Assembly: GCA_964017185.1 (NCBI GenBank)
Contig: OZ024878.1
Span: forward strand, 15,757,351-15,821,350
DNA from: Rugalucina vietnamica
Taxonomy: Eukaryota; Mollusca; Bivalvia; Lucinida; Lucinidae
Direction of reading: 5' to 3'
DNA length: 64,000 nucleotides
In this document: positions 1 through 64,000 of the stretch, piece after piece
Numbering within the stretch: position 1 is the first letter of the stretch
Layout of the letters: each line of letters starts with the position of its first letter
Notes under the pieces: generated by a model
The model's input: the letters and a program-made list of their open reading frames with translations, nothing else
Told to the model about the DNA's origin: nothing
Database searches by the model: none
Made by a program: the position numbers and the translations under genes

Positions 1-938
1 ATCAAAGCCAAACTTCATATGGAGCATCCTTGGGAAGGGGGAAAGAAAGTTTATATAAATGGTCAAGGTCACATGATTAAGATGGCCGCCATGGCTATAA
101 ATAGAAAAAAAACCTTTAAAAATCTTCTTCTCAAGAACCAGAAGGCCTATGATTTTGAAACTTGGCATGAAGCATCAGGCAATGGAGCTCTACAAAGTTT
201 ATATAAATCATGACCCTGGGATGACCTTGACCTTTTTTACAGCAAGGTCAACTTAGGCCGCCCATGGCGCCCATGCATTTGAATGGGAAAAAATAGGAAA
301 ATGTCATTTAATGGCAAAAAACTTGCTAAGAATGAGCAAATGGACGAAAATATTTTGGGCCCAGAGGGTTGTCTGCCCCTGCCCCGGGGCTATATACATG
401 TGTATGACCATAATATTCAAACATCTTCTTCTCTCAAACCTCATGGTCAATCAAAGCCAAACTTTATGTGGAGCATTCTTAGGAAGAGCAAATGAAAGTT
501 TATATAAATGGTCAAGGTCACATGACCAAGATGGCCGCAATGGCTATAAATAGCAAAAACCTTTGAAAATCTTCTTCTCTAGAACCAGAGGGCCTATGAT
601 TTTGAAACTTGGCATGAAGCATCAGGCAATAAAGCTCTACAAAGTTTATATAAATCATGACCCTGGGATGACCTTGACCTTTTTTACGGCAAGGTCAACT
701 TAGGTTGCCCACGCATTTGAATGGGGAAAATTGTTACAATGTCATTTGAAGGGCAAAACTTGCAGTAAATTGGCAAATGGAATGAATCTTTATGATTTAA
801 AAAAGAAATTGACTCCAGAGGTTGCTCTGACCCTGCCCTGGGGTTATATACATGTATATTACCATTCTAGTCAAACAAGTTTATTGGTATATATCTCGGG
901 TCTCAGGTGAGCGTTTACAGGACCATTGGTCCTCTGGT
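1..938 (-). repeat. R1 dispersed element, truncated by the window start
   Basis: Two tandem units of about 450 bp share the phrases 'gatggccgcc', 'atgaccttgacctttttta' and 'catttgaatggg'. The copy ends at about 938 with the R1 terminal hairpin (GGACCATTGGTCC). The same sequence recurs at 13.6-15.5, 38.0-39.55, 40.2-42.0 and 57.3-59.25 kb. The short ORFs inside (19-213, 283-495, 311-553) are translations of the repeat and recur at the other copies, so they are not genes. Confidence 0.8.
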
Positions 939-947
939 TATCATTTT

Positions 948-1185
948 CATGGTCATTGGGAGTGATTTTAGGTTTCATATAATTTTTTGATGAAAATAAA
1001 TCCTCTGAGCAAACAGAATAGCCCTAGATGGGACGTCTGCAGCGTCACATCTGGGGCTATACTGTTTGCCTACATGTATGTCCCATAAAAGGGTGCAAGA
1101 CTTATATAGGAGTCAAAATTTAAGAATTTCGGAGCCTCTGCACAGTTATAAAATGAAAAGAGGCTCTAACGAGAGGCTAAAATTA
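948..1185. repeat. R8 hairpin repeat
   Basis: This stretch contains CTAGATGGGACG...CGTCACATCTGGGG, an imperfect hairpin. A closely similar stretch including the flanking 'cccataaaa' and 'aaacagaa' lies at 51,000-51,180. Family unknown. Confidence 0.55.
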
Positions 1186-1231
1186 TTTTACAATTTTTAA
1201 GTTTCTCAATAAATATGACCAAATATATTAC

Positions 1232-1403
1232 CGTCTAGAACAGAATGGGTATAATTGGCCATGAACGACACGGGATACTTGAAGAACGACGTAAAGGCAA
1301 AATGCACGTATAGGTTGCTCGTGTTTGATTGCACATAGGCACCAGTTCCATTGTTACTGCAGAAGTGCCAAATAGTTGCATTCGGCTCACGACCCTCGTG
1401 CAC
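1232..1403 (-). CDS. CUB domain, second-half exon of a kringle-CUB gene
   Basis: This minus-strand exon starts after a good acceptor (ttttcag at 1410-1404) and ends at a donor (G|gtaata at 1231). Its translation has the fourth CUB cysteine (HFC), an S-N-T-S-N-L-Y-V-H-F strand and a final F-M-A-N-Y-T strand. This matches the second half of a CUB domain, an extracellular beta-sandwich protein-interaction module. The preceding exon (1986-1784) ends in phase 0 and this one begins in phase 0. It ends in phase 1, so the two-exon CUB unit is a symmetric 1-1 module of 375 nt (125 codons). No later exon is visible below 1232, where repeats begin, so the gene probably continues beyond the window. Confidence 0.75.
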
Positions 1404-1628
1404 CTGAAAAACTCATTATCATCACACTCAACTCATATTAATATTATGTCACATAGTGACAAACCCCTGCAAAGTCACAATCAAAATGCACATATAAATG
1501 TTAAAGTCTTTGATGCTGTTGACTAAAGAAAATTGCACAATATAAACGTATTCAGTATCACATGCCCAACTATAGGTTGAAAGAAAGAAATACTAGAATG
1601 TAATGGGTACAGGAAGGAGTTTATCCAC

Positions 1629-1630
<2 letters not shown>

Positions 1631-1711
<81 letters not shown>

Positions 1712-1713
1712 AA
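1631..1713. repeat. (GAAA)n microsatellite
   Basis: About 20 copies of AAAG lie in the short intron between the two CUB exons. The 66-aa minus-strand ORF of F-L-S repeats over it is an artefact. Confidence 0.97.
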
Positions 1714-1783
1714 AATTATACACACAAAAGAATTAAGATAAAATAAATTACATCCTCAGAATGTTACACATTCAGGAAGTTAC

Positions 1784-1986
1784 CTCCACAAGTGCAGAGC
1801 AAGGGTCAATGTCACCTAGGTCAACGTAAAACTGTAATATATATAGCTCTATAGTTATGTTTTCGGGAGCAGTCAGAGACCAAAGACAGTCTATACCGGT
1901 AAGAGTAGCTACTCCAAAGCGACCATCTGTGTCGTTCAGCATCAGAGTACCAACAGGGTTTGAGAAAATCCCGCCACACTGCGATC
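1784..1986 (-). CDS. CUB domain, first-half exon of a kringle-CUB gene
   Basis: The exon is bounded by an acceptor (ctgtttcccag, ending at 1987) and a donor (GTGGAG|gtaact, 1784/1783). The translation begins S-Q-C-G-G-I-F-S and continues to D-C-L-W-S-L-T-A-P and D-P-C-S-A-L-V-E. These are the first three conserved CUB cysteines and the C-x-W motif. The exon is 203 nt. It needs one nucleotide from the previous exon, which is exactly what the kringle exon supplies (phase 1), and it ends in phase 0. CUB domains occur in secreted and membrane proteins such as Kremen, BMP1/tolloid and complement proteases. No WSC domain is seen between kringle and CUB, so this is not a plain Kremen orthologue. Confidence 0.8.
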
Positions 1987-2228
1987 CTGGGAAACAGAGA
2001 AAAGCAACTACATATAGTCTATGCAAATGCTATACTGCAAATACTGCGTTAGTTTAGTGCTTATGAAAATGTTTCTGATCAAATCATATTTTCATTTTTG
2101 CCCTGTGGGCCATTTCGACCCTCACTGTCGGATACCCCAAGCGTATAGTAGGATAGAGTAAAGACGTTGGTACATTAGAGTAGGGAGGAGTAGAGGGTAT
2201 AGAGTGCAATGTTCTGTTAGAAGAATTT

Positions 2229-3890
2229 CCAACCGTCATGGAAACATGAAAAGCAGTTCAACAACTGTCATCTGGGAAAGCTCCAGCTGCAGATGCAGTT
2301 TCTGCCGAGGTCATTAAGGCTGGGGGACTACCCATGGTAGAGAAACTGACAGAGTTGTTTCACTATATGTGGAGGAAGGAGACTATCCCACAAGAATTTA
2401 AGGATGCATCCATAATCCACCTATACAAGAGGAAAAAATCCTCAAGTCTATGGCAACCACAGAGGCATCTCCCTCCTATCCATTGCTGGGAAGATACTGG
2501 CAAAATCTGTTGAATCGCCTGAATGTTCATCTTTATTATACGGGGTTTATCCCAGAAAGTCAGTTGGATTCAGAAAAGACAGAGGTACAACAGACATTAT
2601 CTTCACAGCAAGACAGCTTCAGGACAAATGCCAGGAACAGAAAATAGATCTATATACATGACGTTTGTCGACATCACCATTTTGAAGATGATTTTGAAAC
2701 AGTTAGTCGAGATGGACTCTGGAAAATCATGGCCAAGTTTGGCTGTCCACCCAGATTCATAGCAGTGGTGAGGCAATTGCATGATGACAAGCAGGCACAT
2801 GTGCAAATTGATGGAGAGCTCTCTGAACACTTTGGAGCAACGAATGGGATCAAACAGGGCTGTGTTATGGCACCAATATTGTTCAGCATGGTGTTTTTGT
2901 TTTACATGCTCATGGATGCTTTTCAGGACAGTGACACTGGTTTTCCAATCAGGTACCGTTTTGATGACAATATATTTAACCTTAGGTTGCAAACCAAAAC
3001 TGATGTGCTAGATGAGATCCTCTATGCAGATGATATGGATAAGAATGCCAGCTCAGAGGCTAAATGCAGAGAGCCATGGATCAAGTCTCACAGTCATGTG
3101 ATAACTATGGTCTCACAATCAGCACAAAAAAGACAGAGATTGTACACCAACCAGCACCTGGAAAACCGTACAATGAACTAACCATCACTGTGAATGGACG
3201 AAAACTGAATTCTGTTGATAAATTCACCTACTTGGAAAGCACCATCTCCAGAGCAGTGTTCATTGATGATGAGGTCACTGCCAGAATGGCAAAAGCCAGT
3301 GTAGCATTCGGAAAACTCCGTGCAAATGTCTGGGAGCGAAACGGAATCAAGCTTGACACCAAGCTGAAAGGATGTGGTACTACCAACACTAGACCTTCAC
3401 AGTATACCAACGTCATGCATTGACACTTGACCATTTCCACTTAAGTTGTTTGAGAAAGCTATTAAAATCAACTGTGGCAAGACACAGCGGTCTTGAAGAA
3501 AGCAGGGATGCAAAACATGCATACCGTCTTAAAGCTAGCGCGGCTAAGATGGAATGACCATGTTATAAGAATGCCTGATCAGCGACTTCCAAAGAAAGTT
3601 TTCTATGGAGACCTACAGGAGGGAAAGCGCTCTCAAGGTGGCCAGAAGAAACGCGCTCATACATGAAGACGTCCTCAAAGCCTCTCTGAAGGATTTCGAC
3701 ATACTGATCAGTGGGGTCCTGGGAACAGACTGCACAAGAGCGATCGAAGTGGTGAGGTCTCATCAACAAAAGAGCAGCTCTCTATGAAGGAAAGAGAACA
3801 TGTGAAGCTGAAAGAAAGCGCAGAGAACGCAGAACCAAGATTCCATGACATTGACTTGATCTACTTGCAACCGACAGTTTAGAGCTAGAA
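2229..3890 (+). pseudogene. Degenerate LINE-type reverse transcriptase
   Basis: Translations in changing frames give a continuous non-LTR reverse transcriptase: P-A-A-D-A-V-S-A-E-V (about 2290), F-K-D-A-S-I-I-H-L-Y-K (about 2400), G-I-K-Q-G-C-V-M-A-P (about 2850), the catalytic Y-A-D-D at 3023-3034 and T-K-K-T-E-I-V-H-Q-P (about 3130). Open pieces are 2729-3181 and 3064-3423. Frameshifts and a missing stretch after about 3380 break it. No endonuclease or 5' part is present. It lies in the intron between the kringle and CUB exons, on the opposite strand. I do not assign a clade. A second fragment of the same family lies at 50,095-50,415. Confidence 0.85.
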
Positions 3891-3995
3891 TTGGCCTAGT
3901 CAGCCATCAAAGAACTCACCTACACATATGAACCTTATTAATGAAATAATGATGGTCTTTTTCATTAGTGAGAGACGAACGACCACCTTTCTGTA

Positions 3996-4222
3996 GCGGA
4001 TCGTGTTGGTCCCGGGTTGTTTCGACCTCAGGTCATTTCGTTCCAGGGTCGTTTCAAACCCGGGTCATATTGGTCCCGGGTCCTTTCGGGGTCGTTTCGG
4101 ATCAACATGATCAAGGTCATTTCGGAGCCGGGTCGTTTTGATCCCGTATCGTTTCGGCCCTGGGTCGTTTCGGTCTCGAGTCGTGTCGGCTCCGTGTCGT
4201 TTCGGCACCGGGTCATGTGGGC
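3996..4222. repeat. Degenerate minisatellite, about 16-bp unit
   Basis: More than a dozen imperfect copies of a unit close to GGGTCGTTTCGGNCCC occur in direct order. The region is GC-rich compared with its surroundings. The ORFs here (4017-4280 and 4028-4216) translate the repeat. Confidence 0.85.
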
Positions 4223-4414
4223 CTTGATTTTTTATCTAGCCATACTAGAATGCCTTAAGGTGACCATTTTCAGATACTAAGTCGATCATTTTCTGATTAT
4301 CGCCTAAGATCCAGGCACTCTGGGCAGTTGCTACGCTCATATATAAATATGCATAGTTTTGGGGCGTTGCGAGAAAGTTAGTGCCTTAATTACATATATT
4401 ATACTAAATGGTAC

Positions 4415-4726
4415 CTCCACAGATCACTTCACCACAGCTATCCATCCTGTATTCTGGATCAGTAGTAAAACACCACGGAACGTTGCCGAAGTTTTTGCTA
4501 TTAGGCTCAAAGAGACGGCAATAATTAACAGCGTCTTCAAGCGTCTGATTGTCGTAGAAAAGCCCAGACCAATGAACGTGAGGCGCTTGATCAAACCATT
4601 TCTGACATGTTCTCCCGCCATTTGTCACCGATGTGGTCCCGTTATACTCACAAAGGGGCGTGCCGTCCGAACAACGAGTTAAACAGTCCTGGGCATCGTT
4701 CAGTTCCAGTGCATTTGTTTGCGTTG
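4415..4726 (-). CDS. Kringle domain exon of a kringle-CUB gene
   Basis: The translation shows a kringle: C-E-Y-N-G-T, T-C-Q-K-W, A-P-H-V-H-W, V-N-Y-C-R, V-P-W-C-F-T-T-D-P-E-Y-R and C-G-E-V-I-C, with two extra cysteines near the start. The donor is TGTGGAG|gtacca (4415/4414, phase 1). A likely acceptor ends at 4727 (catatcatag) after a pyrimidine-rich tract, also phase 1, giving a symmetric 1-1 exon of 312 nt. Kringles are disulfide-bonded extracellular binding modules. An upstream in-frame ATG at 4772 would add a hydrophobic signal-like stretch. However, that sequence is the pyrimidine tract plus part of dispersed repeat R5, so I favour the splice acceptor. Downstream exons on the same strand encode a CUB domain. 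The first exon has not been found. Confidence 0.82.
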
Positions 4727-4734
4727 CTATGATA

Positions 4735-4830
4735 TGAAAAGGCAAAAGTAAAATAATCAGGAACTGGTTCAATCAGAACCAAAGCTCAGGTGAGGAAAAA
4801 CAAATTGACGATCAAGTATTTATACAAAAG
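4735..4830 (-). repeat. R5 fragment next to the kringle exon
   Basis: The reverse complement reads close to the R5 phrases 'tataagtacctgattgt..aatttagtttttcc' and 'tgattg..cc.tttcctgat', as at 23,482-23,590. It ends at the pyrimidine tract of the kringle acceptor. Confidence 0.5.
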
Positions 4831-4834
4831 TAAC

Positions 4835-6330
4835 TTATCAAATGCAATAGTGCATTGTCCTAGCAACTACTTGATGATATTTCAATACTCTGTGGCTATT
4901 GGCAAGCAAGTTATAAGTGATTTCATAGGTATATCCCCTTTATTATTCTACGATTTTTTCTCTATTTTTTAACTTTTCTTTATCATTCAGAAATTTCAAT
5001 ATCAGATTATTCATACATCGCACTGCATGTTACATGTGTATTGCCCTTGCATTTATTTGATACCAGTTGTAGTACTCTAGAGCTATTTGTATGAGTGCCT
5101 ACCAGTAATATTTAAAACATTTTCTGCGATTTATTTCAATACTTTAAACTTCAATGCCAGTGTAGGTCAGATGATTTCTAAATCATGTCTTGGAGTAATT
5201 TTGCAATGTCCTTGCAGTCATTTGTGACCATTTACAGCACTCCGGGGATATCAGCAGCGCGACATATGCAATTTTGCAAGTATGCCCCCTATGCATTCTC
5301 CCGATTTTCCCCCAATTATTTAAGATTTAATAAATATTCATGATATTTGGTCAGATAATCCATATTCTACTGATGCCCATACTGCATTGGTCTAGCAATC
5401 ATTTGATACTATTTTCAGCATTCATTGACTATTAACTGGTAGCCTTATTGAAGGTATATTCGTTTTCAGTCGTTCTTGTGTAGCTTCTATGGAACTAGAT
5501 TATTCAATTTTCAGATCCCCAGGGCAATATTGCATTGTCCTTATAATCTTGTTACATTAAATTTGCGATACTGGACAAAAATAGACCATGATCATGGAAA
5601 CCTTTTATTTAAGAACAGACTGCCGCTAGTTTATGATTTTTGTGCAGCCATACCAAACTGTTTAAAGGGTGCATGGTAGGTTTTATACCCAAACCTTAAC
5701 CCATCAGCACTTAAGATTTTCTAGTTTTCTTTTTCTTTCTTTTCTTTCTTTCTTTTTTCCGGAAGTTAAAGCACCGAGAAGAAAAAATATCTAAAATAAA
5801 GTGTGTCAAAGACGAGACGCTTTTACTTATTTTCTTTCTATGAAGGGTTTAACTGACTTCTTTTATGACACAACAGAAATTGTCAGATCTGTATGTACAA
5901 TAACTTCCATTATCAGGAAGTTGCAGTACGGTCTTTATTTTTTCGCCTCCTTGCTTATTGTTGCTTTGTATGGTCACCTCATTTGATATTCACTTGGAAG
6001 TCATGTTATGAAAACTTCAAAGGAAATGCAACGCAAAGTCATACTACACGTTTTCATTAATTATCATGAATATGCAAATAAGATAATTCATTATATAGGT
6101 CCACGAGGCATTAAGAGAAGCCTGTCAAATTTGTATCGCTGATGCTCTTATAATGTTTTACAATTATGTTTAGATGCTGAAGTAATACAAGTTTGTTTAC
6201 TGCTTTTATTGACTTTTACCTCATTATTTTAACGTTTTATTAATATTTATGAATATGCAAATTAGATGATTTTCGTGCGTTACTGCTGAAAGCTTGAGCT
6301 ATGCGTATTCTCAAAATGACAGAATAAGTT
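4835..6330. repeat. R10 satellite-like array, about 190-bp units
   Basis: Recurring phrases are 'gcattgtcctagcaa..atttgata.tatttcagca' (about 4850, 5215, 5390 and 5525) and 'tattaatatttatgaatatgcaaat.agat' (about 6060 and 6240). Units are diverged and AT-rich. The same family forms the inverted array at 54.98-57.23 kb. No coding potential seen. Confidence 0.6.
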
Positions 6331-6571
6331 CTGTGATAAGAAGCAGCTGAAGTATGATCATTTTTGTGGATAGAGAACCCTTTCCTTTTGCGGCCATGCA
6401 AAGACATGCAAGTTAGATTATGAAGAAGCCATTTTCAGCTTGTAAACATTGGTTTTTGGATTCAGCATACCCAAATACCGCTAAAAGTGATATCAAATCC
6501 ATATCCTCGCGCATGTTCCTCCATGACGAAGCCATTTCCTGTACTAATTATTAGAGTTTATCTCAATATGC

Positions 6572-6797
6572 CATCAGGAAAACATGTCCGTGCAATATAT
6601 ACCCCCTTATACCCCACTTTTATATAGCAAAACTGGGGTATGCAGGGGTATACCTATGCCGAGGCGGTTCTAACGAGTACCCACAATCTATGTTTTGGAG
6701 CAAAAATAAGAAAAATATCAAAATTTTTCCACTGAAAATTTTCATTTTTTAAAACTTGAAAAATCACTGTATACTACATGGGCAAGTTTTCGTAATG
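6572..6797 (-). mobile_element. R2 MITE, 3' half-type copy
   Basis: It starts CATCAGGAAAACATGTCC and ends in ...GCAAGTTTTCGTAATG, the two imperfect terminal inverted repeats of R2. It retains the central 'gaggcggttctaacgagtacccacaatc' block but only one arm of the palindrome. Confidence 0.8.
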
Positions 6798-6988
6798 GTG
6801 CGAATAAATAATCATGATTTCCAGAAAACTGTATCTGGAAATACGCGTTTGGTGCCATAAAAGCTATCCTTAACAGTTTTTTGTGCACCTCTAAAATGAA
6901 ACTTGTATTCAAAATGTTACAAACATAAATTTATAACTGAAACACCAATATTTCCCCATCCATAAACTTAGAAAATATAATCATTTCT

Positions 6989-6992
6989 ATAA

Positions 6993-7047
<55 letters not shown>

Positions 7048-7050
7048 ATA
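6989..7050. repeat. (TAAA)n microsatellite
   Basis: About 15 uninterrupted ATAA units lie between two R2 MITE copies. Confidence 0.97.
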
Positions 7051-7312
7051 CCTTGGAATATATATAGTAAGCAACCGAAAACACAGAAAACATTAAGGAC
7101 TAGATGCATCTTGAATAAAAACACAATATTTTTTCAATGGATATTTAAAGAAGGAAAGCCACATCTGTAACTAGCAGACGAAATAAAAAAAAAAAATGTA
7201 AAAAAAATGTATTTTGCAATGAAGAACAGTAATATAAAATATCTGGAGGGCAAATGGAAAATTCTACTTCAGAGCCAATATAATAACATAACAATTGATA
7301 TACATCAGGAAA

Positions 7313-7533
7313 ACATGTCCGTGTAATATATACCCCCTTATACCCCACTTTTATATCGCAAAACTGGGGTATGCAGGGGTATACCTATTTTTCTTATTTT
7401 TGCTCCAAAACATAGATTATGGGTACTCTATGTTTTGAGCAAAAATACGAAAAATATCAAAATTCTTCTTATAAAAATTTTCAATTTTTACAACGTAAAA
7501 AATCTGTATATTACATGGGCATGTTTTCGTAAT
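7313..7533 (-). mobile_element. R2 MITE copy
   Basis: Terminal CATCAGGAAAACATG and ATGTTTTCGTAAT lie in inverted arrangement. The interior has 'tgctccaaaacatagattatgggtac' followed by the mirrored 'tatgttttgagcaaaaatacg'. Confidence 0.82.
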
Positions 7534-7847
7534 ATAAAACTTTTTTAATATTCAGGGCTGTAAAATTTTAAGCGTTATCATTTTCCACATGATTTTATGT
7601 CAGAATGTGTGCTTTATATGACTCAAGGCAAATGAGAATACAATATAAATACAGCGGCGTTCAGTTATTAATATACCCCTGCAATATTCAGAAATAAATT
7701 GTCAACTTTTCTTGTACAGGCCATTTGCAACTCTGAAACAGGGGTCGCTGAATAAAGTCTAAGAGTTTTTGGCATATTTTTTTATGAAAATAGAAATGTA
7801 TACGTATGTAGACAAAACAAAATAATTTAAAGAAAATAAATGCTGTG

Positions 7848-8121
7848 CATTACGAAAACTTGCCCATGCAATATACAGAGAATTGTTTCAGTAGTAAAAA
7901 TTGAAAATTTTAGTGGACATTTTTATATTTTTAATACTTTTGCTCAAAACATAGATTGTGGGTACACATTAGAACCGCCTCGGCTAACGAGTACCAAAAT
8001 CTATGTTTTGGAGCAAAAATAAGAGAAATAGGTATACCACTGCATACCCCAGTGTTGCTATATAAAGTAATAAAAGTGGGGTTCAAGGGGGTATACATTA
8101 CACGGACATGTTTTCGTGATG
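7848..8121 (+). mobile_element. R2 MITE copy abutting the DHHC gene
   Basis: It runs from CATTACGAAAACTTGCCC to the inverted CATCACGAAAACATGTCC end at 8121 and includes the arm 'agaaccgcctcgg'. The end lies about 12 bp from the stop codon of the minus-strand palmitoyltransferase (8134-8136), so this element must lie in that gene's 3' UTR or at its 3' end. Confidence 0.85.
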
Positions 8122-8133
8122 GTTTGATCACAG

Positions 8134-9267
8134 TTAAGCTTTCACGTATGGCCAATTTACGGGATCCTCTATGGGCTCCCATATAAAGTGTAAAGGAATT
8201 AAGAAATTAAGCATCCAGTAATAGCCAAACACCGATCTCAGTTTTTCTTTCAAACTTCGCGTGTCTATCACTTTCACTTTCAAAGATGCTTCAAATGATG
8301 TTCTACCAGTGCGAATCAATTCTGTCAAATCCCTGAGAAATGAAATGCTCCACATGTTATATGCTATCAAAAGATATGCCAAGATCATCAGCACAACTTC
8401 TTTCCATTCGATATAGCCTAGAATTGCACGAACTACTGTGCATGGTGGGAGTAAATCTATAAAGCCTAGTTGGGGACTAGCTTCTATGTAGCGATATGCA
8501 AAAGGGATCATGTGAATTGTTCCGTAAGTAGCACCAACAACTGCCCAGAAGATGAACACTGTGAAATGGCGGAAGTTCCTGTATCCCACGCATGCGCCGG
8601 CGATAAAACAGTGATGGTCACGCTTCATTACACATGTATTGCACAAACTGCAGTGATGACATCGTGGTGGGCGCGGTCGATTACACCAAAGACAAGAAAC
8701 CCACGAAAAATAGGGAAACGCTGTTCGCTTCGGTGGCTCATTTGCATTTTTCGGCATCTCTGTTGCCACATAGACCGTGTTTCCTTTTTCTGCTGAAACC
8801 GAGGTTTCATTTTCCATCACAACAGTGAAGTCGTCTTTTTCGCTTGTTTCTGAACCGATGTGTTGACCGATTTCGATGCCACTTGGTTTTGTGCCGTGAA
8901 TAACCGGATTATAATTGGATTTTACAAATCGAACGCACAGCCAATTCATCATAATCTGAAAAGCACAGAATGCTCCAAAAGCTTGTACCCATACTCCCCA
9001 CGGTCCACCGAAGTCGTCATATAGATACGGAATGGTGACTAACAGTCCCCAAGACACAATGCCCGTCAGTCCAAAGAAGTAGCAAAACTGGCCAAGTTTG
9101 TCAAGCAGGTGTGGTCGTTTATCGAAAAACTTCGCAATAGTTTTGGCACAATTAGGAATAGGGTCGTTCTTCCTCGCCTCATACTTTCGCTTTTTGGCTT
9201 CGTACTGGAGCGCTAGTTTCTGCTTTAAGGTCAAATTTCTGTCCCGTATATAGTTGTTGTTGTCCAT
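8134..9267 (-). CDS. DHHC palmitoyltransferase (ZDHHC24-like)
   Basis: This 377-aa protein S-palmitoylates cysteines of membrane-associated proteins, probably at the Golgi, ER or plasma membrane. The zinc-binding cysteine-rich domain at residues about 192-235 runs C-L-W-C...R-C-H-H-C-S-L-C...R-D-H-H-C...C-V-G-Y-R-N-F-R. D217-H218-H219-C220 is intact and C220 is the expected acyl-accepting residue. Four hydrophobic segments (about 59-80, 89-115, 233-258 and 288-310) give the usual topology with the domain in the cytosolic loop. T-S-F-E near 323 fits the family's TTxE motif. The basic N-terminus (K-K-R-K) is presumably cytosolic. All coding sequence is in one exon. A 3' splice site (ccatttcag, ending at about 9282) 14 nt before the ATG suggests a 5'-UTR intron. 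ZDHHC24 is the closest family I can recall, but the paralogue assignment is tentative. Confidence 0.92.
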   Translation of the reverse strand: MDNNNYIRDRNLTLKQKLALQYEAKKRKYEARKNDPIPNCAKTIAKFFDKRPHLLDKLGQFCYFFGLTGIVSWGLLVTIPYLYDDFGGPWGVWVQAFGAFCAFQIMMNWLCVRFVKSNYNPVIHGTKPSGIEIGQHIGSETSEKDDFTVVMENETSVSAEKGNTVYVATEMPKNANEPPKRTAFPYFSWVSCLWCNRPRPPRCHHCSLCNTCVMKRDHHCFIAGACVGYRNFRHFTVFIFWAVVGATYGTIHMIPFAYRYIEASPQLGFIDLLPPCTVVRAILGYIEWKEVVLMILAYLLIAYNMWSISFLRDLTELIRTGRTSFEASLKVKVIDTRSLKEKLRSVFGYYWMLNFLIPLHFIWEPIEDPVNWPYVKA

Positions 9268-9359
9268 CGTTGACCTATTTCACTGAAATGGAAACATGTG
9301 CGCGTTATGTATGTATTCATTAAGTGAAAATTTTAAACTGTAGAAAATTATATTCACAT

Positions 9360-9735
9360 AACACCCTTAAATGTCTAAAGCAACTGGAGACCCTTCTGCT
9401 AATATGGACGAAACTCTTTTGAGATCAGCTAGGGTATTCTGAGAAATCAAAAAAATATTATCGGTTTAGATTCATTGTCTAACCAACGTTTAATATATTT
9501 GACCCCTTTTGAATTATACTAGTCTTTGTATCGACTACCCTCTTAAAAGTGGCAAAATTACAGTAATTCTCTTGGGCTCCATGTTGCCGAATCTAGAGGG
9601 TCACTGAAGAGGCTTGAGTAGCCGAAACAGCGGTATGACCCATTCCCTTTCTCATTAATATGTTCACTGCTCTTAAAGGATCTCAGTTTTATTTTATTCA
9701 TATAGTGAAGTCAACCGACTCATTCAAAAAGTTTA
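9360..9735 (+). repeat. R6 dispersed repeat, fullest copy
   Basis: It contains 'attatcggtttagattcattg', 'ggctccatgttgccgaatct' and 'ccgaaacagcggtatgaccc'. The same text occurs inverted at 24,410-24,560, 37,855-37,990 plus 39,556-39,690, and in part at 60,740-60,800. The 37.9/39.6-kb copy is split by an R1 element. Confidence 0.7.
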
Positions 9736-9739
9736 ATTA

Positions 9740-12400
9740 CTATCAATTATTAATTAACTTATTACACTTGTTGTAGCCATAGCGGATCTGTAGATGATCC
9801 GGATCAAAATAATTTTCAAAAGAATTTTACAAAAATATAAAACAAGATTTTAAAAACGAACTTGGCCACTTCACTCATGATTCAACTATGTTTCATTCCA
9901 TCACTCAATGATCGTGGATAATGACGTCAACATCTTGATCACGTCAATGGTTCCCGGCTCATGTAACGGCAGAAACACGATGGAAAAAGCTTTCTTTTAC
10001 ACATGGAGGTTCGCCGAATTTTCCGAAAATGAAAGGTACCATGTAATCTTTCGATATTGGTTGTTTATACTTTTCCCAATTATTTTCTGTCATTTTGACG
10101 AAGTTTCCGTCCTAAAATCGAATATTACGACATATTTAATTAGAAACTTTGAAATGGTATCATTGTAGCTACTCCGAATCACGTTTAACCGCGTACTGTC
10201 ATTTTATGCTCTCAAAGGACTTGGATTGTTTGATGTTTGTAACTAAAGGTATATTTTTATATTCTGGGTGTTTATATTATAAAATACAAGAAATAATCTG
10301 CGTTTTTAACAAGCATCACATACTATTCCGACGTTATTCAGATCACCCATGGAAAATCGTGTGTTCGGTGGGGTTGGGGTTGAGCAAACATGGCTAAGGG
10401 AAAATGACGCCAAAAAGGCACATGTTTTGGTCCTTGGAATATTTCATAAGGTTCACTGTGTGACTACATGCAAAAACCCATCGGTGGTGATATATAGTCC
10501 ATGATTCGGATTACCTCTAACTGATTCGCATTGACTTCAGTTATGCATATACTTTCACGCTCCAGTGGTCACAGTCGCGTGCTTGAACAAAAATGAAAAG
10601 CATTACAGATGATGAGGAACAAAATTGGCTTCAAGATAATACTAAGTTTATTATACTCAAATCATTTATATGCGCATGCGCAGCAATTTTCAGGAACTTG
10701 ATCCGGAATGGGTAGAATAATTGTAGTATATAGTACTTCGGCCTCGGACCTGTAATTGGTCCAATACGAAATAACATTATTAATAACATTATAATATATA
10801 CAGTGTATGTTTGCAGAAATCATTGAATGGCGAGTTCTAATGTGACAAACATATTGACTGGTTGTTGTGTAGACTTTGAATAATACATGTGTTATTACCG
10901 TCCATGAATCGTTCGCGACGGCAAGACAATTGATCGAACATGTATTCTACGTGTCACTGATCGTATTTGTAATTTTTATTTGCATTATTCATATTTAGAT
11001 CTCAGACCTCCGATCCAAGTACAAACATTTTCATTCTAATTTTAACTTGACAGGTTCTTGCAAGTTTCAAAGACGCTGGAAATCAGATACATTGTCGTGC
11101 GAACAAATTCGAGTGATAGAATTTCATTGAATTCATTTTCGCGTCTAGACCAGTCAGTGAAACTGAATTTGCTCGAAGAAAATACACATTACGGACAGTT
11201 TCGCTGCATGCAACTTAATATTCATGGACTTTTTAATTTTACAACAGTAAAACCAAAGTATCCATAGAGCGTATCTCATTTGCGTGTAAACATCATGTGA
11301 ATGATCTTTTAAAAATCATAATATCTATTATTTTGATATTAAGTAACCAAACAAAATACAAAAATGGCCAAATACCTCTAGTTTCCGACATTTGCAATTC
11401 TCCATGTTTAAGTTTACAACTAAATCGGTTTTGGATATGGATTCGTTGAATACACGGGTAACAATGGAAAAAATAGTATAATAACATTATCGATAGATTT
11501 TTCAATAGTAATAGTACAAACAAACCATGCTTTCACTAACCAGTCATGACATGACTTCACTAACATTGTAAATATAAATATTTTAGCAGCTATTGTATTA
11601 TTGAAATCAATACACGAAAGGCTGGGACTGTGCGAGACGACCGCAACGGTTTTACGAAAGCGCGTATGAATATCAAAACACGAAGTTATTATTACTTTTT
11701 TTTTTTTTTTTACAAAACCACGAAATGCTTCCAAAAGCGCTTATAAAATGCGCGAATTTTACAGGTAGTCCTGGATATTTTTCACAGGTCACAGTTCGTT
11801 ATATATCCAGATTTACGGTACTACCCTCGTGTACGAGGCGTGTATGCTCAGCCTGATATAACTGTACGAAACAGTTCGTGGTAAAACCAAAGCTTTTTTT
11901 CGGTTTAAGCACAAATACAGTAATAAAAAGGATGCCCTCAGCAACTAGAAAGAACCATAAAGGTTTAAAGATGTTTAACATGAATAAAACGAAGATGCCG
12001 GCTGACAAAAAAACATTTATCGCACTTTTGCCTTAAAGGCATCTTGCGCTTTCGATACCCTATTTTTCGCGCATACATGTACGGCGGACCGTTTATAATA
12101 GTGCCGGAGCATCACCAATACATGCGCTATACCTTTATGATTTTGGTAAGCAACCACTGCATGATGTTATTATTACCGCAAGATCACGAGTAGAAATGTT
12201 GCCAGATGGTTCGAAAAAAAAAAGAGTAACAATAATGTTAAAAGGGCAGTAGTTAAGTTTCAGGAATACCAAACGCTTTGATGCTAAACCAATGCCTATG
12301 GAAATCACATGCGTTAGGAGGAAAATCATATATTTTTTTTCTTTGTGAACAATAAGCGTTGGCATTCTTGACCATATCAACAACATCGACGCTTAGTGTC
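9740..12400. other. No gene recognised
   Basis: Open frames here (up to 104 codons) show no recognisable domain, signal peptide or splice structure. Two palindromic sites that can be promoter motifs lie here: TGACGTCA at 9922-9929 and TGCGCATGCGCA at about 10,672-10,683. A run of 18 T lies at about 11,697-11,714. Confidence 0.5.
9922..9929. promoter_or_regulatory. Candidate CRE octamer
   Basis: A perfect TGACGTCA palindrome, the CREB/ATF consensus, lies about 650 bp upstream of the palmitoyltransferase ATG. That would fit its promoter if the predicted 5'-UTR intron is real. A single 8-mer is weak evidence. Confidence 0.25.
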
Positions 12401-12402
12401 CA

Positions 12403-12484
12403 TCGACGACAATAAGCGTAGCGACTGCAACGTTTTTTGTCGATATGAACAATAAGCGTTGCAGTCGCTACGCTAATTGTCGTT
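12403..12484. repeat. Near-perfect hairpin with 'aataagcg' repeats
   Basis: ACAATAAGCGTAGCGACTGC (about 12,410) is mirrored by GCAGTCGCTACGCTAATTGT (about 12,461-12,480). A further direct copy of 'gaacaataagcgttg' lies in the loop. The block 'acaataagcg' also recurs at 12,349 and 12,493. Confidence 0.8.
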
Positions 12485-12514
12485 GGTGGATGGACAATAA
12501 GCGGTTCTACATAC

Positions 12515-13110
12515 CATCATGTTCATAAGAAAAACTTTATAACTTTATAATAATATTTTTAGGGGGGGGGGGGGGGTGGGGGGGGTGGCGTGAATATAAT
12601 GCATGGGATGCTCCACATGCCAAAAAATGATAGAACTTCAGATTCAGGACTCACAAAGCTGAGGGCAGGTATCATGTCATTGTGGGAGTGAGCAAGGGTT
12701 GCCTCCTGGGCGCTATAATTAATTTTATATCCAATATATGCATTTTCGTAGCTCATATATCATATATGATGACTTAATACTTATGTGTAAAATTTGAACA
12801 AAATCCATGCGTGGGCACACGCACTTTCAAGCTTTTAGCCTTCTTCTATGATGACTGCACAGTGGCCTGTTTCTGTCGGTAGGAAACCCCGAAGACCGGC
12901 TTTCTCGCGTCGCGGCTCACATCGTATATGATATATTTCTTATCTTGTATTTGAAGAGGTAACAATAAGCAATGATCAGGAAATGGCGCAATCAGAAAAA
13001 ATGTTTTTCACGCGATAACGCATATTTTGGATTTTTTTTTTTTTTTTTTTTTTTTACAGTATGCTTTCCGTCCTTGAGATTTCCAATGCCATCCGTTAAC
13101 GATTCGTCAA
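12515..13110 (+). repeat. R7 duplicated block (left copy)
   Basis: Roughly 500 bp are nearly identical to 49,003-49,506 in the same orientation. Shared text includes 'caggactcacaaagctgagg', 'gaccggctttctcgcgtcgc' and 'tgatcaggaaatgg'. This copy has an inserted G-rich tract (about 12,563-12,588) and a T run (about 13,030-13,056) that the right copy lacks. Confidence 0.85.
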
Positions 13111-13598
13111 ACTAAATACAAATACTAAAAACAAATACTTTTCTATGTATCAATGGCAAATTATACAATAGAATTATAAAATTCTGGATCGCCAATTTCA
13201 GCCTATGCGGCTTGCCAGCTTTACACGATCCGGGATACATGTATGCCTGCCATGTTGGTGACACAATGTTCATCCGGATTCAATAAATGTCAACCGCCCA
13301 TTTTTGTCTGAGTTTGGCTGGTCTGATATTACAGATATTAATTTCATTGTATAAAACAGGAGAGCACTTGGAACAAGCTCAAACTTATTGCAACGACCTC
13401 TTCTGGAATTTTCTCAATCATTTGTTTAAATAATGCGCCTCGTTGCCATTTTTAACAGGATATGTAATACAGAGTGCCCGTTTCCCCAGGGCGAGCGTAC
13501 CGGGGCTGTATTCTTCGTGGAAAACCACAAATTTTGCAAAAAGGTGTCAGTTGTTGACAAACTGTTGTGAAAAAGCAACATCGTGTTCGACCTTTTAA

Positions 13599-15545
13599 CC
13601 AGAGGACCAATCGTCCTGTAAACGCTCACCTCAGATCTGCTTCATATACCAATAAACATATTTGAATATTATGGTATTTAACCCCAGTGCAAAGGCAGAT
13701 GACGCCCTTGGGCCATTTTCTCTTTTCAGAATAATCAATATTCTGTCCATTTGCCAATTTCCTGCTGATTTTCCCCTTCAAATAACATTTTAAAAGCAGA
13801 TGAGCCCCTGGGGTCCTTTTTTCAGAATCATAAAATTTCAGTCCTACTGCCCATTTCCTGCAAGACTTTCACTCAAAATGACATTTTAAAAGTTTTCCCC
13901 ATTCAAATGCATTGACAACCTATGTTGACCTTGCCATAAAATAGGTCAAGGTCACCACAGGGTCATGTTTTATATATATATTGTAGTACTCGAGTCATCC
14001 ATACTTCAAGCAAAGTTTCGTTGAAATCGGTCCACCGGTTCTGGAGAAGAAGATATTTTAAGGGTTTTTACCATATTTTGGCTTGGCGGCCATCTTGGTC
14101 ATGTGACCTCGATTATTTATATATACATTGGTTCCCACTTCCCATAGATGCTTCATATAAAATTTGGCTTTGATTGGCCAAGTGGATTCAGAGAAAAAAA
14201 AATGAAAAAAGTGTGTATGGACGACAGACTGGCCAAGGTCAAGAGATAACCTTGACCTAAATTAATCATATACCTTCATCTTATCCATTATTTGTTTGCA
14301 TCTACCACTTTTCAGGTCTCAGGCTGCAATAGTTTTCAAACCAGAGGACCATTGGTCCTGAGAACGCTCACCTGAAGCCTGATCTTGGAGTATGAAGTCA
14401 TCATGAAATGACCTTGACCTTGAATACTCACACACCTTTATTGACTTCACAAGTTGTCTGCATCTGCAAAGTTTCAGGTCTCAGACTGCAATAGTTTCCA
14501 AACCCAGTGATTTCTGAGAAAACCATAATTTTAATTTTGATATTTAAATGACCTTGGGTCAAGGTCAACAAATGACCTTGGCCTTCATTAATTACTTACC
14601 TTCATTGACTCTATTAGTTGTCTGCATCTAGCAACTTTCAGGTCTCAGGCTGCAACAGTTTCCAAAATATCCATTGTTTTCGCCTTTTCCCATGTAAAAG
14701 CCTATGTTTCCAAAATTGACCTTGCCATAAAATAGGCCAAGGTCATCCTAGGGTCATCATTTCAACAAACTATAATGGGCTGGAGTCCCAAATGCTACAT
14801 ACCAAGTTTCGCGTAAATCGGCCAGCCGGTTCTGGAGAAGAAGATTTTTTAGCGGTTTTACCATAGTTGGGCATGGCGGCCATCTTGGTCATGTGACCCA
14901 AATTTCGCGATCACACTTTCGTTCCCCCTACCCATGGACGCTGCACATAAAATTTCACTTTGATTGGCCAAGCAGTTTCAGAGAAGATCTTTGAAAAGTG
15001 TGTATGGACGACAGACTGGCCAAGGTCAAGAGATGACCTTGACCTAAATTGATCACATACCTTCATCTACTCCATTAGTTGTTTGCAGGTCTCAGGCTGC
15101 AACAGTTTTCAAAAAATCCATAGTTTTCACTTTTCCCATGTAAAAGCCTATGTTTCCAAAATTTAAATTGCCGTTAAATAGGTCAAGGTCATTCAAGGGT
15201 CATCGTTTTATCAAACTATGATGGGCCGAAGTCCCCGATGCTACATACTAAGTTTCGTGGAAATCGGCCCACCGGTTCTGGAGAAGAAGATTTTTGAAGG
15301 GTTTTTACCATATATGGGCGTGGCGGCCATCTTGGTCATGTGACCTGGATTTCGCGATCAAACTTGAAATGCCACTACCCAAGGAGGCTCCACATAAAAT
15401 TTCAACTAGATCGGCCGAGCGGTTTCAGAGAAGAAGATCTTTGAAATTGTGAACGACGGACGGACGACGGACGACGGACGGACGGACGCCGGATCATGGC
15501 CATCCTATAAGCTCACCTTGTAAGCCTTCGGCTCAGGTGAGCTAA
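13599..15545 (+). mobile_element. R1 element, long copy
   Basis: It begins CCAGAGGACCAATCGTCC (13,599), a terminal hairpin. It ends with a second hairpin, GCTCACC..GCCTTCGGC..GGTGAGCTAA (about 15,511-15,545), after a 'gacggacg' run. Internal units of about 430 bp repeat 'ggccatcttggtcatgtgacc', 'ggttctggagaagaagat' and 'tcaaggtca'. A second left-type terminus at about 14,341 suggests one copy inserted into another. No ORF of interest. A related stretch continues to 15,610, where the BEL element inserted. Confidence 0.8.
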
Positions 15546-15605
15546 AAATAGCTAATTTCCACTTTTCCCATTATAAGTCTATGGAAAATTAAAGTTACCA
15601 TAGCA

Positions 15606-15610
15606 ACCAG
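15606..15610. other. 5-bp target-site duplication (left) of the BEL element
   Basis: ACCAG occurs immediately before the 5' LTR and again immediately after the 3' LTR (46,581-46,585). A related unoccupied repeat reads 'catagcaaccagagtcttta' at about 46,908, which shows the empty target arrangement. Confidence 0.9.
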
Positions 15611-15827
15611 TGGTCTGAAGAGGTCGTTTATCGATATAGATTCGTATAGAAATAGATCGTAATAGCTTAGTCTGGTAGTAAGGACCGGAAAGTCTTGGTC
15701 CGAAAAGTCTCGGTCGAGTTTGTCCGAAATAGTGAAAGCCAGAGAACGGCTTACATATAGTTAGTAATAATCGAGTCGATCAGTAGATACAGAAAATTGC
15801 GGGAAATAATGTCGTTTTGTCATCGCA
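15611..15827 (+). repeat. 5' LTR, first part
   Basis: These 217 bp match 46,275-46,491 with a single substitution and no indel. The LTR is interrupted after 'gtcatcgca' by a non-LTR retrotransposon fragment. Confidence 0.95.
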
Positions 15828-17332
15828 CAACAAGAAGAATCTAAGGTAATAATTCAATCTCTGGTGGAGATGTCTAACTACAATAATTTGATAGTGTTTA
15901 CAGATGGGTCATGTTTAGGAAACCCTGGGCCCTGTGGGTCAGGAGCTTGTATATTTGTACCAAATGAGACAGAGCCTGTCATGTTGAAGAGACCTGTTAC
16001 TAACAGAGGCTCAATATTGCTTGGTGAATTAATAGCCATTCTTATGGCCTTAGAATTTGCTCAGAGTGAACACAAGAAAAGACAAATACATGGTATTACA
16101 ATATTTTCAGATAGTCAATCAGCCGTGGGAATTTTGACCTTAGGATGGGCTGCTACATCCCATAAAAAGGCTGTAGAAGATATTAAACTCCTTATTTCAG
16201 ATTTGGAGAGATCAGGACTTGAAATCAGTATCCAGTGGACGCCGGGCCATGCCGATATCAGAGGAAATTGTATTGCAGATGATTTAGCAAAAGAGGCTGC
16301 AGAGGAAGCAAAATCTTTCCCAGAAGAAAGTCAGATTCTTACTGGAGCTGATTTTAAGAAATTTGCGAGAGTATCATGTTGCATGAAATGGCAGAGGTCT
16401 TGGGATGCATCTGATACGGGCAGGCATTTGTATGAATACAAGCCAAAGGTCTCTTTGAAAAGCCCAACATATATGTTTATGCCTTTCATAGAAGAAAAAA
16501 AGGTTATTTCACAGCTTAGATTAGGATATACTCTAAATGACTATAGACACAAGATAGGTCTCGAAGAATCTCCGAACTGCACATGCGGTGAGATCGAGAC
16601 CGTAGTCCATTTTATTTGTGACTGTGAAGAATATGAAGAGGAAAGACAGAAATTACTAACCCAGATGTTCTATCTTACTGGAGCACAAGTTATTAGTGCA
16701 GAAATCTTCCTCAGCTTGAAGGAAGAAATATTCAAAGAGCACAGAGAATCACTCTTAATGTTGCTTAGTGAGTACATCACAAGCACAAAGAGGTTTCTCA
16801 AAAAATAGTGCTTCTCACATATTCCCCTGCCCCCCCTCCCCTCCCCCCCCTCACCCAGCCCCTCCTCATTCCCTGTAATGTATTATACTGAATCTTACTT
16901 TATGTGTGTATGGTTGGATACTTAATTCATTAATTGTAATTCATACACTGCCACCAGCTCCTACACATTAATCATTACTGTTTATTATTATTATTATTAT
17001 TATTATTTTTTTTTTTTTTTTTTTTTTGTTTTGAATTATCGCTGTTGATAAAGGAGCACCATCCGCTATGGGGTATTTTATCATTGAGTGAAATAATCTC
17101 TTTTTGGTTAATAGCCAAATATTTCATTGTCATGGTGGCTGTTTCTTTGGGGTGCCTGTGAATTTTGTTGCTTGACTGACTTTAGAAATGCTGTTTAAGG
17201 CATGTCTGAGCATTTCAATAATTGATAATATAAGTATGTGCTGTCATTCAAAATGAATTATACATGTAGATTTCAGCTTCCATCAACAATAATCATAGTC
17301 TCATGGTCATGCATTTATCATTGTTATATATG

Positions 17333-17367
<35 letters not shown>

Positions 17368-18041
17368 AAGTAAAAAGAAATTTGTATGTATCTTCCATCA
17401 GTCATCACACATTTTCATTTTAAGGTGTTCATAGTTAATGTTTGTGTGCTTGAATACATTGTATGCATGGCAAATATCAACAATTTATTGTTTAGTATTT
17501 CTCAATATAAGTCTAGTCAAAAGGTTTTTCACAGGTTTTTATATAAGCATGCTACAAGCATTGATCTGTGATAAAGAGCAAATATTGTGATGTTCATCTC
17601 CTTGTGATGTTTGTTGTTTTCTGCATTCTAACTTTAAATCAATTGTGATAAAGACTACTTCCTACCTTGGGACTGAATATGTTAAGGTACATTTAAGTCT
17701 AAGTCAACACCAGTGTTCAGTGTTTATACAAGGAGCATTCGGAATTGAACTCTGCATAGTGAGCTGCAAATGGGTGTCTTAGTTAGTAGGCTGATACAAT
17801 TACAAGTGGTTACTGTGAATTGTTTGACAATTTCAGATTAAAGGGGCTCTGGTTAAATAACATTCGAAGAGTGGCATTGATTGGAAAATAGACTTTACTT
17901 CTATCTCAACAAGACATTAGCGCACCACCTACGCAGGATTACTTGTGTGACAGTTATACTTAGAGAAAATACAGAGAGTCACTTCACCGAGAGAACACTA
18001 CGGCCAATTAGGGCTTAGCTACAACCAACCAACCAACCGCA
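15828..18041 (+). mobile_element. 5'-truncated non-LTR retrotransposon inside the 5' LTR
   Basis: The ends are set by comparison with the intact 3' LTR. The insert keeps only the C-terminal RNase H region (15,864-16,808) and a long 3' UTR with a C-rich tract (about 16,824-16,868), a TTA run plus T tract (16,986-17,027) and a 34-nt A run (17,333-17,366). It ends in an (AACC)n-like tail (18,022-18,037) and a short 'gca' that repeats the left flank, a possible 3-bp target duplication. A second, unrelated insertion after the A run cannot be excluded. Confidence 0.8.
15864..16808 (+). CDS. RNase H domain protein, C-terminal part of a non-LTR pol
   Basis: This 314-aa open frame is the 3' end of a LINE-like ORF2. 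A ribonuclease H domain spans residues about 8-150: F-T-D14-G-S, E55 in L-L-G-E-L, D83 in F-S-D-S-Q-S, and W-T-P-G-H129..A-D139-D-L-A. All four catalytic acidic residues are present. A C-x-C-G...H-F-x-x-x-C motif near residue 245 matches the zinc-binding motif downstream of RNase H in I- and R1-type elements. The upstream reverse transcriptase and endonuclease are absent. The ATG is simply the first in the surviving frame. An RNase H alone should digest RNA in RNA:DNA hybrids, but expression is not indicated. Confidence 0.88.
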   Translation: MEMSNYNNLIVFTDGSCLGNPGPCGSGACIFVPNETEPVMLKRPVTNRGSILLGELIAILMALEFAQSEHKKRQIHGITIFSDSQSAVGILTLGWAATSHKKAVEDIKLLISDLERSGLEISIQWTPGHADIRGNCIADDLAKEAAEEAKSFPEESQILTGADFKKFARVSCCMKWQRSWDASDTGRHLYEYKPKVSLKSPTYMFMPFIEEKKVISQLRLGYTLNDYRHKIGLEESPNCTCGEIETVVHFICDCEEYEEERQKLLTQMFYLTGAQVISAEIFLSLKEEIFKEHRESLLMLLSEYITSTKRFLKK

Positions 18042-18130
18042 TCGCATAGAAATTCATTAAAACCAGAAAATTCACCATCGCCTTGTGTTTTAGTCATCGA
18101 ACAATGATAACATAGAAAACCATCGAAACA
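18042..18130 (+). repeat. 5' LTR, second part
   Basis: These 89 bp are identical to 46,492-46,580 and end in ...ATCGAAACA, the CA terminus of the LTR. Confidence 0.95.
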
Positions 18131-18131
18131 T

Positions 18132-18149
18132 TGGTAGCAGAGCGAGGTT
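18132..18149 (+). other. Primer-binding site of the BEL element
   Basis: One base after the LTR the sequence begins TGGTAGCAGAGCGAGG. The TGG would pair with the CCA end of a tRNA. I cannot say which tRNA. Confidence 0.7.
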
Positions 18150-18170
18150 GTGTAATTCCGCTAATTAAAC

Positions 18171-19088
18171 ATGAGTGAGGGAGACGAAAGCGGTCGTTTT
18201 GAACCGCAGTTCGACAGGAATCTTGGTTCGGACAGAAACATTGACAAATTAAAAATGAACAAATCAAGAGCAAAGGCAACATTCACCAGGCATAAAAATG
18301 TGTTGTTACAGCACCTTGACCCGTCCCTTGAAGACACAGATCCTAGAACTGTTATTTCCATGATTAAATCTACCAACAATAAACTGGATTTGGCTTTAGA
18401 AACTGCAATGAACAGTTTCCAAGAATTATCCGAATATTATATGTATATTGGTAATGATACAGGACTGCATCAAGTTGCAAAAGATATGGAAATTCTGGAA
18501 AATGAATATGCCGACACTGTAAATCAAGTTCAGGAGTACTTTAGGGAAAGTAAGAGTTCACGAAGTGAAGCTTCGGAGGATCACTTGTCGGTCGATTCCG
18601 ATAATGAATCTGAGTCCCTGTATGAATTGCCAACACCTAGAGTCCAAGAATCTGAAAATCAGTTAGGTCAAGATCTTTGGAAGCAAATGAAAAGGGTGTC
18701 CATCCCAATGTTCAGTGGTGATAAAACCAAGTATGATTCCTGGAAAGCTGCCTTTATGGCCTGCATAGACAAAGCTCCGGCTACGAAAGAGTACAAACTT
18801 CTCCAATTAAGACAATATTTAAGTGGCGAAGCGTTAAATTGTATCGACAAGTTAGGTCATTCCGCGTCAGCATATGACACCGCGTTACAAAGAATTGAAC
18901 GCAAGTTTGGCGGACATCGTAGGCAGGTTGCGCGGTATTTGGAGGAATTAGAAAATTTCTATCCCATGAAAGAAGAAAATGCCAGGTCTTTGGAGAAATT
19001 TGCAGACTTACTAGACGTAGCTGTGGTAAATATAAGTGAGTCAGATGGCTTGGATGATTTGAAAAATGGGTCATTATATTTAAGATGA
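18171..19088 (+). CDS. gag: BEL/Pao gag, truncated at its C-terminus
   Basis: This 305-aa protein starts at the first ATG after the primer-binding site. Residues about 20-130 are helical and charged. An acidic serine-rich linker (S-R-S-E-A-S-E-D...D-N-E-S-E-S) follows. Residues about 178-290 match the DUF1759 domain of BEL/Pao gags: S-I-P-M-F-S-G-D, W-K-A-A-F, L-R-Q-Y-L-S-G-E-A and R-K-F-G-G. The protein stops just past this domain. The CCHC zinc knuckles and protease expected next are missing, and an RT-region frame begins within about 10 nt, in another frame. I infer an internal deletion near 19,085. Confidence 0.88.
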   Translation: MSEGDESGRFEPQFDRNLGSDRNIDKLKMNKSRAKATFTRHKNVLLQHLDPSLEDTDPRTVISMIKSTNNKLDLALETAMNSFQELSEYYMYIGNDTGLHQVAKDMEILENEYADTVNQVQEYFRESKSSRSEASEDHLSVDSDNESESLYELPTPRVQESENQLGQDLWKQMKRVSIPMFSGDKTKYDSWKAAFMACIDKAPATKEYKLLQLRQYLSGEALNCIDKLGHSASAYDTALQRIERKFGGHRRQVARYLEELENFYPMKEENARSLEKFADLLDVAVVNISESDGLDDLKNGSLYLR

Positions 19089-19951
19089 CAGAAGTGTGTT
19101 ACAAAAGACTGAAGAATCACTAACATATTCGCATGGTCGATATTCGGTCGCAATACCATGGAAAGAGTCAGCGCCCAAATTACATGACAATTATCAAATG
19201 GCTGTTAAACGGTTAGAAAATACAGAAAAAAGACTGAGAAAAAATCCTGAAGTAGCTGAAATGTATGAACAGACTATTGAAAAGTATGTAGAAAAAGGTT
19301 ACGTGCAAAAAGTCACTGAAAGTAGCCCAGAAACAAAATGGTTCCTACCACACTTCCCGGTAATTCGACCAGAAAGAGATACAACCAAAGTTCGCATAGT
19401 TTTCGACGCGTCAGCAAAGCAAGATGGGATATCGTTAAATGACACTATATATCAAGGTCCAAAATTACAGAATGACTTGTTTGATGTACTTCTTCGCTTT
19501 CGGAAACATCCTGTAGCTCTAGTTTGTGACATTGAAGAAATGTATTTGCAGATTAATCTGAAAGAAAATGACAAACTGTTTCATCGTTTCCTTTGGCGTA
19601 CAGACTATAGTCAGGAACCAGACATTTATGAATTCAATAGGCTAGTGTTTGGTGCAAATTGCTCGCCTTTCTTAGCACAGTATGTGTCACAAGAAAATGC
19701 AAGACTGTATGGGAATGAATATCCGCTGGCAGCAGATACTATTTTAAATTCCACATATATGGATGATAGTATGGATTCGGTCATGAACAATGAACAAGCT
19801 ATCGAACTGTATCATCAGCTATCAGATGTGTGGGGTAAAGCCGCCATGTATGCGAGAAAGTGGCTTTCAAACTCGACAGAAGTACTTAACAACATTCCGC
19901 CACAAGATAGAGTAAAATCTGTGAACTTAGAAACAGGACATTTTCCGTTAA
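19089..19951 (+). CDS. pol: BEL/Pao reverse transcriptase, N-terminal part, interrupted
   Basis: The frame, open from just after the gag stop (first ATG 19,096), encodes a reverse transcriptase. It shows W-F-L-P-H-F-P-V, R-I-V-F-D-A-S-A-K, L-V-C-D-I-E-E-M-Y, F-G-A-N-C-S-P-F-L-A-Q and the catalytic Y-M-D-D at 19,756-19,767. The usual leader (protease) is gone. At 19,948-19,951 the frame enters a TTAA, after which the 23-kb TIR element starts. The apparent C-terminal residues up to the stop at 19,998 are translated TIR. The continuing RT connection domain lies at 43,032 onward in the compatible frame, so the gene was whole here before that insertion. Confidence 0.9.
19948..19951. other. TTAA target-site duplication (left)
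   Basis: TTAA lies at the junction of pol with the 23-kb element and recurs at 43,032-43,035. Counting one TTAA only, the pol frame is continuous across the insertion, which is strong evidence for the boundaries. Confidence 0.88.
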
Positions 19952-20015
19952 AACACATTATTTTTTCAATCTGCATTATGCTGTCAATCTGCAGTTGAGA
20001 CTAAGAGCCAAAACC

Positions 20016-20110
20016 AAGGCCAATCCGGAACGAGGCAGGGCCAATCCGGAACGAGGCAGGGCCAAATCGGAACAGGGTAGGGCCAAATCGGAACAGAGGA
20101 GGGCCAGTTG
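20016..20110 (+). repeat. Subterminal 22-bp tandem repeats
   Basis: Four to five copies of GGCCAATCCGGAACGAGG and the variant GGCCAAATCGGAACAG occur head to tail close to the tip. The mirrored set is at about 42,875-42,970. Regular subterminal repeats often bind a transposase; that role here is inferred. Confidence 0.85.
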
Positions 20111-20224
20111 GAAATTGCGGAGGGAGTAGTAAAATATGCTAGAAACGTGTTTTTCTAGTACAAATGAGATATCAATACAGTAGAATATTATATTTCATCA
20201 AAGAATGCATAATTATATGTTTAA

Positions 20225-20860
20225 ATATTAAATCAAACAGGTATTCGTTAAATTATTTCCACATTTGAATGTATTATTCAAATATTTGAGAAAACATATC
20301 TTCAATTAGTATCCTGTTCATTAAAGAAGGAATTAATATATTCTTCAAATATTTGAGAAAACATATATTCTTCAAATGTTTTTGCAAAATCACAAAACAA
20401 CCATGAATCAAATACTCAATATATTCCTCAAATATTTACAAAAGTATATGTTCCTCAAATATTTGTAAAAAGTATATATCTCAAATATTTGAAAGAGTAT
20501 ATATTCCTCAAATATTTGAAAAAGTACATGTATATATCCCTCAAATATTGCGAAATCACTTTTTAATCATTAAATAAGGGTAGACATATTCTTCAAATAT
20601 TTGATAAACATACATTGGGCAAAAATAATTTTAAAAGTATATATTCCACAAGTATTTGAAAAAAAAGTATTTGACCATCAAATATTTGCGAAATCACAGT
20701 TGGATCGTTGAATATAAGTAGACATATTCTTAAAATATTTGATAAACATACATTTGGCAATTAAATAATCTTAAATGTACAGCTTCACTCAAATCGTTAA
20801 AAGAGTATTTTCATCAAATAGTTGATATATATGTTCGCTCAACAACTAAAAATTTAAGGA
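20225..20860. repeat. TCAAATATTTGA palindrome zone (left TIR)
   Basis: About 15 copies of the palindromic core CAAATATTTG are spaced about 30 bp apart and linked by 'aaaagtatatattcc'. The mirrored zone is at 42,150-42,720. Confidence 0.85.
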
Positions 20861-20934
20861 GCTATTTAGTTTTTATCTCTCCCCCTTCAGGGTCGGAGTC
20901 ATATTCTTTTTGCCCGTGTCGTATGTCTGTCTGT

Positions 20935-22440
20935 CTGTCTGTCACAAATCGTGTCTGCTTTATAACTTGAGAGCCGTTTAGATATCTTGGTGAAACTTCA
21001 CACGATTATTAACCAACATGAGACAACGTGCAGAACACGAGAATCATAACAATTACTCTGGATTGTGTATTTTTGGAGTTAAGACCCTTTGAAGTGGAAA
21101 AAAGCAGAATTTGCATTCTAGTCGTGTCCGTTCTATCACTTGAGAACCGTTTAAGATATCTCAATTAAACTTCACATGATTATTAATTAACATAAGACGA
21201 CCTGCAGAATACAAGAACCATAACTCTGGATTGTGTATTTTTGGAGTTATGGCCCTTTGAAATGGAAAATAGCAGAATTTGCATTCTAGTCGTGTCCGCT
21301 TTATAACTTTAGAGCCGTTTAAGATATCTTGTTTAAACTTCACAGGATTATTAATCAACGTAAGACGACCTGCAGAACATAAGAACCATAACTCTGGATT
21401 TTTAAAATTCTTGTCCTTTGAAATGGAATATAGCAGAATTTGCATTCTAGTCGTGTCCGCTCTATAACTTGAGAGCCGTTTAAGATATTCTGAGTAAACT
21501 TCACACGATTATTAATCAAAATCAGACGACCTACAAAACACAAGAACCATAACTCTGAATTGCTTATTTTTGGAGTTATGGCCCTTTGAAATGGGATAAA
21601 GCATAATTTGCATTATAATCGTGCCCGCTCTGTCACTTGAAAACCATTTAAGATATTATAATGAAACTTCATAAATTTATTAATCAACACGAGACGATGC
21701 AGAGCACAAGAACCGTAACTCTGGTTTTTAGTTTTTCGAGTTGTGGCTTTTTGAAATTAGAAATAGCCAAACAGGCATTTAATTAAGTCTTATCCGATCT
21801 GTATCTTGAAAACGGTTAAAAACACCATAATGAAACTTCATAGGAATATCAACTAGCCTGAGACGATGTGCAGAGCACAAAAAAGCGTCACTATGGATAA
21901 CAATTTTTCGAGATATGGCCCTCTGAAATGGGAAATAGCAGAATTTGCCTTTTTACTCTTGTCCGCTCTGTAACTTGAAAACTGTTTAAGATATTGTGAT
22001 GAAACTTCATTGGATTACTAACAAACATAACATGATGTGCAGAACACAAAGTCCGTAACTCTGAATTGCATATGTATCGAGTTATGGCCCTTTGAAATAG
22101 AAAAAAAACAATAGAATTTGCATTCTAGCTGAGTACACTCTGTAATATAAGAACCGTTTGAGATAGCTTCATTAAACTATACAGTAATATCAACCAGCAT
22201 TTGACGATGTGCAGAATCCAAGAACTGTTACTCTGGGTTGTATGGTTTTAGAATTATGCCCCTTAAAGAGATGCCAGATAAATGATTTTGCATAGTAAGT
22301 TTTGTCCTCTCTAACTAGAAAACCCTTTAATATATGATGATGAATCTTTGAAGCATTTGTAGCATGATACGATATTGCAGAACTTAGGAACCATAACTCT
22401 GGATGGCATATTTTTGTAATGGTCCCTTAGAATGACACAT
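20935..22440 (+). repeat. 165-bp satellite units in the left TIR
   Basis: About nine diverged units share 'gtccgctctataacttgaga', 'aacttcacacgattatta' and 'gccctttgaaatgg'. Spacing at 21,121, 21,288 and 21,452 is about 165 bp. It starts with a short (TCTG)n run. The inverted counterpart is at 37,055-37,845 and 39,715-40,130. Confidence 0.85.
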
Positions 22441-24300
22441 TGCAGATTATACATTGTAATCAAATAATGGTGCCCTCCTTGTAACTTGACAACCGATACG
22501 GGGTCCAACTGGTTTTTTTTCTTTTGCTCCGGAGTAAGTAAGTTATTCGGCGTCCAGGGATCTCCATCGTCGGGCAGCTTACTCAATCTGTGAGCCCTCG
22601 TTTTTTATTCATCATGATGTTTATCATGATTTATTTGTTTGTTCTTGATGATTCATTCGGCTTACGATATGTATTTATGGTATAAGTACCTGATTGTTAA
22701 TTTAGTTTTTTCCCTCCTCGGATTTTTGGAGTGAGAATCTTTTTCTGATTGCGCCTTTTCCTGATCGTTGCCTACTTGTATCTTTTCACAAGATTATTGA
22801 CAATATAAGAAGACCATAGAACACAAGATTTGTAACGCTGGATTGCATATTTTAGTTATGGTGCTTTGAAATGGAAGATACTGATTTTTGCATTATATGT
22901 CTGTTCTGTAACTTGGAAACCAATATTGAATATGTTTGGACTTGGAAAGGGGGAGACATCAGTTTTCGTGTAGAAAACAATTTCTAGTTTATAATTGACC
23001 GTTTTATGCTGTTTTTTTTTTTTGCTAGTTATTCCAATTTCTAGTTTTATGTTGCATGACTTTGTGGTCACCCGAATATCATTTGGCTGTTCACTTAGTC
23101 CTCTGAATTTTACTTGTTCCGTCCAAGCTCGCACTGTGGCCACCTTACCTTCAATAGCTGCCCACCCTGCTTTCCGTTATGATTGTTAAATGTTGGTAGC
23201 TATGAATAATATTTATTTTAACATAATGGTCCTTATTTCTTGTTTATATTTGTGTATAACGGATTTACAGTGATTGTAGAAGCTGAGGGCGAGGTTGGGT
23301 GCCTTTGAAACAAGTTTAAGCCCGTCAGTAATTTTATATTACTGATCGTTCCAAGGCGATACTTCTGTGGTGGTTCTATTTGTATTTTATTTTGGTGTTG
23401 AAATTTTGTGAAGTTTGCACCTTATGCAGCCTATTCGGAAATAGTTGCTCACTCGACTTACGATGTGTTTTCCTAGTATAAGTACCTGATTGTTAATTTA
23501 GTTTTTCCCATCTCGGTTATTGGAGTGGAAATTTCTGTCTGATTGCACCATTTCCTTATCATAGCCTACTTTTACCTGTGCAATACTAGACTTGGTACGT
23601 TATCTGTGTTAAACATATAGCTATCTCAATTATTTCAAACAGGATATATTTTAACTACCATCTGATTTCAAAAAATAATTCAAATAATCGGAAATGTACA
23701 TGTAAGTCACATGTACATTGAAACGCTTTCTCCTTTACTCCCTCTCGCGTGTACGTGCATGTACAAATGCTTAAAAAATAAGTATTCCTAACTCCATTAT
23801 CAAACATTAAGTATGTGTGTTAGTGCATAACAGAAAATAGACAGAACAATGATGTAATAAAACATAGATCGTTCCAAGGCGATGTTTCTGTTTTGGTTAT
23901 AATGGTTTAGTTTTGGTGTTTCGTTTATGTGTTATTTGCATCTCTTATGTTCGTTTTCGTGTATTTAGCTAACTCCGGGTAACTGAGTAGCCATCCATAT
24001 GTTCTCTTTGTATTAGTACCTGACTGTCAATTTAGTTTTTCCCACCTCGGCTTCTGGCATACTGACCCAGTCCCGAGAACGCCAATATCTGCCATCAGCT
24101 ATAATAGGAAATACAAGAAAACAATATTCTCTACAGCAATGAATTGTAATCACATACTCGTTTTTCCAAACTCATAAGCTTCAATATACATGTACATACA
24201 ATGGGAAAAGTTTTGAAAAAAATCAACTATCGGGAACCAGACAGTCTAAAGCTCTGAGATATTTGATATTTAGTATGGTTTTGGTCACGCGGTAAGGTTA
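22441..24300. other. Interior of the 23-kb element: dispersed repeats, no gene
   Basis: R5 copies or parts lie at about 22,620-22,790, 23,335-23,610 and 23,865-24,070, sharing 'tacctgattgttaatttagt' and 'cgttccaaggcgatac'. Nothing with coding character is seen. Confidence 0.55.
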
Positions 24301-24409
24301 TTACTCGGTGCGTCCGTCCCAGCGTGCGTGCCTCCTTTCTCACTTTCTAACATGAATATATCTAAGGACACTGGGCCAATTTTTAAATTTAATCTGAATA
24401 AAAATAAAA

Positions 24410-24560
24410 ACGGAGATCCTTTAAGAGCAGCGAGGATATTAAAGAGAATGGAGATGGGCCATACCGCGGTTTCGGCTACTGAAGCCTCTTCAATGACCCT
24501 TCAGATTTGGCAACATGGAGCCAAAATGAATTATTGTTATTTAGTAAAGTAATAATAATT
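24410..24560 (-). repeat. R6 fragment
   Basis: 'gggccataccgcggtttcgg' and 'atttggcaacatggagcc' are the reverse complement of the R6 copy at 9,560-9,710. The 74-aa ORF here translates it. Confidence 0.7.
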
Positions 24561-25071
24561 GAGAGAGCGGAATGGTTGCATTTGGTTTAGGGCCGAATGG
24601 GATCAGAACTCTGGAATACCACCCATAGACTTACAATGGCCCAAATAAAGAACATCAGCTTCTCTAAATCCGCAATGCATAGAGTTTTATATTATTTTTG
24701 TAGCATTATATAATAATCTTCTTTATAAATCCTGACAACCACGCCCCTGGGGTCCTTACATAAAAAATTCACAAAGCTTGTATACGTAGTATGCAACAGT
24801 CGTATGTGGAGCTGTGCATAAATCAAGTCAATCATGACATTGGGGTCCAAAATGTCCCCACTTTGCGGGTCATTGGCTCCCATATACATTCAATTGAAAA
24901 TACAAAAACTTCATCTCTGAAACTACAAGGCCCAGAGCTTTTAATGTGGCCATTAGTCCGTTCTTAAAATCCTGCAACAGTGCCCCATTTGGGTCTTTAC
25001 AGGCCACACCCAGAAGGCGTATTTTCTGCCATATGCTAATTATTGGCAACACATGAAAACTTCTGTCTCTG

Positions 25072-25074
<3 letters not shown>

Positions 25075-25107
<33 letters not shown>
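25075..25107. repeat. (CA)n microsatellite
   Basis: About 16 uninterrupted CA units occur just before an R1-type terminus. Confidence 0.97.
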
Positions 25108-25108
<1 letters not shown>

Positions 25109-25111
<3 letters not shown>

Positions 25112-25990
25112 TAACTAACCTAAGCCGAAGGCTCACAAGGTGAGCTCTTAGAATGGGACGCCAGCAGGTGTATGTGGGTCTGTGCGTGTGTCTGTCTGTC
25201 CACAGTTTCAAACATGTATATCTTGGAGACGAGAAGGCCAATCACAATTAAACTTGATCAGAAGCACATTTGTGGTGGGGGATCGTCTGAACCAGGTTTC
25301 GATGTAGGCAGGATTGAAATTCTGGTTTTAATGGCAACATATACTTCCAATAGAGTCAACACCCTTGTTCCTACATTTTTGATTGGATCTTATTTATTCT
25401 TGCAGTTAACGATAGCAACCATAATATCTCCAACGAGTTCGAATTCCGACCAGATTCCATCACGGACTACGGAGTCAGCTGCCCTTGTGCGTTTTGAAAA
25501 CTCCCAATAGACTTATAATGGGGAAAGTGGTGTAAACACATTTTCTCGGCTATTTTAAATCAAATCTTTTTCAGACTTGCAGGTAACAAGGACAACCACA
25601 ACAAGGACAACCACAATATCTCTGATCAGTTCGATATTCGACCAGATCCCACTGCTGATTGCTGAGTTAGCTGCCCTTGACATTCTGAAAAATTGATATT
25701 TAGTGTTGCCAACACTCCGGTGCCCTCTTTTTTTATTGGATCTTCGTTATTTATGTAACGTGGAAAAGTATAAGATCTTGGATGATTTCGAAATTCGACC
25801 AGATCACATGAATGGTTGCAGAGGTAGCTGCCTTTGAATGTCTGAAAATGATATTTAGTGTTGTCAACACTCTAGCCCCTACATGTTTGATTGGATCTTC
25901 ATAATTCTTGTTGGCAGAAGCGTGGAAAACCATAATATCTAGCATAAGTTCGAATTCGACCATATTTGTTCGTTTTCATATCGAACGGAC
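25109..25990 (-). repeat. R1 terminus followed by R9 units
   Basis: 'ctaagccgaaggctcacaag' at 25,120 is the right-hand R1 hairpin, inverted. After it come three or four units of about 165-170 bp sharing 'tgattggatctt..ttattcttg', 'accataatatct' and 'gttcgaattcgacc'. It ends near 'gaacggacgccgg' (25,983). A related unit is at 61,190-61,310. Confidence 0.6.
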
Positions 25991-26279
25991 GCCGGCTCGA
26001 GTAATATTCGATAAGCTTACCATTTGAGGAAACCTAAACAAAATATAGAAGATATCAAAGCTCTAGACCGTCTAGACCCCAGAGAAGATGTTTTTATACG
26101 TTTTCCCATTGTAGGTATATGGGAGCCTATGAGTTTGGCAATATTTGATTACAATACATTGTTACAAGCAAAATATATATATGGTTAAGAGAAGATTCAT
26201 GTATTTCATATTATAAGCTGATGGCAGATAATGACGTTTTATGGATCCCTGGGGCACGGTTGGTCTGACTAATAAAGAG

Positions 26280-26780
26280 GATTTATAATGGCCCCAATTC
26301 AATTTTACATTACTGATCGTTTCAAGGCGATACATCGGTTGTGGTTCAAATTGTTGTATGTTTTGGTGTTTGACTTTTTTGTGATGTTTGCACCATATGT
26401 ACGTTTTCATTACAACATTCTCAATACCAGAGGAGCGCTCCCCTGATATAAAAAAAAATCTTCCTTTTATAAGAAGAACTTAAAATCATCCCAGAGCCAA
26501 CGTCAACACAAAACATCTTCATATCAGTTGTTTAAAATTAACGATGTCGTTAGTTAACGATTCGTTAAAATTTCAAATGGCAATATACAAATACTCGTAC
26601 AGTTAGTTTTTGTTGAAAGGGTTAGGGTTAGAACTGATTGGCCATCTATCGGGAAACAGCTGCTCACTCGGCTATCGATATGTTCTCTTATTATTCGCAC
26701 CTGATTGTCAATTTAGTTTTTTTCCCCATCTCGGTTTTCGGAGAGGTTGTGCCATTTTATGTCTATTGCATAGTTTACCT
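26280..26780 (+). repeat. R5 copy, interrupted
   Basis: 'ttactgatcgtttcaaggcg' (26,310) to 'gtttgcaccatatgtacg' (26,405), then 'cacctgattgtcaatttagt' (26,698), correspond to the two halves of R5 at 23,335-23,540. Confidence 0.6.
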
Positions 26781-26912
26781 TACAATACATTGCTAAACAT
26801 GAAAATAAAAGCTCATGGGCCTTGAGGTTTCAGAGATTTGTTTATGTTTCCCAGTGTAAATCAGTTGAAGCTATTTGATGCCACGGAGACCAGCGAGTTC
26901 TGATCCAACCTG

Positions 26913-26913
<1 letters not shown>

Positions 26914-26947
<34 letters not shown>

Positions 26948-26980
26948 AATAATAATAATAATTAATAATAATAATAATAA
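26914..26980. repeat. (CAA)n(TAA)n microsatellite
   Basis: About ten CAA units run into about ten AAT units. The C-rich minus-strand ORF over it is an artefact. Confidence 0.97.
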
Positions 26981-27109
26981 AAACCTTTTCGCCAGACCAA
27001 ATCATCATAGCCAATTTTAAGGAAAGTTTCTGAGCGGTTTTATAGGAAAGCAATTTTGAATTTGTGGACAGACGGACGTAAAGACGACAGACATACGCCG
27101 CATTGTGGT

Positions 27110-28130
27110 ACACTATACTCTCGCATGAACAGCCTGTGGCTCAGCAGAGCAAACTAGAATATGGTTTGATACGGGTGTATCTCGTTTTTGTTAAGAGCCC
27201 AGAGATAGAGAGATGTTTTAACCTGTACAAAGAGCCTTCCTTTACACATGTGTACATAGTTTTCACAGTGCGACTATGCTCATTGTCTGGGCCCAGCACT
27301 TTTTTGGAAGATGAAGATGAATGACACGAGATCATTTGTTGTTTTGGGCTTCTGACGTAATTGAACAGTGTAATCACAAATGACTACTACAGAATTGAAA
27401 TTTTGTAATTATAAACAAAGAGTTTTTAATACTTTCTATATAGCTAAAACTCAATATTATGCCAGTTGATCTGCTGTCTTTTTATTTTCGAATTTGCTTA
27501 AACCATGTTTTTCCACGTCGCGGCTCACTGAAACGAATCATTCCCACAATTTGTAAGGAGTAGCCTTACAATATAATAGACAACAATGTTGAATTCTGTA
27601 ATGAGTAAACACCGATGCCAGTACAACCTGAGCATTGTATAATAGTAGTCAATCTTGACCTGACCTTTTGGTCCGATAAATTGTTTTACGATTCTTCAAA
27701 AGATTAATGACTTTGAATTGATTTGAAAATACTAACAACTGTCTTATACAATGAATTAGAAATCACTAGAACTTGCCGACCAAGAAAATTCTTAATGTAT
27801 GTCTCTTATTAGTATGAAAATGAGTGTCCCCTGATACTAGGTATCATTAAAAAAAACTTTTAACCAAGTAAATGATATTGAATTGAAGATTAATCCAAAG
27901 TTATGACTCTTAGCATCCATATTCATTAAAAGATTGACTCAGTTTTTCCAACTGCTCTGCACAAAACACGCCTTTGACGTAGCCGGCAAATCGGAGCAAG
28001 ATAATGTGACGGGTCTGTGACAATTTAAAGAGAATATTATATTTGACTCTATGCCAGTCTAACATACGGTTCTCAATTTATTAATGTTGAAATGCATGAC
28101 AAAATGAAATGACAGTGTAGAATTTACAAT
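27110..28130. other. No gene recognised
   Basis: AT-rich sequence. Frames up to 78 codons show no domain or splice-supported structure. Confidence 0.45.
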
Positions 28131-28139
28131 ATATATATA

Positions 28140-28625
28140 TAGATCTATATGACTTACAATCGCACGACATTCGTATGAACGTCGCGCGTTTTGTTATATG
28201 TGTGGTGAACTATTCGCCAACTATTAACGAAATACATTTAAGTTATAATCATGTTTTACCATTTCATGCGAATTTATTTGCCACGAACCTCTTGCTCAAC
28301 AGTCGTACGACATTCGTGCGAGAGTCGCGAACCTGCGACATTGTGGCGAATCTACAATGCGACAAATTCACGACGGTCGACATGCGAAACTAAGCGATAT
28401 TCGTGCGAATGTCGTAAGACACTCACAAATGTCTCACAACTGTCGTTCGAGTGTCGCGCGATATTTGTAAGACATATTTGCAAAATAAATGCGAATAATT
28501 TGGCCCGAATCGCACGAAATTGTCGCATAAATGTCCATTCAATGAGACTGCAACATGAAAATCGCGTGTCGCGAAACAGTTGCGAACTAGTCTTCAGTTG
28601 TCGCATTCCAGTGAGATAGTGACTT
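28140..28625. repeat. Cluster of palindromic 'ATTCGTGCGAAT / TGTCGCACGA' motifs
   Basis: More than fifteen variants of cgcacgacattcgt, attcgtgcgaatgtcg and gtgtcgcgcg occur in both orientations. Because ATTCGTGCGAAT is nearly self-complementary, the tract can fold on itself. It is richer in CpG than its surroundings. The ORFs at 28,251-28,619 and 28,352-28,639 are translations of it. Confidence 0.7.
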
Positions 28626-28639
28626 TCATTTAATTTCAC

Positions 28640-29225
28640 ATATTCCTCATGAAAAAAACGGTAACACGTATTTGTTCATGTTCCAGTCATGCCCCTATTC
28701 TAAGTTGTCACTGTGAAAACAAAATTGTGAAAACAAAATTGGAAAATCTTGTGTGCAAGATTTCTCTAAAGTATTTGAGCTAGAATATTCATATTTGGCA
28801 GACTGGTATATCACCTGATTAATTCAGGTGGATTAATTTATGTGATCTTTACTTTAACTTTTGAAAAAAGTTACAGAATTTTGAAAATAGATTGATATAT
28901 CTACTTTTCGGTGAAATTTGAAACTTTTCAGGCAACGGTGAACGCTACGATTGTGGAATTACAGATACAGATTTCTCATTGAAAAAAAAATGACCAGTAT
29001 TTTGTCATGTCCGAGTCATTCCCTTTTCTTAGTTTATACCTTTGAAATCAAAATTTGAAAATATTGTGTGCAATATATCTCATAATGTATGTATTGGGGC
29101 TTTAGTGCTTATATTTGGTATACTGTTTTGCACTGAGGAATAGATCACCTGATTGACTTTTGAGACGTTTCTGTCCATTTTAACTTTTGTGTAAAAAGCT
29201 CACATTGATCGAGGTCAAACCCCTG
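28640..29225. repeat. Two-copy tandem repeat, roughly 340-bp unit
   Basis: 'tttgttcatgttccagtcat' and 'aaaatcttgtgtgcaagattt' at about 28,670-28,765 are echoed by 'ttgtcatgtccgagtcattc' and 'aaaatattgtgtgcaatatat' at about 28,999-29,080. Confidence 0.55.
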
Positions 29226-29755
29226 GCATTCTAGCAGCTACACCGGGATATGAAAATTCATGTTGTTAAAAATGTCCCATTTTGTCCAAAGCATGTATAT
29301 TTATGCTTGTAGAAGCCTTCTTGGTATCAGTTTTGGTCTTACAAATACCTTATAAACTGTTGTTTTTGTACTACTGCAAAACATTTGTATTGCTTCAAAT
29401 GTCAGCTTATACAATTCTTCCTGATCTTAATGTTGAATTCTTGGCTGTTATAAGTATTATGCGTTATTAAGTGAAGACACGATCACGCAATCCATCTATT
29501 TACTGTCATATCGTATTCTTGTTCAAATTTCTTTAGTATGTATTAACATGCAACTTCAGATACTTTATGTCTACCGCCTTTTGTTATTTTGAGGATGATA
29601 CCAAACCCGTCTGCGAAGTTGCACAACACCTGTGTTGTGCACAAAAGGAAAACAGTATCTATTTTCCTTTGAAGTCATAATTGCTAACACTGACTAAGCT
29701 TAAAATAAAACAAAAATAATTCTAACTATAACCAGTTGACTGGCAGCAGCGATTT
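29226..29755. other. No gene recognised
   Basis: Ordinary AT-rich spacer inside the 23-kb element. A 62-codon frame at 29,282-29,470 has no recognisable features. Confidence 0.4.
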
Positions 29756-30327
29756 ATCCATGTGATGAAACCTAGGATAACGATTGATAAACCTGGTAGA
29801 TCTATATGTCCGTTAAACCTGGTTTATGTGCGATAAACCTGGTTTAACAACTGTTATCATAGGTTTGGCAGTAAAACCTAGTATATGTCCGTTAAACCTG
29901 GTTTAAGTGAGAAAACTTAGGATAACGATCGAGAAACCTAGTATATGTCCGTTAAACCTGGTTTATGTCCGTTAAACCTGGTTTATGTCCGTTATCGTAG
30001 GTTTTTCTGCCAAAACCTATGATATCAGTCCATAAACCTGGTTTAACGTACATATACCAGGTTTATCTAGTAAATGTGGAGATAAACCAGGTTTTACAAA
30101 CTTTGTCATATTCTTTAATATAGTAGGCAAGCCAAATGCACAATAATTCGAAAAACCTATCCTACGCCTAGCTTTAAGGAAGGAAACCTATCCTTCGTCA
30201 CGTGATTACATATACCAGGTTTCTCGATTTTTCATTGGTTCTAGCCTAGATATCGCCGAAAACGTTAAACCTGGTTTCTATGAATCCGATTGGCTAGCTA
30301 TCTGTTCGGGAAATCTGCGTCATATTT

Positions 30328-30566
30328 GAGCCGCCTCGTGGGAAAACCAAACCAACAATTTGCATAGGCGAAAACAAAGGCGCAGATCAGCTTCACAGTA
30401 ACTGCGAAGCCGATCAGCGCATTTGTTTTCGCTACTCGGATAGTACATTTCCTCTCCTTCCTAAGTCAAAAATTTCAAGCTTCTAGCTCTTTTCTTTGCT
30501 TGTACAGGTCGGTTTGTGTCGGACATGTTCGGAAACCACATTGTTGGTTTTCCCACGAGGCGGCTC
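30328..30566 (+). mobile_element. R3 hairpin MITE copy
   Basis: Its ends are GAGCCGCCTCGTGGGAAAAC and the inverse GTTTTCCCACGAGGCGGCTC. Internally a hairpin is formed by 'gcgcagatcagcttc' and 'gaagccgatcagcgc'. Confidence 0.85.
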
Positions 30567-31317
30567 AATTTTTGTTTTTGTCCCCCTGAGCTAGCCCAGG
30601 TAATCTCCGGTAATTTTAACAGGAGCCGCGTAATTTACACCGTATCGAAATTTATTTATTTATTGACAGTGGTGTTATGGCTAAAAACCCAAATTAGCCG
30701 TTTTAACGGCTAATTTGTTAACGGCTAATTGTATAATTTCGCGGCGAAATTGTGTGAAAAATAAAAGTCAGCGCGGAATTTCGCCGCGAAATTCCGCCGC
30801 GAAATCCGATATTTCGCGGCGAAACACGGCGAAAAAGTATACCTGTCATTACGCATAAAAATCAATTGACCGGTGTTTCGCTGTGTTTCGCGGCGAAAAA
30901 TATTTTTTTTGTTTAAATTTAATTTTAATTTGGAAGTTTTGTTTCATTTCAAGTCGTATCAATATTATGTTTTCGTTTTAATTTTGTATGATTATCGTTT
31001 TTGTCCCCCCGACAGTCACAAAAGTTTTATTGTTTAAATTTCGTTTTAATTTGTATGCATTTATTTCTTTTCAAGTCGTATAAATATTTTGTTTTCTTTT
31101 CAATTTTGTATAATAATCATTTTAGTTACGTGTTTTATTTGTGTCTTAACTGCTTTGAAGTTTCTGAGACCATGATTATCGGTTTTGTGTTTATTTTCAT
31201 GCTTCTTTTTTCGATAAATCAGACTTACTCGATAATATTAGATCCTATTATCTAGCTTAATTGACAAAATAAAAGCTTATAGCGGCGTAAGCAATTTTCA
31301 TGGGATGATTGCCCACA

Positions 31318-31535
31318 GATTTGTTTGTTTGTATTGTGGCTGAACGTCCCAGTCACCAATTTTTCAGTCATGTCTGGACGAAGCTACCGTTTCTTGGGTA
31401 TTAAGTAGTACTGTGGGTAGTTAATGTGCCTTGTTCAAGGACACAACACGGTGTCGACAGTGCGGATCGAACTCAGGACCTCTCGATTCGGAGTCTGAGT
31501 CTGATGCACTACAGCTATGCCACCGCGATCCCAAC
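31318..31535 (-). repeat. tRNA-derived SINE
   Basis: On the minus strand it starts with an A-box-like TGGCATAGCTGTAGTGC and a B-box-like GAGTTCGATCC. A conserved body (GACACCGTGTTGTGTCCTTG) and a tail GACTGGGACGTTCAGCC followed by (ACAA)n complete it. A relative is at 34,915-35,110. Confidence 0.8.
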
Positions 31536-32114
31536 CCACAGATTTATACAAGTCTTTGGATTCAACATGATGAAGCAATCGGCTTCAGCTCTTCTTTAGA
31601 CATTTAATTGCCTGTGGTTATGACACTGCTAAAAGCATAAGTGAATTATCGATTACGTCAAGTGCACGCCGTTTCGTTGAAATCAATTTAGTCGAGACGA
31701 CATTTGGTCGCATACGACCTTCACCGGGTCGATACGATATTCGGTCAAATACGAGCAATACAGCAACGTACATGTATAAAACTGTGTCGAAATTGTCAAT
31801 AATTGACAAGGTTCTTTTGCTAACCTATTTGAGTTAAACAGCGTGTTGTGTGCCTTCCAAAATCTACATGTACGGATGGCTTGGAACACGTACATGCATG
31901 TCGATTGTCAAAATTACAATGTATACAAGGCACAATACACTAGAAAAAGGGAGGATACTGTGTTTAAAACAAATTATTGTAGTTCATACTTGTACACTAA
32001 TTTTGTGTAAAAAATGGGTCATATGAAGTTTTCAGTTAATTTCGGAACACATATACAGTAAGGGCCACGAGTACGCTCCGCATTCGCATAAATCGATGGT
32101 GAATATATTAATTA

Positions 32115-32290
32115 GAACAAAGTTGAGCGCAGAAGCCTAGTGGTGGATTGTAGGAATTGACAGGAATCAAAATGTCCTGTGCTCGATTCCTATATTCATT
32201 GGGTTTCGTACTTGAGCAAAACCGGTATACATGTATTACCCTGAAAGTTTTGTCGCCATGGGACACAAACATTGTTGACTGTTAATCTGA
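32115..32290 (+). repeat. Possible tRNA-derived SINE
   Basis: AAGCCTAGTGGTGGATT resembles an A box and GTGCTCGATTCC a B box at the expected spacing. The tail 'attgttgactgttaatctga' loosely resembles the other SINEs. Confidence 0.45.
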
Positions 32291-32819
32291 ACTCAGGATG
32301 ATCTTCGCTAGTGGTACTTCTACAAGGAAAGTACAATGTATAAATCGATATGATTGCGATTAGCCTTGTGCTGGCATTCATAGAGGGTGATCAGAGGGGT
32401 AACCAGCAAGCCCAAATGTCAATATATGTCGTTTTTTGTTTTGTCGTTTTTACAAGGTTGAGCTCAAATTCAGTTATTGTAGTTCACACCTTAAACGCTA
32501 TAAAGCGAAGCAATTATTGAGGAAAATGTTCAAAAATGAAAGCAAGGAATCTAACTGTTTATTGAGCAATACCCTTTAGACAATGTTTGTGCTACAAAAC
32601 ACGGAACAAAGTAGATGGCCCCTGCCCATTGGGACCTAAAGAAATATACGGACTGTTTGTGCCTCCAGACAAAGCTTATACGCTATTTACTGATCATCTG
32701 ATAACTGGTTTACCGCTCAGGTCTGTGCCTGCGTAGGAAAACGGTTTCAAGTCAAACTACCAATACATATAAGCAGTATTGACTTAGAGGGATGGTTATA
32801 TTTCAAATACTTGTTTGAT

Positions 32820-32912
32820 ATCATGACGTCTCATAAAATGGAGGCAGCGTCCCGACATGACCACTGCTGTTGATTGGGACGTAAAGCATCTATTCAAACA
32901 AACAAACAAAGT
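32820..32912 (+). repeat. SINE 3'-tail fragment
   Basis: 'gttgattgggacgtaaagc' followed by (AAAC)n is the inverse of the tail of the 31.3-kb SINE. Confidence 0.55.
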
Positions 32913-33401
32913 TATATTCAACGAGCAGGTTCAGTACGTTTTAGATATTTTCGTCTATCCGTGGTTTTGCTATTGTACCATGTAATGTGAATGGAAAAGT
33001 CGCATTATGCACGTTTTTCATTTCTATACATGTATAATCGTAAATACTATTAATGTGCACGTAAATCACGATCTATACTAGGAACAGATGAATCATAGTG
33101 TGATCATTAAATTAAAAATAAATAATTTTATGTTAACATTTACAGGTATTTCACCGTGTTTCGCGGCGAAATAGGATATTTAAACTTACCTGTTGTAAAC
33201 GTTAAAAAACGAATTTCGCCGCGAAACACGGCGAAATTTCACCGCGAAAATCGGATTTTCGCGGCGAAAAAATTAATCGATTAAACGTTTAAATTTTCCC
33301 TTCGCCGCGAAAAATAACAAGTGATCAGCGCGAACTGTGCAAAAGTGGGTTTTAGCCATAACACCACTGTATTCATTTATTTATTTATTTAATTATTTAT
33401 T

Positions 33402-33404
33402 TGT

Positions 33405-33440
<36 letters not shown>

Positions 33441-33442
33441 TC
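33402..33442. repeat. (TTTC)n microsatellite
   Basis: About nine TTTC units follow an ATTT-rich stretch, next to the end of the 2.7-kb nested element. Confidence 0.95.
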
Positions 33443-34914
33443 AAAGAGTTCATTGATATATTTTGTAAAGAATTCGCAGGGACAAGCACATTGACCAATC
33501 AGATTGTGAGAAACTTGGTTTAACGAAACACGTGACATATTTACCTGGATGAACGATCCCACCAATGGAATACCGAAAAACTTGTGATATGAAAACACGT
33601 GACCTGGGAGAAAAACCTATGCTCGGGATAGGTTTATGGAAACCTATCCTCCGCACAGGTTTAGGGAAGGAAACCTATCCGGAGGACAGGTTTAACAGAA
33701 TTAGTGTGCATTTGGGCCAATGGAATACCGAGAAACTTGTGATATGAAAACACGTGACCTGTGAGAAAAACCTATGCTCGGGATAGGTTTATGGAAACCT
33801 ATCCTCCGCACAGGTTTAGGGAAGGAAACCTATCCTCCGCACAGGTTTAGGGAAGGAAACCTATCCGGAGGACAGGTTTAACGGAATTAGTGTGCATTTG
33901 GCTTGCAGCCTAACTAGAGATTTTATGAAAGGGTTGTTAAACCAGGTTTAACACTTTTTTACCTGTGATATCGCAAGTTTTAAGTAAAACTTATGATAAC
34001 AGTCCATAAACCAGGTTTAACGCACATATACCAGGTTTAACGCACATAAACCAGGTTTAACGGACATAAACCAGGTTTAACGGACATATACTAGGTTTAT
34101 GGGTCGTTATCCTAAGTTTCATTACATAAACCAGGTTTAACGGACATAAACCAGGTTTAACAGACATATACTAGGTTTCTCGATTGTTATCCTAAGTTTC
34201 ATTATATAAACCAGGTTTAACGGACATATACTAGGTTTCACAAAGAGAAACCTGGTATAACGATCGAAAACATAGGTTTAGGGAAGAAAACCTAGGATAA
34301 CGATCGAGAAACCTGGTATATGTCCGTTAAACCTGGTTTATGTCCGTTAAACCTGATTTATGTAATGAAACTTAGGATAGCGATCGAGAAACCTAGTATA
34401 TGTCCGTTAAACCTGGTTTATGTCCGTTAAACCTGGTTTATGTAATAGATAAACCAGGTTTTACGGACATATCCTAGGTTTCCCGAATTAGTGTGCATTT
34501 GGCTTGCCATAGACAGTAATCAAAGCAAAAACGTTCCATGGATATTAACTTGCAAACAGATTGGGGCCTGTCCAGTGAATCTTCCATGCTTTCTTTCTTC
34601 CAGACAAAACTGCAGTAGTCATAGATTCGATCCAGGGCTTCTACATCTTTTTGGGTGTGGTTTACGACATACCATGTCACATACGGCACTAGCTGTTAGT
34701 AAGTTGCAAAACCAGACAAAACAACAGCTAATCCAGTTTTAGGTCAGGAATAGAGTAGGACAAGAAATAATATCAGGGTAACTAGCTCTTTTCCAGAAAG
34801 GTAGCTACCGTGAACTTGATGAAATACCATTTTGTCGTGTCACTTGGGATGTCATGACATCCAAGAAAAGAACTAAGGTTAGTTTGACTTAACCAGGCTC
34901 AGACTTTAATTATC

Positions 34915-35115
34915 TACTGTTTGTTTGTTTTAAGGTTTAATGTCCCAATCAACATTTTTTTCGAGACGCAGTCACCTTTTCCTAGGTATCAACCAGTTAA
35001 CGTACCTTGCTCAAGACACAACACGGTGCCGGTAGAAGGGATCGAACCCAGAACTTCTCGATTCGAATTCCGATGCTGTACCACTAGGGCAAGTCGCTCT
35101 GGACTTTTTTTGTTA
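34915..35115 (-). repeat. tRNA-derived SINE
   Basis: On the minus strand: A-box-like TTGCCCTAGTGGTACAGC, B box GGGTTCGATCC, body 'caccgtgttgtgtcttgagc', tail 'gattgggacattaaaccttaa' and (ACAA)n. The 3' end cannot fold as a functional tRNA gene because the body continues. Confidence 0.8.
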
Positions 35116-35149
35116 AGCGGTTAGCAAGGGATGAGATGGTCAGCCAGTA

Positions 35150-35470
35150 GGAAATAACCTTTGAATGGTCACACATTTTCTCACAGCCCCGATAGACGGG
35201 GCTCCGTCACAGTGAAGCTGAAATAGACTTGCTGACCGTTACTTCTGTAGTGGTTCTATTTGTCCTGTGTTTTATTCAGATTTTCGCAGTTTGTTTCAAT
35301 GTACCTTTTCATACATGTATTTGACTAGCGTTATTGAGTGACCAACTTTGGAGAAAATGATGCTCAATCAGCTTACGATATATTCCTATTACTTACCTTT
35401 ACCTTTTGAAACGGACGCTGAAAAATTGTTGACTGGGACGTTAAGCCTCAATACAAAGAAAGGCAAAACT
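35150..35470 (+). repeat. R5 copy with a SINE-like tail
   Basis: 'gaccgttacttctgtagtgg' to 'agcttacgatatattcctat' corresponds to R5. It ends with 'gttgactgggacgttaagcc', the SINE tail sequence. Confidence 0.5.
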
Positions 35471-35734
35471 TAATAAACAGTATACAGCAACCAGTTACAG
35501 CATTTATTTGTAACGTGACAAACACGCATGGACGTATTCGAAAATGCGTTTTCTCATGCATATCTTGATTACTGGAATGTGCCACAGTTTTGTATCACGT
35601 TAGTTCCATGTTCATTAAGTATATATGACTCTTTACACATTTTGCGCGATCAATTAATATCCTGACCAGTCGTTTCAATAACAGGTCTCCCAGATGCAGA
35701 TTACCAGTATATAGTGCACATTTCTTCCACAGCT

Positions 35735-35822
35735 GACAGACATATACTTTATTCATTGCTATATAAAAGTGGGATTCAAGGGGATATAAATTCCACGGAC
35801 GTGTTTTGGTTTCCTGATGTAG
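35735..35822 (+). repeat. R2 MITE end fragment
   Basis: 'tatataaaagtgggattcaa' to 'ccacggacgtgttttggtttcctgatg' is one R2 terminus. The 74-aa frame over it is not a gene. Confidence 0.6.
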
Positions 35823-36237
35823 AAACAAACACCTTCGATCAGACTTATACACGTATACGATTTAGATCAGAAACCATGAACACTGTGAATTCATACAAAA
35901 TGCATTTAGCTCATAGGCGTTGTGAGTGTAGCATTTAATTTTAGAGACGATGACCATTTATTTGCAATACAGGATACCTTCACTTGAAACTTGGCGTTAA
36001 TGAGAAATAAATCCAGTGGTTTATGGTTTTCTTTGATTAAAGGAAAACAAGCTTGGTGGTCGTCTGTACGCAGGAAATGAAACGAATTATAATGACCGAA
36101 TCTAATTGCTCGTATGGTTCTCTCTATACAATAAAAGACTGAAGACTAGGGTTTTACATAATGTGATTTTAATTTTGTTCTCTTCAGATGTCGATTCAAC
36201 ATGTAGTCCAACGTTTCAGTTAATTTTGTCTGTGGTT

Positions 36238-36243
36238 TTCTTT

Positions 36244-36283
<40 letters not shown>

Positions 36284-36286
36284 TAT
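36238..36286. repeat. (TTTC)n microsatellite
   Basis: About eleven TTTC units, followed 70 bp later by a run of about 18 T. Confidence 0.95.
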
Positions 36287-37849
36287 TTATTTTCATCCGT
36301 AAAACATCTCTACATATATATGTATATAATGTAAACAGAGAAATGGTATCCCTAAAATGTTTTTTTTTTTTTTTTTTTGTTAAATGCCGAAAGTATTCAT
36401 ATGGCTCATAGGAAGACAATATCTGCATCAAATTTCTCATAATCGGAAACGTTGCACTGCGAGGTTCAAATCGAAACAAGCAGACTCAAACGAGGATCAA
36501 AGATTGGGCAGTTATTTTACCCTACCGAAGCCATTTTCATTTGCAGTATTTGACCCCGGATGCACATTTGAATCCCCTATTTTTACTTAATTAGACCCAT
36601 AATAAGCCTTCAGTGTGTATTTGCTATCATGGATGTTAACAGGCATAAAATTGAAACTATGCTGCAGGTATTCAGTAAATGAACAAGTTATTAAGAATCG
36701 CATAATGAACAAGAACATAGTGCTTTGGGCTTTACTCACAATGACGTAGTTTGTATAAAAAGCGGGGGTTTTAATTCGGTGTGCCGTATGGTAGGAGAAG
36801 AGCATTATAACCCGAGTCTGTGAATTCGAAAACAAAAATACGTTTGTTCCCGATAACAAAAATAAGTTTATTTCCAATAAAGGTATGCGAAAATTGATGC
36901 TACGCTTTATCTGTTAATCTTAAGCTGTGGGTTGCTACTTTTCGAGTGTACCGCAACGTCTGACGTTAGGTAAATGTTTTTCTCGCCTTTCGTTCGTTTA
37001 GAAAGTAAGAATAAAGGGACCAGGAATCGATGCAATTTAATTTAAAGTCCCAACATAGAGTCTGTTCTATTTCAAAGGGCCATAACTCGATAAATATGCA
37101 ATCCAGAGTTACGGACCTTGTGTTCGGCACATCATTTTATGTTTGTTAGTAATCCAATGAAGTTTCATCACAATATCTTGAAAACTAACAGTTTTCAAGT
37201 TACAGAGCGGACAAGAGTAAAAAGGCAAATTCTGCTATGTCCCATTTCAAAGGGCCATATCTCGAAAAATTGTTATCCAGAGTCACACTTTTTTATGCTC
37301 TGCACATCGCCTCATGCTGGTTGAGATTCCTATGAAGTTTCATCACGGTGGTTTTAACCGTTTTCAAGATACAGAACGATCAAGACTTTAATGCGTGTTT
37401 GGCTATTTCTAATTTCAAAGAGCCACAACTCGAAAAAAAATGAAAGCCAGAGTTACGGTTCATGTGCTCTGCCTCGTCTCGTGTTGATTAATAAATTTAT
37501 GAACTTTCATCATAATATCTTAAACGGTTTTCAAGTTACAGAGCGGGCAGGATTAGAATACAAATTCTGCTATATTCATTTTCAAAGGGCCATAACTCCA
37601 AACATAAGCAATTCAGAGCAATTCAGAGTTATGGTTCTTGTGTTCTGCAGGTGGTCTGATATTGATCAATAATCATGCGAAGTTTACTCAGAATATCTTA
37701 AACGGCTCTCACGTTATAGAGCGGACACGACTAGAATGCAAATTCTGCTAGTTTCCATTTCAAAGGACAAGAATTTTCAAAAATCCAGAGTTATGGTTCT
37801 TGTGTTCTGCAGATCGTCTCATGTTGATTAATAATCCTGTGAATTCAAA

Positions 37850-39700
37850 TAAAAGTGAGATACTTTAAGAGCCGCAGAGAGCATATTAATGAGAATAGGG
37901 ATGGGCCATACCGCGGTTTCGGCCTCTTCAGTGACCCTATAGATTTCGCAACATGGAGCCAAAGGGAATTACTGTAATTTTGCAAGTTTCAACAGGATAG
38001 TCGGTACAAAGAATATAACCAGAGGATCAATGGTCCTGTAAACGCTCACCTGAAACCCGAGATATATACCAATAACCTCAATGACTAGAATGGTACTATA
38101 CATGTATACAACCCCAGGGCCGGGTCAGAGCAACCCCTTGAGTCAATTTCTTTCGGAAAACATAAAACTGCAGTCCATTTGCCAATTTACTGCAAGTTTT
38201 GCCCTTCAAATGACATTTTAACAATTTTCCCCATTCAAATGCATGGGCGACCTAAGTTGACCTTGCCGTAAAATAGGTCAAGGTCATCCAAGGGTCACAC
38301 TTTATATAAAGTTTGTAGATGTCCCATTGCCTGATGCTTCATGCCAAGTTTCAAAATCATAGGCCTTCTGGTTCTGGAGAAAAAGATTTTAAAGGTTTTT
38401 GCTATTTATAGCCATGACAGCCATCTTGGTCATGTGACCTTGACCATATATATATATACTTTCAATCCCACTTCCTAACAATGCTCCTCATAAAGTTTGG
38501 CTTTGATTGGTCAAGCAGTTTCAGAGGAGAAGATCTTTAAATATAACTGTAATATACATGTAATACTATATTGCCCCGGGGTGGGGGCAGACAGACAGAC
38601 CCCTGGGGTCCAAATTTTTTCAGAAACATCAATCTTAAGTCCATTTGCCCATTTCCTGCAAGTTTTTCCCTACAAATGACATTTAAACACTTTTCCCCAT
38701 TCAAATGCATGAGCGACCTATGTTGACCTTGCCGTAAAATAGGTCAAGGTCATCACAGGGTCATGATTTATATAAACTTTGTAGAGCTCTAGTCACTGAT
38801 GCTTCACATCAAGTTTCAAAATCATTGGCCTTCTGGTTCTGGAGAAGAAGATTTTAAAGGTTTTTTTTCTATTTATAGCCATGGCGGCCATCTTGGTCAT
38901 GTGACCTTAACTATTTATATAAACTTTCTTTCCCCCTTCCCAAGGATGCTCCATATAAAGTTTGGCTTTGATTGGCCAAGTGGGTTCAGGGGAAAGAAGA
39001 TGTTTCATTATTATGAAAATATACATGTATATAGCCCCGGGGCAGGGGCAGACAACCCCCCAGGGGCTAAATTTTTCCATTAACATTAATCTTTTGTCCA
39101 TTTGCCTACTCCCAGTAAGTTTTACCCATTAAATAGCATTTTACCATTTTTCCCATTCAAATGCATTGGAGACCTAAGTTGACCTTGCCGTTAAATAGGT
39201 CAAGGTCATCCTAGGGTCATGATTTATATAAACTATGATGGGCTCGCGTCCCCAATGCTACATACCAAGTTTCGTGGAAATCGGCCTACTGGTTCTGGAG
39301 AAGAAGATTTTTGCTATTTATAGCCATGTCGGCCATCTTGGTCATGTGACCTGGACAATTTATATAAACTTTCGTTCCCCCTTCCTAAGGATGCTCCACA
39401 TGAAGTTTGGCTTTGATTGGCCAAGCGGTTTCAGAGGAGAAGATCTTTGAAATTGTGAACGACGGACGACGGACGGACGGACAGACGGACGGACGCCGGA
39501 GCATGGGTATACTATAAGCTCACCTGTGAGCCTTCGGCTCAGGTGAGCTAATAATCAAAAAGGGGCCAAATATATTAAACGTTGGTTAGAAAATGAATCT
39601 AAGCCGATAATAATTTTCTGATTTCTCAGAATACCCCCGCTGATCTCAAAGGACCAAAAAGAAAAAAATAATCTGCACTATAGATGATGTACGGGGAGAC
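37850..39700. repeat. R6 copy split by an R1 element
   Basis: R6 occupies 37,855-38,018 and continues at about 39,556-39,690, compared with the unbroken copy at 9,410-9,720. Between them R1 runs from CCAGAGGATCAATGGTCC (38,020) to AGGTGAGCTAA (39,550). R1 thus inserted in R6, and the target was a TATA-like spot. Confidence 0.75.
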
Positions 39701-40195
39701 TTTTTACGAAGTGAAGTTTTTTTGTGAAGTTTAATCAAGATATCTTAAACGGCTCTCAAGTTATAGAGCGGACACGACTAGAATGCAAATTCTGCTATTT
39801 TCCGTTTCAAAGGGCCATCACTCCAAAAATACACAATCCAGAGTTATGGTTCTTGTGTTTTGCAGGTCGTCTCATGTTGATTAATAATCCTGTGAAGTTT
39901 AACTAAGATATCTTAAACGGTTCTCAAGTGATAGAGTGAAGACGACTAGAATGCAAATTCTGCTATTGTCCACTTCAAAGGGTCATAACTCAAAAAATAC
40001 GCAGTCCAGAGTAATTGTTATGATTCTCGTGTTGTGCACGTCGTCTCATGTTGGTTAATAATCGAGTGAAGTTTCATCAAGATATCTTAAACGGCTCTCA
40101 AGTTATACAGCGGACATGATTTGTGACAGACAGACAGACGGACAGACGACTCGGGCAAACAGAATATGACTCCGACCCTGAATGGGGAGAGATAA

Positions 40196-42005
40196 CAAGA
40201 GGACCAATGGTCCTGTAAACGCTCACCTGAGAGTTGCTGTATATACCAATAAACATGTTTGAATATTATATACTCAACAAAAAAGTTCAGGAAAATGTGT
40301 TTCAGGGCCTGTAACACAAGAACTGTTATACTTCATGAAATGCGAACTCAATATTATTATGAAGTGTCTTTTTAGCTTTCAAATGATGACTTAATTGAGA
40401 TGATGACCCTTACAAAAGCTTTAAAAATCAATTTCAAAGTGGACTGGTCGCCTCTCCATGTTTCGCAAAATTGCCATATTGTTCGATTTGTGTATCAATT
40501 GTCACTCGAGCTTTTTTTTACACAATAACCATGTCTCCATTGACACATTTTCTCATGAACAGCTGAACAGCTGAGTAGACCTGTTGTAAAGTATTTTCAG
40601 CATCAGTACCATTGTTGGTACCATGAGAACAATGTCAGATGAAATCGCCCCAGTATCACCCAAAATTATCTACGTCGGAACAACGTTGAGGTCAATGACT
40701 AAGCAACCCACCCCAGACAAGGTCCCTCCTGAACAAGTGTTACACATTCTGGGACAGCATGATATGGCCTGGTGTGGAATACTGGCATCAAAAGCTCTCC
40801 AGTTTCTTGCTGTGGTGCTTCAGGAGGAAAAAAGGCTGATTTCTCAGCACCAAATTCGGCATATTGTTGATCAAATTAAAGAATTGTCGGTTGGTTGTGG
40901 TGCTTTGCAGCCTGATAGCGCCATCTAGGAAATGCTAATGATGCAGGAAAAGCAGTATGACATGCCTCAACATCTTGTCTTGTGAACTGATCTACGTGTC
41001 TTCAAAGTCAATGTTTTTAAGGCAGGAGTCTACATTGACACTTTTTACTCAAACTAAACAATATTGCAATTTTGTGAAAACTGGACTGATGACGAGTCAA
41101 CTTACACATTGTTTTTTCCCAGCCACTGCTGAGGCTACAAATTCAAATGAGACCTCATTGAAAAGATAAATCGACACTTTATAACATACCAAAGTTTAAA
41201 TTTCTAACTCTTTACTAGATTTATTGCAATAAGCACTTGAACATATTTCCTTAACTTTTTGTTGAGTATATAGAACATAGTCCCCGTATAGGGGCAGATG
41301 AAGCCCTGGGGCCATTTTTTTTCAGAATAATCACTATCCTGTCTATTTGCCAATTTCTTACAAGTTTTTCCCTTCAAATGACATTTTAACAGTTTACCCA
41401 TTCAAATACATTGGCAACCCATGTTGACCTTGCCTTAAAATAGTTCAAGGTCATCACATGGTCATCATTTATATACACATTGCAGTACTTGAGTCATGGT
41501 TGCTTCATGCAAAGTTTCTTTGAAATCGGTAAACCAGTTCCGGAGAAGAAGATTTTTGAAGGGTTTTACCATATATATGGGCATGGCAGCCATCTTGGTC
41601 ACGTGACCTGTATTATCTATATATAAATTGGTCCCCCTTTCCTATAGATGATTCATATAAAATTTGGCTTTGATTAGCCAAGCGGTTTCAGAGAAGAAGA
41701 TCTTTGAATAATACACATGTATATTGCCCCAGGGTGGGGGCAGACCAACCCCTAGGGTCCAATTTGTTTTCAGAATCACACAGCTTCAGTCCATTTGCCC
41801 ATTTCCTGCAAGTTTTTCCTTTCAAATGATATTTTATCAATTTTCCCTATTCAAATGCATGGGCAACCTATGCTGACCTTGCCGTAAAATAGGTCAAGGT
41901 CATCCAAATGTCATAATTTATAAAACATTGTAGTACTCCAGTCCCCGATGCTTCATGCCACGTTTCGTCGAAATCGGTCCAGTGGTTCCGGAGAAGAAGA
42001 ATTTT
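40196..42005 (+). repeat. R1 copy, truncated, carrying a MITE
   Basis: The R1 left hairpin AGAGGACCAATGGTCCTG starts directly after the TIR text 'ggggagagataac'. The copy breaks off near 42,003. A 1-kb inverted-repeat element interrupts it at about 40,271-41,268. Confidence 0.7.
40271..41268. mobile_element. Tc1/mariner-like MITE, 1 kb
   Basis: The ends are CTCAACAAAAAAGTTCAGG and, inverted, CTCAACAAAAAGTTAAGG, flanked on both sides by TATA. The flanking R1 sequence is contiguous in other copies, which confirms an insertion. TA-type flanks and the short TIR suggest Tc1/mariner. The 101-codon frame at 40,623-40,928 has no recognisable transposase motif. Confidence 0.7.
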
Positions 42006-43031
42006 AATAAGATGATGAGATAGTCACAGAATCAAAATCATGACCAAGAAGAATAGAGTCTTTGGAGTGGAGTGGACTATGGTATCATATATGTAATTTT
42101 GAGATTATATAGAAGAAGACATCATCTCATCAGACTTTATAAGTCTAGTATTTGATGAATATATACTTTTAACGATTGGAGTAAAGCTATACATTTAAGA
42201 CTATTTAATTGCCTAATGTATGTTTATCAAATATTTGAAGAATATAGCTACTCATATTCAACGATCCAAGTGCGATTTTGCAAATATTTGATGGTCAAAT
42301 ACTTTTTTTTTTCAAATACTTGTGGAATATATACTTTTAAAATTATCTTATTGCCCAATGTGTGTTTATCAAATATTTGAAGAATATGTCATCAAATATT
42401 TGAAGAATATGTCTACTCCTATTTAATGATCCAAGTGTGATTTCGCAATATTTGAGGAATATATACGTCTTCAAATATTTGAGGAACATATACTTTTCAA
42501 ATATTTGAGATATACACTTTTTTCAAATATTTGAGGAACATATACTTTTTTCAAATATTTGAGGAATATATTGAGTATTTGATTTTGAAAAACATTTGAA
42601 GAATATATGTTTTCTCAAATATTTGAAGAATATATTAATTCCTTCTTTAATGAACAGGTTACTAATTGAAGATATGTTTTCTCAAATATTTGAATAATAC
42701 ATTCAAGTGTGGAAATAATTTAAAGAATACCTGTTTGATTTAATATTTAAACATATAATTATGCATTCTTTGATGACACAATTTGTATAAAATATATATT
42801 CTACTGTATTGATATCTCATTTATACTAGGAAAACACGTTTCTAGCATCTTTTACTACTCCCTCCGCAATTTCCAACTGGCCCTCCTCTGTTCCGATTTG
42901 GCCCTACCCTGTTCCGATTTGGCCCTGCCTCGTTCCGGATTGGCCCTGCCTCGTTCCGGATTGGCCTTGGTTTGGCTCTTAGTCTCAACTGCAGATTGAC
43001 AGCATAATGCAGATTGAAAAAATAACGTGTT

Positions 43032-43191
43032 TTAATGAAAACTCTTGGGGTTCAGTGGATTGCTTCAGAGGACAATTTCCAGTTTAAAAGTCCCAAGTCA
43101 GAAATAAGTAAACGGATAGTATTAAAGAGAATAGCTTCAATTTTCGATCCGATAGGGTTCGCAGCTCCGTACGTTATTCGCGGAAAAAATG
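43032..43191 (+). CDS. pol: BEL/Pao pol, RT-to-RNase H connection, before the frameshift
   Basis: The frame continues the reverse transcriptase interrupted at 19,951. It has the K-T-L-G-V-Q-W motif that follows BEL RT domains and S-I-F-D-P-I-G-F. In an A run at about 43,183-43,188 one extra A shifts the frame. The main downstream ORF begins in the next frame at 43,189, without any gap in homology. Confidence 0.88.
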
Positions 43192-45450
43192 TTGTTACAA
43201 GAAATATGGATATCAGGCTGTGACTGGGATGAACCTTTAGAAACTGAATTGCAGTCTAAGATTGGATGCTGGTTAAATGAAATGCCATTACTTGACAATT
43301 TAAGATTACCACGCTGTCTGCAATTTACTCAGGACGTAGACTTTTCGACAATTCAGACATTTGTAGACGCGTCAACAGAAGCTTATGGAGCAGTACTGTA
43401 TATCAGACATGTATTAAAAAGTGAAGAAGTAATAACAAGATTTGTCACAGCAAAAGCGCGAGTAGCTCCTTTAAAGGCCATAAGTATACCTCGTTTAGAA
43501 CTGACAGCTGCAGTACTAGGGTTAAGGTTAACCGAAGATGTGTCAAAAACACTTAACATTCAAATGAGTGATGTTACATTTTGGTCGGACAGTATGAATG
43601 TTCTCTGGTGGGTGAGAAATCACAGTCGGAACTTCAAGCCGTTCATTTCAAATAGAATCGGAGAAATTCAAACAAACAGTAAACCTGAACAATGGAGATA
43701 TGTACCCACTGAACTCAATCCCGCGGATTATGTAACTAGGGGATTAACAGCAGATGAATTATTGAACAAAGACACATGGTTGAATGGTCCTGATTTCTTA
43801 CAAAGTAGTGAAGATCAGTGGCCAGAAAATAAGGTAGAGAAATTACAGGCTTCTGAAAATGAAGAACGCAAGATTAAGAATAACAGACATGTTTCGCTAG
43901 TAGCAAGTGAAGTTCAGCTGGTGGGTCAGAACTCTACAAATGTGTCGGACAGTGTCAATCGCTTAGATGTCAAAAGATATTCTGACTGGAACCACATGGT
44001 CAGAATATACGCATGGGTCTATCGGTTCATTGAAAACTGTAAAACACAGTCAAAACAGCTCCGTACCTCAGGACAATTGCAGCCAGAAGAAATTAGAGAC
44101 ATAGAAATAAAACTGATTAAAAGTGCACAAGGAGAACAATTTCAGGCTGAGGTTGATGCCATAAAATCTGGGAAAGAAATTAATAGTAAGAGCAAGCTTG
44201 TGGGCTTAAAGCCGTTTATTGACAATGATGGTTTGTTGCGTTGTAGCAGCCGGTTGAAATATGCAGAACATATGTCGTATGATGCAAAGTTCCCAGTTAT
44301 ACTGCCTAGAAAAAGTTATGTGACAAAACTCATAGTGAAAAAATATCATGAAAATGGAAATCATAGTGGTACAAATCAGATTCTAGCATCTCTTTCTGCA
44401 CAATACTGGATAATAGCAGCGAGAGAGGAAATTCGGGATGTCGAGCACGATTGTGCAGTTTGTCGAATTCGAAAAGCGAAACCAGGAGAACAGATTATGG
44501 CCCCATTACCAGATTTCAGGGTCGGGACATCACTTCGACCTTTTACCCATTCAGCTGTGGATTTCGCTGGGCCGTTTCTCACCAAACAGGGTCGAGGAAA
44601 AGTAAAGACTAAGCGATATTTGTGTTTATTCACATGTGTTCAAACCAGAGCTGTACATCTGGAGATGGCTTATGGATTAGATACAGACTCGTTTTTAAAC
44701 GCATTCTATCGTATGGCGAGTAGAAGAGGACTGCCAAAAGTGATGATTTCAGATAATGGTACTAACTTTGTTGGAGCAAATCGTGAACTGAAAGACTTGT
44801 TGAAGGGGTTGGATAGAGACAAAATAGTTAATTCAACCGCTAACCAGGGAATTAAGTGGAAGTTTAACCCTCCGCTAGCACCTCACTTCGGAGGTATTCA
44901 CGAGTCATTGATCAAAAGTGCTAAGCGGGCAATATTCGCTATACTTCAGTCAGCAGATATTACTGATGAGGAACTATTATCCGCGTTTGTTGGAGCTGAA
45001 GGTTTAATGAACAGTAGACCTTTAACGTATCAGAGTGCTAATCCAAGCGATGAGGAAGTACTTACGCCGAATCACTTTCTGTTCGGGCAGATTGGCGGAG
45101 TATTCGCACCAGAATCAGTGGACGAAACAGTATTCAGTCCTAGAAAACGTTGGAGACGTGTACAGGAACTGGTGAAACACTTCTGGAAACGTTGGTTAAG
45201 GGAATACATACCAACGTTAGGGTCGAGAAAGAAATGGCATAAGACGCATCGTAACTTTCAAGTCGGTGACATAGTCTTAGTCGTGGAACCAGAGGCGCAT
45301 CGGGGTCATTGGTCGCTGGGACGTATTACGGAGGTGTTTCGTGGACCAGATGACAATGTGCGAGTTGTAAATGTGCAAATTGGAAAAATGATTCTGAAGA
45401 GAGCAGTTACCAGACTAGCATTTATCGAGAGTTGTCCAGCTTCAGATTAA
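43189..45450 (+). CDS. pol: BEL/Pao pol: RNase H, integrase, C-terminal domain
   Basis: The 753-aa frame runs to the natural stop. Domains in order: RNase H-like (F-V-D-A-S-T-E-A-Y-G-A near 43,362; F-W-S-D-S near 43,580), HHCC zinc finger (H-E-N-G-N-H...D-C-A-V-C-R, about 44,346-44,470), and an integrase core with D at 44,560 (V-D-F-A-G-P), D at 44,752 (S-D-N-G-T-N-F) and E at 44,902 (H-E-S-L-I-K-S). The C-terminal DUF5641-type domain has W-R-R-V-Q-E-L, V-G-D-I-V-L-V and W-S-L-G-R-I. All three catalytic acids are present. The ATG is only the first in the frame; the protein would normally be part of a longer polyprotein. The enzyme joins element cDNA to host DNA. This copy cannot make the full product because of the two breaks upstream. 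Confidence 0.93.
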   Translation: MLLQEIWISGCDWDEPLETELQSKIGCWLNEMPLLDNLRLPRCLQFTQDVDFSTIQTFVDASTEAYGAVLYIRHVLKSEEVITRFVTAKARVAPLKAISIPRLELTAAVLGLRLTEDVSKTLNIQMSDVTFWSDSMNVLWWVRNHSRNFKPFISNRIGEIQTNSKPEQWRYVPTELNPADYVTRGLTADELLNKDTWLNGPDFLQSSEDQWPENKVEKLQASENEERKIKNNRHVSLVASEVQLVGQNSTNVSDSVNRLDVKRYSDWNHMVRIYAWVYRFIENCKTQSKQLRTSGQLQPEEIRDIEIKLIKSAQGEQFQAEVDAIKSGKEINSKSKLVGLKPFIDNDGLLRCSSRLKYAEHMSYDAKFPVILPRKSYVTKLIVKKYHENGNHSGTNQILASLSAQYWIIAAREEIRDVEHDCAVCRIRKAKPGEQIMAPLPDFRVGTSLRPFTHSAVDFAGPFLTKQGRGKVKTKRYLCLFTCVQTRAVHLEMAYGLDTDSFLNAFYRMASRRGLPKVMISDNGTNFVGANRELKDLLKGLDRDKIVNSTANQGIKWKFNPPLAPHFGGIHESLIKSAKRAIFAILQSADITDEELLSAFVGAEGLMNSRPLTYQSANPSDEEVLTPNHFLFGQIGGVFAPESVDETVFSPRKRWRRVQELVKHFWKRWLREYIPTLGSRKKWHKTHRNFQVGDIVLVVEPEAHRGHWSLGRITEVFRGPDDNVRVVNVQIGKMILKRAVTRLAFIESCPASD

Positions 45451-45478
45451 CAATTGTAATTGTGATCAGTAAATAAAG

Positions 45479-45544
45479 GTAGAAGTACTGTGCTTAAGGG
45501 GCATAATAATCCCCGTACTTCTACATTAAGCCACATAGGCTTAA
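45479..45544 (+). other. Structured RNA block 1 (two hairpins)
   Basis: Hairpin A: GTAGAAGTAC pairs with GTACTTCTAC (45,515-45,524), enclosing GGGG-CATAATAAT-CCCC. Hairpin B follows directly: TTAAGCC-ACATA-GGCTTAA (45,526-45,544). 'cacataggcttaa' is repeated once more just downstream. Confidence 0.75.
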
Positions 45545-45614
45545 ACACATAGGCTTAATATCATTCAAACAGTTAGACAGTGAAAATCAAGTTATTAAGA
45601 TTTGCCATTAAGAT

Positions 45615-45677
45615 GGGTTGTACTGTGTTAAGGGGCATAATAATCCCCGTACACCCATGTAAGCCATGTAGGCTTAC
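45615..45677 (+). other. Structured RNA block 2 (two hairpins)
   Basis: Hairpin A: GGGT(T)GTAC pairs with GTACACCC around the same GGGG-CATAATAAT-CCCC core. Hairpin B: GTAAGCC-ATGTA-GGCTTAC. Relative to block 1 the stems differ on both sides in compensating fashion, while the loop and core are conserved. Confidence 0.75.
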
Positions 45678-46260
45678 TCAATAACTTTTAAGTAAACTTG
45701 TAAATAGATGTAATAATCATTGCCTTAGTGTAATTTGTTAAATTGTTGAATAAACGACGCTTTGATCAGAACTGTGGACAGAAATTAACAGAACTGCTAA
45801 ACGGACAAGAATGAACAGTTTTGGGAAGACTATGGTTTACAGAGGCGTCACAGATATTTGTCATTAATACATGTCATATATATTGTTTATAGATTCTGTA
45901 TTGCTAAATACTTTCAATTGCAAGTTTTGATTGAAAAACAGACAATCATATTGATTAGAAGGATGTTACACTTAACTAAAGTTTGAAATTTCAAGTTGAA
46001 TGTAGACATTTGATGTAAAAGCAAAGTTTCTATTTGGTTACACATTAGATGCTTGGTGGAGCATTAGAGTGAGCAGTTAAGCATTAGATGCACAAGTTAA
46101 GCATTAGATGAATAGTGAAAATTTTATAACCATCATGTTTAATTGCTTTAAATGTGACATTTGTTTATGTTTTTGTGTTTTCAATCGTTCGTTAATTGTT
46201 TACATGTTTTACATGTAAGATAAAGTCAATAATGTCTGTTTGATAAGAGTACAACTTATC

Positions 46261-46274
46261 AAAGAAGGGGAGAA
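46261..46274 (+). other. Polypurine tract
   Basis: AAAGAAGGGGAGAA lies immediately 5' of the 3' LTR, the expected site of plus-strand DNA priming. Confidence 0.88.
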
Positions 46275-46580
46275 TGGTCTGAAGAGGTCGTTTATCGATA
46301 TAGATTCGTATAGAAATAGATCGTAATAGCTTAGTCTGGTAGTAAGGACCGGAAAGTCTTGGTCCGAAAAGTCTCGGTCGAGTTTGTCCGAAATAGTGAA
46401 AGCCAGAGAACGGCTTACATATAGTTAGTAATAATCGAGACGATCAGTAGATACAGAAAATTGCGGGAAATAATGTCGTTTTGTCATCGCATCGCATAGA
46501 AATTCATTAAAACCAGAAAATTCACCATCGCCTTGTGTTTTAGTCATCGAACAATGATAACATAGAAAACCATCGAAACA
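46275..46580 (+). repeat. 3' LTR
   Basis: 306 bp, TGGTCTGAAG...CGAAACA. It is uninterrupted and identical to the two 5' pieces except one base. It is followed by the ACCAG duplication. I do not identify a TATA box or polyadenylation signal with confidence. Confidence 0.95.
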
Positions 46581-46589
46581 ACCAGAGTT

Positions 46590-47127
46590 CTTATCCAACT
46601 GGAATATAAAAAAAAAAAACAAATTATGTAGAGGCTACTGTCAGGAACATGTATACAAAGTACAGGCTTCACCCCTATGAAGTTTCTGAGGAGAAGATTT
46701 TTAAATGTTTTTTTTTTTAATTTTTCCCTATATAGGGCCCCTGCAAACAATCAAAATGAAGGATTAGGACAAAAGTCACATGAAACGTAGAGGACTACTC
46801 AATAAACATTTCTGCAAAAACAAAATTCAAATATCTCCAACAAGACAGCAAAAATAGGCAATTTTCACTTTTTTCTATTATAACTCTATGGGAAGCATAA
46901 GTTGCCATAGCAACCAGAGTCTTTATCCGATCAAAACAAAAAACATGATTATTCTTTCCCCCTACCTGTAGATGGTGTATGTGTAATATGAGAACAATCC
47001 GCCCAACGGTTTCAGAGAAGAAGATCTTTGAAATTGTGGACGACGGACGGACGGACGACGGACGGACGGACGCCGGAGCATACGTATACTATAAGCTCAC
47101 CTATGAGCCTTTGGCTCAGGTGAGCTA
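46590..47127 (+). repeat. R1-related copy, right end
   Basis: It includes 'ttgccatagcaaccagagtc' (about 46,902), a 'gacggacggacg' run and the hairpin terminus GCTCACC..GCC..GGC..GGTGAGCTAA ending at about 47,127. The BEL element inserted in a relative of this sequence. Confidence 0.75.
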
Positions 47128-47473
47128 AAAAAACGACCCAGCGGAAATTATTTCGGTTTCAACCGCAGTTTTGGGCCGTATGCATCGAGAAGTCATCTTT
47201 ACACGACACAGCATTGCCATAATTATCCATTTTTCGCTTAGAAAAAATCAAAAGAAACCACCGACATTTACCTTTGTTTATCCGTTTCTAGCCTTTGGAC
47301 CAACCTCGCGAGTTCCCGGATGTGCGATTGGAACAGAAATTCGCTACCTCTTTTTGAAGGTCGTTCCAAAGTTTACCACCCGTGATTTCAACAAAGAAGA
47401 AAATGAAAACACCTTCGAATTATCTTATTCTAAATTTGGCGGTGTCAGATTTCTTGTTCATTGTGATATGTGA

Positions 47474-47690
47474 GGCCCCCAGGGGGGTCTTTGCTCCCTG
47501 CTCCCTGAAAGAAAAATTACCTTTCTCCCCAGCTCCCTAAAATGTTTTTCCTCAGCCCCCTGCTCCCTAAACCCCCAAAAAGTTATGCTTTCTCCCCAAA
47601 TCCCTGAAAATAAATGACCCTTCTCCCCAAATTCCTGAAAATAAATAGCCCTTCTCCCTGAATCCCAAAAACCCTTGGGAGTGCCTCATA
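47474..47690. mobile_element. Small MITE-like insertion in the GPCR relic
   Basis: It is flanked by 'atatgtg' and 'atatgtc', a likely 6-bp duplication of the receptor sequence. The ends are TGAGGCCCCCAGGG and, inverted, TGAGGCACTCCCAAGGG. The interior consists of diverged units of about 30 bp such as 'ttctccccaaatccctgaaa'. Confidence 0.65.
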
Positions 47691-47767
47691 TATGTCTAGA
47701 TCTCCTTTTATGCAGTGGAAAGCGTTTTACCGAAGTTCAATTTTGGAACGGTCTGGTGTAAGATTAA

Positions 47768-48375
47768 AAGAATCTATGATGGGGTTGAGGCCGAGACAAG
47801 GAAATCTCAGGCAAGTTTTCAGATTATTCAAGTCTCATCCGAGGCTCTGCCGAGGATGAGACTCGAATAATCTGAAATCGAGCCTGAGATTTCCTTGTTG
47901 AGGCTTCAACACCATCATTGATTATTTTTCTCACCCACCTTTTAAAACATTTTGACTCTGAATAGTACAGGCAGCCATTTTGTTTGGACATAAAACAACA
48001 TGCAAATTAGCCAGTGAAACAAATAAAAATAATTTTGTATTTACACTCACCTTACAAAAATATTAAATCATCATTTTGTTTTATTCACAAAATTCCCGGC
48101 AAAATTAAATTTTTAGATTTTTATGAGAGCAGCAGACTACAATTACTTTTGATATATCTTCCTGAAATTAACACCTGCTGGGCTATTTTTGTCTCTGGCA
48201 GTTGACACCTAGCTCATCACTTCCTTATATGGAAGTAAGCATGAGGTGTACATTTCTGTTAGCTAAATACAGAAATGATTGACATTTTGAGACAGCTAAA
48301 ATTGTACTAGTATACTGAGACAGAAATATCTCAGACAGGCACACAAAGGGATATGCTTGTCTGATGGGTGAGAAA
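47768..48375. mobile_element. Second insertion in the GPCR relic, with long hairpin
   Basis: The first 160 bp form a hairpin: 'gacaaggaaatctcaggc' and 'cagattattc' are mirrored at 47,868-47,926. 'ttatttttctcaccca' (47,922) is mirrored by 'tgggtgagaaaaat' at 48,365-48,378, where receptor homology resumes. No ORF. Confidence 0.6.
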
Positions 48376-49002
48376 AATGCGTATGCGCCAGTATGTACAG
48401 CCTCGTTCTCATGTCACTGGTGCGTTGCATCATGCTTGGCTGGTTTTAGCCCAATTCTTGTACAACTTGAAGTTCTTTCTTACACACATTTTGGAGTAGA
48501 GCGATCAACGTGTTATTTTTCTGAATCATTTAATGACCCTAAATCTTTCGTCACAGTTTCGTCATATCTTCAGACAGGCGTTATGTTGTTGTCGCCTTTC
48601 CGACGCAGGCTAGAGCCCGCGGTCCTTGACCTGTCTTCAGGGCGTAGATACTCTAACAATACGGATGATGTTAAAATGACTAAACAGATAATATTGAATA
48701 CGGGACAATGGATATGTTGTTTATTCTCTTTGATCCTATCGATTGACGTACATGTATTCTTATTGATACACGATTGTCACACTTACACCCTGTCATTCCG
48801 TTAAATTCCTTCATTCGACGACGCACATTCACTTTGCACGCGACCCACTGCGGTTCATAGCTCCATGAACACCAGAAAAATGAAATTCGTTTCTTAATGG
48901 TACCTTGACAAAGACTGGAGCATATTTATCTTTGTAGTTGACTTTGGTAATTTTTGTAAATTTCCGAGAAAAAAATGAGAAATTATATAACTATTCCATC
49001 AT

Positions 49003-49506
49003 GTTCATCATGTTCATCAGAAAAACTTTAGCATGACAAATCTTGGAAAATGATAAAACTTCAGATTCAGGACTCACAAAGCTGAGGGCAGGTATTATGT
49101 CATTGTGGGAGTGAGCAAGAGTTGCCTCCTGGGCCCTATAATTAATTTTATATCCAATATATGCATTTTCGTAGCTCATATATGATGACTTAATACTTAT
49201 GTGTAAAATTTGAACAAAATCCATGCGTGGGCACACGCACTTTCAAGCTTTTAGCCTTCTTCTATGATGACTGCACTGGCCTGTTTCTGTCGGTAGGAAA
49301 CCCCGAAGACCGGCTTTCTCGCGTCGCGGCTCACATCGTATATGATATATTTCTTATTTTGTATTTGAAGAGGTAACAATAAGCAATGATCAGGAAATGG
49401 AGCAAACAGAAGGATTGTTTTCACGCTATAACGCATTTTTGGATGTTCTTTTACAGTGTGCTTACCGTCCTTGAGATTCCCATCCCATCTCCGTTAACGA
49501 TTTCAA
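49003..49506 (+). repeat. R7 duplicated block (right copy)
   Basis: It matches 12,515-13,110 in the same orientation at high identity. It begins 'ccatcatgttcatcatgttc' and ends near 'ccgttaacgattt'. Confidence 0.85.
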
Positions 49507-49663
49507 ACCACCTCGAGACGTATAGATCAGATGTGCCAAGGCTGATCACTAGGGTGTCGCAAGCAGATGTTATTTCTTCTGTTGTTCGACAAAGGGATAG
49601 TAATTGGAATTAATAGTAGTTAATGCAGATGTTACCTACGTACTTTAAAGTCATTTAATAAAT

Positions 49664-49902
49664 GAGCCTGTGCGTGAGAAAACCAACAATTTGGGTTCCG
49701 ACCAGGTCCGATACAAACCGGTCTTTACAGTCACGGGAGCAGGCTAGAAGCTTGTAATTTCGGATTTAGTAAGAAGAGGAGAGGAATTGTACTATTACTG
49801 TAGCGAAAACAAAGGCGCTGATCAGCTTCGCAGTTACTGCGAAGCTGATCTGCGCCTTTGTTTTCGCCTATGCAGATTGTTGGTTTTCCCATGCGGCGGT
49901 TC
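49664..49902 (-). mobile_element. R3 hairpin MITE copy
   Basis: The central hairpin GCGCTGATCAGCTTCGCAGT / ACTGCGAAGCTGATCTGCGC (about 49,815-49,856) is nearly perfect. The ends are GAGCCTGTGCGTGAGAAAAC and ...TTGGTTTTCCCATGCGGC. Confidence 0.85.
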
Positions 49903-50094
49903 AAATGTATTTGTGTCAAGGAGACTTGTTCAGGAAAGCGATTTTACAGGATATGAAACCATTTAAAAAACTACAGGCCTTGAAAGAGTCAAGATGAACG
50001 TTCACAATTGACATTCGCTTGATCCAAAGGAAGTGTGAAGAAAAAGTTTTGCCGTATTGTTTGCAAGGAACCATGTGAATTGATATACCCTGCT

Positions 50095-50415
50095 TTTACC
50101 TACCCAAACGTGGAATTGCAAAAGCCAGTGTGGCATTTTGTAAACGCCATGTACATGTCTGGGAGCGAAATGAAATCAAGCAGAAAGTCTGCAAGGTGGT
50201 GGCACTGCCAACCACACGTATATATATGTGAGCACTGGACAGTATATCAACGTCACGCAATTGACATTAATTATCTCCACTTAGGCTGTCTGGGAAAAGT
50301 GACAAAAATAAAGGGGAAAGACAAGACTCCAAATACAGACGTCATGAGGAATACAGAGATACATAGGATACATGCAATCTTAAAGCTAGCACAGCTAAGA
50401 TGTACTGATCATGAG
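50095..50415 (+). pseudogene. LINE reverse-transcriptase fragment
   Basis: It corresponds to the C-terminal part of the LINE at 2.2-3.9 kb. Shared pieces are 'aaaagccagtgt', 'gtctgggagcgaaa.g', and W-T-V-Y-Q-R-H-A and L-K-L-A-Q-L-R in translation. Stops and frameshifts are present. The 153-aa frame is partly this relic. Confidence 0.75.
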
Positions 50416-50624
50416 AACTTGTGTCTCAATATCTTATGTATTACGTATTATGTATTACTAGATTGTTCAAAAATACATGTTATGCAATTAAATTAAATCT
50501 GCTATACAATGCAACATACAATGAATGATTTTGACTGCTTACTTTTAGTTATAAGTATGAAGCGCCCTCAGACAACAATCACAGTTTTACAAATTAATCT
50601 CAATCAATGCATGCCTAAACTTTA

Positions 50625-50885
50625 CATCAGGATAACATGTCCATGAAATGAATACACCACTTTTATAATTATAGTAAAACTGTAAAACTGGGGTAAGCAG
50701 GGGTATACCTATTTTTCTTATTTTTGCTCCAAAACATAGATTGTGGGTACTTTCTTCTGCATAACATGTACCCACAATCTATGTTTTGAGCAAAAATAAG
50801 AAAAATATCACAAGTTTTCTACTGGAAAGTTTCATTTTTACGTTCAAAAAATCTCTGTTCATTGCATGGGCATGTTTTCGTAATG
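50625..50885 (-). mobile_element. R2 MITE copy
   Basis: CATCAGGATAACATGTCC to ...GGCATGTTTTCGTAATG, with the mirrored 'aacatagattgtgggtac' and 'gtacccacaatctatgtt'. The centre is shortened: the GC palindrome is missing. Confidence 0.82.
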
Positions 50886-50999
50886 AGATATTCCAAGGCC
50901 AATGTAGAATACCAGATGCATGTACATCTGTACTGAAGAGTAACCTTGACATTAACCCATTTTGACGAATGGATTTGCCCATCATTATCCATTGGGTGA

Positions 51000-51180
51000 G
51001 CCCACTTTCATTTTAAGGGGCGTTATGGGTGATTTTGAATTTTTATCTTATTTTTCGATGAAATTTTTCAAAGCAAACAGAAAAGTCCCAGATGGGACGC
51101 AGCGTTCTGCGGCGTCACATCTGGGGCTATACTGCTTGCCTATGTCCCATAAAAAGGACGCCAGGCTAAAATGAGTTAAA
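51000..51180. repeat. R8 hairpin repeat
   Basis: 'tcccagatgggacgcagcgt' is mirrored by 'gcggcgtcacatctgggg'. It is related to 948-1185. Confidence 0.6.
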
Positions 51181-51688
51181 GTTGTACTTTATCGATAACT
51201 TACAAAAACTCAGACTACATATGTGACCAGAAGTGTCTGGATTTGGAAGCTTGATGCATTCGCGCTTTATCTTTGCAACTGATAGGACCTAAATTGCCAG
51301 CATTTGTGAAACGGGTAAGAAATCGTTTTAGCTTATGATTTAAAATATTGTTTTGTCTTTGCTGCCTTGTGTGTTTATTCAAGAAAATTGCTGAAAATGC
51401 TTGTTTTGTTTTTTAAAATGGTGATATTTTCCACAAATCTCTCGGTGAACAAAAATAAATTTGCAAAAAAATTGGAAGACTATATGAGACGTATAATGCA
51501 GATAGGGTGTCTGAAACATTAGTTTGGTAAAACTGTGAAAATTGCCAAAGTGTTTTTGCTTCTTACATGTTCTACAAGTTTTGTGGGCTTATTGGAAATA
51601 ATTTTACATTTTATCATGATTACGAATTTTATGGAAGTTTTAGAATTTTATCTGAATATGAACACATCCAAACTTCTAAATCTCACAC
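51181..51688. other. No gene recognised
   Basis: AT-rich spacer. The 67-codon frame at 51,535-51,738 runs into R2 and has no recognisable domain. Confidence 0.4.
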
Positions 51689-51689
51689 T

Positions 51690-51910
51690 CATTACGAAAA
51701 CTTGCCCGTGCAATATACATAGATTTTTTCAGCTATAAAAATGGAAAATTTCATTGGAAAGGTTCGATATTTTCAATATCATTGCTCAAAACATTGACTG
51801 TGGGTACACGTTAGAACCGCCTTGCCGAGGCGGTTCTAGTGAGTACCCACAATCTATATTTTGATCAAAAATAAGAAAAATAGGTATACCCCGGTAAACC
51901 CCAGTTTAAA
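51690..51910 (+). mobile_element. R2 MITE copy
   Basis: It starts CATTACGAAAACTTGCCC and carries the central 'ttagaaccgcc..ggcggttcta' palindrome. The right terminus is degraded. Confidence 0.8.
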
Positions 51911-52105
51911 AGTCTAACAATAACTATATTGTTTTATAATTATGTTATTGTTTTACCAGAGGATTAAAAGATAGACTGACTGTTTTAATCAACTGTGTAT
52001 TTCTATAAAAATGTATTAAAATTAAATCTAAAATGAATAAATCACCGGTTAAGACTAAATAAAATGACCTATACAAATTAAATTTCAGAGCGTTCTGAGG
52101 CAAAA

Positions 52106-52160
52106 ATGAAGACGGTGTATACTCTGTTGTTCCTATGCCTATTTCTGTCGACAGTGTCAG
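52106..52160 (+). CDS. Secreted six-cysteine peptide, exon 1 (signal peptide)
   Basis: The ATG at 52,106 (context aaaaaATGaag) starts an 18-codon stretch with a lysine at position 2 and a hydrophobic core (L-L-F-L-C-L-F-L). It ends in T-V-S, and then one base precedes a donor, G|gtattt (52,160/52,161, phase 1). The pattern is a classic signal-peptide exon. The acceptor at 53,250 supplies the two missing bases, making an alanine that completes a V-S-A signal-peptidase site. The 1,090-bp intron contains an R3 MITE 23 bp after the donor. No earlier coding exon is needed. An AG at about 52,088 may mark a 5'-UTR splice. Confidence 0.8.
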
Positions 52161-52183
52161 GTATTTTAGTTTTGATACAATAA

Positions 52184-52417
52184 TGAGCCGCCACGTGAGA
52201 AAACCAACAATTGTGTATGCGAAAACAAAGACGCAGATCAGCTTCGCGGTGACTGCAAAGCTGATCAGCGCCTTTGTTTTCGCTACACGGATAGTACACT
52301 TCATCTTCTTCTTAAATCCGAAATTTCAAGCTTCTAGCCTGCTTCTGTGACTGTACAGTCTGATTTGTGCCAGACCTGTTCGGAAACCACATTGTTTGTT
52401 TTCTCACGAGACGGCCC
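52184..52417 (+). mobile_element. R3 hairpin MITE in the peptide gene's intron
   Basis: GAGCCGCCACGTGAGAAAAC to ...GTTTTCTCACGAGACGGC. Central arms are 'cgcagatcagcttcgcgg' and 'gcaaagctgatcagcgcc'. Confidence 0.85.
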
Positions 52418-53250
52418 AATTTGAGATAGCTGAGTATGATAGTGAATAAAATAATGAAAATAAAAAGTGGCCAATTCTTAGCCCTCTGTGACATATCGTG
52501 TTTCCTAGTGTTTAATTATATTTTTCCGAAGAAACTGAAATTGTCTAAGTGTAGATGAAACAAATCCTTTCAAATTTGAGCATTTGATTTGTCACGAAAG
52601 GCAATTTACAAATAAAAACGTTCGGTTCACAACCAACTCTGAATTTGAAGTTCTTGTACAAAAAGTCATGGCTGGATGGTAATTATTTTTCTGAAAATAT
52701 TTTGAATTCTTAGTATTTTATAATCATCACAAAAAATCATTATAAATGACTTAAATGTCATAATTTCATAATTATATTCAAAGTAATTTTTTTTCCGTCA
52801 ACAAACTTTTATCTCAAGCTCTGACCAGTTTTTCAAACGTTTTGCACGGCCTGCAGGAAAATAGCCCCACAATATACGATCAAAACTTTATACAAGAATA
52901 TAACTTTACTACAAAAAAATCAAGATCAAGATTTATACTTTGGCTGTTTACCATAGAAATAAGATTTTATGTTGCTTTTATCGATTGAAAACATATGGAA
53001 AAATTCCAAAATATATTATATTTCGATGTGCAATATATCATGCAAATATTTAGAATTTCCGGTGGCAGATGGTATTAAACATTATTTCCTAAAATAATCT
53101 TGAAAGGGACGTAAAACTGAATTAAACAAAATGGACATTTCTCCGCGGTGTTGCGGTGTTTTGAGTAGATATCTTAGTCAAACTCAGTTGAACATGGCTC
53201 GTTTGGCACACACGTATATAAGACCATTGAATTATATCTATACTTTACAG

Positions 53251-53393
53251 CACATGAAAAAATTCCAAATCTTTATTGTCCACCTGGAACATACTATGAT
53301 GGAGGTTGTTCTACTCATGCTCAATGCTATGTCCCAAACAAACGGTTCACGTGCTACAAGATGAAGATATGCTGCATTGGAACGCCATACTAG
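53251..53393 (+). CDS. Secreted six-cysteine peptide, exon 2 (mature region)
   Basis: The exon follows a strong acceptor (tatctatactttacag, ending at 53,250) and reads to TAG at 53,391-53,393. It encodes 46 residues with six cysteines spaced C-x9-C-x5-C-x8-C-x5-C-C, and begins H-E-K-I-P-N-L-Y. With exon 1 the precursor is 65 aa, and the mature part has a net charge near +3. Small cationic cysteine-rich secreted peptides in molluscs include antimicrobial, shell-matrix and signalling types. This spacing does not match any family I can name with confidence, so function is open. The overlapping 77-aa frame at 53,131-53,364 is in another frame and lacks these features. No AATAAA is seen before the next MITE (53,427). 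Confidence 0.8.
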
Positions 53394-53426
53394 GCCCTTG
53401 GTATGGGTAAAATAACATTGATATTA

Positions 53427-53978
53427 CATCAGGGCATGTTCGTGCTATGTACACCCCTATCACACCTCGTTTATAAAGTACATTACGAAATCACGCCCAT
53501 GCATTATACAAAGATTTTTTTTTCAGCAGTAAAAACTGAAAATTTCATTTCAAATTGGAAAAAATCGCTATTTTTAATATCTTTTTTTAAAAAACATAAA
53601 TTGTGGTACACAGTGATCGCCGAGGCGGTTCTAACGAGTACCCACAATATATGTTTTGGATCAAAAGTAAGAAAATTATGTATACCCCCGTAAACTCCAG
53701 TTTCACTATATAAATGTGGGGTATAAGGGTTGTTAATTTCACAGACATGTTTTCCTGATGAAACGGATATGTGCATGGGTATACATTTTTCTCATGTTAT
53801 CTTTAAAACATAGTTTGTGGGTACTTGTTAGAACCATTTAGGCGAAGGAGTTCAACCTGTACCCATTATCTATGTTTTGAGCAAAATGAACAAACTATCA
53901 AAACATTTCAACTGTAAAAATTGTTTTCTACTATAATATAAGAAAAATGTATATTGCATGGGCATGTTTTCGTAATGA
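53427..53978. mobile_element. Cluster of R2 MITE copies
   Basis: A short terminus fragment (53,427-53,480), a near-full copy (53,481-53,760, CATTACGAAAT... to ...TTTTCCTGATG) and a third part (53,765-53,978, ending GTTTTCGTAATG) lie in succession. Confidence 0.78.
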
Positions 53979-54013
53979 TTCTAGTATATACATATTCACA
54001 TAACAATAAGAAA

Positions 54014-54257
54014 TGAGACTTCGCATGAGAAATTCAACAAATTGCATATGCGAAAACAAACACGCAGATCAGCTGTGCATAAACTGCACAGCTGATCAGC
54101 GCCTTTGTTTTCGCCACACGGATAGTACGGATAGTACGATTCCTCTTCTACTTATATCCAAAGTTTCAAGCATCTAGCTTAGTGCTGCGACTGTACTGCC
54201 TGGCTTGTATCGGACTTGGTCAGAAAACCAAATTGTTGGTTTTCTCATGCACAGGCT
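54014..54257 (+). mobile_element. R3 hairpin MITE copy
   Basis: The hairpin arms 'cgcagatcagctgtgcat' and 'tgcacagctgatcagcgcc' differ from other copies on both sides in matching fashion. The ends are degraded (GAGACTTCGCATGAGAAATTC). Confidence 0.8.
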
Positions 54258-54399
54258 CAAATTATGATCTATCGTGGTGATTTAGTTTCTTTCTCTCCTT
54301 CGTTCCACCTTCCAAGATGTCTGTTAACGCTTTGAATATTAGTATCACAATATTTCAAACAGTTCAAAACAATGAAATATCTTACACGTATTAGTACAT

Positions 54400-54772
54400 T
54401 TTACACGTATTAGTACATTTTTTCAAGGAACATCTTTTATCCTTATTAAATTTAGATAGATAAAAATAGCACATGAACATTGACATTGCTACGAAGAATC
54501 ACTCAAGTCTAATTCCGTCATTCTATGGACTTCGAGAAAAAATGAAATTAGCTTGCCCTTAAGAAATCCATATTTATAGTATTAGTACATTTTTAGACGT
54601 ATTAGTACATTTTTTCAAGGAACATTTTTTTTTTCTTTTCATTAAATTTAGATAGATAAAATAGCACATGAACATCCCATTGCTACGAAGAATCATTCCA
54701 GTCAAATTCCTTCAATTTATGGACTTCGAGAAAAAATGACACGAGCTTGCCCTTAAGAAATGCATATATTTT
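54400..54772 (+). repeat. Two-copy tandem repeat, about 185-bp unit
   Basis: 'ttttttcaaggaacat', 'ttagatagataaaa', 'agcacatgaacat' and 'tatggacttcgagaaaaaat' occur in the same order in both units. Confidence 0.9.
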
Positions 54773-54979
54773 TATAATACAAGTAATTCTTTAAAAATAA
54801 AAAGAATATAACAATTAAAACGATGCCATCTCTTGAAATTTAAATATATAGCTAGGGCCCCAGCCATCAGAAAAATGGTAATAGGTGGTCGGAAAGTAGC
54901 ACAAATTTCATTCATACCCTCTTGTAGAGGAACCCACTGGAAGCTTGAAAACCAATGTTTGGTCAATTATAAGTCTTGC

Positions 54980-57235
54980 AAAAGTGTTGAAATTATGGGA
55001 TGTATACTGTTACACATGACATTCTATAATGCGATTCTCGAAAATGAGGGTGTACATACAAAACTGGCCATATCTCTGCTGCTACTCATCCTTCATCACT
55101 GAACCTGGTCTCATTTTAAATCTTAGACATAGCCCTTTTATCCTATGATAAGTAATGTAAGTCATCTAATTTGTATATTCGTGAATTTTAATGAAAACAT
55201 TAAAATGACAGAAAAAAACATTAAAAATGCATAAATAAACTGATTTGAGACCCAAACTATCTATGTGACACTTTGTTATTGGGCCAGTAATATCATATGA
55301 CAAGTGTATTGATGTCAAGGGCCTAAATAAAAATTATTTCCTTTGGATATTCATGAATTTTAATGAAAATGTCAAAAATCGAGGAAAAACAAGGGAAAAA
55401 CTATAGACATTGATAGGTTTTGGATAGGTTATAAGATCTATCTTGCATCCCTGGGACCATCCTATAATTGGTCTAATAGTGATGCATGGACCTAGCGAGA
55501 TTTGACCTTGATACCTAATATTCAAATCATTGAATTTGCTTATTCATGAAAATAAAATATAAAAAAAAAAAACATAAGAAATCAGAGACAAAGCATGGGT
55601 AATAGAGGGTGTATGTACAAAATCCCTTGTTCCAGAGCTGTTAATAAACCCAGGATACTGTAAAAGGTACCAAATAAATGCTTAGGCAATGTACTATGAT
55701 CCTAAAGTATGATATAGAATAATCTGATTTTCATTTTCATGAATTGTAATGAAAACTTTAAAAATTGGAGTAAAAAGTGAAAAGATGAAATAGGTAAACC
55801 TACATAATGACTAGTATCTCGGCAATCAAAAGCCCTAACGTGCTGAAAATGACATCAAATTGTTGCTAGAGCAATATTATACCATCATGTACTACAATAT
55901 AATAGTCATTTGATTTTTAGTTTTAAAAATATTAGCAAAATCTTCAGAATTTAGATAAATATATACAGAATTAAATAAGGAGGTAAACAAGACGAATATA
56001 TATCTTGGCTACTGATAGACTTAGGGAGCTATAATCAAATAATTGCTACGATTATGTTATATAACCATGTAATCTCATCTATAAATAATAAGCTATTTTT
56101 TGTTGTATGGATGTTAATGAGATCTTTATAAATAAGACAAAAAACAACGAAAAATGAAGGTGTACACAAACAAAATGGCGCATATCTTGACTGCCAAGAG
56201 CTGTAGAGAACTTAAAATGGCATCAATTTATTGGCAGAACACTGTTTAATTGCCAAGTGTTTAGATATATAAAGCATGCTTGCTGGCAATCAAGATTTAA
56301 TAAATTTTGTTGGAGCACAATCTTCAATTTTCTGTCATTACCACAATTTTTCAAAATTTTGTGTAACATTTAGAAAATGAAATAACATATGCTTAAGCTA
56401 TCAGACCTTAGGGCAATAGTGGATTTTCCCAGCATTCTATTGGTATCATTTTCAATTCTCTAAGGATATTGGCAGCTAAGATGCAAGCGGTTTTGTTGAT
56501 GAACCCCTTCGTTTTTCATTGATTTTTCTCTTATTCATAAAGAACGTATTAATATCCATACAACAAGAATAGCTGATTATTTATTTTTCAGATTACATGG
56601 TTATAGAACATTGCCCTAGCAATCATTTGATACCAATTATAGCTCTCTAGGTCTATCAGCAGCCAAGATACGTGTGATTTTCTATGTATACCGTCCTAAC
56701 TTTTCCGTAATTTTCCTCTAAATTCGAAAGGTTTTGTTAATATCCATAAAGCAAAAAATCAAATGACTCGTATTTTGTAGTACAGGACGGCATAGTTTTG
56801 CCCTAACAACCATTTGATGCCATTTTCAGCATGTTAGGGATTTTGTTGCCGATATACAAGTCATTTTGTACGTTTACTAGTTTCATGTTTCCTTTTTTTC
56901 ATTCCTCTTTCTAGAGTTTTCATTATAATTCATGAAACTGAAAATCAGTTCATTATTACATTATAATTCATGAAACTGAAAATCAGTTCATTATTACATC
57001 AGGCTTAAGGGACATAGTACATTGCCATAGCATTCATTTGATACTCTTTTCAGCATCTCGAGTTTGTTACCAGCTCTGGTACAAGTGATTTTGTATGTCT
57101 ACCAATAATTTTCAAAGATGTTTTTTTACAGACTTCTTATGTATTTTATTAATTTATATGAATAAGCAAACACAACCGTATTTTTATCTATTTATTTAAT
57201 ATGAAATTTCTGCCAATATATATATACATATGTGC
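54980..57235. repeat. R10 inverted array (head-to-head satellite)
   Basis: Six or seven forward units of about 190 bp lie at 54,980-56,330, with 'gaattttaatgaaaa', 'aaaatggc..atatctt' and 'tgctag..caat.ttatacca'. About four inverted units follow at 56,380-57,235. The 56,094-56,200 unit and the reverse complement of 56,480-56,585 agree closely ('ttgttgtatggatgttaat' against 'ttgttgtatggatattaat'). No coding potential. Confidence 0.75.
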
Positions 57236-57290
57236 GACAAGGATTGAACCTTATTTCTTTTTACTGCTTCCGAAAGACATACCTTTATTA

Positions 57291-59249
57291 GCTCACCTGA
57301 GCCGTTAGGCTCACAAGGTGAGCTTATAGGCTGGCCATGATCCGGCGTCCGTCCGTCCGTCGTCCGTTCACAATTTCAAAGATCTTCTCCTCTAAAACCG
57401 CTTGGCCAATCAAAGCCAAATTTTATATGAAGCATCTATAGGAAGGGGGAACCAATGTGTATATAAGAAATCCAGGTCACATGACCAAAATGGCCGCCAT
57501 GCCCATATATGGTAAAAACCCTTCAAAAATCTTCTTCTCCCGAACCAGTGGACCGATTTCAATGACACTGGGCATGAAGCATCAATGGCTCAAGCACTAC
57601 AATGTGTATATAAATTATGACCCTGTGATGACCTTGACCTATTTTACAGCAAGGTCAACATAGGTCACCAATGCATTTGAATGGGGAAAACTTTTAAAAT
57701 GTCATTTAAAGTGAAAGTCTTGCAGAAAATGGGCAGTAGGACTGAATATTAATGATTCTGAAAACAATTGGACCCCAGGGGCTCATGTGCTCCCACCCCG
57801 GGGCAATATACATGTATATCTTCACTATATTCAAACGTCTTCTCCTCTGAAACCGCTTGACCAATCAAAGCCAAATTTTATGTAAAGCATCAATAGGAAG
57901 GGATAACCAATGTATATATAAATAATCCAGGTCACATGACCAAGATGGCCGCCATGCCCATATATGGTAAAAACCCTTCAAAAATCTTTTTCTCTGGAAC
58001 CGGTGGACCAATTTCAATGAAACTTGGCATGAAGCATCGATGGCTAAAGCACTACAATGTATATATAAATCATGACCCTGTGATGACCTTGACCTATTTT
58101 ACGGCAAGGTCAACATAGGTCGCCAATGCATTTGAATGGGGAAAACTTTTTAAAATGTCATTTAAAGTGAAAGTCTTCCAGGAAATAGGCAGTAGGACTA
58201 AATATTAATGATTCTGAAAAAAATTGGACCCCAGGGGCTCATGTGCCCCCACCCCGGGGCAATATACATGTATATCTTCACTATATTCAAACGTCTGCTC
58301 CTCTGAAAGTGCTTGACCAATCAAAGCCAAATTTTATGTAAAGCATCAATAGGAAGGGATAACCAATGTGTTTATAAATAATCCAGGTCACATGACCAAG
58401 ATGGCCGCCATGCCCATATATGGTAAAAACCCTTCAAAAATCTTTTTCTCTGGAACCGGTGGACCAATTTCAATGAAACTTGGCATGAAACATCGATGGC
58501 TAAAGCACTACAATGTATATATAAATCATGACCCTGTGATGACCTTGACCTATTTTAAGGCAAGGTCAACATAGGTCGCCAATGCATTTGAATGGGGAAA
58601 ACTTTTAAAATGTCATGTAAAGTGAAAGTTTTGCATGAAATGGGCATTAGGACTGACTATTAATGATTCTGACAAAAAATGGACCACAGGGGCTCATGTG
58701 CCCCCACCCCGGGGCAATATACATGTATATCTCCATAATATTCAAACATCTGCTCCTCTGAAACCACTTGGCCAATCAAAGTCAAATTTTATGTGAAGCA
58801 TCTATAGGATGGGATAATCAATGTGTGTATAAATAATCCAGGTCACATGGCCGCCAGGCCCATATATGGTAAAAATCTCCCAAAAATCTTCTTCTCCGGA
58901 ACCAGTGGACCGATTTCAAGGAAACTTGGCTTGAAGCATCGATGGCTCAAGTACTACAATGTATATATAAATCATGACCCTGTGATGACCTTGACCCATT
59001 TTCTGGCAAGGTCAACATGGGTTGCCAATGCATTGGAATGGAAATAACTGTTAAAATGTCATTTGAATTAAGGAAAAAGCCAGCAGGAAATTGGCAAATG
59101 GACAAAATATTGATTATTCTGAAAAAGAAAATGGCACAAGGGCTTCATCTGCCCCTGCACTGGGATTAAATACCATAATATTCAAACATGTTTATTGGTA
59201 TATGCAGCAGATCTCAGGTGAGCGTTTACAGGACCATTGGTCCTCTGGT
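57291..59249 (-). mobile_element. R1 element with four tandem internal units
   Basis: The left boundary is the TAGCTCACCTGAGCC hairpin and the right boundary is GGACCATTGGTCCTCTGG. Between them are four units of 430-480 bp, each with 'gatggccgccatgcccatat', 'gatgaccttgacc', 'catttgaatggggaaaac' and 'caccccggggcaatatacatg'. The ORFs of about 60-74 aa starting M-T-K-M-A-A-M-P are repeat translations. Confidence 0.85.
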
Positions 59250-59419
59250 ATATCATTTGTAATTAGTACGTTTGCTTAATTTGGCAGTGTCTTTTTCAGA
59301 TACCATTGGCCACTAGATGAGCAGGCGTCAAGAAGAATATTTATGTTATTCAAGCACTTTTGATTTCATAAATAAAATATCCAATCATAGCATTTGATCA
59401 TAGCATTTCAAAGCATTAT

Positions 59420-59623
59420 CATCAGGCAAACATGTCCATGAAAAGTATGTTCCCTTAAATCCCACTATCATATAGTAAAACATGGATATGCAGGGGTATG
59501 TCTATTTTTATTATCCTTGCTCCACAATCTATGAAAAATAAAAATATCAAAAATTTTCAGCTGAAAACATTCAAAACTTACAGCATTCTTTGCTGTAAAT
59601 TGCATGGGCGTGGTTTCGTAATG
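59420..59623 (-). mobile_element. R2 MITE copy, internally deleted
   Basis: CATCAGGCAAACATGTCC to ...GGCGTGGTTTCGTAATG. The central palindrome is absent. Confidence 0.75.
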
Positions 59624-59639
59624 TGTTACTGTTCAAAGA

Positions 59640-60470
59640 CAACGTAACGTTTCACCGAAAGGCAACGATCGCTCACCTGACTACAGCGAACAATGTGTTG
59701 TAAACAAGCTAAAATATGTCATTTACAAAGCTACAGCCCATTCCGGCCATTGTGTCCTATTTTTACACGATAAGCATGCATCAAGATGACAAACAGTGTG
59801 CTTACAACCGCGCAAATACCAGCTTAGCAATTCACAAGTTTCAGACATCTCAAAATCAGTTGTCAAAGACAAGATATTGACCGTCCACAACAGTCATCCA
59901 GGTGAAATTTAAATATAGAAAAAAGTTGTTCATTTCTTTAAAATGACCAAAAGCTGCCAAACAATCACTTTGGTCAGTTGCATTATTTTCAAACAACCAA
60001 TGAAATTTTTGAAAATGTCAATGCTATCTTACTGTGACCAATCAGAGGTATACGAGGTGATGGTGTACATTTCAACGTTGATACAAATATTGGACAGGAA
60101 ATGTCCATTTCATCTTTTTGACAACTAGATAAGAGATGGTTGAAAGCTGCTATTTACGTGGTTGTAAAGCTGTGGTCATATTTTCTTTGTTTCAAACATC
60201 ATTGCTTATTAAAATACAATACTTTTAATTAGATTACCAAGATTTAAATGGTCACTCATTGCAATAGTTTTGATCTGTACAAAGAACAACCCACTGTTGA
60301 CGCAATAGCTGTCCAGTTAAGTGTCAATCAAACAATTTTGCTTCATGAAATGCGAAACGTGTTAGATTATTAGATTTTAAAACCAATGTTACTTCCACAT
60401 CAACATCGGCCACAGCAGCAGAAGCATTATCATCATCGTTATTATCATAATCATCATTGTTTATCACCCA
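59640..60470. other. No gene recognised
   Basis: A 61-codon frame at 59,943-60,128 has no recognisable features. A run of (ATC/ATT) triplets lies at 60,427-60,460. Confidence 0.4.
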
Positions 60471-60472
60471 TC

Positions 60473-60708
60473 GAGCCGCCACATCAACAATCTGCATAGG
60501 CGAAAACAAAGGCGCAGATCAGCTTCGCAGTTAACTGCGAACTGCGAAGCTGACCAGCGCCTTTGTTTTCGCTACATGGATAGTACAATTCCTCTGCTTT
60601 TTAAGTCGCAAATTTCCTACCACTAACCATCTTCTGTGACTGTACAGTCCGGTTTGTGTCAGACCTGGTCGGAACACCAAATTGTTTGTTTTCTCACGCA
60701 CAGGCTCA
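60473..60708 (+). mobile_element. R3 hairpin MITE copy
   Basis: The central hairpin 'ggcgcagatcagcttcgcag' and 'ctgcgaagctgaccagcgcc' includes an extra 'ttaactgcgaa' duplication in the loop. Confidence 0.83.
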
Positions 60709-60739
60709 ACTTTGATCTATGAAATACTATGAAACCGTG

Positions 60740-61320
60740 GTATAACCCATCCCATTTCTCATTAGTATGTTAACGACTCTTCAAGGATCTCAGTTTTAAT
60801 TTTTATTTACTTTAAGCCAGGCAAATACATGTAAATATTAACGTAAACATTAATATAACAGTAAACATTAATTTAATGCAATAAAAATACATGATTAAAA
60901 GTATATAACCTCTCACATTGAGTTATAAGAGACGAGCAAGTATAGCTTACAAAAGCCAAATATTTTATACATATTTACATCTAACATTTATACAGAAACG
61001 TTCTAGGCACATTTAAAATCTAAAGGCAGGACTTGGAACTGTTATTTATAATACTGCTTTCAGCAAGCAAATGGCGAATTTGTCATGGTATCCGAGGGCG
61101 TCAAAGGTATTAGTCGGTATTTCCTGCATTAAGGTTTGAAGCAGATTGGATCAGAACTCTGGTTTCCACGGCAACCGATAATTCCAATGGGGTTATAATG
61201 GACAAAATTTTGTAGCAACTCTAGCAAGTTCATTTTTGATTGGATCATTCATTTTTGGCAGTGACAGGGTCAATCATAATATATCGGAGTTAGCTGTCAT
61301 TTAGCGTTTGGAAAAATCCT
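60740..61320. repeat. R6 fragment and R9 unit
   Basis: 'gtggtataacccatcccatt' and 'aaggatctcagtttta' (60,740-60,805) match the end of R6. 61,140-61,320 shares 'ttttgattggatcattcatt' and 'caatcataatat' with the R9 units at 25.3-25.9 kb. In between is AT-rich spacer with no gene. Confidence 0.5.
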
Positions 61321-61434
61321 CATAGACGTATAATGGGGAATGCATGTATGTTGTTTCAACTAATAGGCGAATCGACAGAATCAAGGAGACTAAACAACAT
61401 GCCCATTGTCCTATATCCAATATAATCTTTATAG

Positions 61435-62464
61435 TCATTCAACAGCATCCGTATTACCACGGTTTCTACACCCTAAAGATAGATCGAGGATCGCGTCGGA
61501 AAGGCGACAACAACATAACGCCTGTCTGAAGCTATGACGAAACTGTGACGAAAGGAAAGCATACAAAATTGGATTCATACACGAGTTGAAATAGGCCAGA
61601 CAGTTTGCCAATGTTATACAGAGATAGCCGACTGTAGTATTTGGGTATGCGCCGAACATAGCCATAAAAAATATAACTTCTATAGGCAGCCAGCATAGTA
61701 GAAAACACAATATAACAGCAATCACCATTTTAGTGGCCTGGCCTTGGACTCGATTTCTCTGCCGACTCATCTCTAGAGACATTGTACGTGTTCCACTTCT
61801 TAGCATTATCAATAAAATTCCATATAATATCATCATAATGAAAAGAGCAATACATCCAAAAGCGAAAAACACGGTGAAGATAAGATAATCAGACTTAGGG
61901 TCAATATTAGTACATTTTGATCGCTCTTCCCCCAAAACCGTGTAAGGGAAGACTTCATAGTGTACGAGACATGGGCTAAATCCGCCCAATATAATAATCC
62001 ATACGGCTGCTATAGCTAACCATATTCGACGTGTTGTAATCCACGACTTTGACGTAATCGGGTAAACTACAACGATGCAGCGCACCATTGATATGAAAAC
62101 GAGGTTGAATATACTGACGCATGCGCAGACGAATATGAAATAATTACTAATTTTACACCACACAGTTCCAAATATGTACCTTGGTAATACCCATTCCACT
62201 TCTTCAAATGGTACACATATTACAACAAACAAGAAATCTGTCACCGCCAAATTTAGAATAAGCATATTTGTAGGTGTTTTCATTTTCTTGTTCGTCAAAA
62301 TTGTCCAAATAACCAGACCGTTACCAAGGAAACCCATCAATGTTATCATGCCGCAGACGATTGGAATGGCATAATTTGCGATGCTTATAAAATTGTTGTA
62401 GTCGATTGAAGCCTGATAAATTTCGTCGTTAAAAGTTCCATTGTGCCTCACCTCTGAAAAGTTC
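61435..62464 (-). CDS. Rhodopsin-family peptide GPCR exon (galanin/allatostatin-A-receptor-like), with V-R-C in place of D-R-Y
   Basis: This long exon encodes all seven membrane helices and the C-tail. Visible motifs, counted from the GTG at 62,451: G-N44 in TM1, L-A-V-T-D72 in TM2, C99 and C180 for the TM3-loop disulfide, C-W254-L-P in TM6, N-P294-I-L-Y in TM7, and a C-C-C tail suited to palmitoylation. The TM2-loop-TM3 stretch (K-T-P-T-N-M-L-I-L-N-L-A) is closest to allatostatin-A/galanin receptors. The ionic-lock motif is V123-R124-C125. The reading frame has no ATG. A strong acceptor (tttctttcttttcag, ending at 62,465) shows that an upstream exon carries the start. N-F-S and N-G-T sites near the N-terminus fit extracellular glycosylation. 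The ligand is unknown. Confidence 0.9.
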
Positions 62465-62544
62465 CTGAAAAGAAAGAAAGAAAAAGAAACAAATCACGAA
62501 ATATGAAAAAGTAGTACATGTAAGAAGGTAATATAAAAGTAGCC

Positions 62545-62815
62545 AATGATCGAGAAATGGCACAATCAGAAAGAAATTCCCACTCCAAAAACCGAGATGG
62601 GAAAAAATAAATCGACAATCAGGTACTTATAAAACAGTGAGGAGCTATATCTGATCATATCTCAGTAGGCGGCCACTCAGTTACCCGAACTTAACTAAAA
62701 TATGAAAACGTACATACGATACAAACAACACAAAAACTCAACGACAAAACACAAAGCAAATAGAACCACAACATAGAACATATCGCGCTGGAACGATCAG
62801 TAATATAAAATTGCT
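62545..62815 (-). repeat. R5 copy in the GPCR's upstream intron
   Basis: 'gatcgagaaatggcacaatc', 'ccgagatgggaaaaaataaa' and 'cgctggaacgatcagtaata' are the reverse complement of R5 at 23,335-23,600. Confidence 0.75.
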
Positions 62816-63655
62816 GGAGGGGGGCTTAAATCGGTTTTTAATTGTACTAAATCTCACTCTCCGGCCAACATTTAGTTAGTTGTTTGATATATTGGTGAAT
62901 GTATTAGCCAACAAGTTTAAGCGTTTCCAAAACGCTTGCGATCTCTCAGCACTAACACTGTATGACCACATAATTATAAACCGAGATGACAGCTCGGTTC
63001 AACGTGAGCTTTTATACCCGAGCCGACATGCGCTATTTGGTGTGACCCAATCGAAACTGCCTCGTCCAATCAAGTACGACGGAAGTCGGAAGTCGGTGGT
63101 CGATTAAGCCCCACGTTCTGATCTTGATCAACTATATATGCGATCTCCCGTTCAATGAATCATTAAGGACAAACAAATATGCAGGACGAACTCGAACTCG
63201 AATGGCCATCCCTGGAGGATCGCAGGATATTTTTTTTACAAGATTCACTCGGATACAGTGTCTCTTGACAAAGATAAATATCAGGGGCCAGTTGTGCAAA
63301 ACTTTGTTAGCTTAACGCATTGCAAAGGATTCTCACTTTTCAACAACAAATAACAGTGTATTTGTAATATTCATGTTTGAAATTTTAACAAATCGTTAAC
63401 TAACGATGTCATTAATTTTCAACAACTGGGCCCTGACCCCAGCACCATAACGGACTGACTGAGACACAAATCATACAGATTCATGGTTCTTTGATCTTTC
63501 TTTCTGTTCCTTCAGATACTGAGTCGATCAATATCTGATCATCACCTCACGTGTGGGGTAAGATGTTTTTCCCTATTTTGCTAAATTCAAAATCTAGCCA
63601 CCCACCCCACCCACACCTCAGACATTGACTCAGTATCCGAGCAGTGTGTTTGGTT
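62816..63655. other. No gene recognised; may hold the first GPCR exon
   Basis: Frames of 75 and 63 codons on the plus strand lack domains. The missing start exon of the minus-strand receptor should lie here or beyond the window. I could not identify it. Confidence 0.4.
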
Positions 63656-63660
63656 TTCAA

Positions 63661-63940
63661 CATTACGAAAACATGCCCATGCAATATACAGAGATTTTTA
63701 AAGTTGTAAAAAATGAAAATTTTCAGTGGAAAACCTTTGATATTTTTTTTTTATTTTCCTCAAAACATAGATTGTGGGTACACGTTAGAACCGCCTCGGC
63801 GAGGCGGTTCTAACGAGTACCCACAATCTATGTTTTGGAGCAAAAATAAGAAAAATAGGTATACCCCTGCGAACCCCAGTTTTGTTATATAAAAGTGGGG
63901 TTTAAGGGGGTATACATTACACGGACATGTTTTCTTGATG
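63661..63940 (+). mobile_element. R2 MITE, complete copy
   Basis: It is 280 bp, from CATTACGAAAACATGCCC to the inverted CATCAAGAAAACATGTCC. The centre GTTAGAACCGCCTCG-G-CGAGGCGGTTCTAAC is a perfect 31-nt hairpin-type palindrome, flanked by longer imperfect arms ('aacatagattgtgggtac' and its mirror). Confidence 0.9.
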
Positions 63941-64000
63941 AAAGTCTATTTTCAGCATCTTTTTGTATGACAGGCTCAAATTATTCAAACTTTAAAGCTA

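Follow-up and report, generated by a model that had tools for sequence, protein, structure and literature searches.

A giant, apparently non-autonomous DNA transposon with 4-bp target-site duplications in the bivalve Rugalucina vietnamica

Introduction

Sola1 transposons duplicate 4 bp of their target, and an XPG nuclease has been assigned to a particular lineage of Academ elements. Published descriptions provide several systems with which a large terminal-inverted-repeat (TIR) element can be compared. The KDZ, EnSpm and Sola-1 giants of Ectocarpus are generally >10 kb and may surpass 30 kb, and foreign elements nested in them are fixed across several copies (PMC12477816). Galileo, of the P superfamily, has long TIRs, tandem repeats in its longest copy (~9 kb) and copies that lack a transposase (PMC4168063). 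AcademX elements make 3-4-bp duplications (PMC10045372), curated Academ elements average ~5.6 kb (PMC10045372, PMC10294476) and Academ has expanded in bivalves (PMC10294476). Ginger1 and Ginger2 make 4-bp duplications, have TGTNR ends and use CCGG/CCGT or RTATAY targets (PMC2836005). The ends of piggyBac elements are given as CC..GG (PMC10045372) or CCYT (PMC10175614), and in Teratorn, ~180 kb long, a piggyBac element with CCYT ends and a TTAA target is fused to a herpesvirus and carries virus genes (PMC10175614). Among the papers listed by literature searches, titles and abstract openings showed no comparable family in a bivalve.

Here we analyse a 64-kb window, the whole stretch of DNA under study, from Rugalucina vietnamica (G000:C10:15757351-15821350), which contains an element of 23,080 bp at 19952-43031. 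The genome searched was the species' own assembly (1.09 Gb, 47 contigs). We consider it very likely that the element is an unusually large DNA transposon of class II (cut-and-paste type) that has moved in the recent past and makes a 4-bp duplication; its transposase would act in trans or stem from a subfamily outside the copies read.

Results

The element and its insertion site

We found the ends of the element to be as a first-pass annotation of the window had described them: the tip AACACRTTATT begins at 19952 and at 43031, and TTAA borders both, exact to the base. The insertion lies in a BEL/Pao retrotransposon whose pol frame, as had also been claimed, is unbroken if a single TTAA is counted, reading ...GHFPL-MKTLGVQW... 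across the site. On the left side of the insert, Pfam searches of the host detected RVT_1. On the right side they detected Peptidase_A17, H2C2 and DUF5641, in a host portion that is itself broken by stop codons and a frame change.

18165..19951, + strand: host BEL/Pao, portion left of the insertion (DUF1759, RVT_1)
19948..19951, no strand: left copy of the target-site duplication (TTAA; other copies have other 4-mers)
19952..19993, + strand: left tip, A type, AACACATTATTTTTTCAATCTGCATTATGC...; the same tip is found at the fetched ends of other copies
42990..43031, - strand: right tip, G type, AACACGTTATT...
43032..43035, no strand: right copy of the target-site duplication (TTAA)
43036..45447, + strand: host BEL/Pao, portion right of the insertion (Peptidase_A17, H2C2, DUF5641)

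In content the window is animal-like: Pfam identifies a DHHC gene and also a receptor of rhodopsin type, and we take the repeats to be of bivalve type.

Architecture of the arms

Inverted homology between the arms was found in three blocks, which in element coordinates match 1-880 with 22187-23080 (88%), 919-1473 with 19692-20247 (87%) and 1378-2151 with 17114-17901 (89.5%). The earlier account of ~2.2 kb of inverted homology per arm, ordered from the tip through repeats and a CAAATATTTG zone to a satellite, stood, but with corrected periods: the repeats are of 21 bp rather than 22 bp, and Tandem Repeats Finder gave 168 bp rather than 165 bp for the satellite. In the right arm this order is split by ~1.9 kb and ~1.8 kb of additional sequence, which includes the 455/466-bp repeats. 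CAAATATTTG is absent from the rest of the window, and its expectation in the left zone under simple shuffling was 0.004.

20018..20101, + strand: four 21-bp subterminal repeats of the GGCCAATCCGGAACGAGGCAG type, left arm
20279..20688, + strand: left-arm zone with 7 exact copies of the CAAATATTTG palindrome
20949..22264, + strand: tandem satellite of ~168 bp, left arm, 7.8 copies; inverted counterpart in the right arm
37065..40198, - strand: blocks at 37065-37852 and 39643-40198 that match the left satellite in inverted orientation
38158-39453: 455/466-bp repeats between the right-arm satellite blocks
42228..42692, - strand: right-arm zone with 10 exact copies of CAAATATTTG
42883..42966, - strand: four 21-bp subterminal repeats, right arm

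Copies across the genome

Searching the genome with the 22-base tip, with at most one mismatch allowed, gave 63 + 62 matches (reversed control, 0 + 0). At least 100 of these 125 matches are exact, and positions were paired for 100 listed exact tips. These formed 43 inward-facing pairs spanning 20.1-58.6 kb (median 29.5 kb) and 14 singles, with no outward-facing neighbours within 70 kb among the 100 tips listed. The 14/100 listed tips without a listed partner count against the explanation we favour, and some of the partners carry mismatches. When the first 300 bases of the TIR were used as query, a search proposed in the first-pass annotation, further full-length copies were indeed present: there were 149 candidate places, and 36 of the 40 that were scored made up 18 inverted pairs. 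Together, the 43 listed pairs and 10 pairs found with the 300-base query alone give 53 known elements of 13.8-58.6 kb, and we put the family at about 60 copies of 14-59 kb.

All fetched ends stop at one base, with the right end of the C17 copy as the sole exception. Comparison of the flanks of 11 elements gave two matches, both between different elements and away from the junctions, and none joined the two sides of one element. The proposal that a giant, apparently non-autonomous TIR element moves as a unit is supported by full-length copies elsewhere that have common ends. Tips without TTAA that end at other positions had been named as evidence to the contrary; other tips do lack TTAA, but their end positions do not differ.

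Target-site duplications

Both junctions were read in 18 pairs, the window copy included. An exact 4-bp duplication was found in 12 of them, one mismatch in 4, two mismatches in 1 and an altered tip in 1. TTAA accounts for 2 of the 12 exact duplications (window and C14), the remaining ones being AACA, CTTG, TTCG, ATAA, TGAC, ATAT, TAGA, CTAA, AGGG and GTTA. Where there was one mismatch (TCAT/CCAT, AGAA/AGAG, CCAG/TCAG and ATTT/TTTT) it always lay at position 1 or 4. Because varied 4-mers are duplicated at the other copies, the TTAA of the window is one target among many and no piggyBac signature. An element's own flanks were identical at 4 bp in 12/17 pairs and at 5 bp in 0/17, C17 being left out of this count because its right tip is altered; as a control, flanks taken across pairs were identical at 4 bp in 4/272. 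Genome-wide, exact TTAA plus tip was found at 9 tips, versus the 125 matches obtained when the tip was allowed one mismatch. TTAA stands on both sides in four pairs (window, C14, C5:31365839 and C8:7141401) and singly at the left of C17.

Some of these data count against our preferred explanation, namely the C8 copy with two mismatches between its flanks (TACA/TTAA), the altered right tip of C17 and the one-base mismatches (4/18 read pairs), which are commoner than the youth of the elements would suggest. The target may have a mild AC-N4-GT preference: AC precedes in 9/17 pairs and GT follows in 3/17, a pattern picked after inspection of the data.

Internal deletion and divergence

Two large copies, C14 (55.8 kb) and C4a (46.7 kb), were read throughout, piecewise. 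They have a common core of ~38 kb once nested insertions are subtracted; these are, in C14, one of 7.2 kb, two of 4.4 kb with identical ends and one of 1.6 kb, and in C4a a Gypsy element. The window copy corresponds to C14 coordinates 1-6730, 13948-14635, 42902-46174 and 46182-55844 plus a 2.7-kb nested element, and is an internal-deletion derivative of the ~38-kb core.

19952..26693, + strand: left segment common to C14 (its 1-6730), 98.7%, gaps counted
27372..27374, no strand: internal-deletion junction that defines the short form (C14 14635 to 42902)
30667..33369, no strand: nested element of 2.7 kb whose inverted ends read CAGTGGTGTTATGGC.., also reached in C15a
33702..43031, + strand: right segment common to C14 (its 46513-55844), 98.5%, gaps counted

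Judged by its ends, the nested element is presumably hAT-like. The deletion junction is identical in C15a, C7, C6b and C1b, and the deleted form has therefore multiplied as such, as a unit.

The window copy and ten others that were fetched have an A-type tip at one end and a G-type tip at the other. Over the first 900 bp, the A ends showed 99.7% identity (55 comparisons), and the two ends of one element a mean of 92% and a maximum of 94% (11 comparisons), the mean being lowered because the G arm of C7 carries an insertion. Minor alleles amounted to 0-0.8% per 100-bp bin in ten A arms (that of C4a, with a deletion, was left out). Between C14 and C4a we counted 172 substitutions over 34,900 sites (0.49%), showing that the window subfamily, to which this statement is limited, spread recently and is young.

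Subfamilies and the 21-bp module

The genome contains 21 occurrences of a 28-base marker from the interior, which lies within 19 of the 53 known elements, but in 0/16 of those with G tips at both ends. The 34/53 marker-negative elements either have a different interior or have lost the marker. With at most three mismatches, the 21-bp repeat gave 86 + 97 matches genome-wide and 0 + 0 in the control. Nearly all of the listed matches (96/100) fall within a known tip and share its orientation; 93 of these sit precisely at +66 or +87, the other 3 are off by one base, and among the matches listed the exact repeat is present in 71/81 known tips on C1-C10. The module is common to marker-bearing and marker-negative elements. 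The second exact repeat (+87), again among the matches listed, is largely limited to marker-bearing elements, which is a further sign of two subfamilies. At least two subfamilies share the tip and the 21-bp subterminal repeats. The fixed spacing of the repeats is as expected of a putative binding site for the mobilising protein.

Coding content

In keeping with the claim that the element holds no genes, the longest stop-to-stop frame wholly within the window copy is 128 aa. In C14, no stop-to-stop frame of at least 130 aa was found outside a 57-bp tandem array, save two that begin in the host flanks. In C4a, frames of this length belong to the nested Gypsy (with antisense frames) and to the tandem array; the only further frame, of 137 aa, matched nothing in Pfam. 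We then took the C4a ORF fragments of at least 66 aa, setting aside low-complexity frames and those that belong to the nested Gypsy or to the 57-bp tandem repeats (85 fragments). Pfam searches of 48 of these 85 detected no domain above cut-off, the only two sub-threshold matches being TatC (E 0.015) and BpuSI_N (E 0.012). A recognisable transposase was found neither in the window copy nor in C14 or C4a, the two large copies read, which counts against our explanation; the core may hold a diverged gene or one of many short exons. Genome searches with PF13843 (piggyBac DDE_Tnp_1_7) and PF00867 (XPG nuclease) gave 40 and 3 matches, respectively, none inside the 53 known elements, though a diverged or spliced XPG domain could escape such a search.

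Discussion

Of the features that define class II TIR transposons, the copies have inverted repeats with fixed ends and a duplication of constant length (4 bp); a DDE transposase was not found in the two large copies read. We propose that a transposase would recognise the AACACRTTATT tip together with the 21-bp subterminal repeats at +66/+87, and that this enzyme presumably acts in trans or comes from a subfamily whose interior is unread. The element would be moved in one piece of 14-59 kb, presumably by cut-and-paste rather than replicative transfer, and both ends would be joined to the target with a 4-base stagger, giving the varied 4-bp duplications. A two-ended transposase of this kind would account for the precision of the ends as well as for the duplication and the dispersal.

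The first-pass annotation had ascribed the mobility of the giant element to a TTAA-specific transposase of piggyBac type. TTAA does stand on both sides of four pairs, the window copy and C14 among them, but ten other 4-mers are duplicated (10/12 exact duplications), only 9 exact tips are flanked by TTAA, the tips begin with AACAC and not with CC, and 0/40 PF13843 matches lie within the 53 known elements. The non-TTAA duplications at other copies refute this reading, which retains practically no credence. Segmental duplications, or repeat-mediated recombination between the inverted satellite arrays, would need no transposon, and the arms do hold tandem satellites and 455-bp repeats that are present elsewhere in the window. 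This is exceedingly improbable given the common exact ends, the 4-bp duplications and the unrelated flanks, and for the pairs read it is refuted. A gene-stripped remnant of a large integrated virus, or of a Teratorn-like virus-transposon fusion, could have the size range observed (14-59 kb), and intact ones might sit among the 34/53 marker-negative elements. However, C14 and C4a are without a viral-type ORF, the exact 22-base tip had 0 matches in IMG/VR contigs and the first 900 bp had no near match in phage records, and we regard such an origin as highly improbable.

A composite or container origin, in which modules from the ends of a smaller long-TIR transposon have ended up on either side of varied host DNA, which they now mobilise in the manner of bacterial composite transposons, concerns the source of the interior and is compatible with a recently mobile class II transposon. 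It would suit a tip and 21-bp module that are alike whether or not an element bears the interior marker (19/53; 0/16 with G tips at both ends), as well as the cores of C14 and C4a, which to us resemble host DNA that carries nested transposons but apparently no gene. On the other hand, the missing 28-base marker may equally reflect deletion or divergence, internal turnover could equally diversify a long-TIR element, and the 53 known elements include no small founder that bears these tips (smallest 13.8 kb); we consider this origin possible, if on the unlikely side. More tentatively still, the family may be a container-type animal transposon, in which a conserved terminal module, the tip with its 21-bp repeats, captures and mobilises 14-59 kb of gene-poor host DNA. 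Its ~60 copies, very young where they were compared, would fall into at least two subfamilies whose interiors apparently differ. They would depend on a trans-acting transposase with a 4-bp stagger, from a superfamily that has so far not been connected with ends of this kind. This fuller picture we hold to be rather doubtful.

According to one review, transposition efficacy falls above ~6 kb of cargo, which may keep natural eukaryotic DNA transposons small (PMC6431247). About 60 copies of 14-59 kb would show an animal transposase repeatedly moving such lengths. The eleven copies compared are nearly identical, with a recognisable gene in none of those read. The family transports large blocks, nested elements included, to other places in the genome, and its exact ends, 4-bp duplications and several subfamilies offer a handle for seeking the enzyme.

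In duplication length, Sola1 fits the 4 bp found here, as does AcademX, though the XPG domain was not found in the 53 known elements. Ginger1 and Ginger2 also share the 4-bp duplication, but the tips here are AACAC and neither Ginger target is used (PMC2836005); membership was rejected on both termini and targets. Of the superfamilies with 4-bp duplications that were considered (Ginger, AcademX and Sola1), we therefore assign the family to none. Polinton/Maverick was rejected for its 6-bp duplication (PMC10045372) versus 4 bp here. Galileo and foldback-type elements resemble the present element in their long satellite-bearing TIRs and in having copies without a transposase (PMC4168063). Galileo differs in its 7-bp (some 8-bp) duplications (PMC4168063), whereas those here are of 4 bp and the elements measure 14-59 kb; assignment to Galileo or the P superfamily was rejected on duplication length. 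Teratorn is likewise a giant TIR DNA transposon in an animal, with virus genes, CCYT ends and the TTAA target as features of its own (PMC10175614). The Ectocarpus giants belong to a brown alga and have an assigned superfamily (PMC12477816), whereas here no transposase was found, the ~2.2-kb arms bear satellites and pairs reach 59 kb. In their large size and in nested elements fixed among copies, these KDZ, EnSpm and Sola-1 elements are the nearest precedent (PMC12477816).

Nested insertions and the short-form deletion

Two nested 4.4-kb insertions were found in the 55.8-kb family copy C14 (element coordinates):

14636-19026, first nested insertion, GTCCATGAGC inverted ends
38483-42900, second nested insertion, GTCCATGAGC inverted ends

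The two insertions share these inverted ends, and no clear target duplication was present at either. Their outer ends coincide almost exactly with the limits of the deletion in the short form (14635 joined to 42902). It looks as if the two insertions had departed jointly, as a composite, producing this deletion.

Other repeats were located in the right arm of the 23-kb window element, and one family recurs at three other places in the window:

40264-41273 (approximate), right arm, nested repeat of about 1 kb with TATACTCAACAAAAAAGTT inverted ends, found by reading the sequence
38158-39453, right arm, 455/466-bp repeats
57367-59064, 1-945 and 13796-14193, 455/466-bp repeats outside the right arm

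The host BEL/Pao copy beyond the insertion (43036-45447) has its own stops and a frame change.

Element ends and target duplications

Matches to the 21-bp subterminal repeat lacking a tip among those listed were observed in the source assembly at C10:254882 (+), C7:40810013 (-), and C8:45089741 and 45089868 (-). The C10 match is 31 kb away from C10:286182, a lone tip whose partner end it may indicate.

At four insertion sites (family copies C4b, C1c, C9 and C15c) the two copies of the target duplication differ by one base, which in every case is position 1 or 4 and so adjoins the element on one side. These one-base mismatches are present despite the very young age of the copies, and end processing may be their cause.
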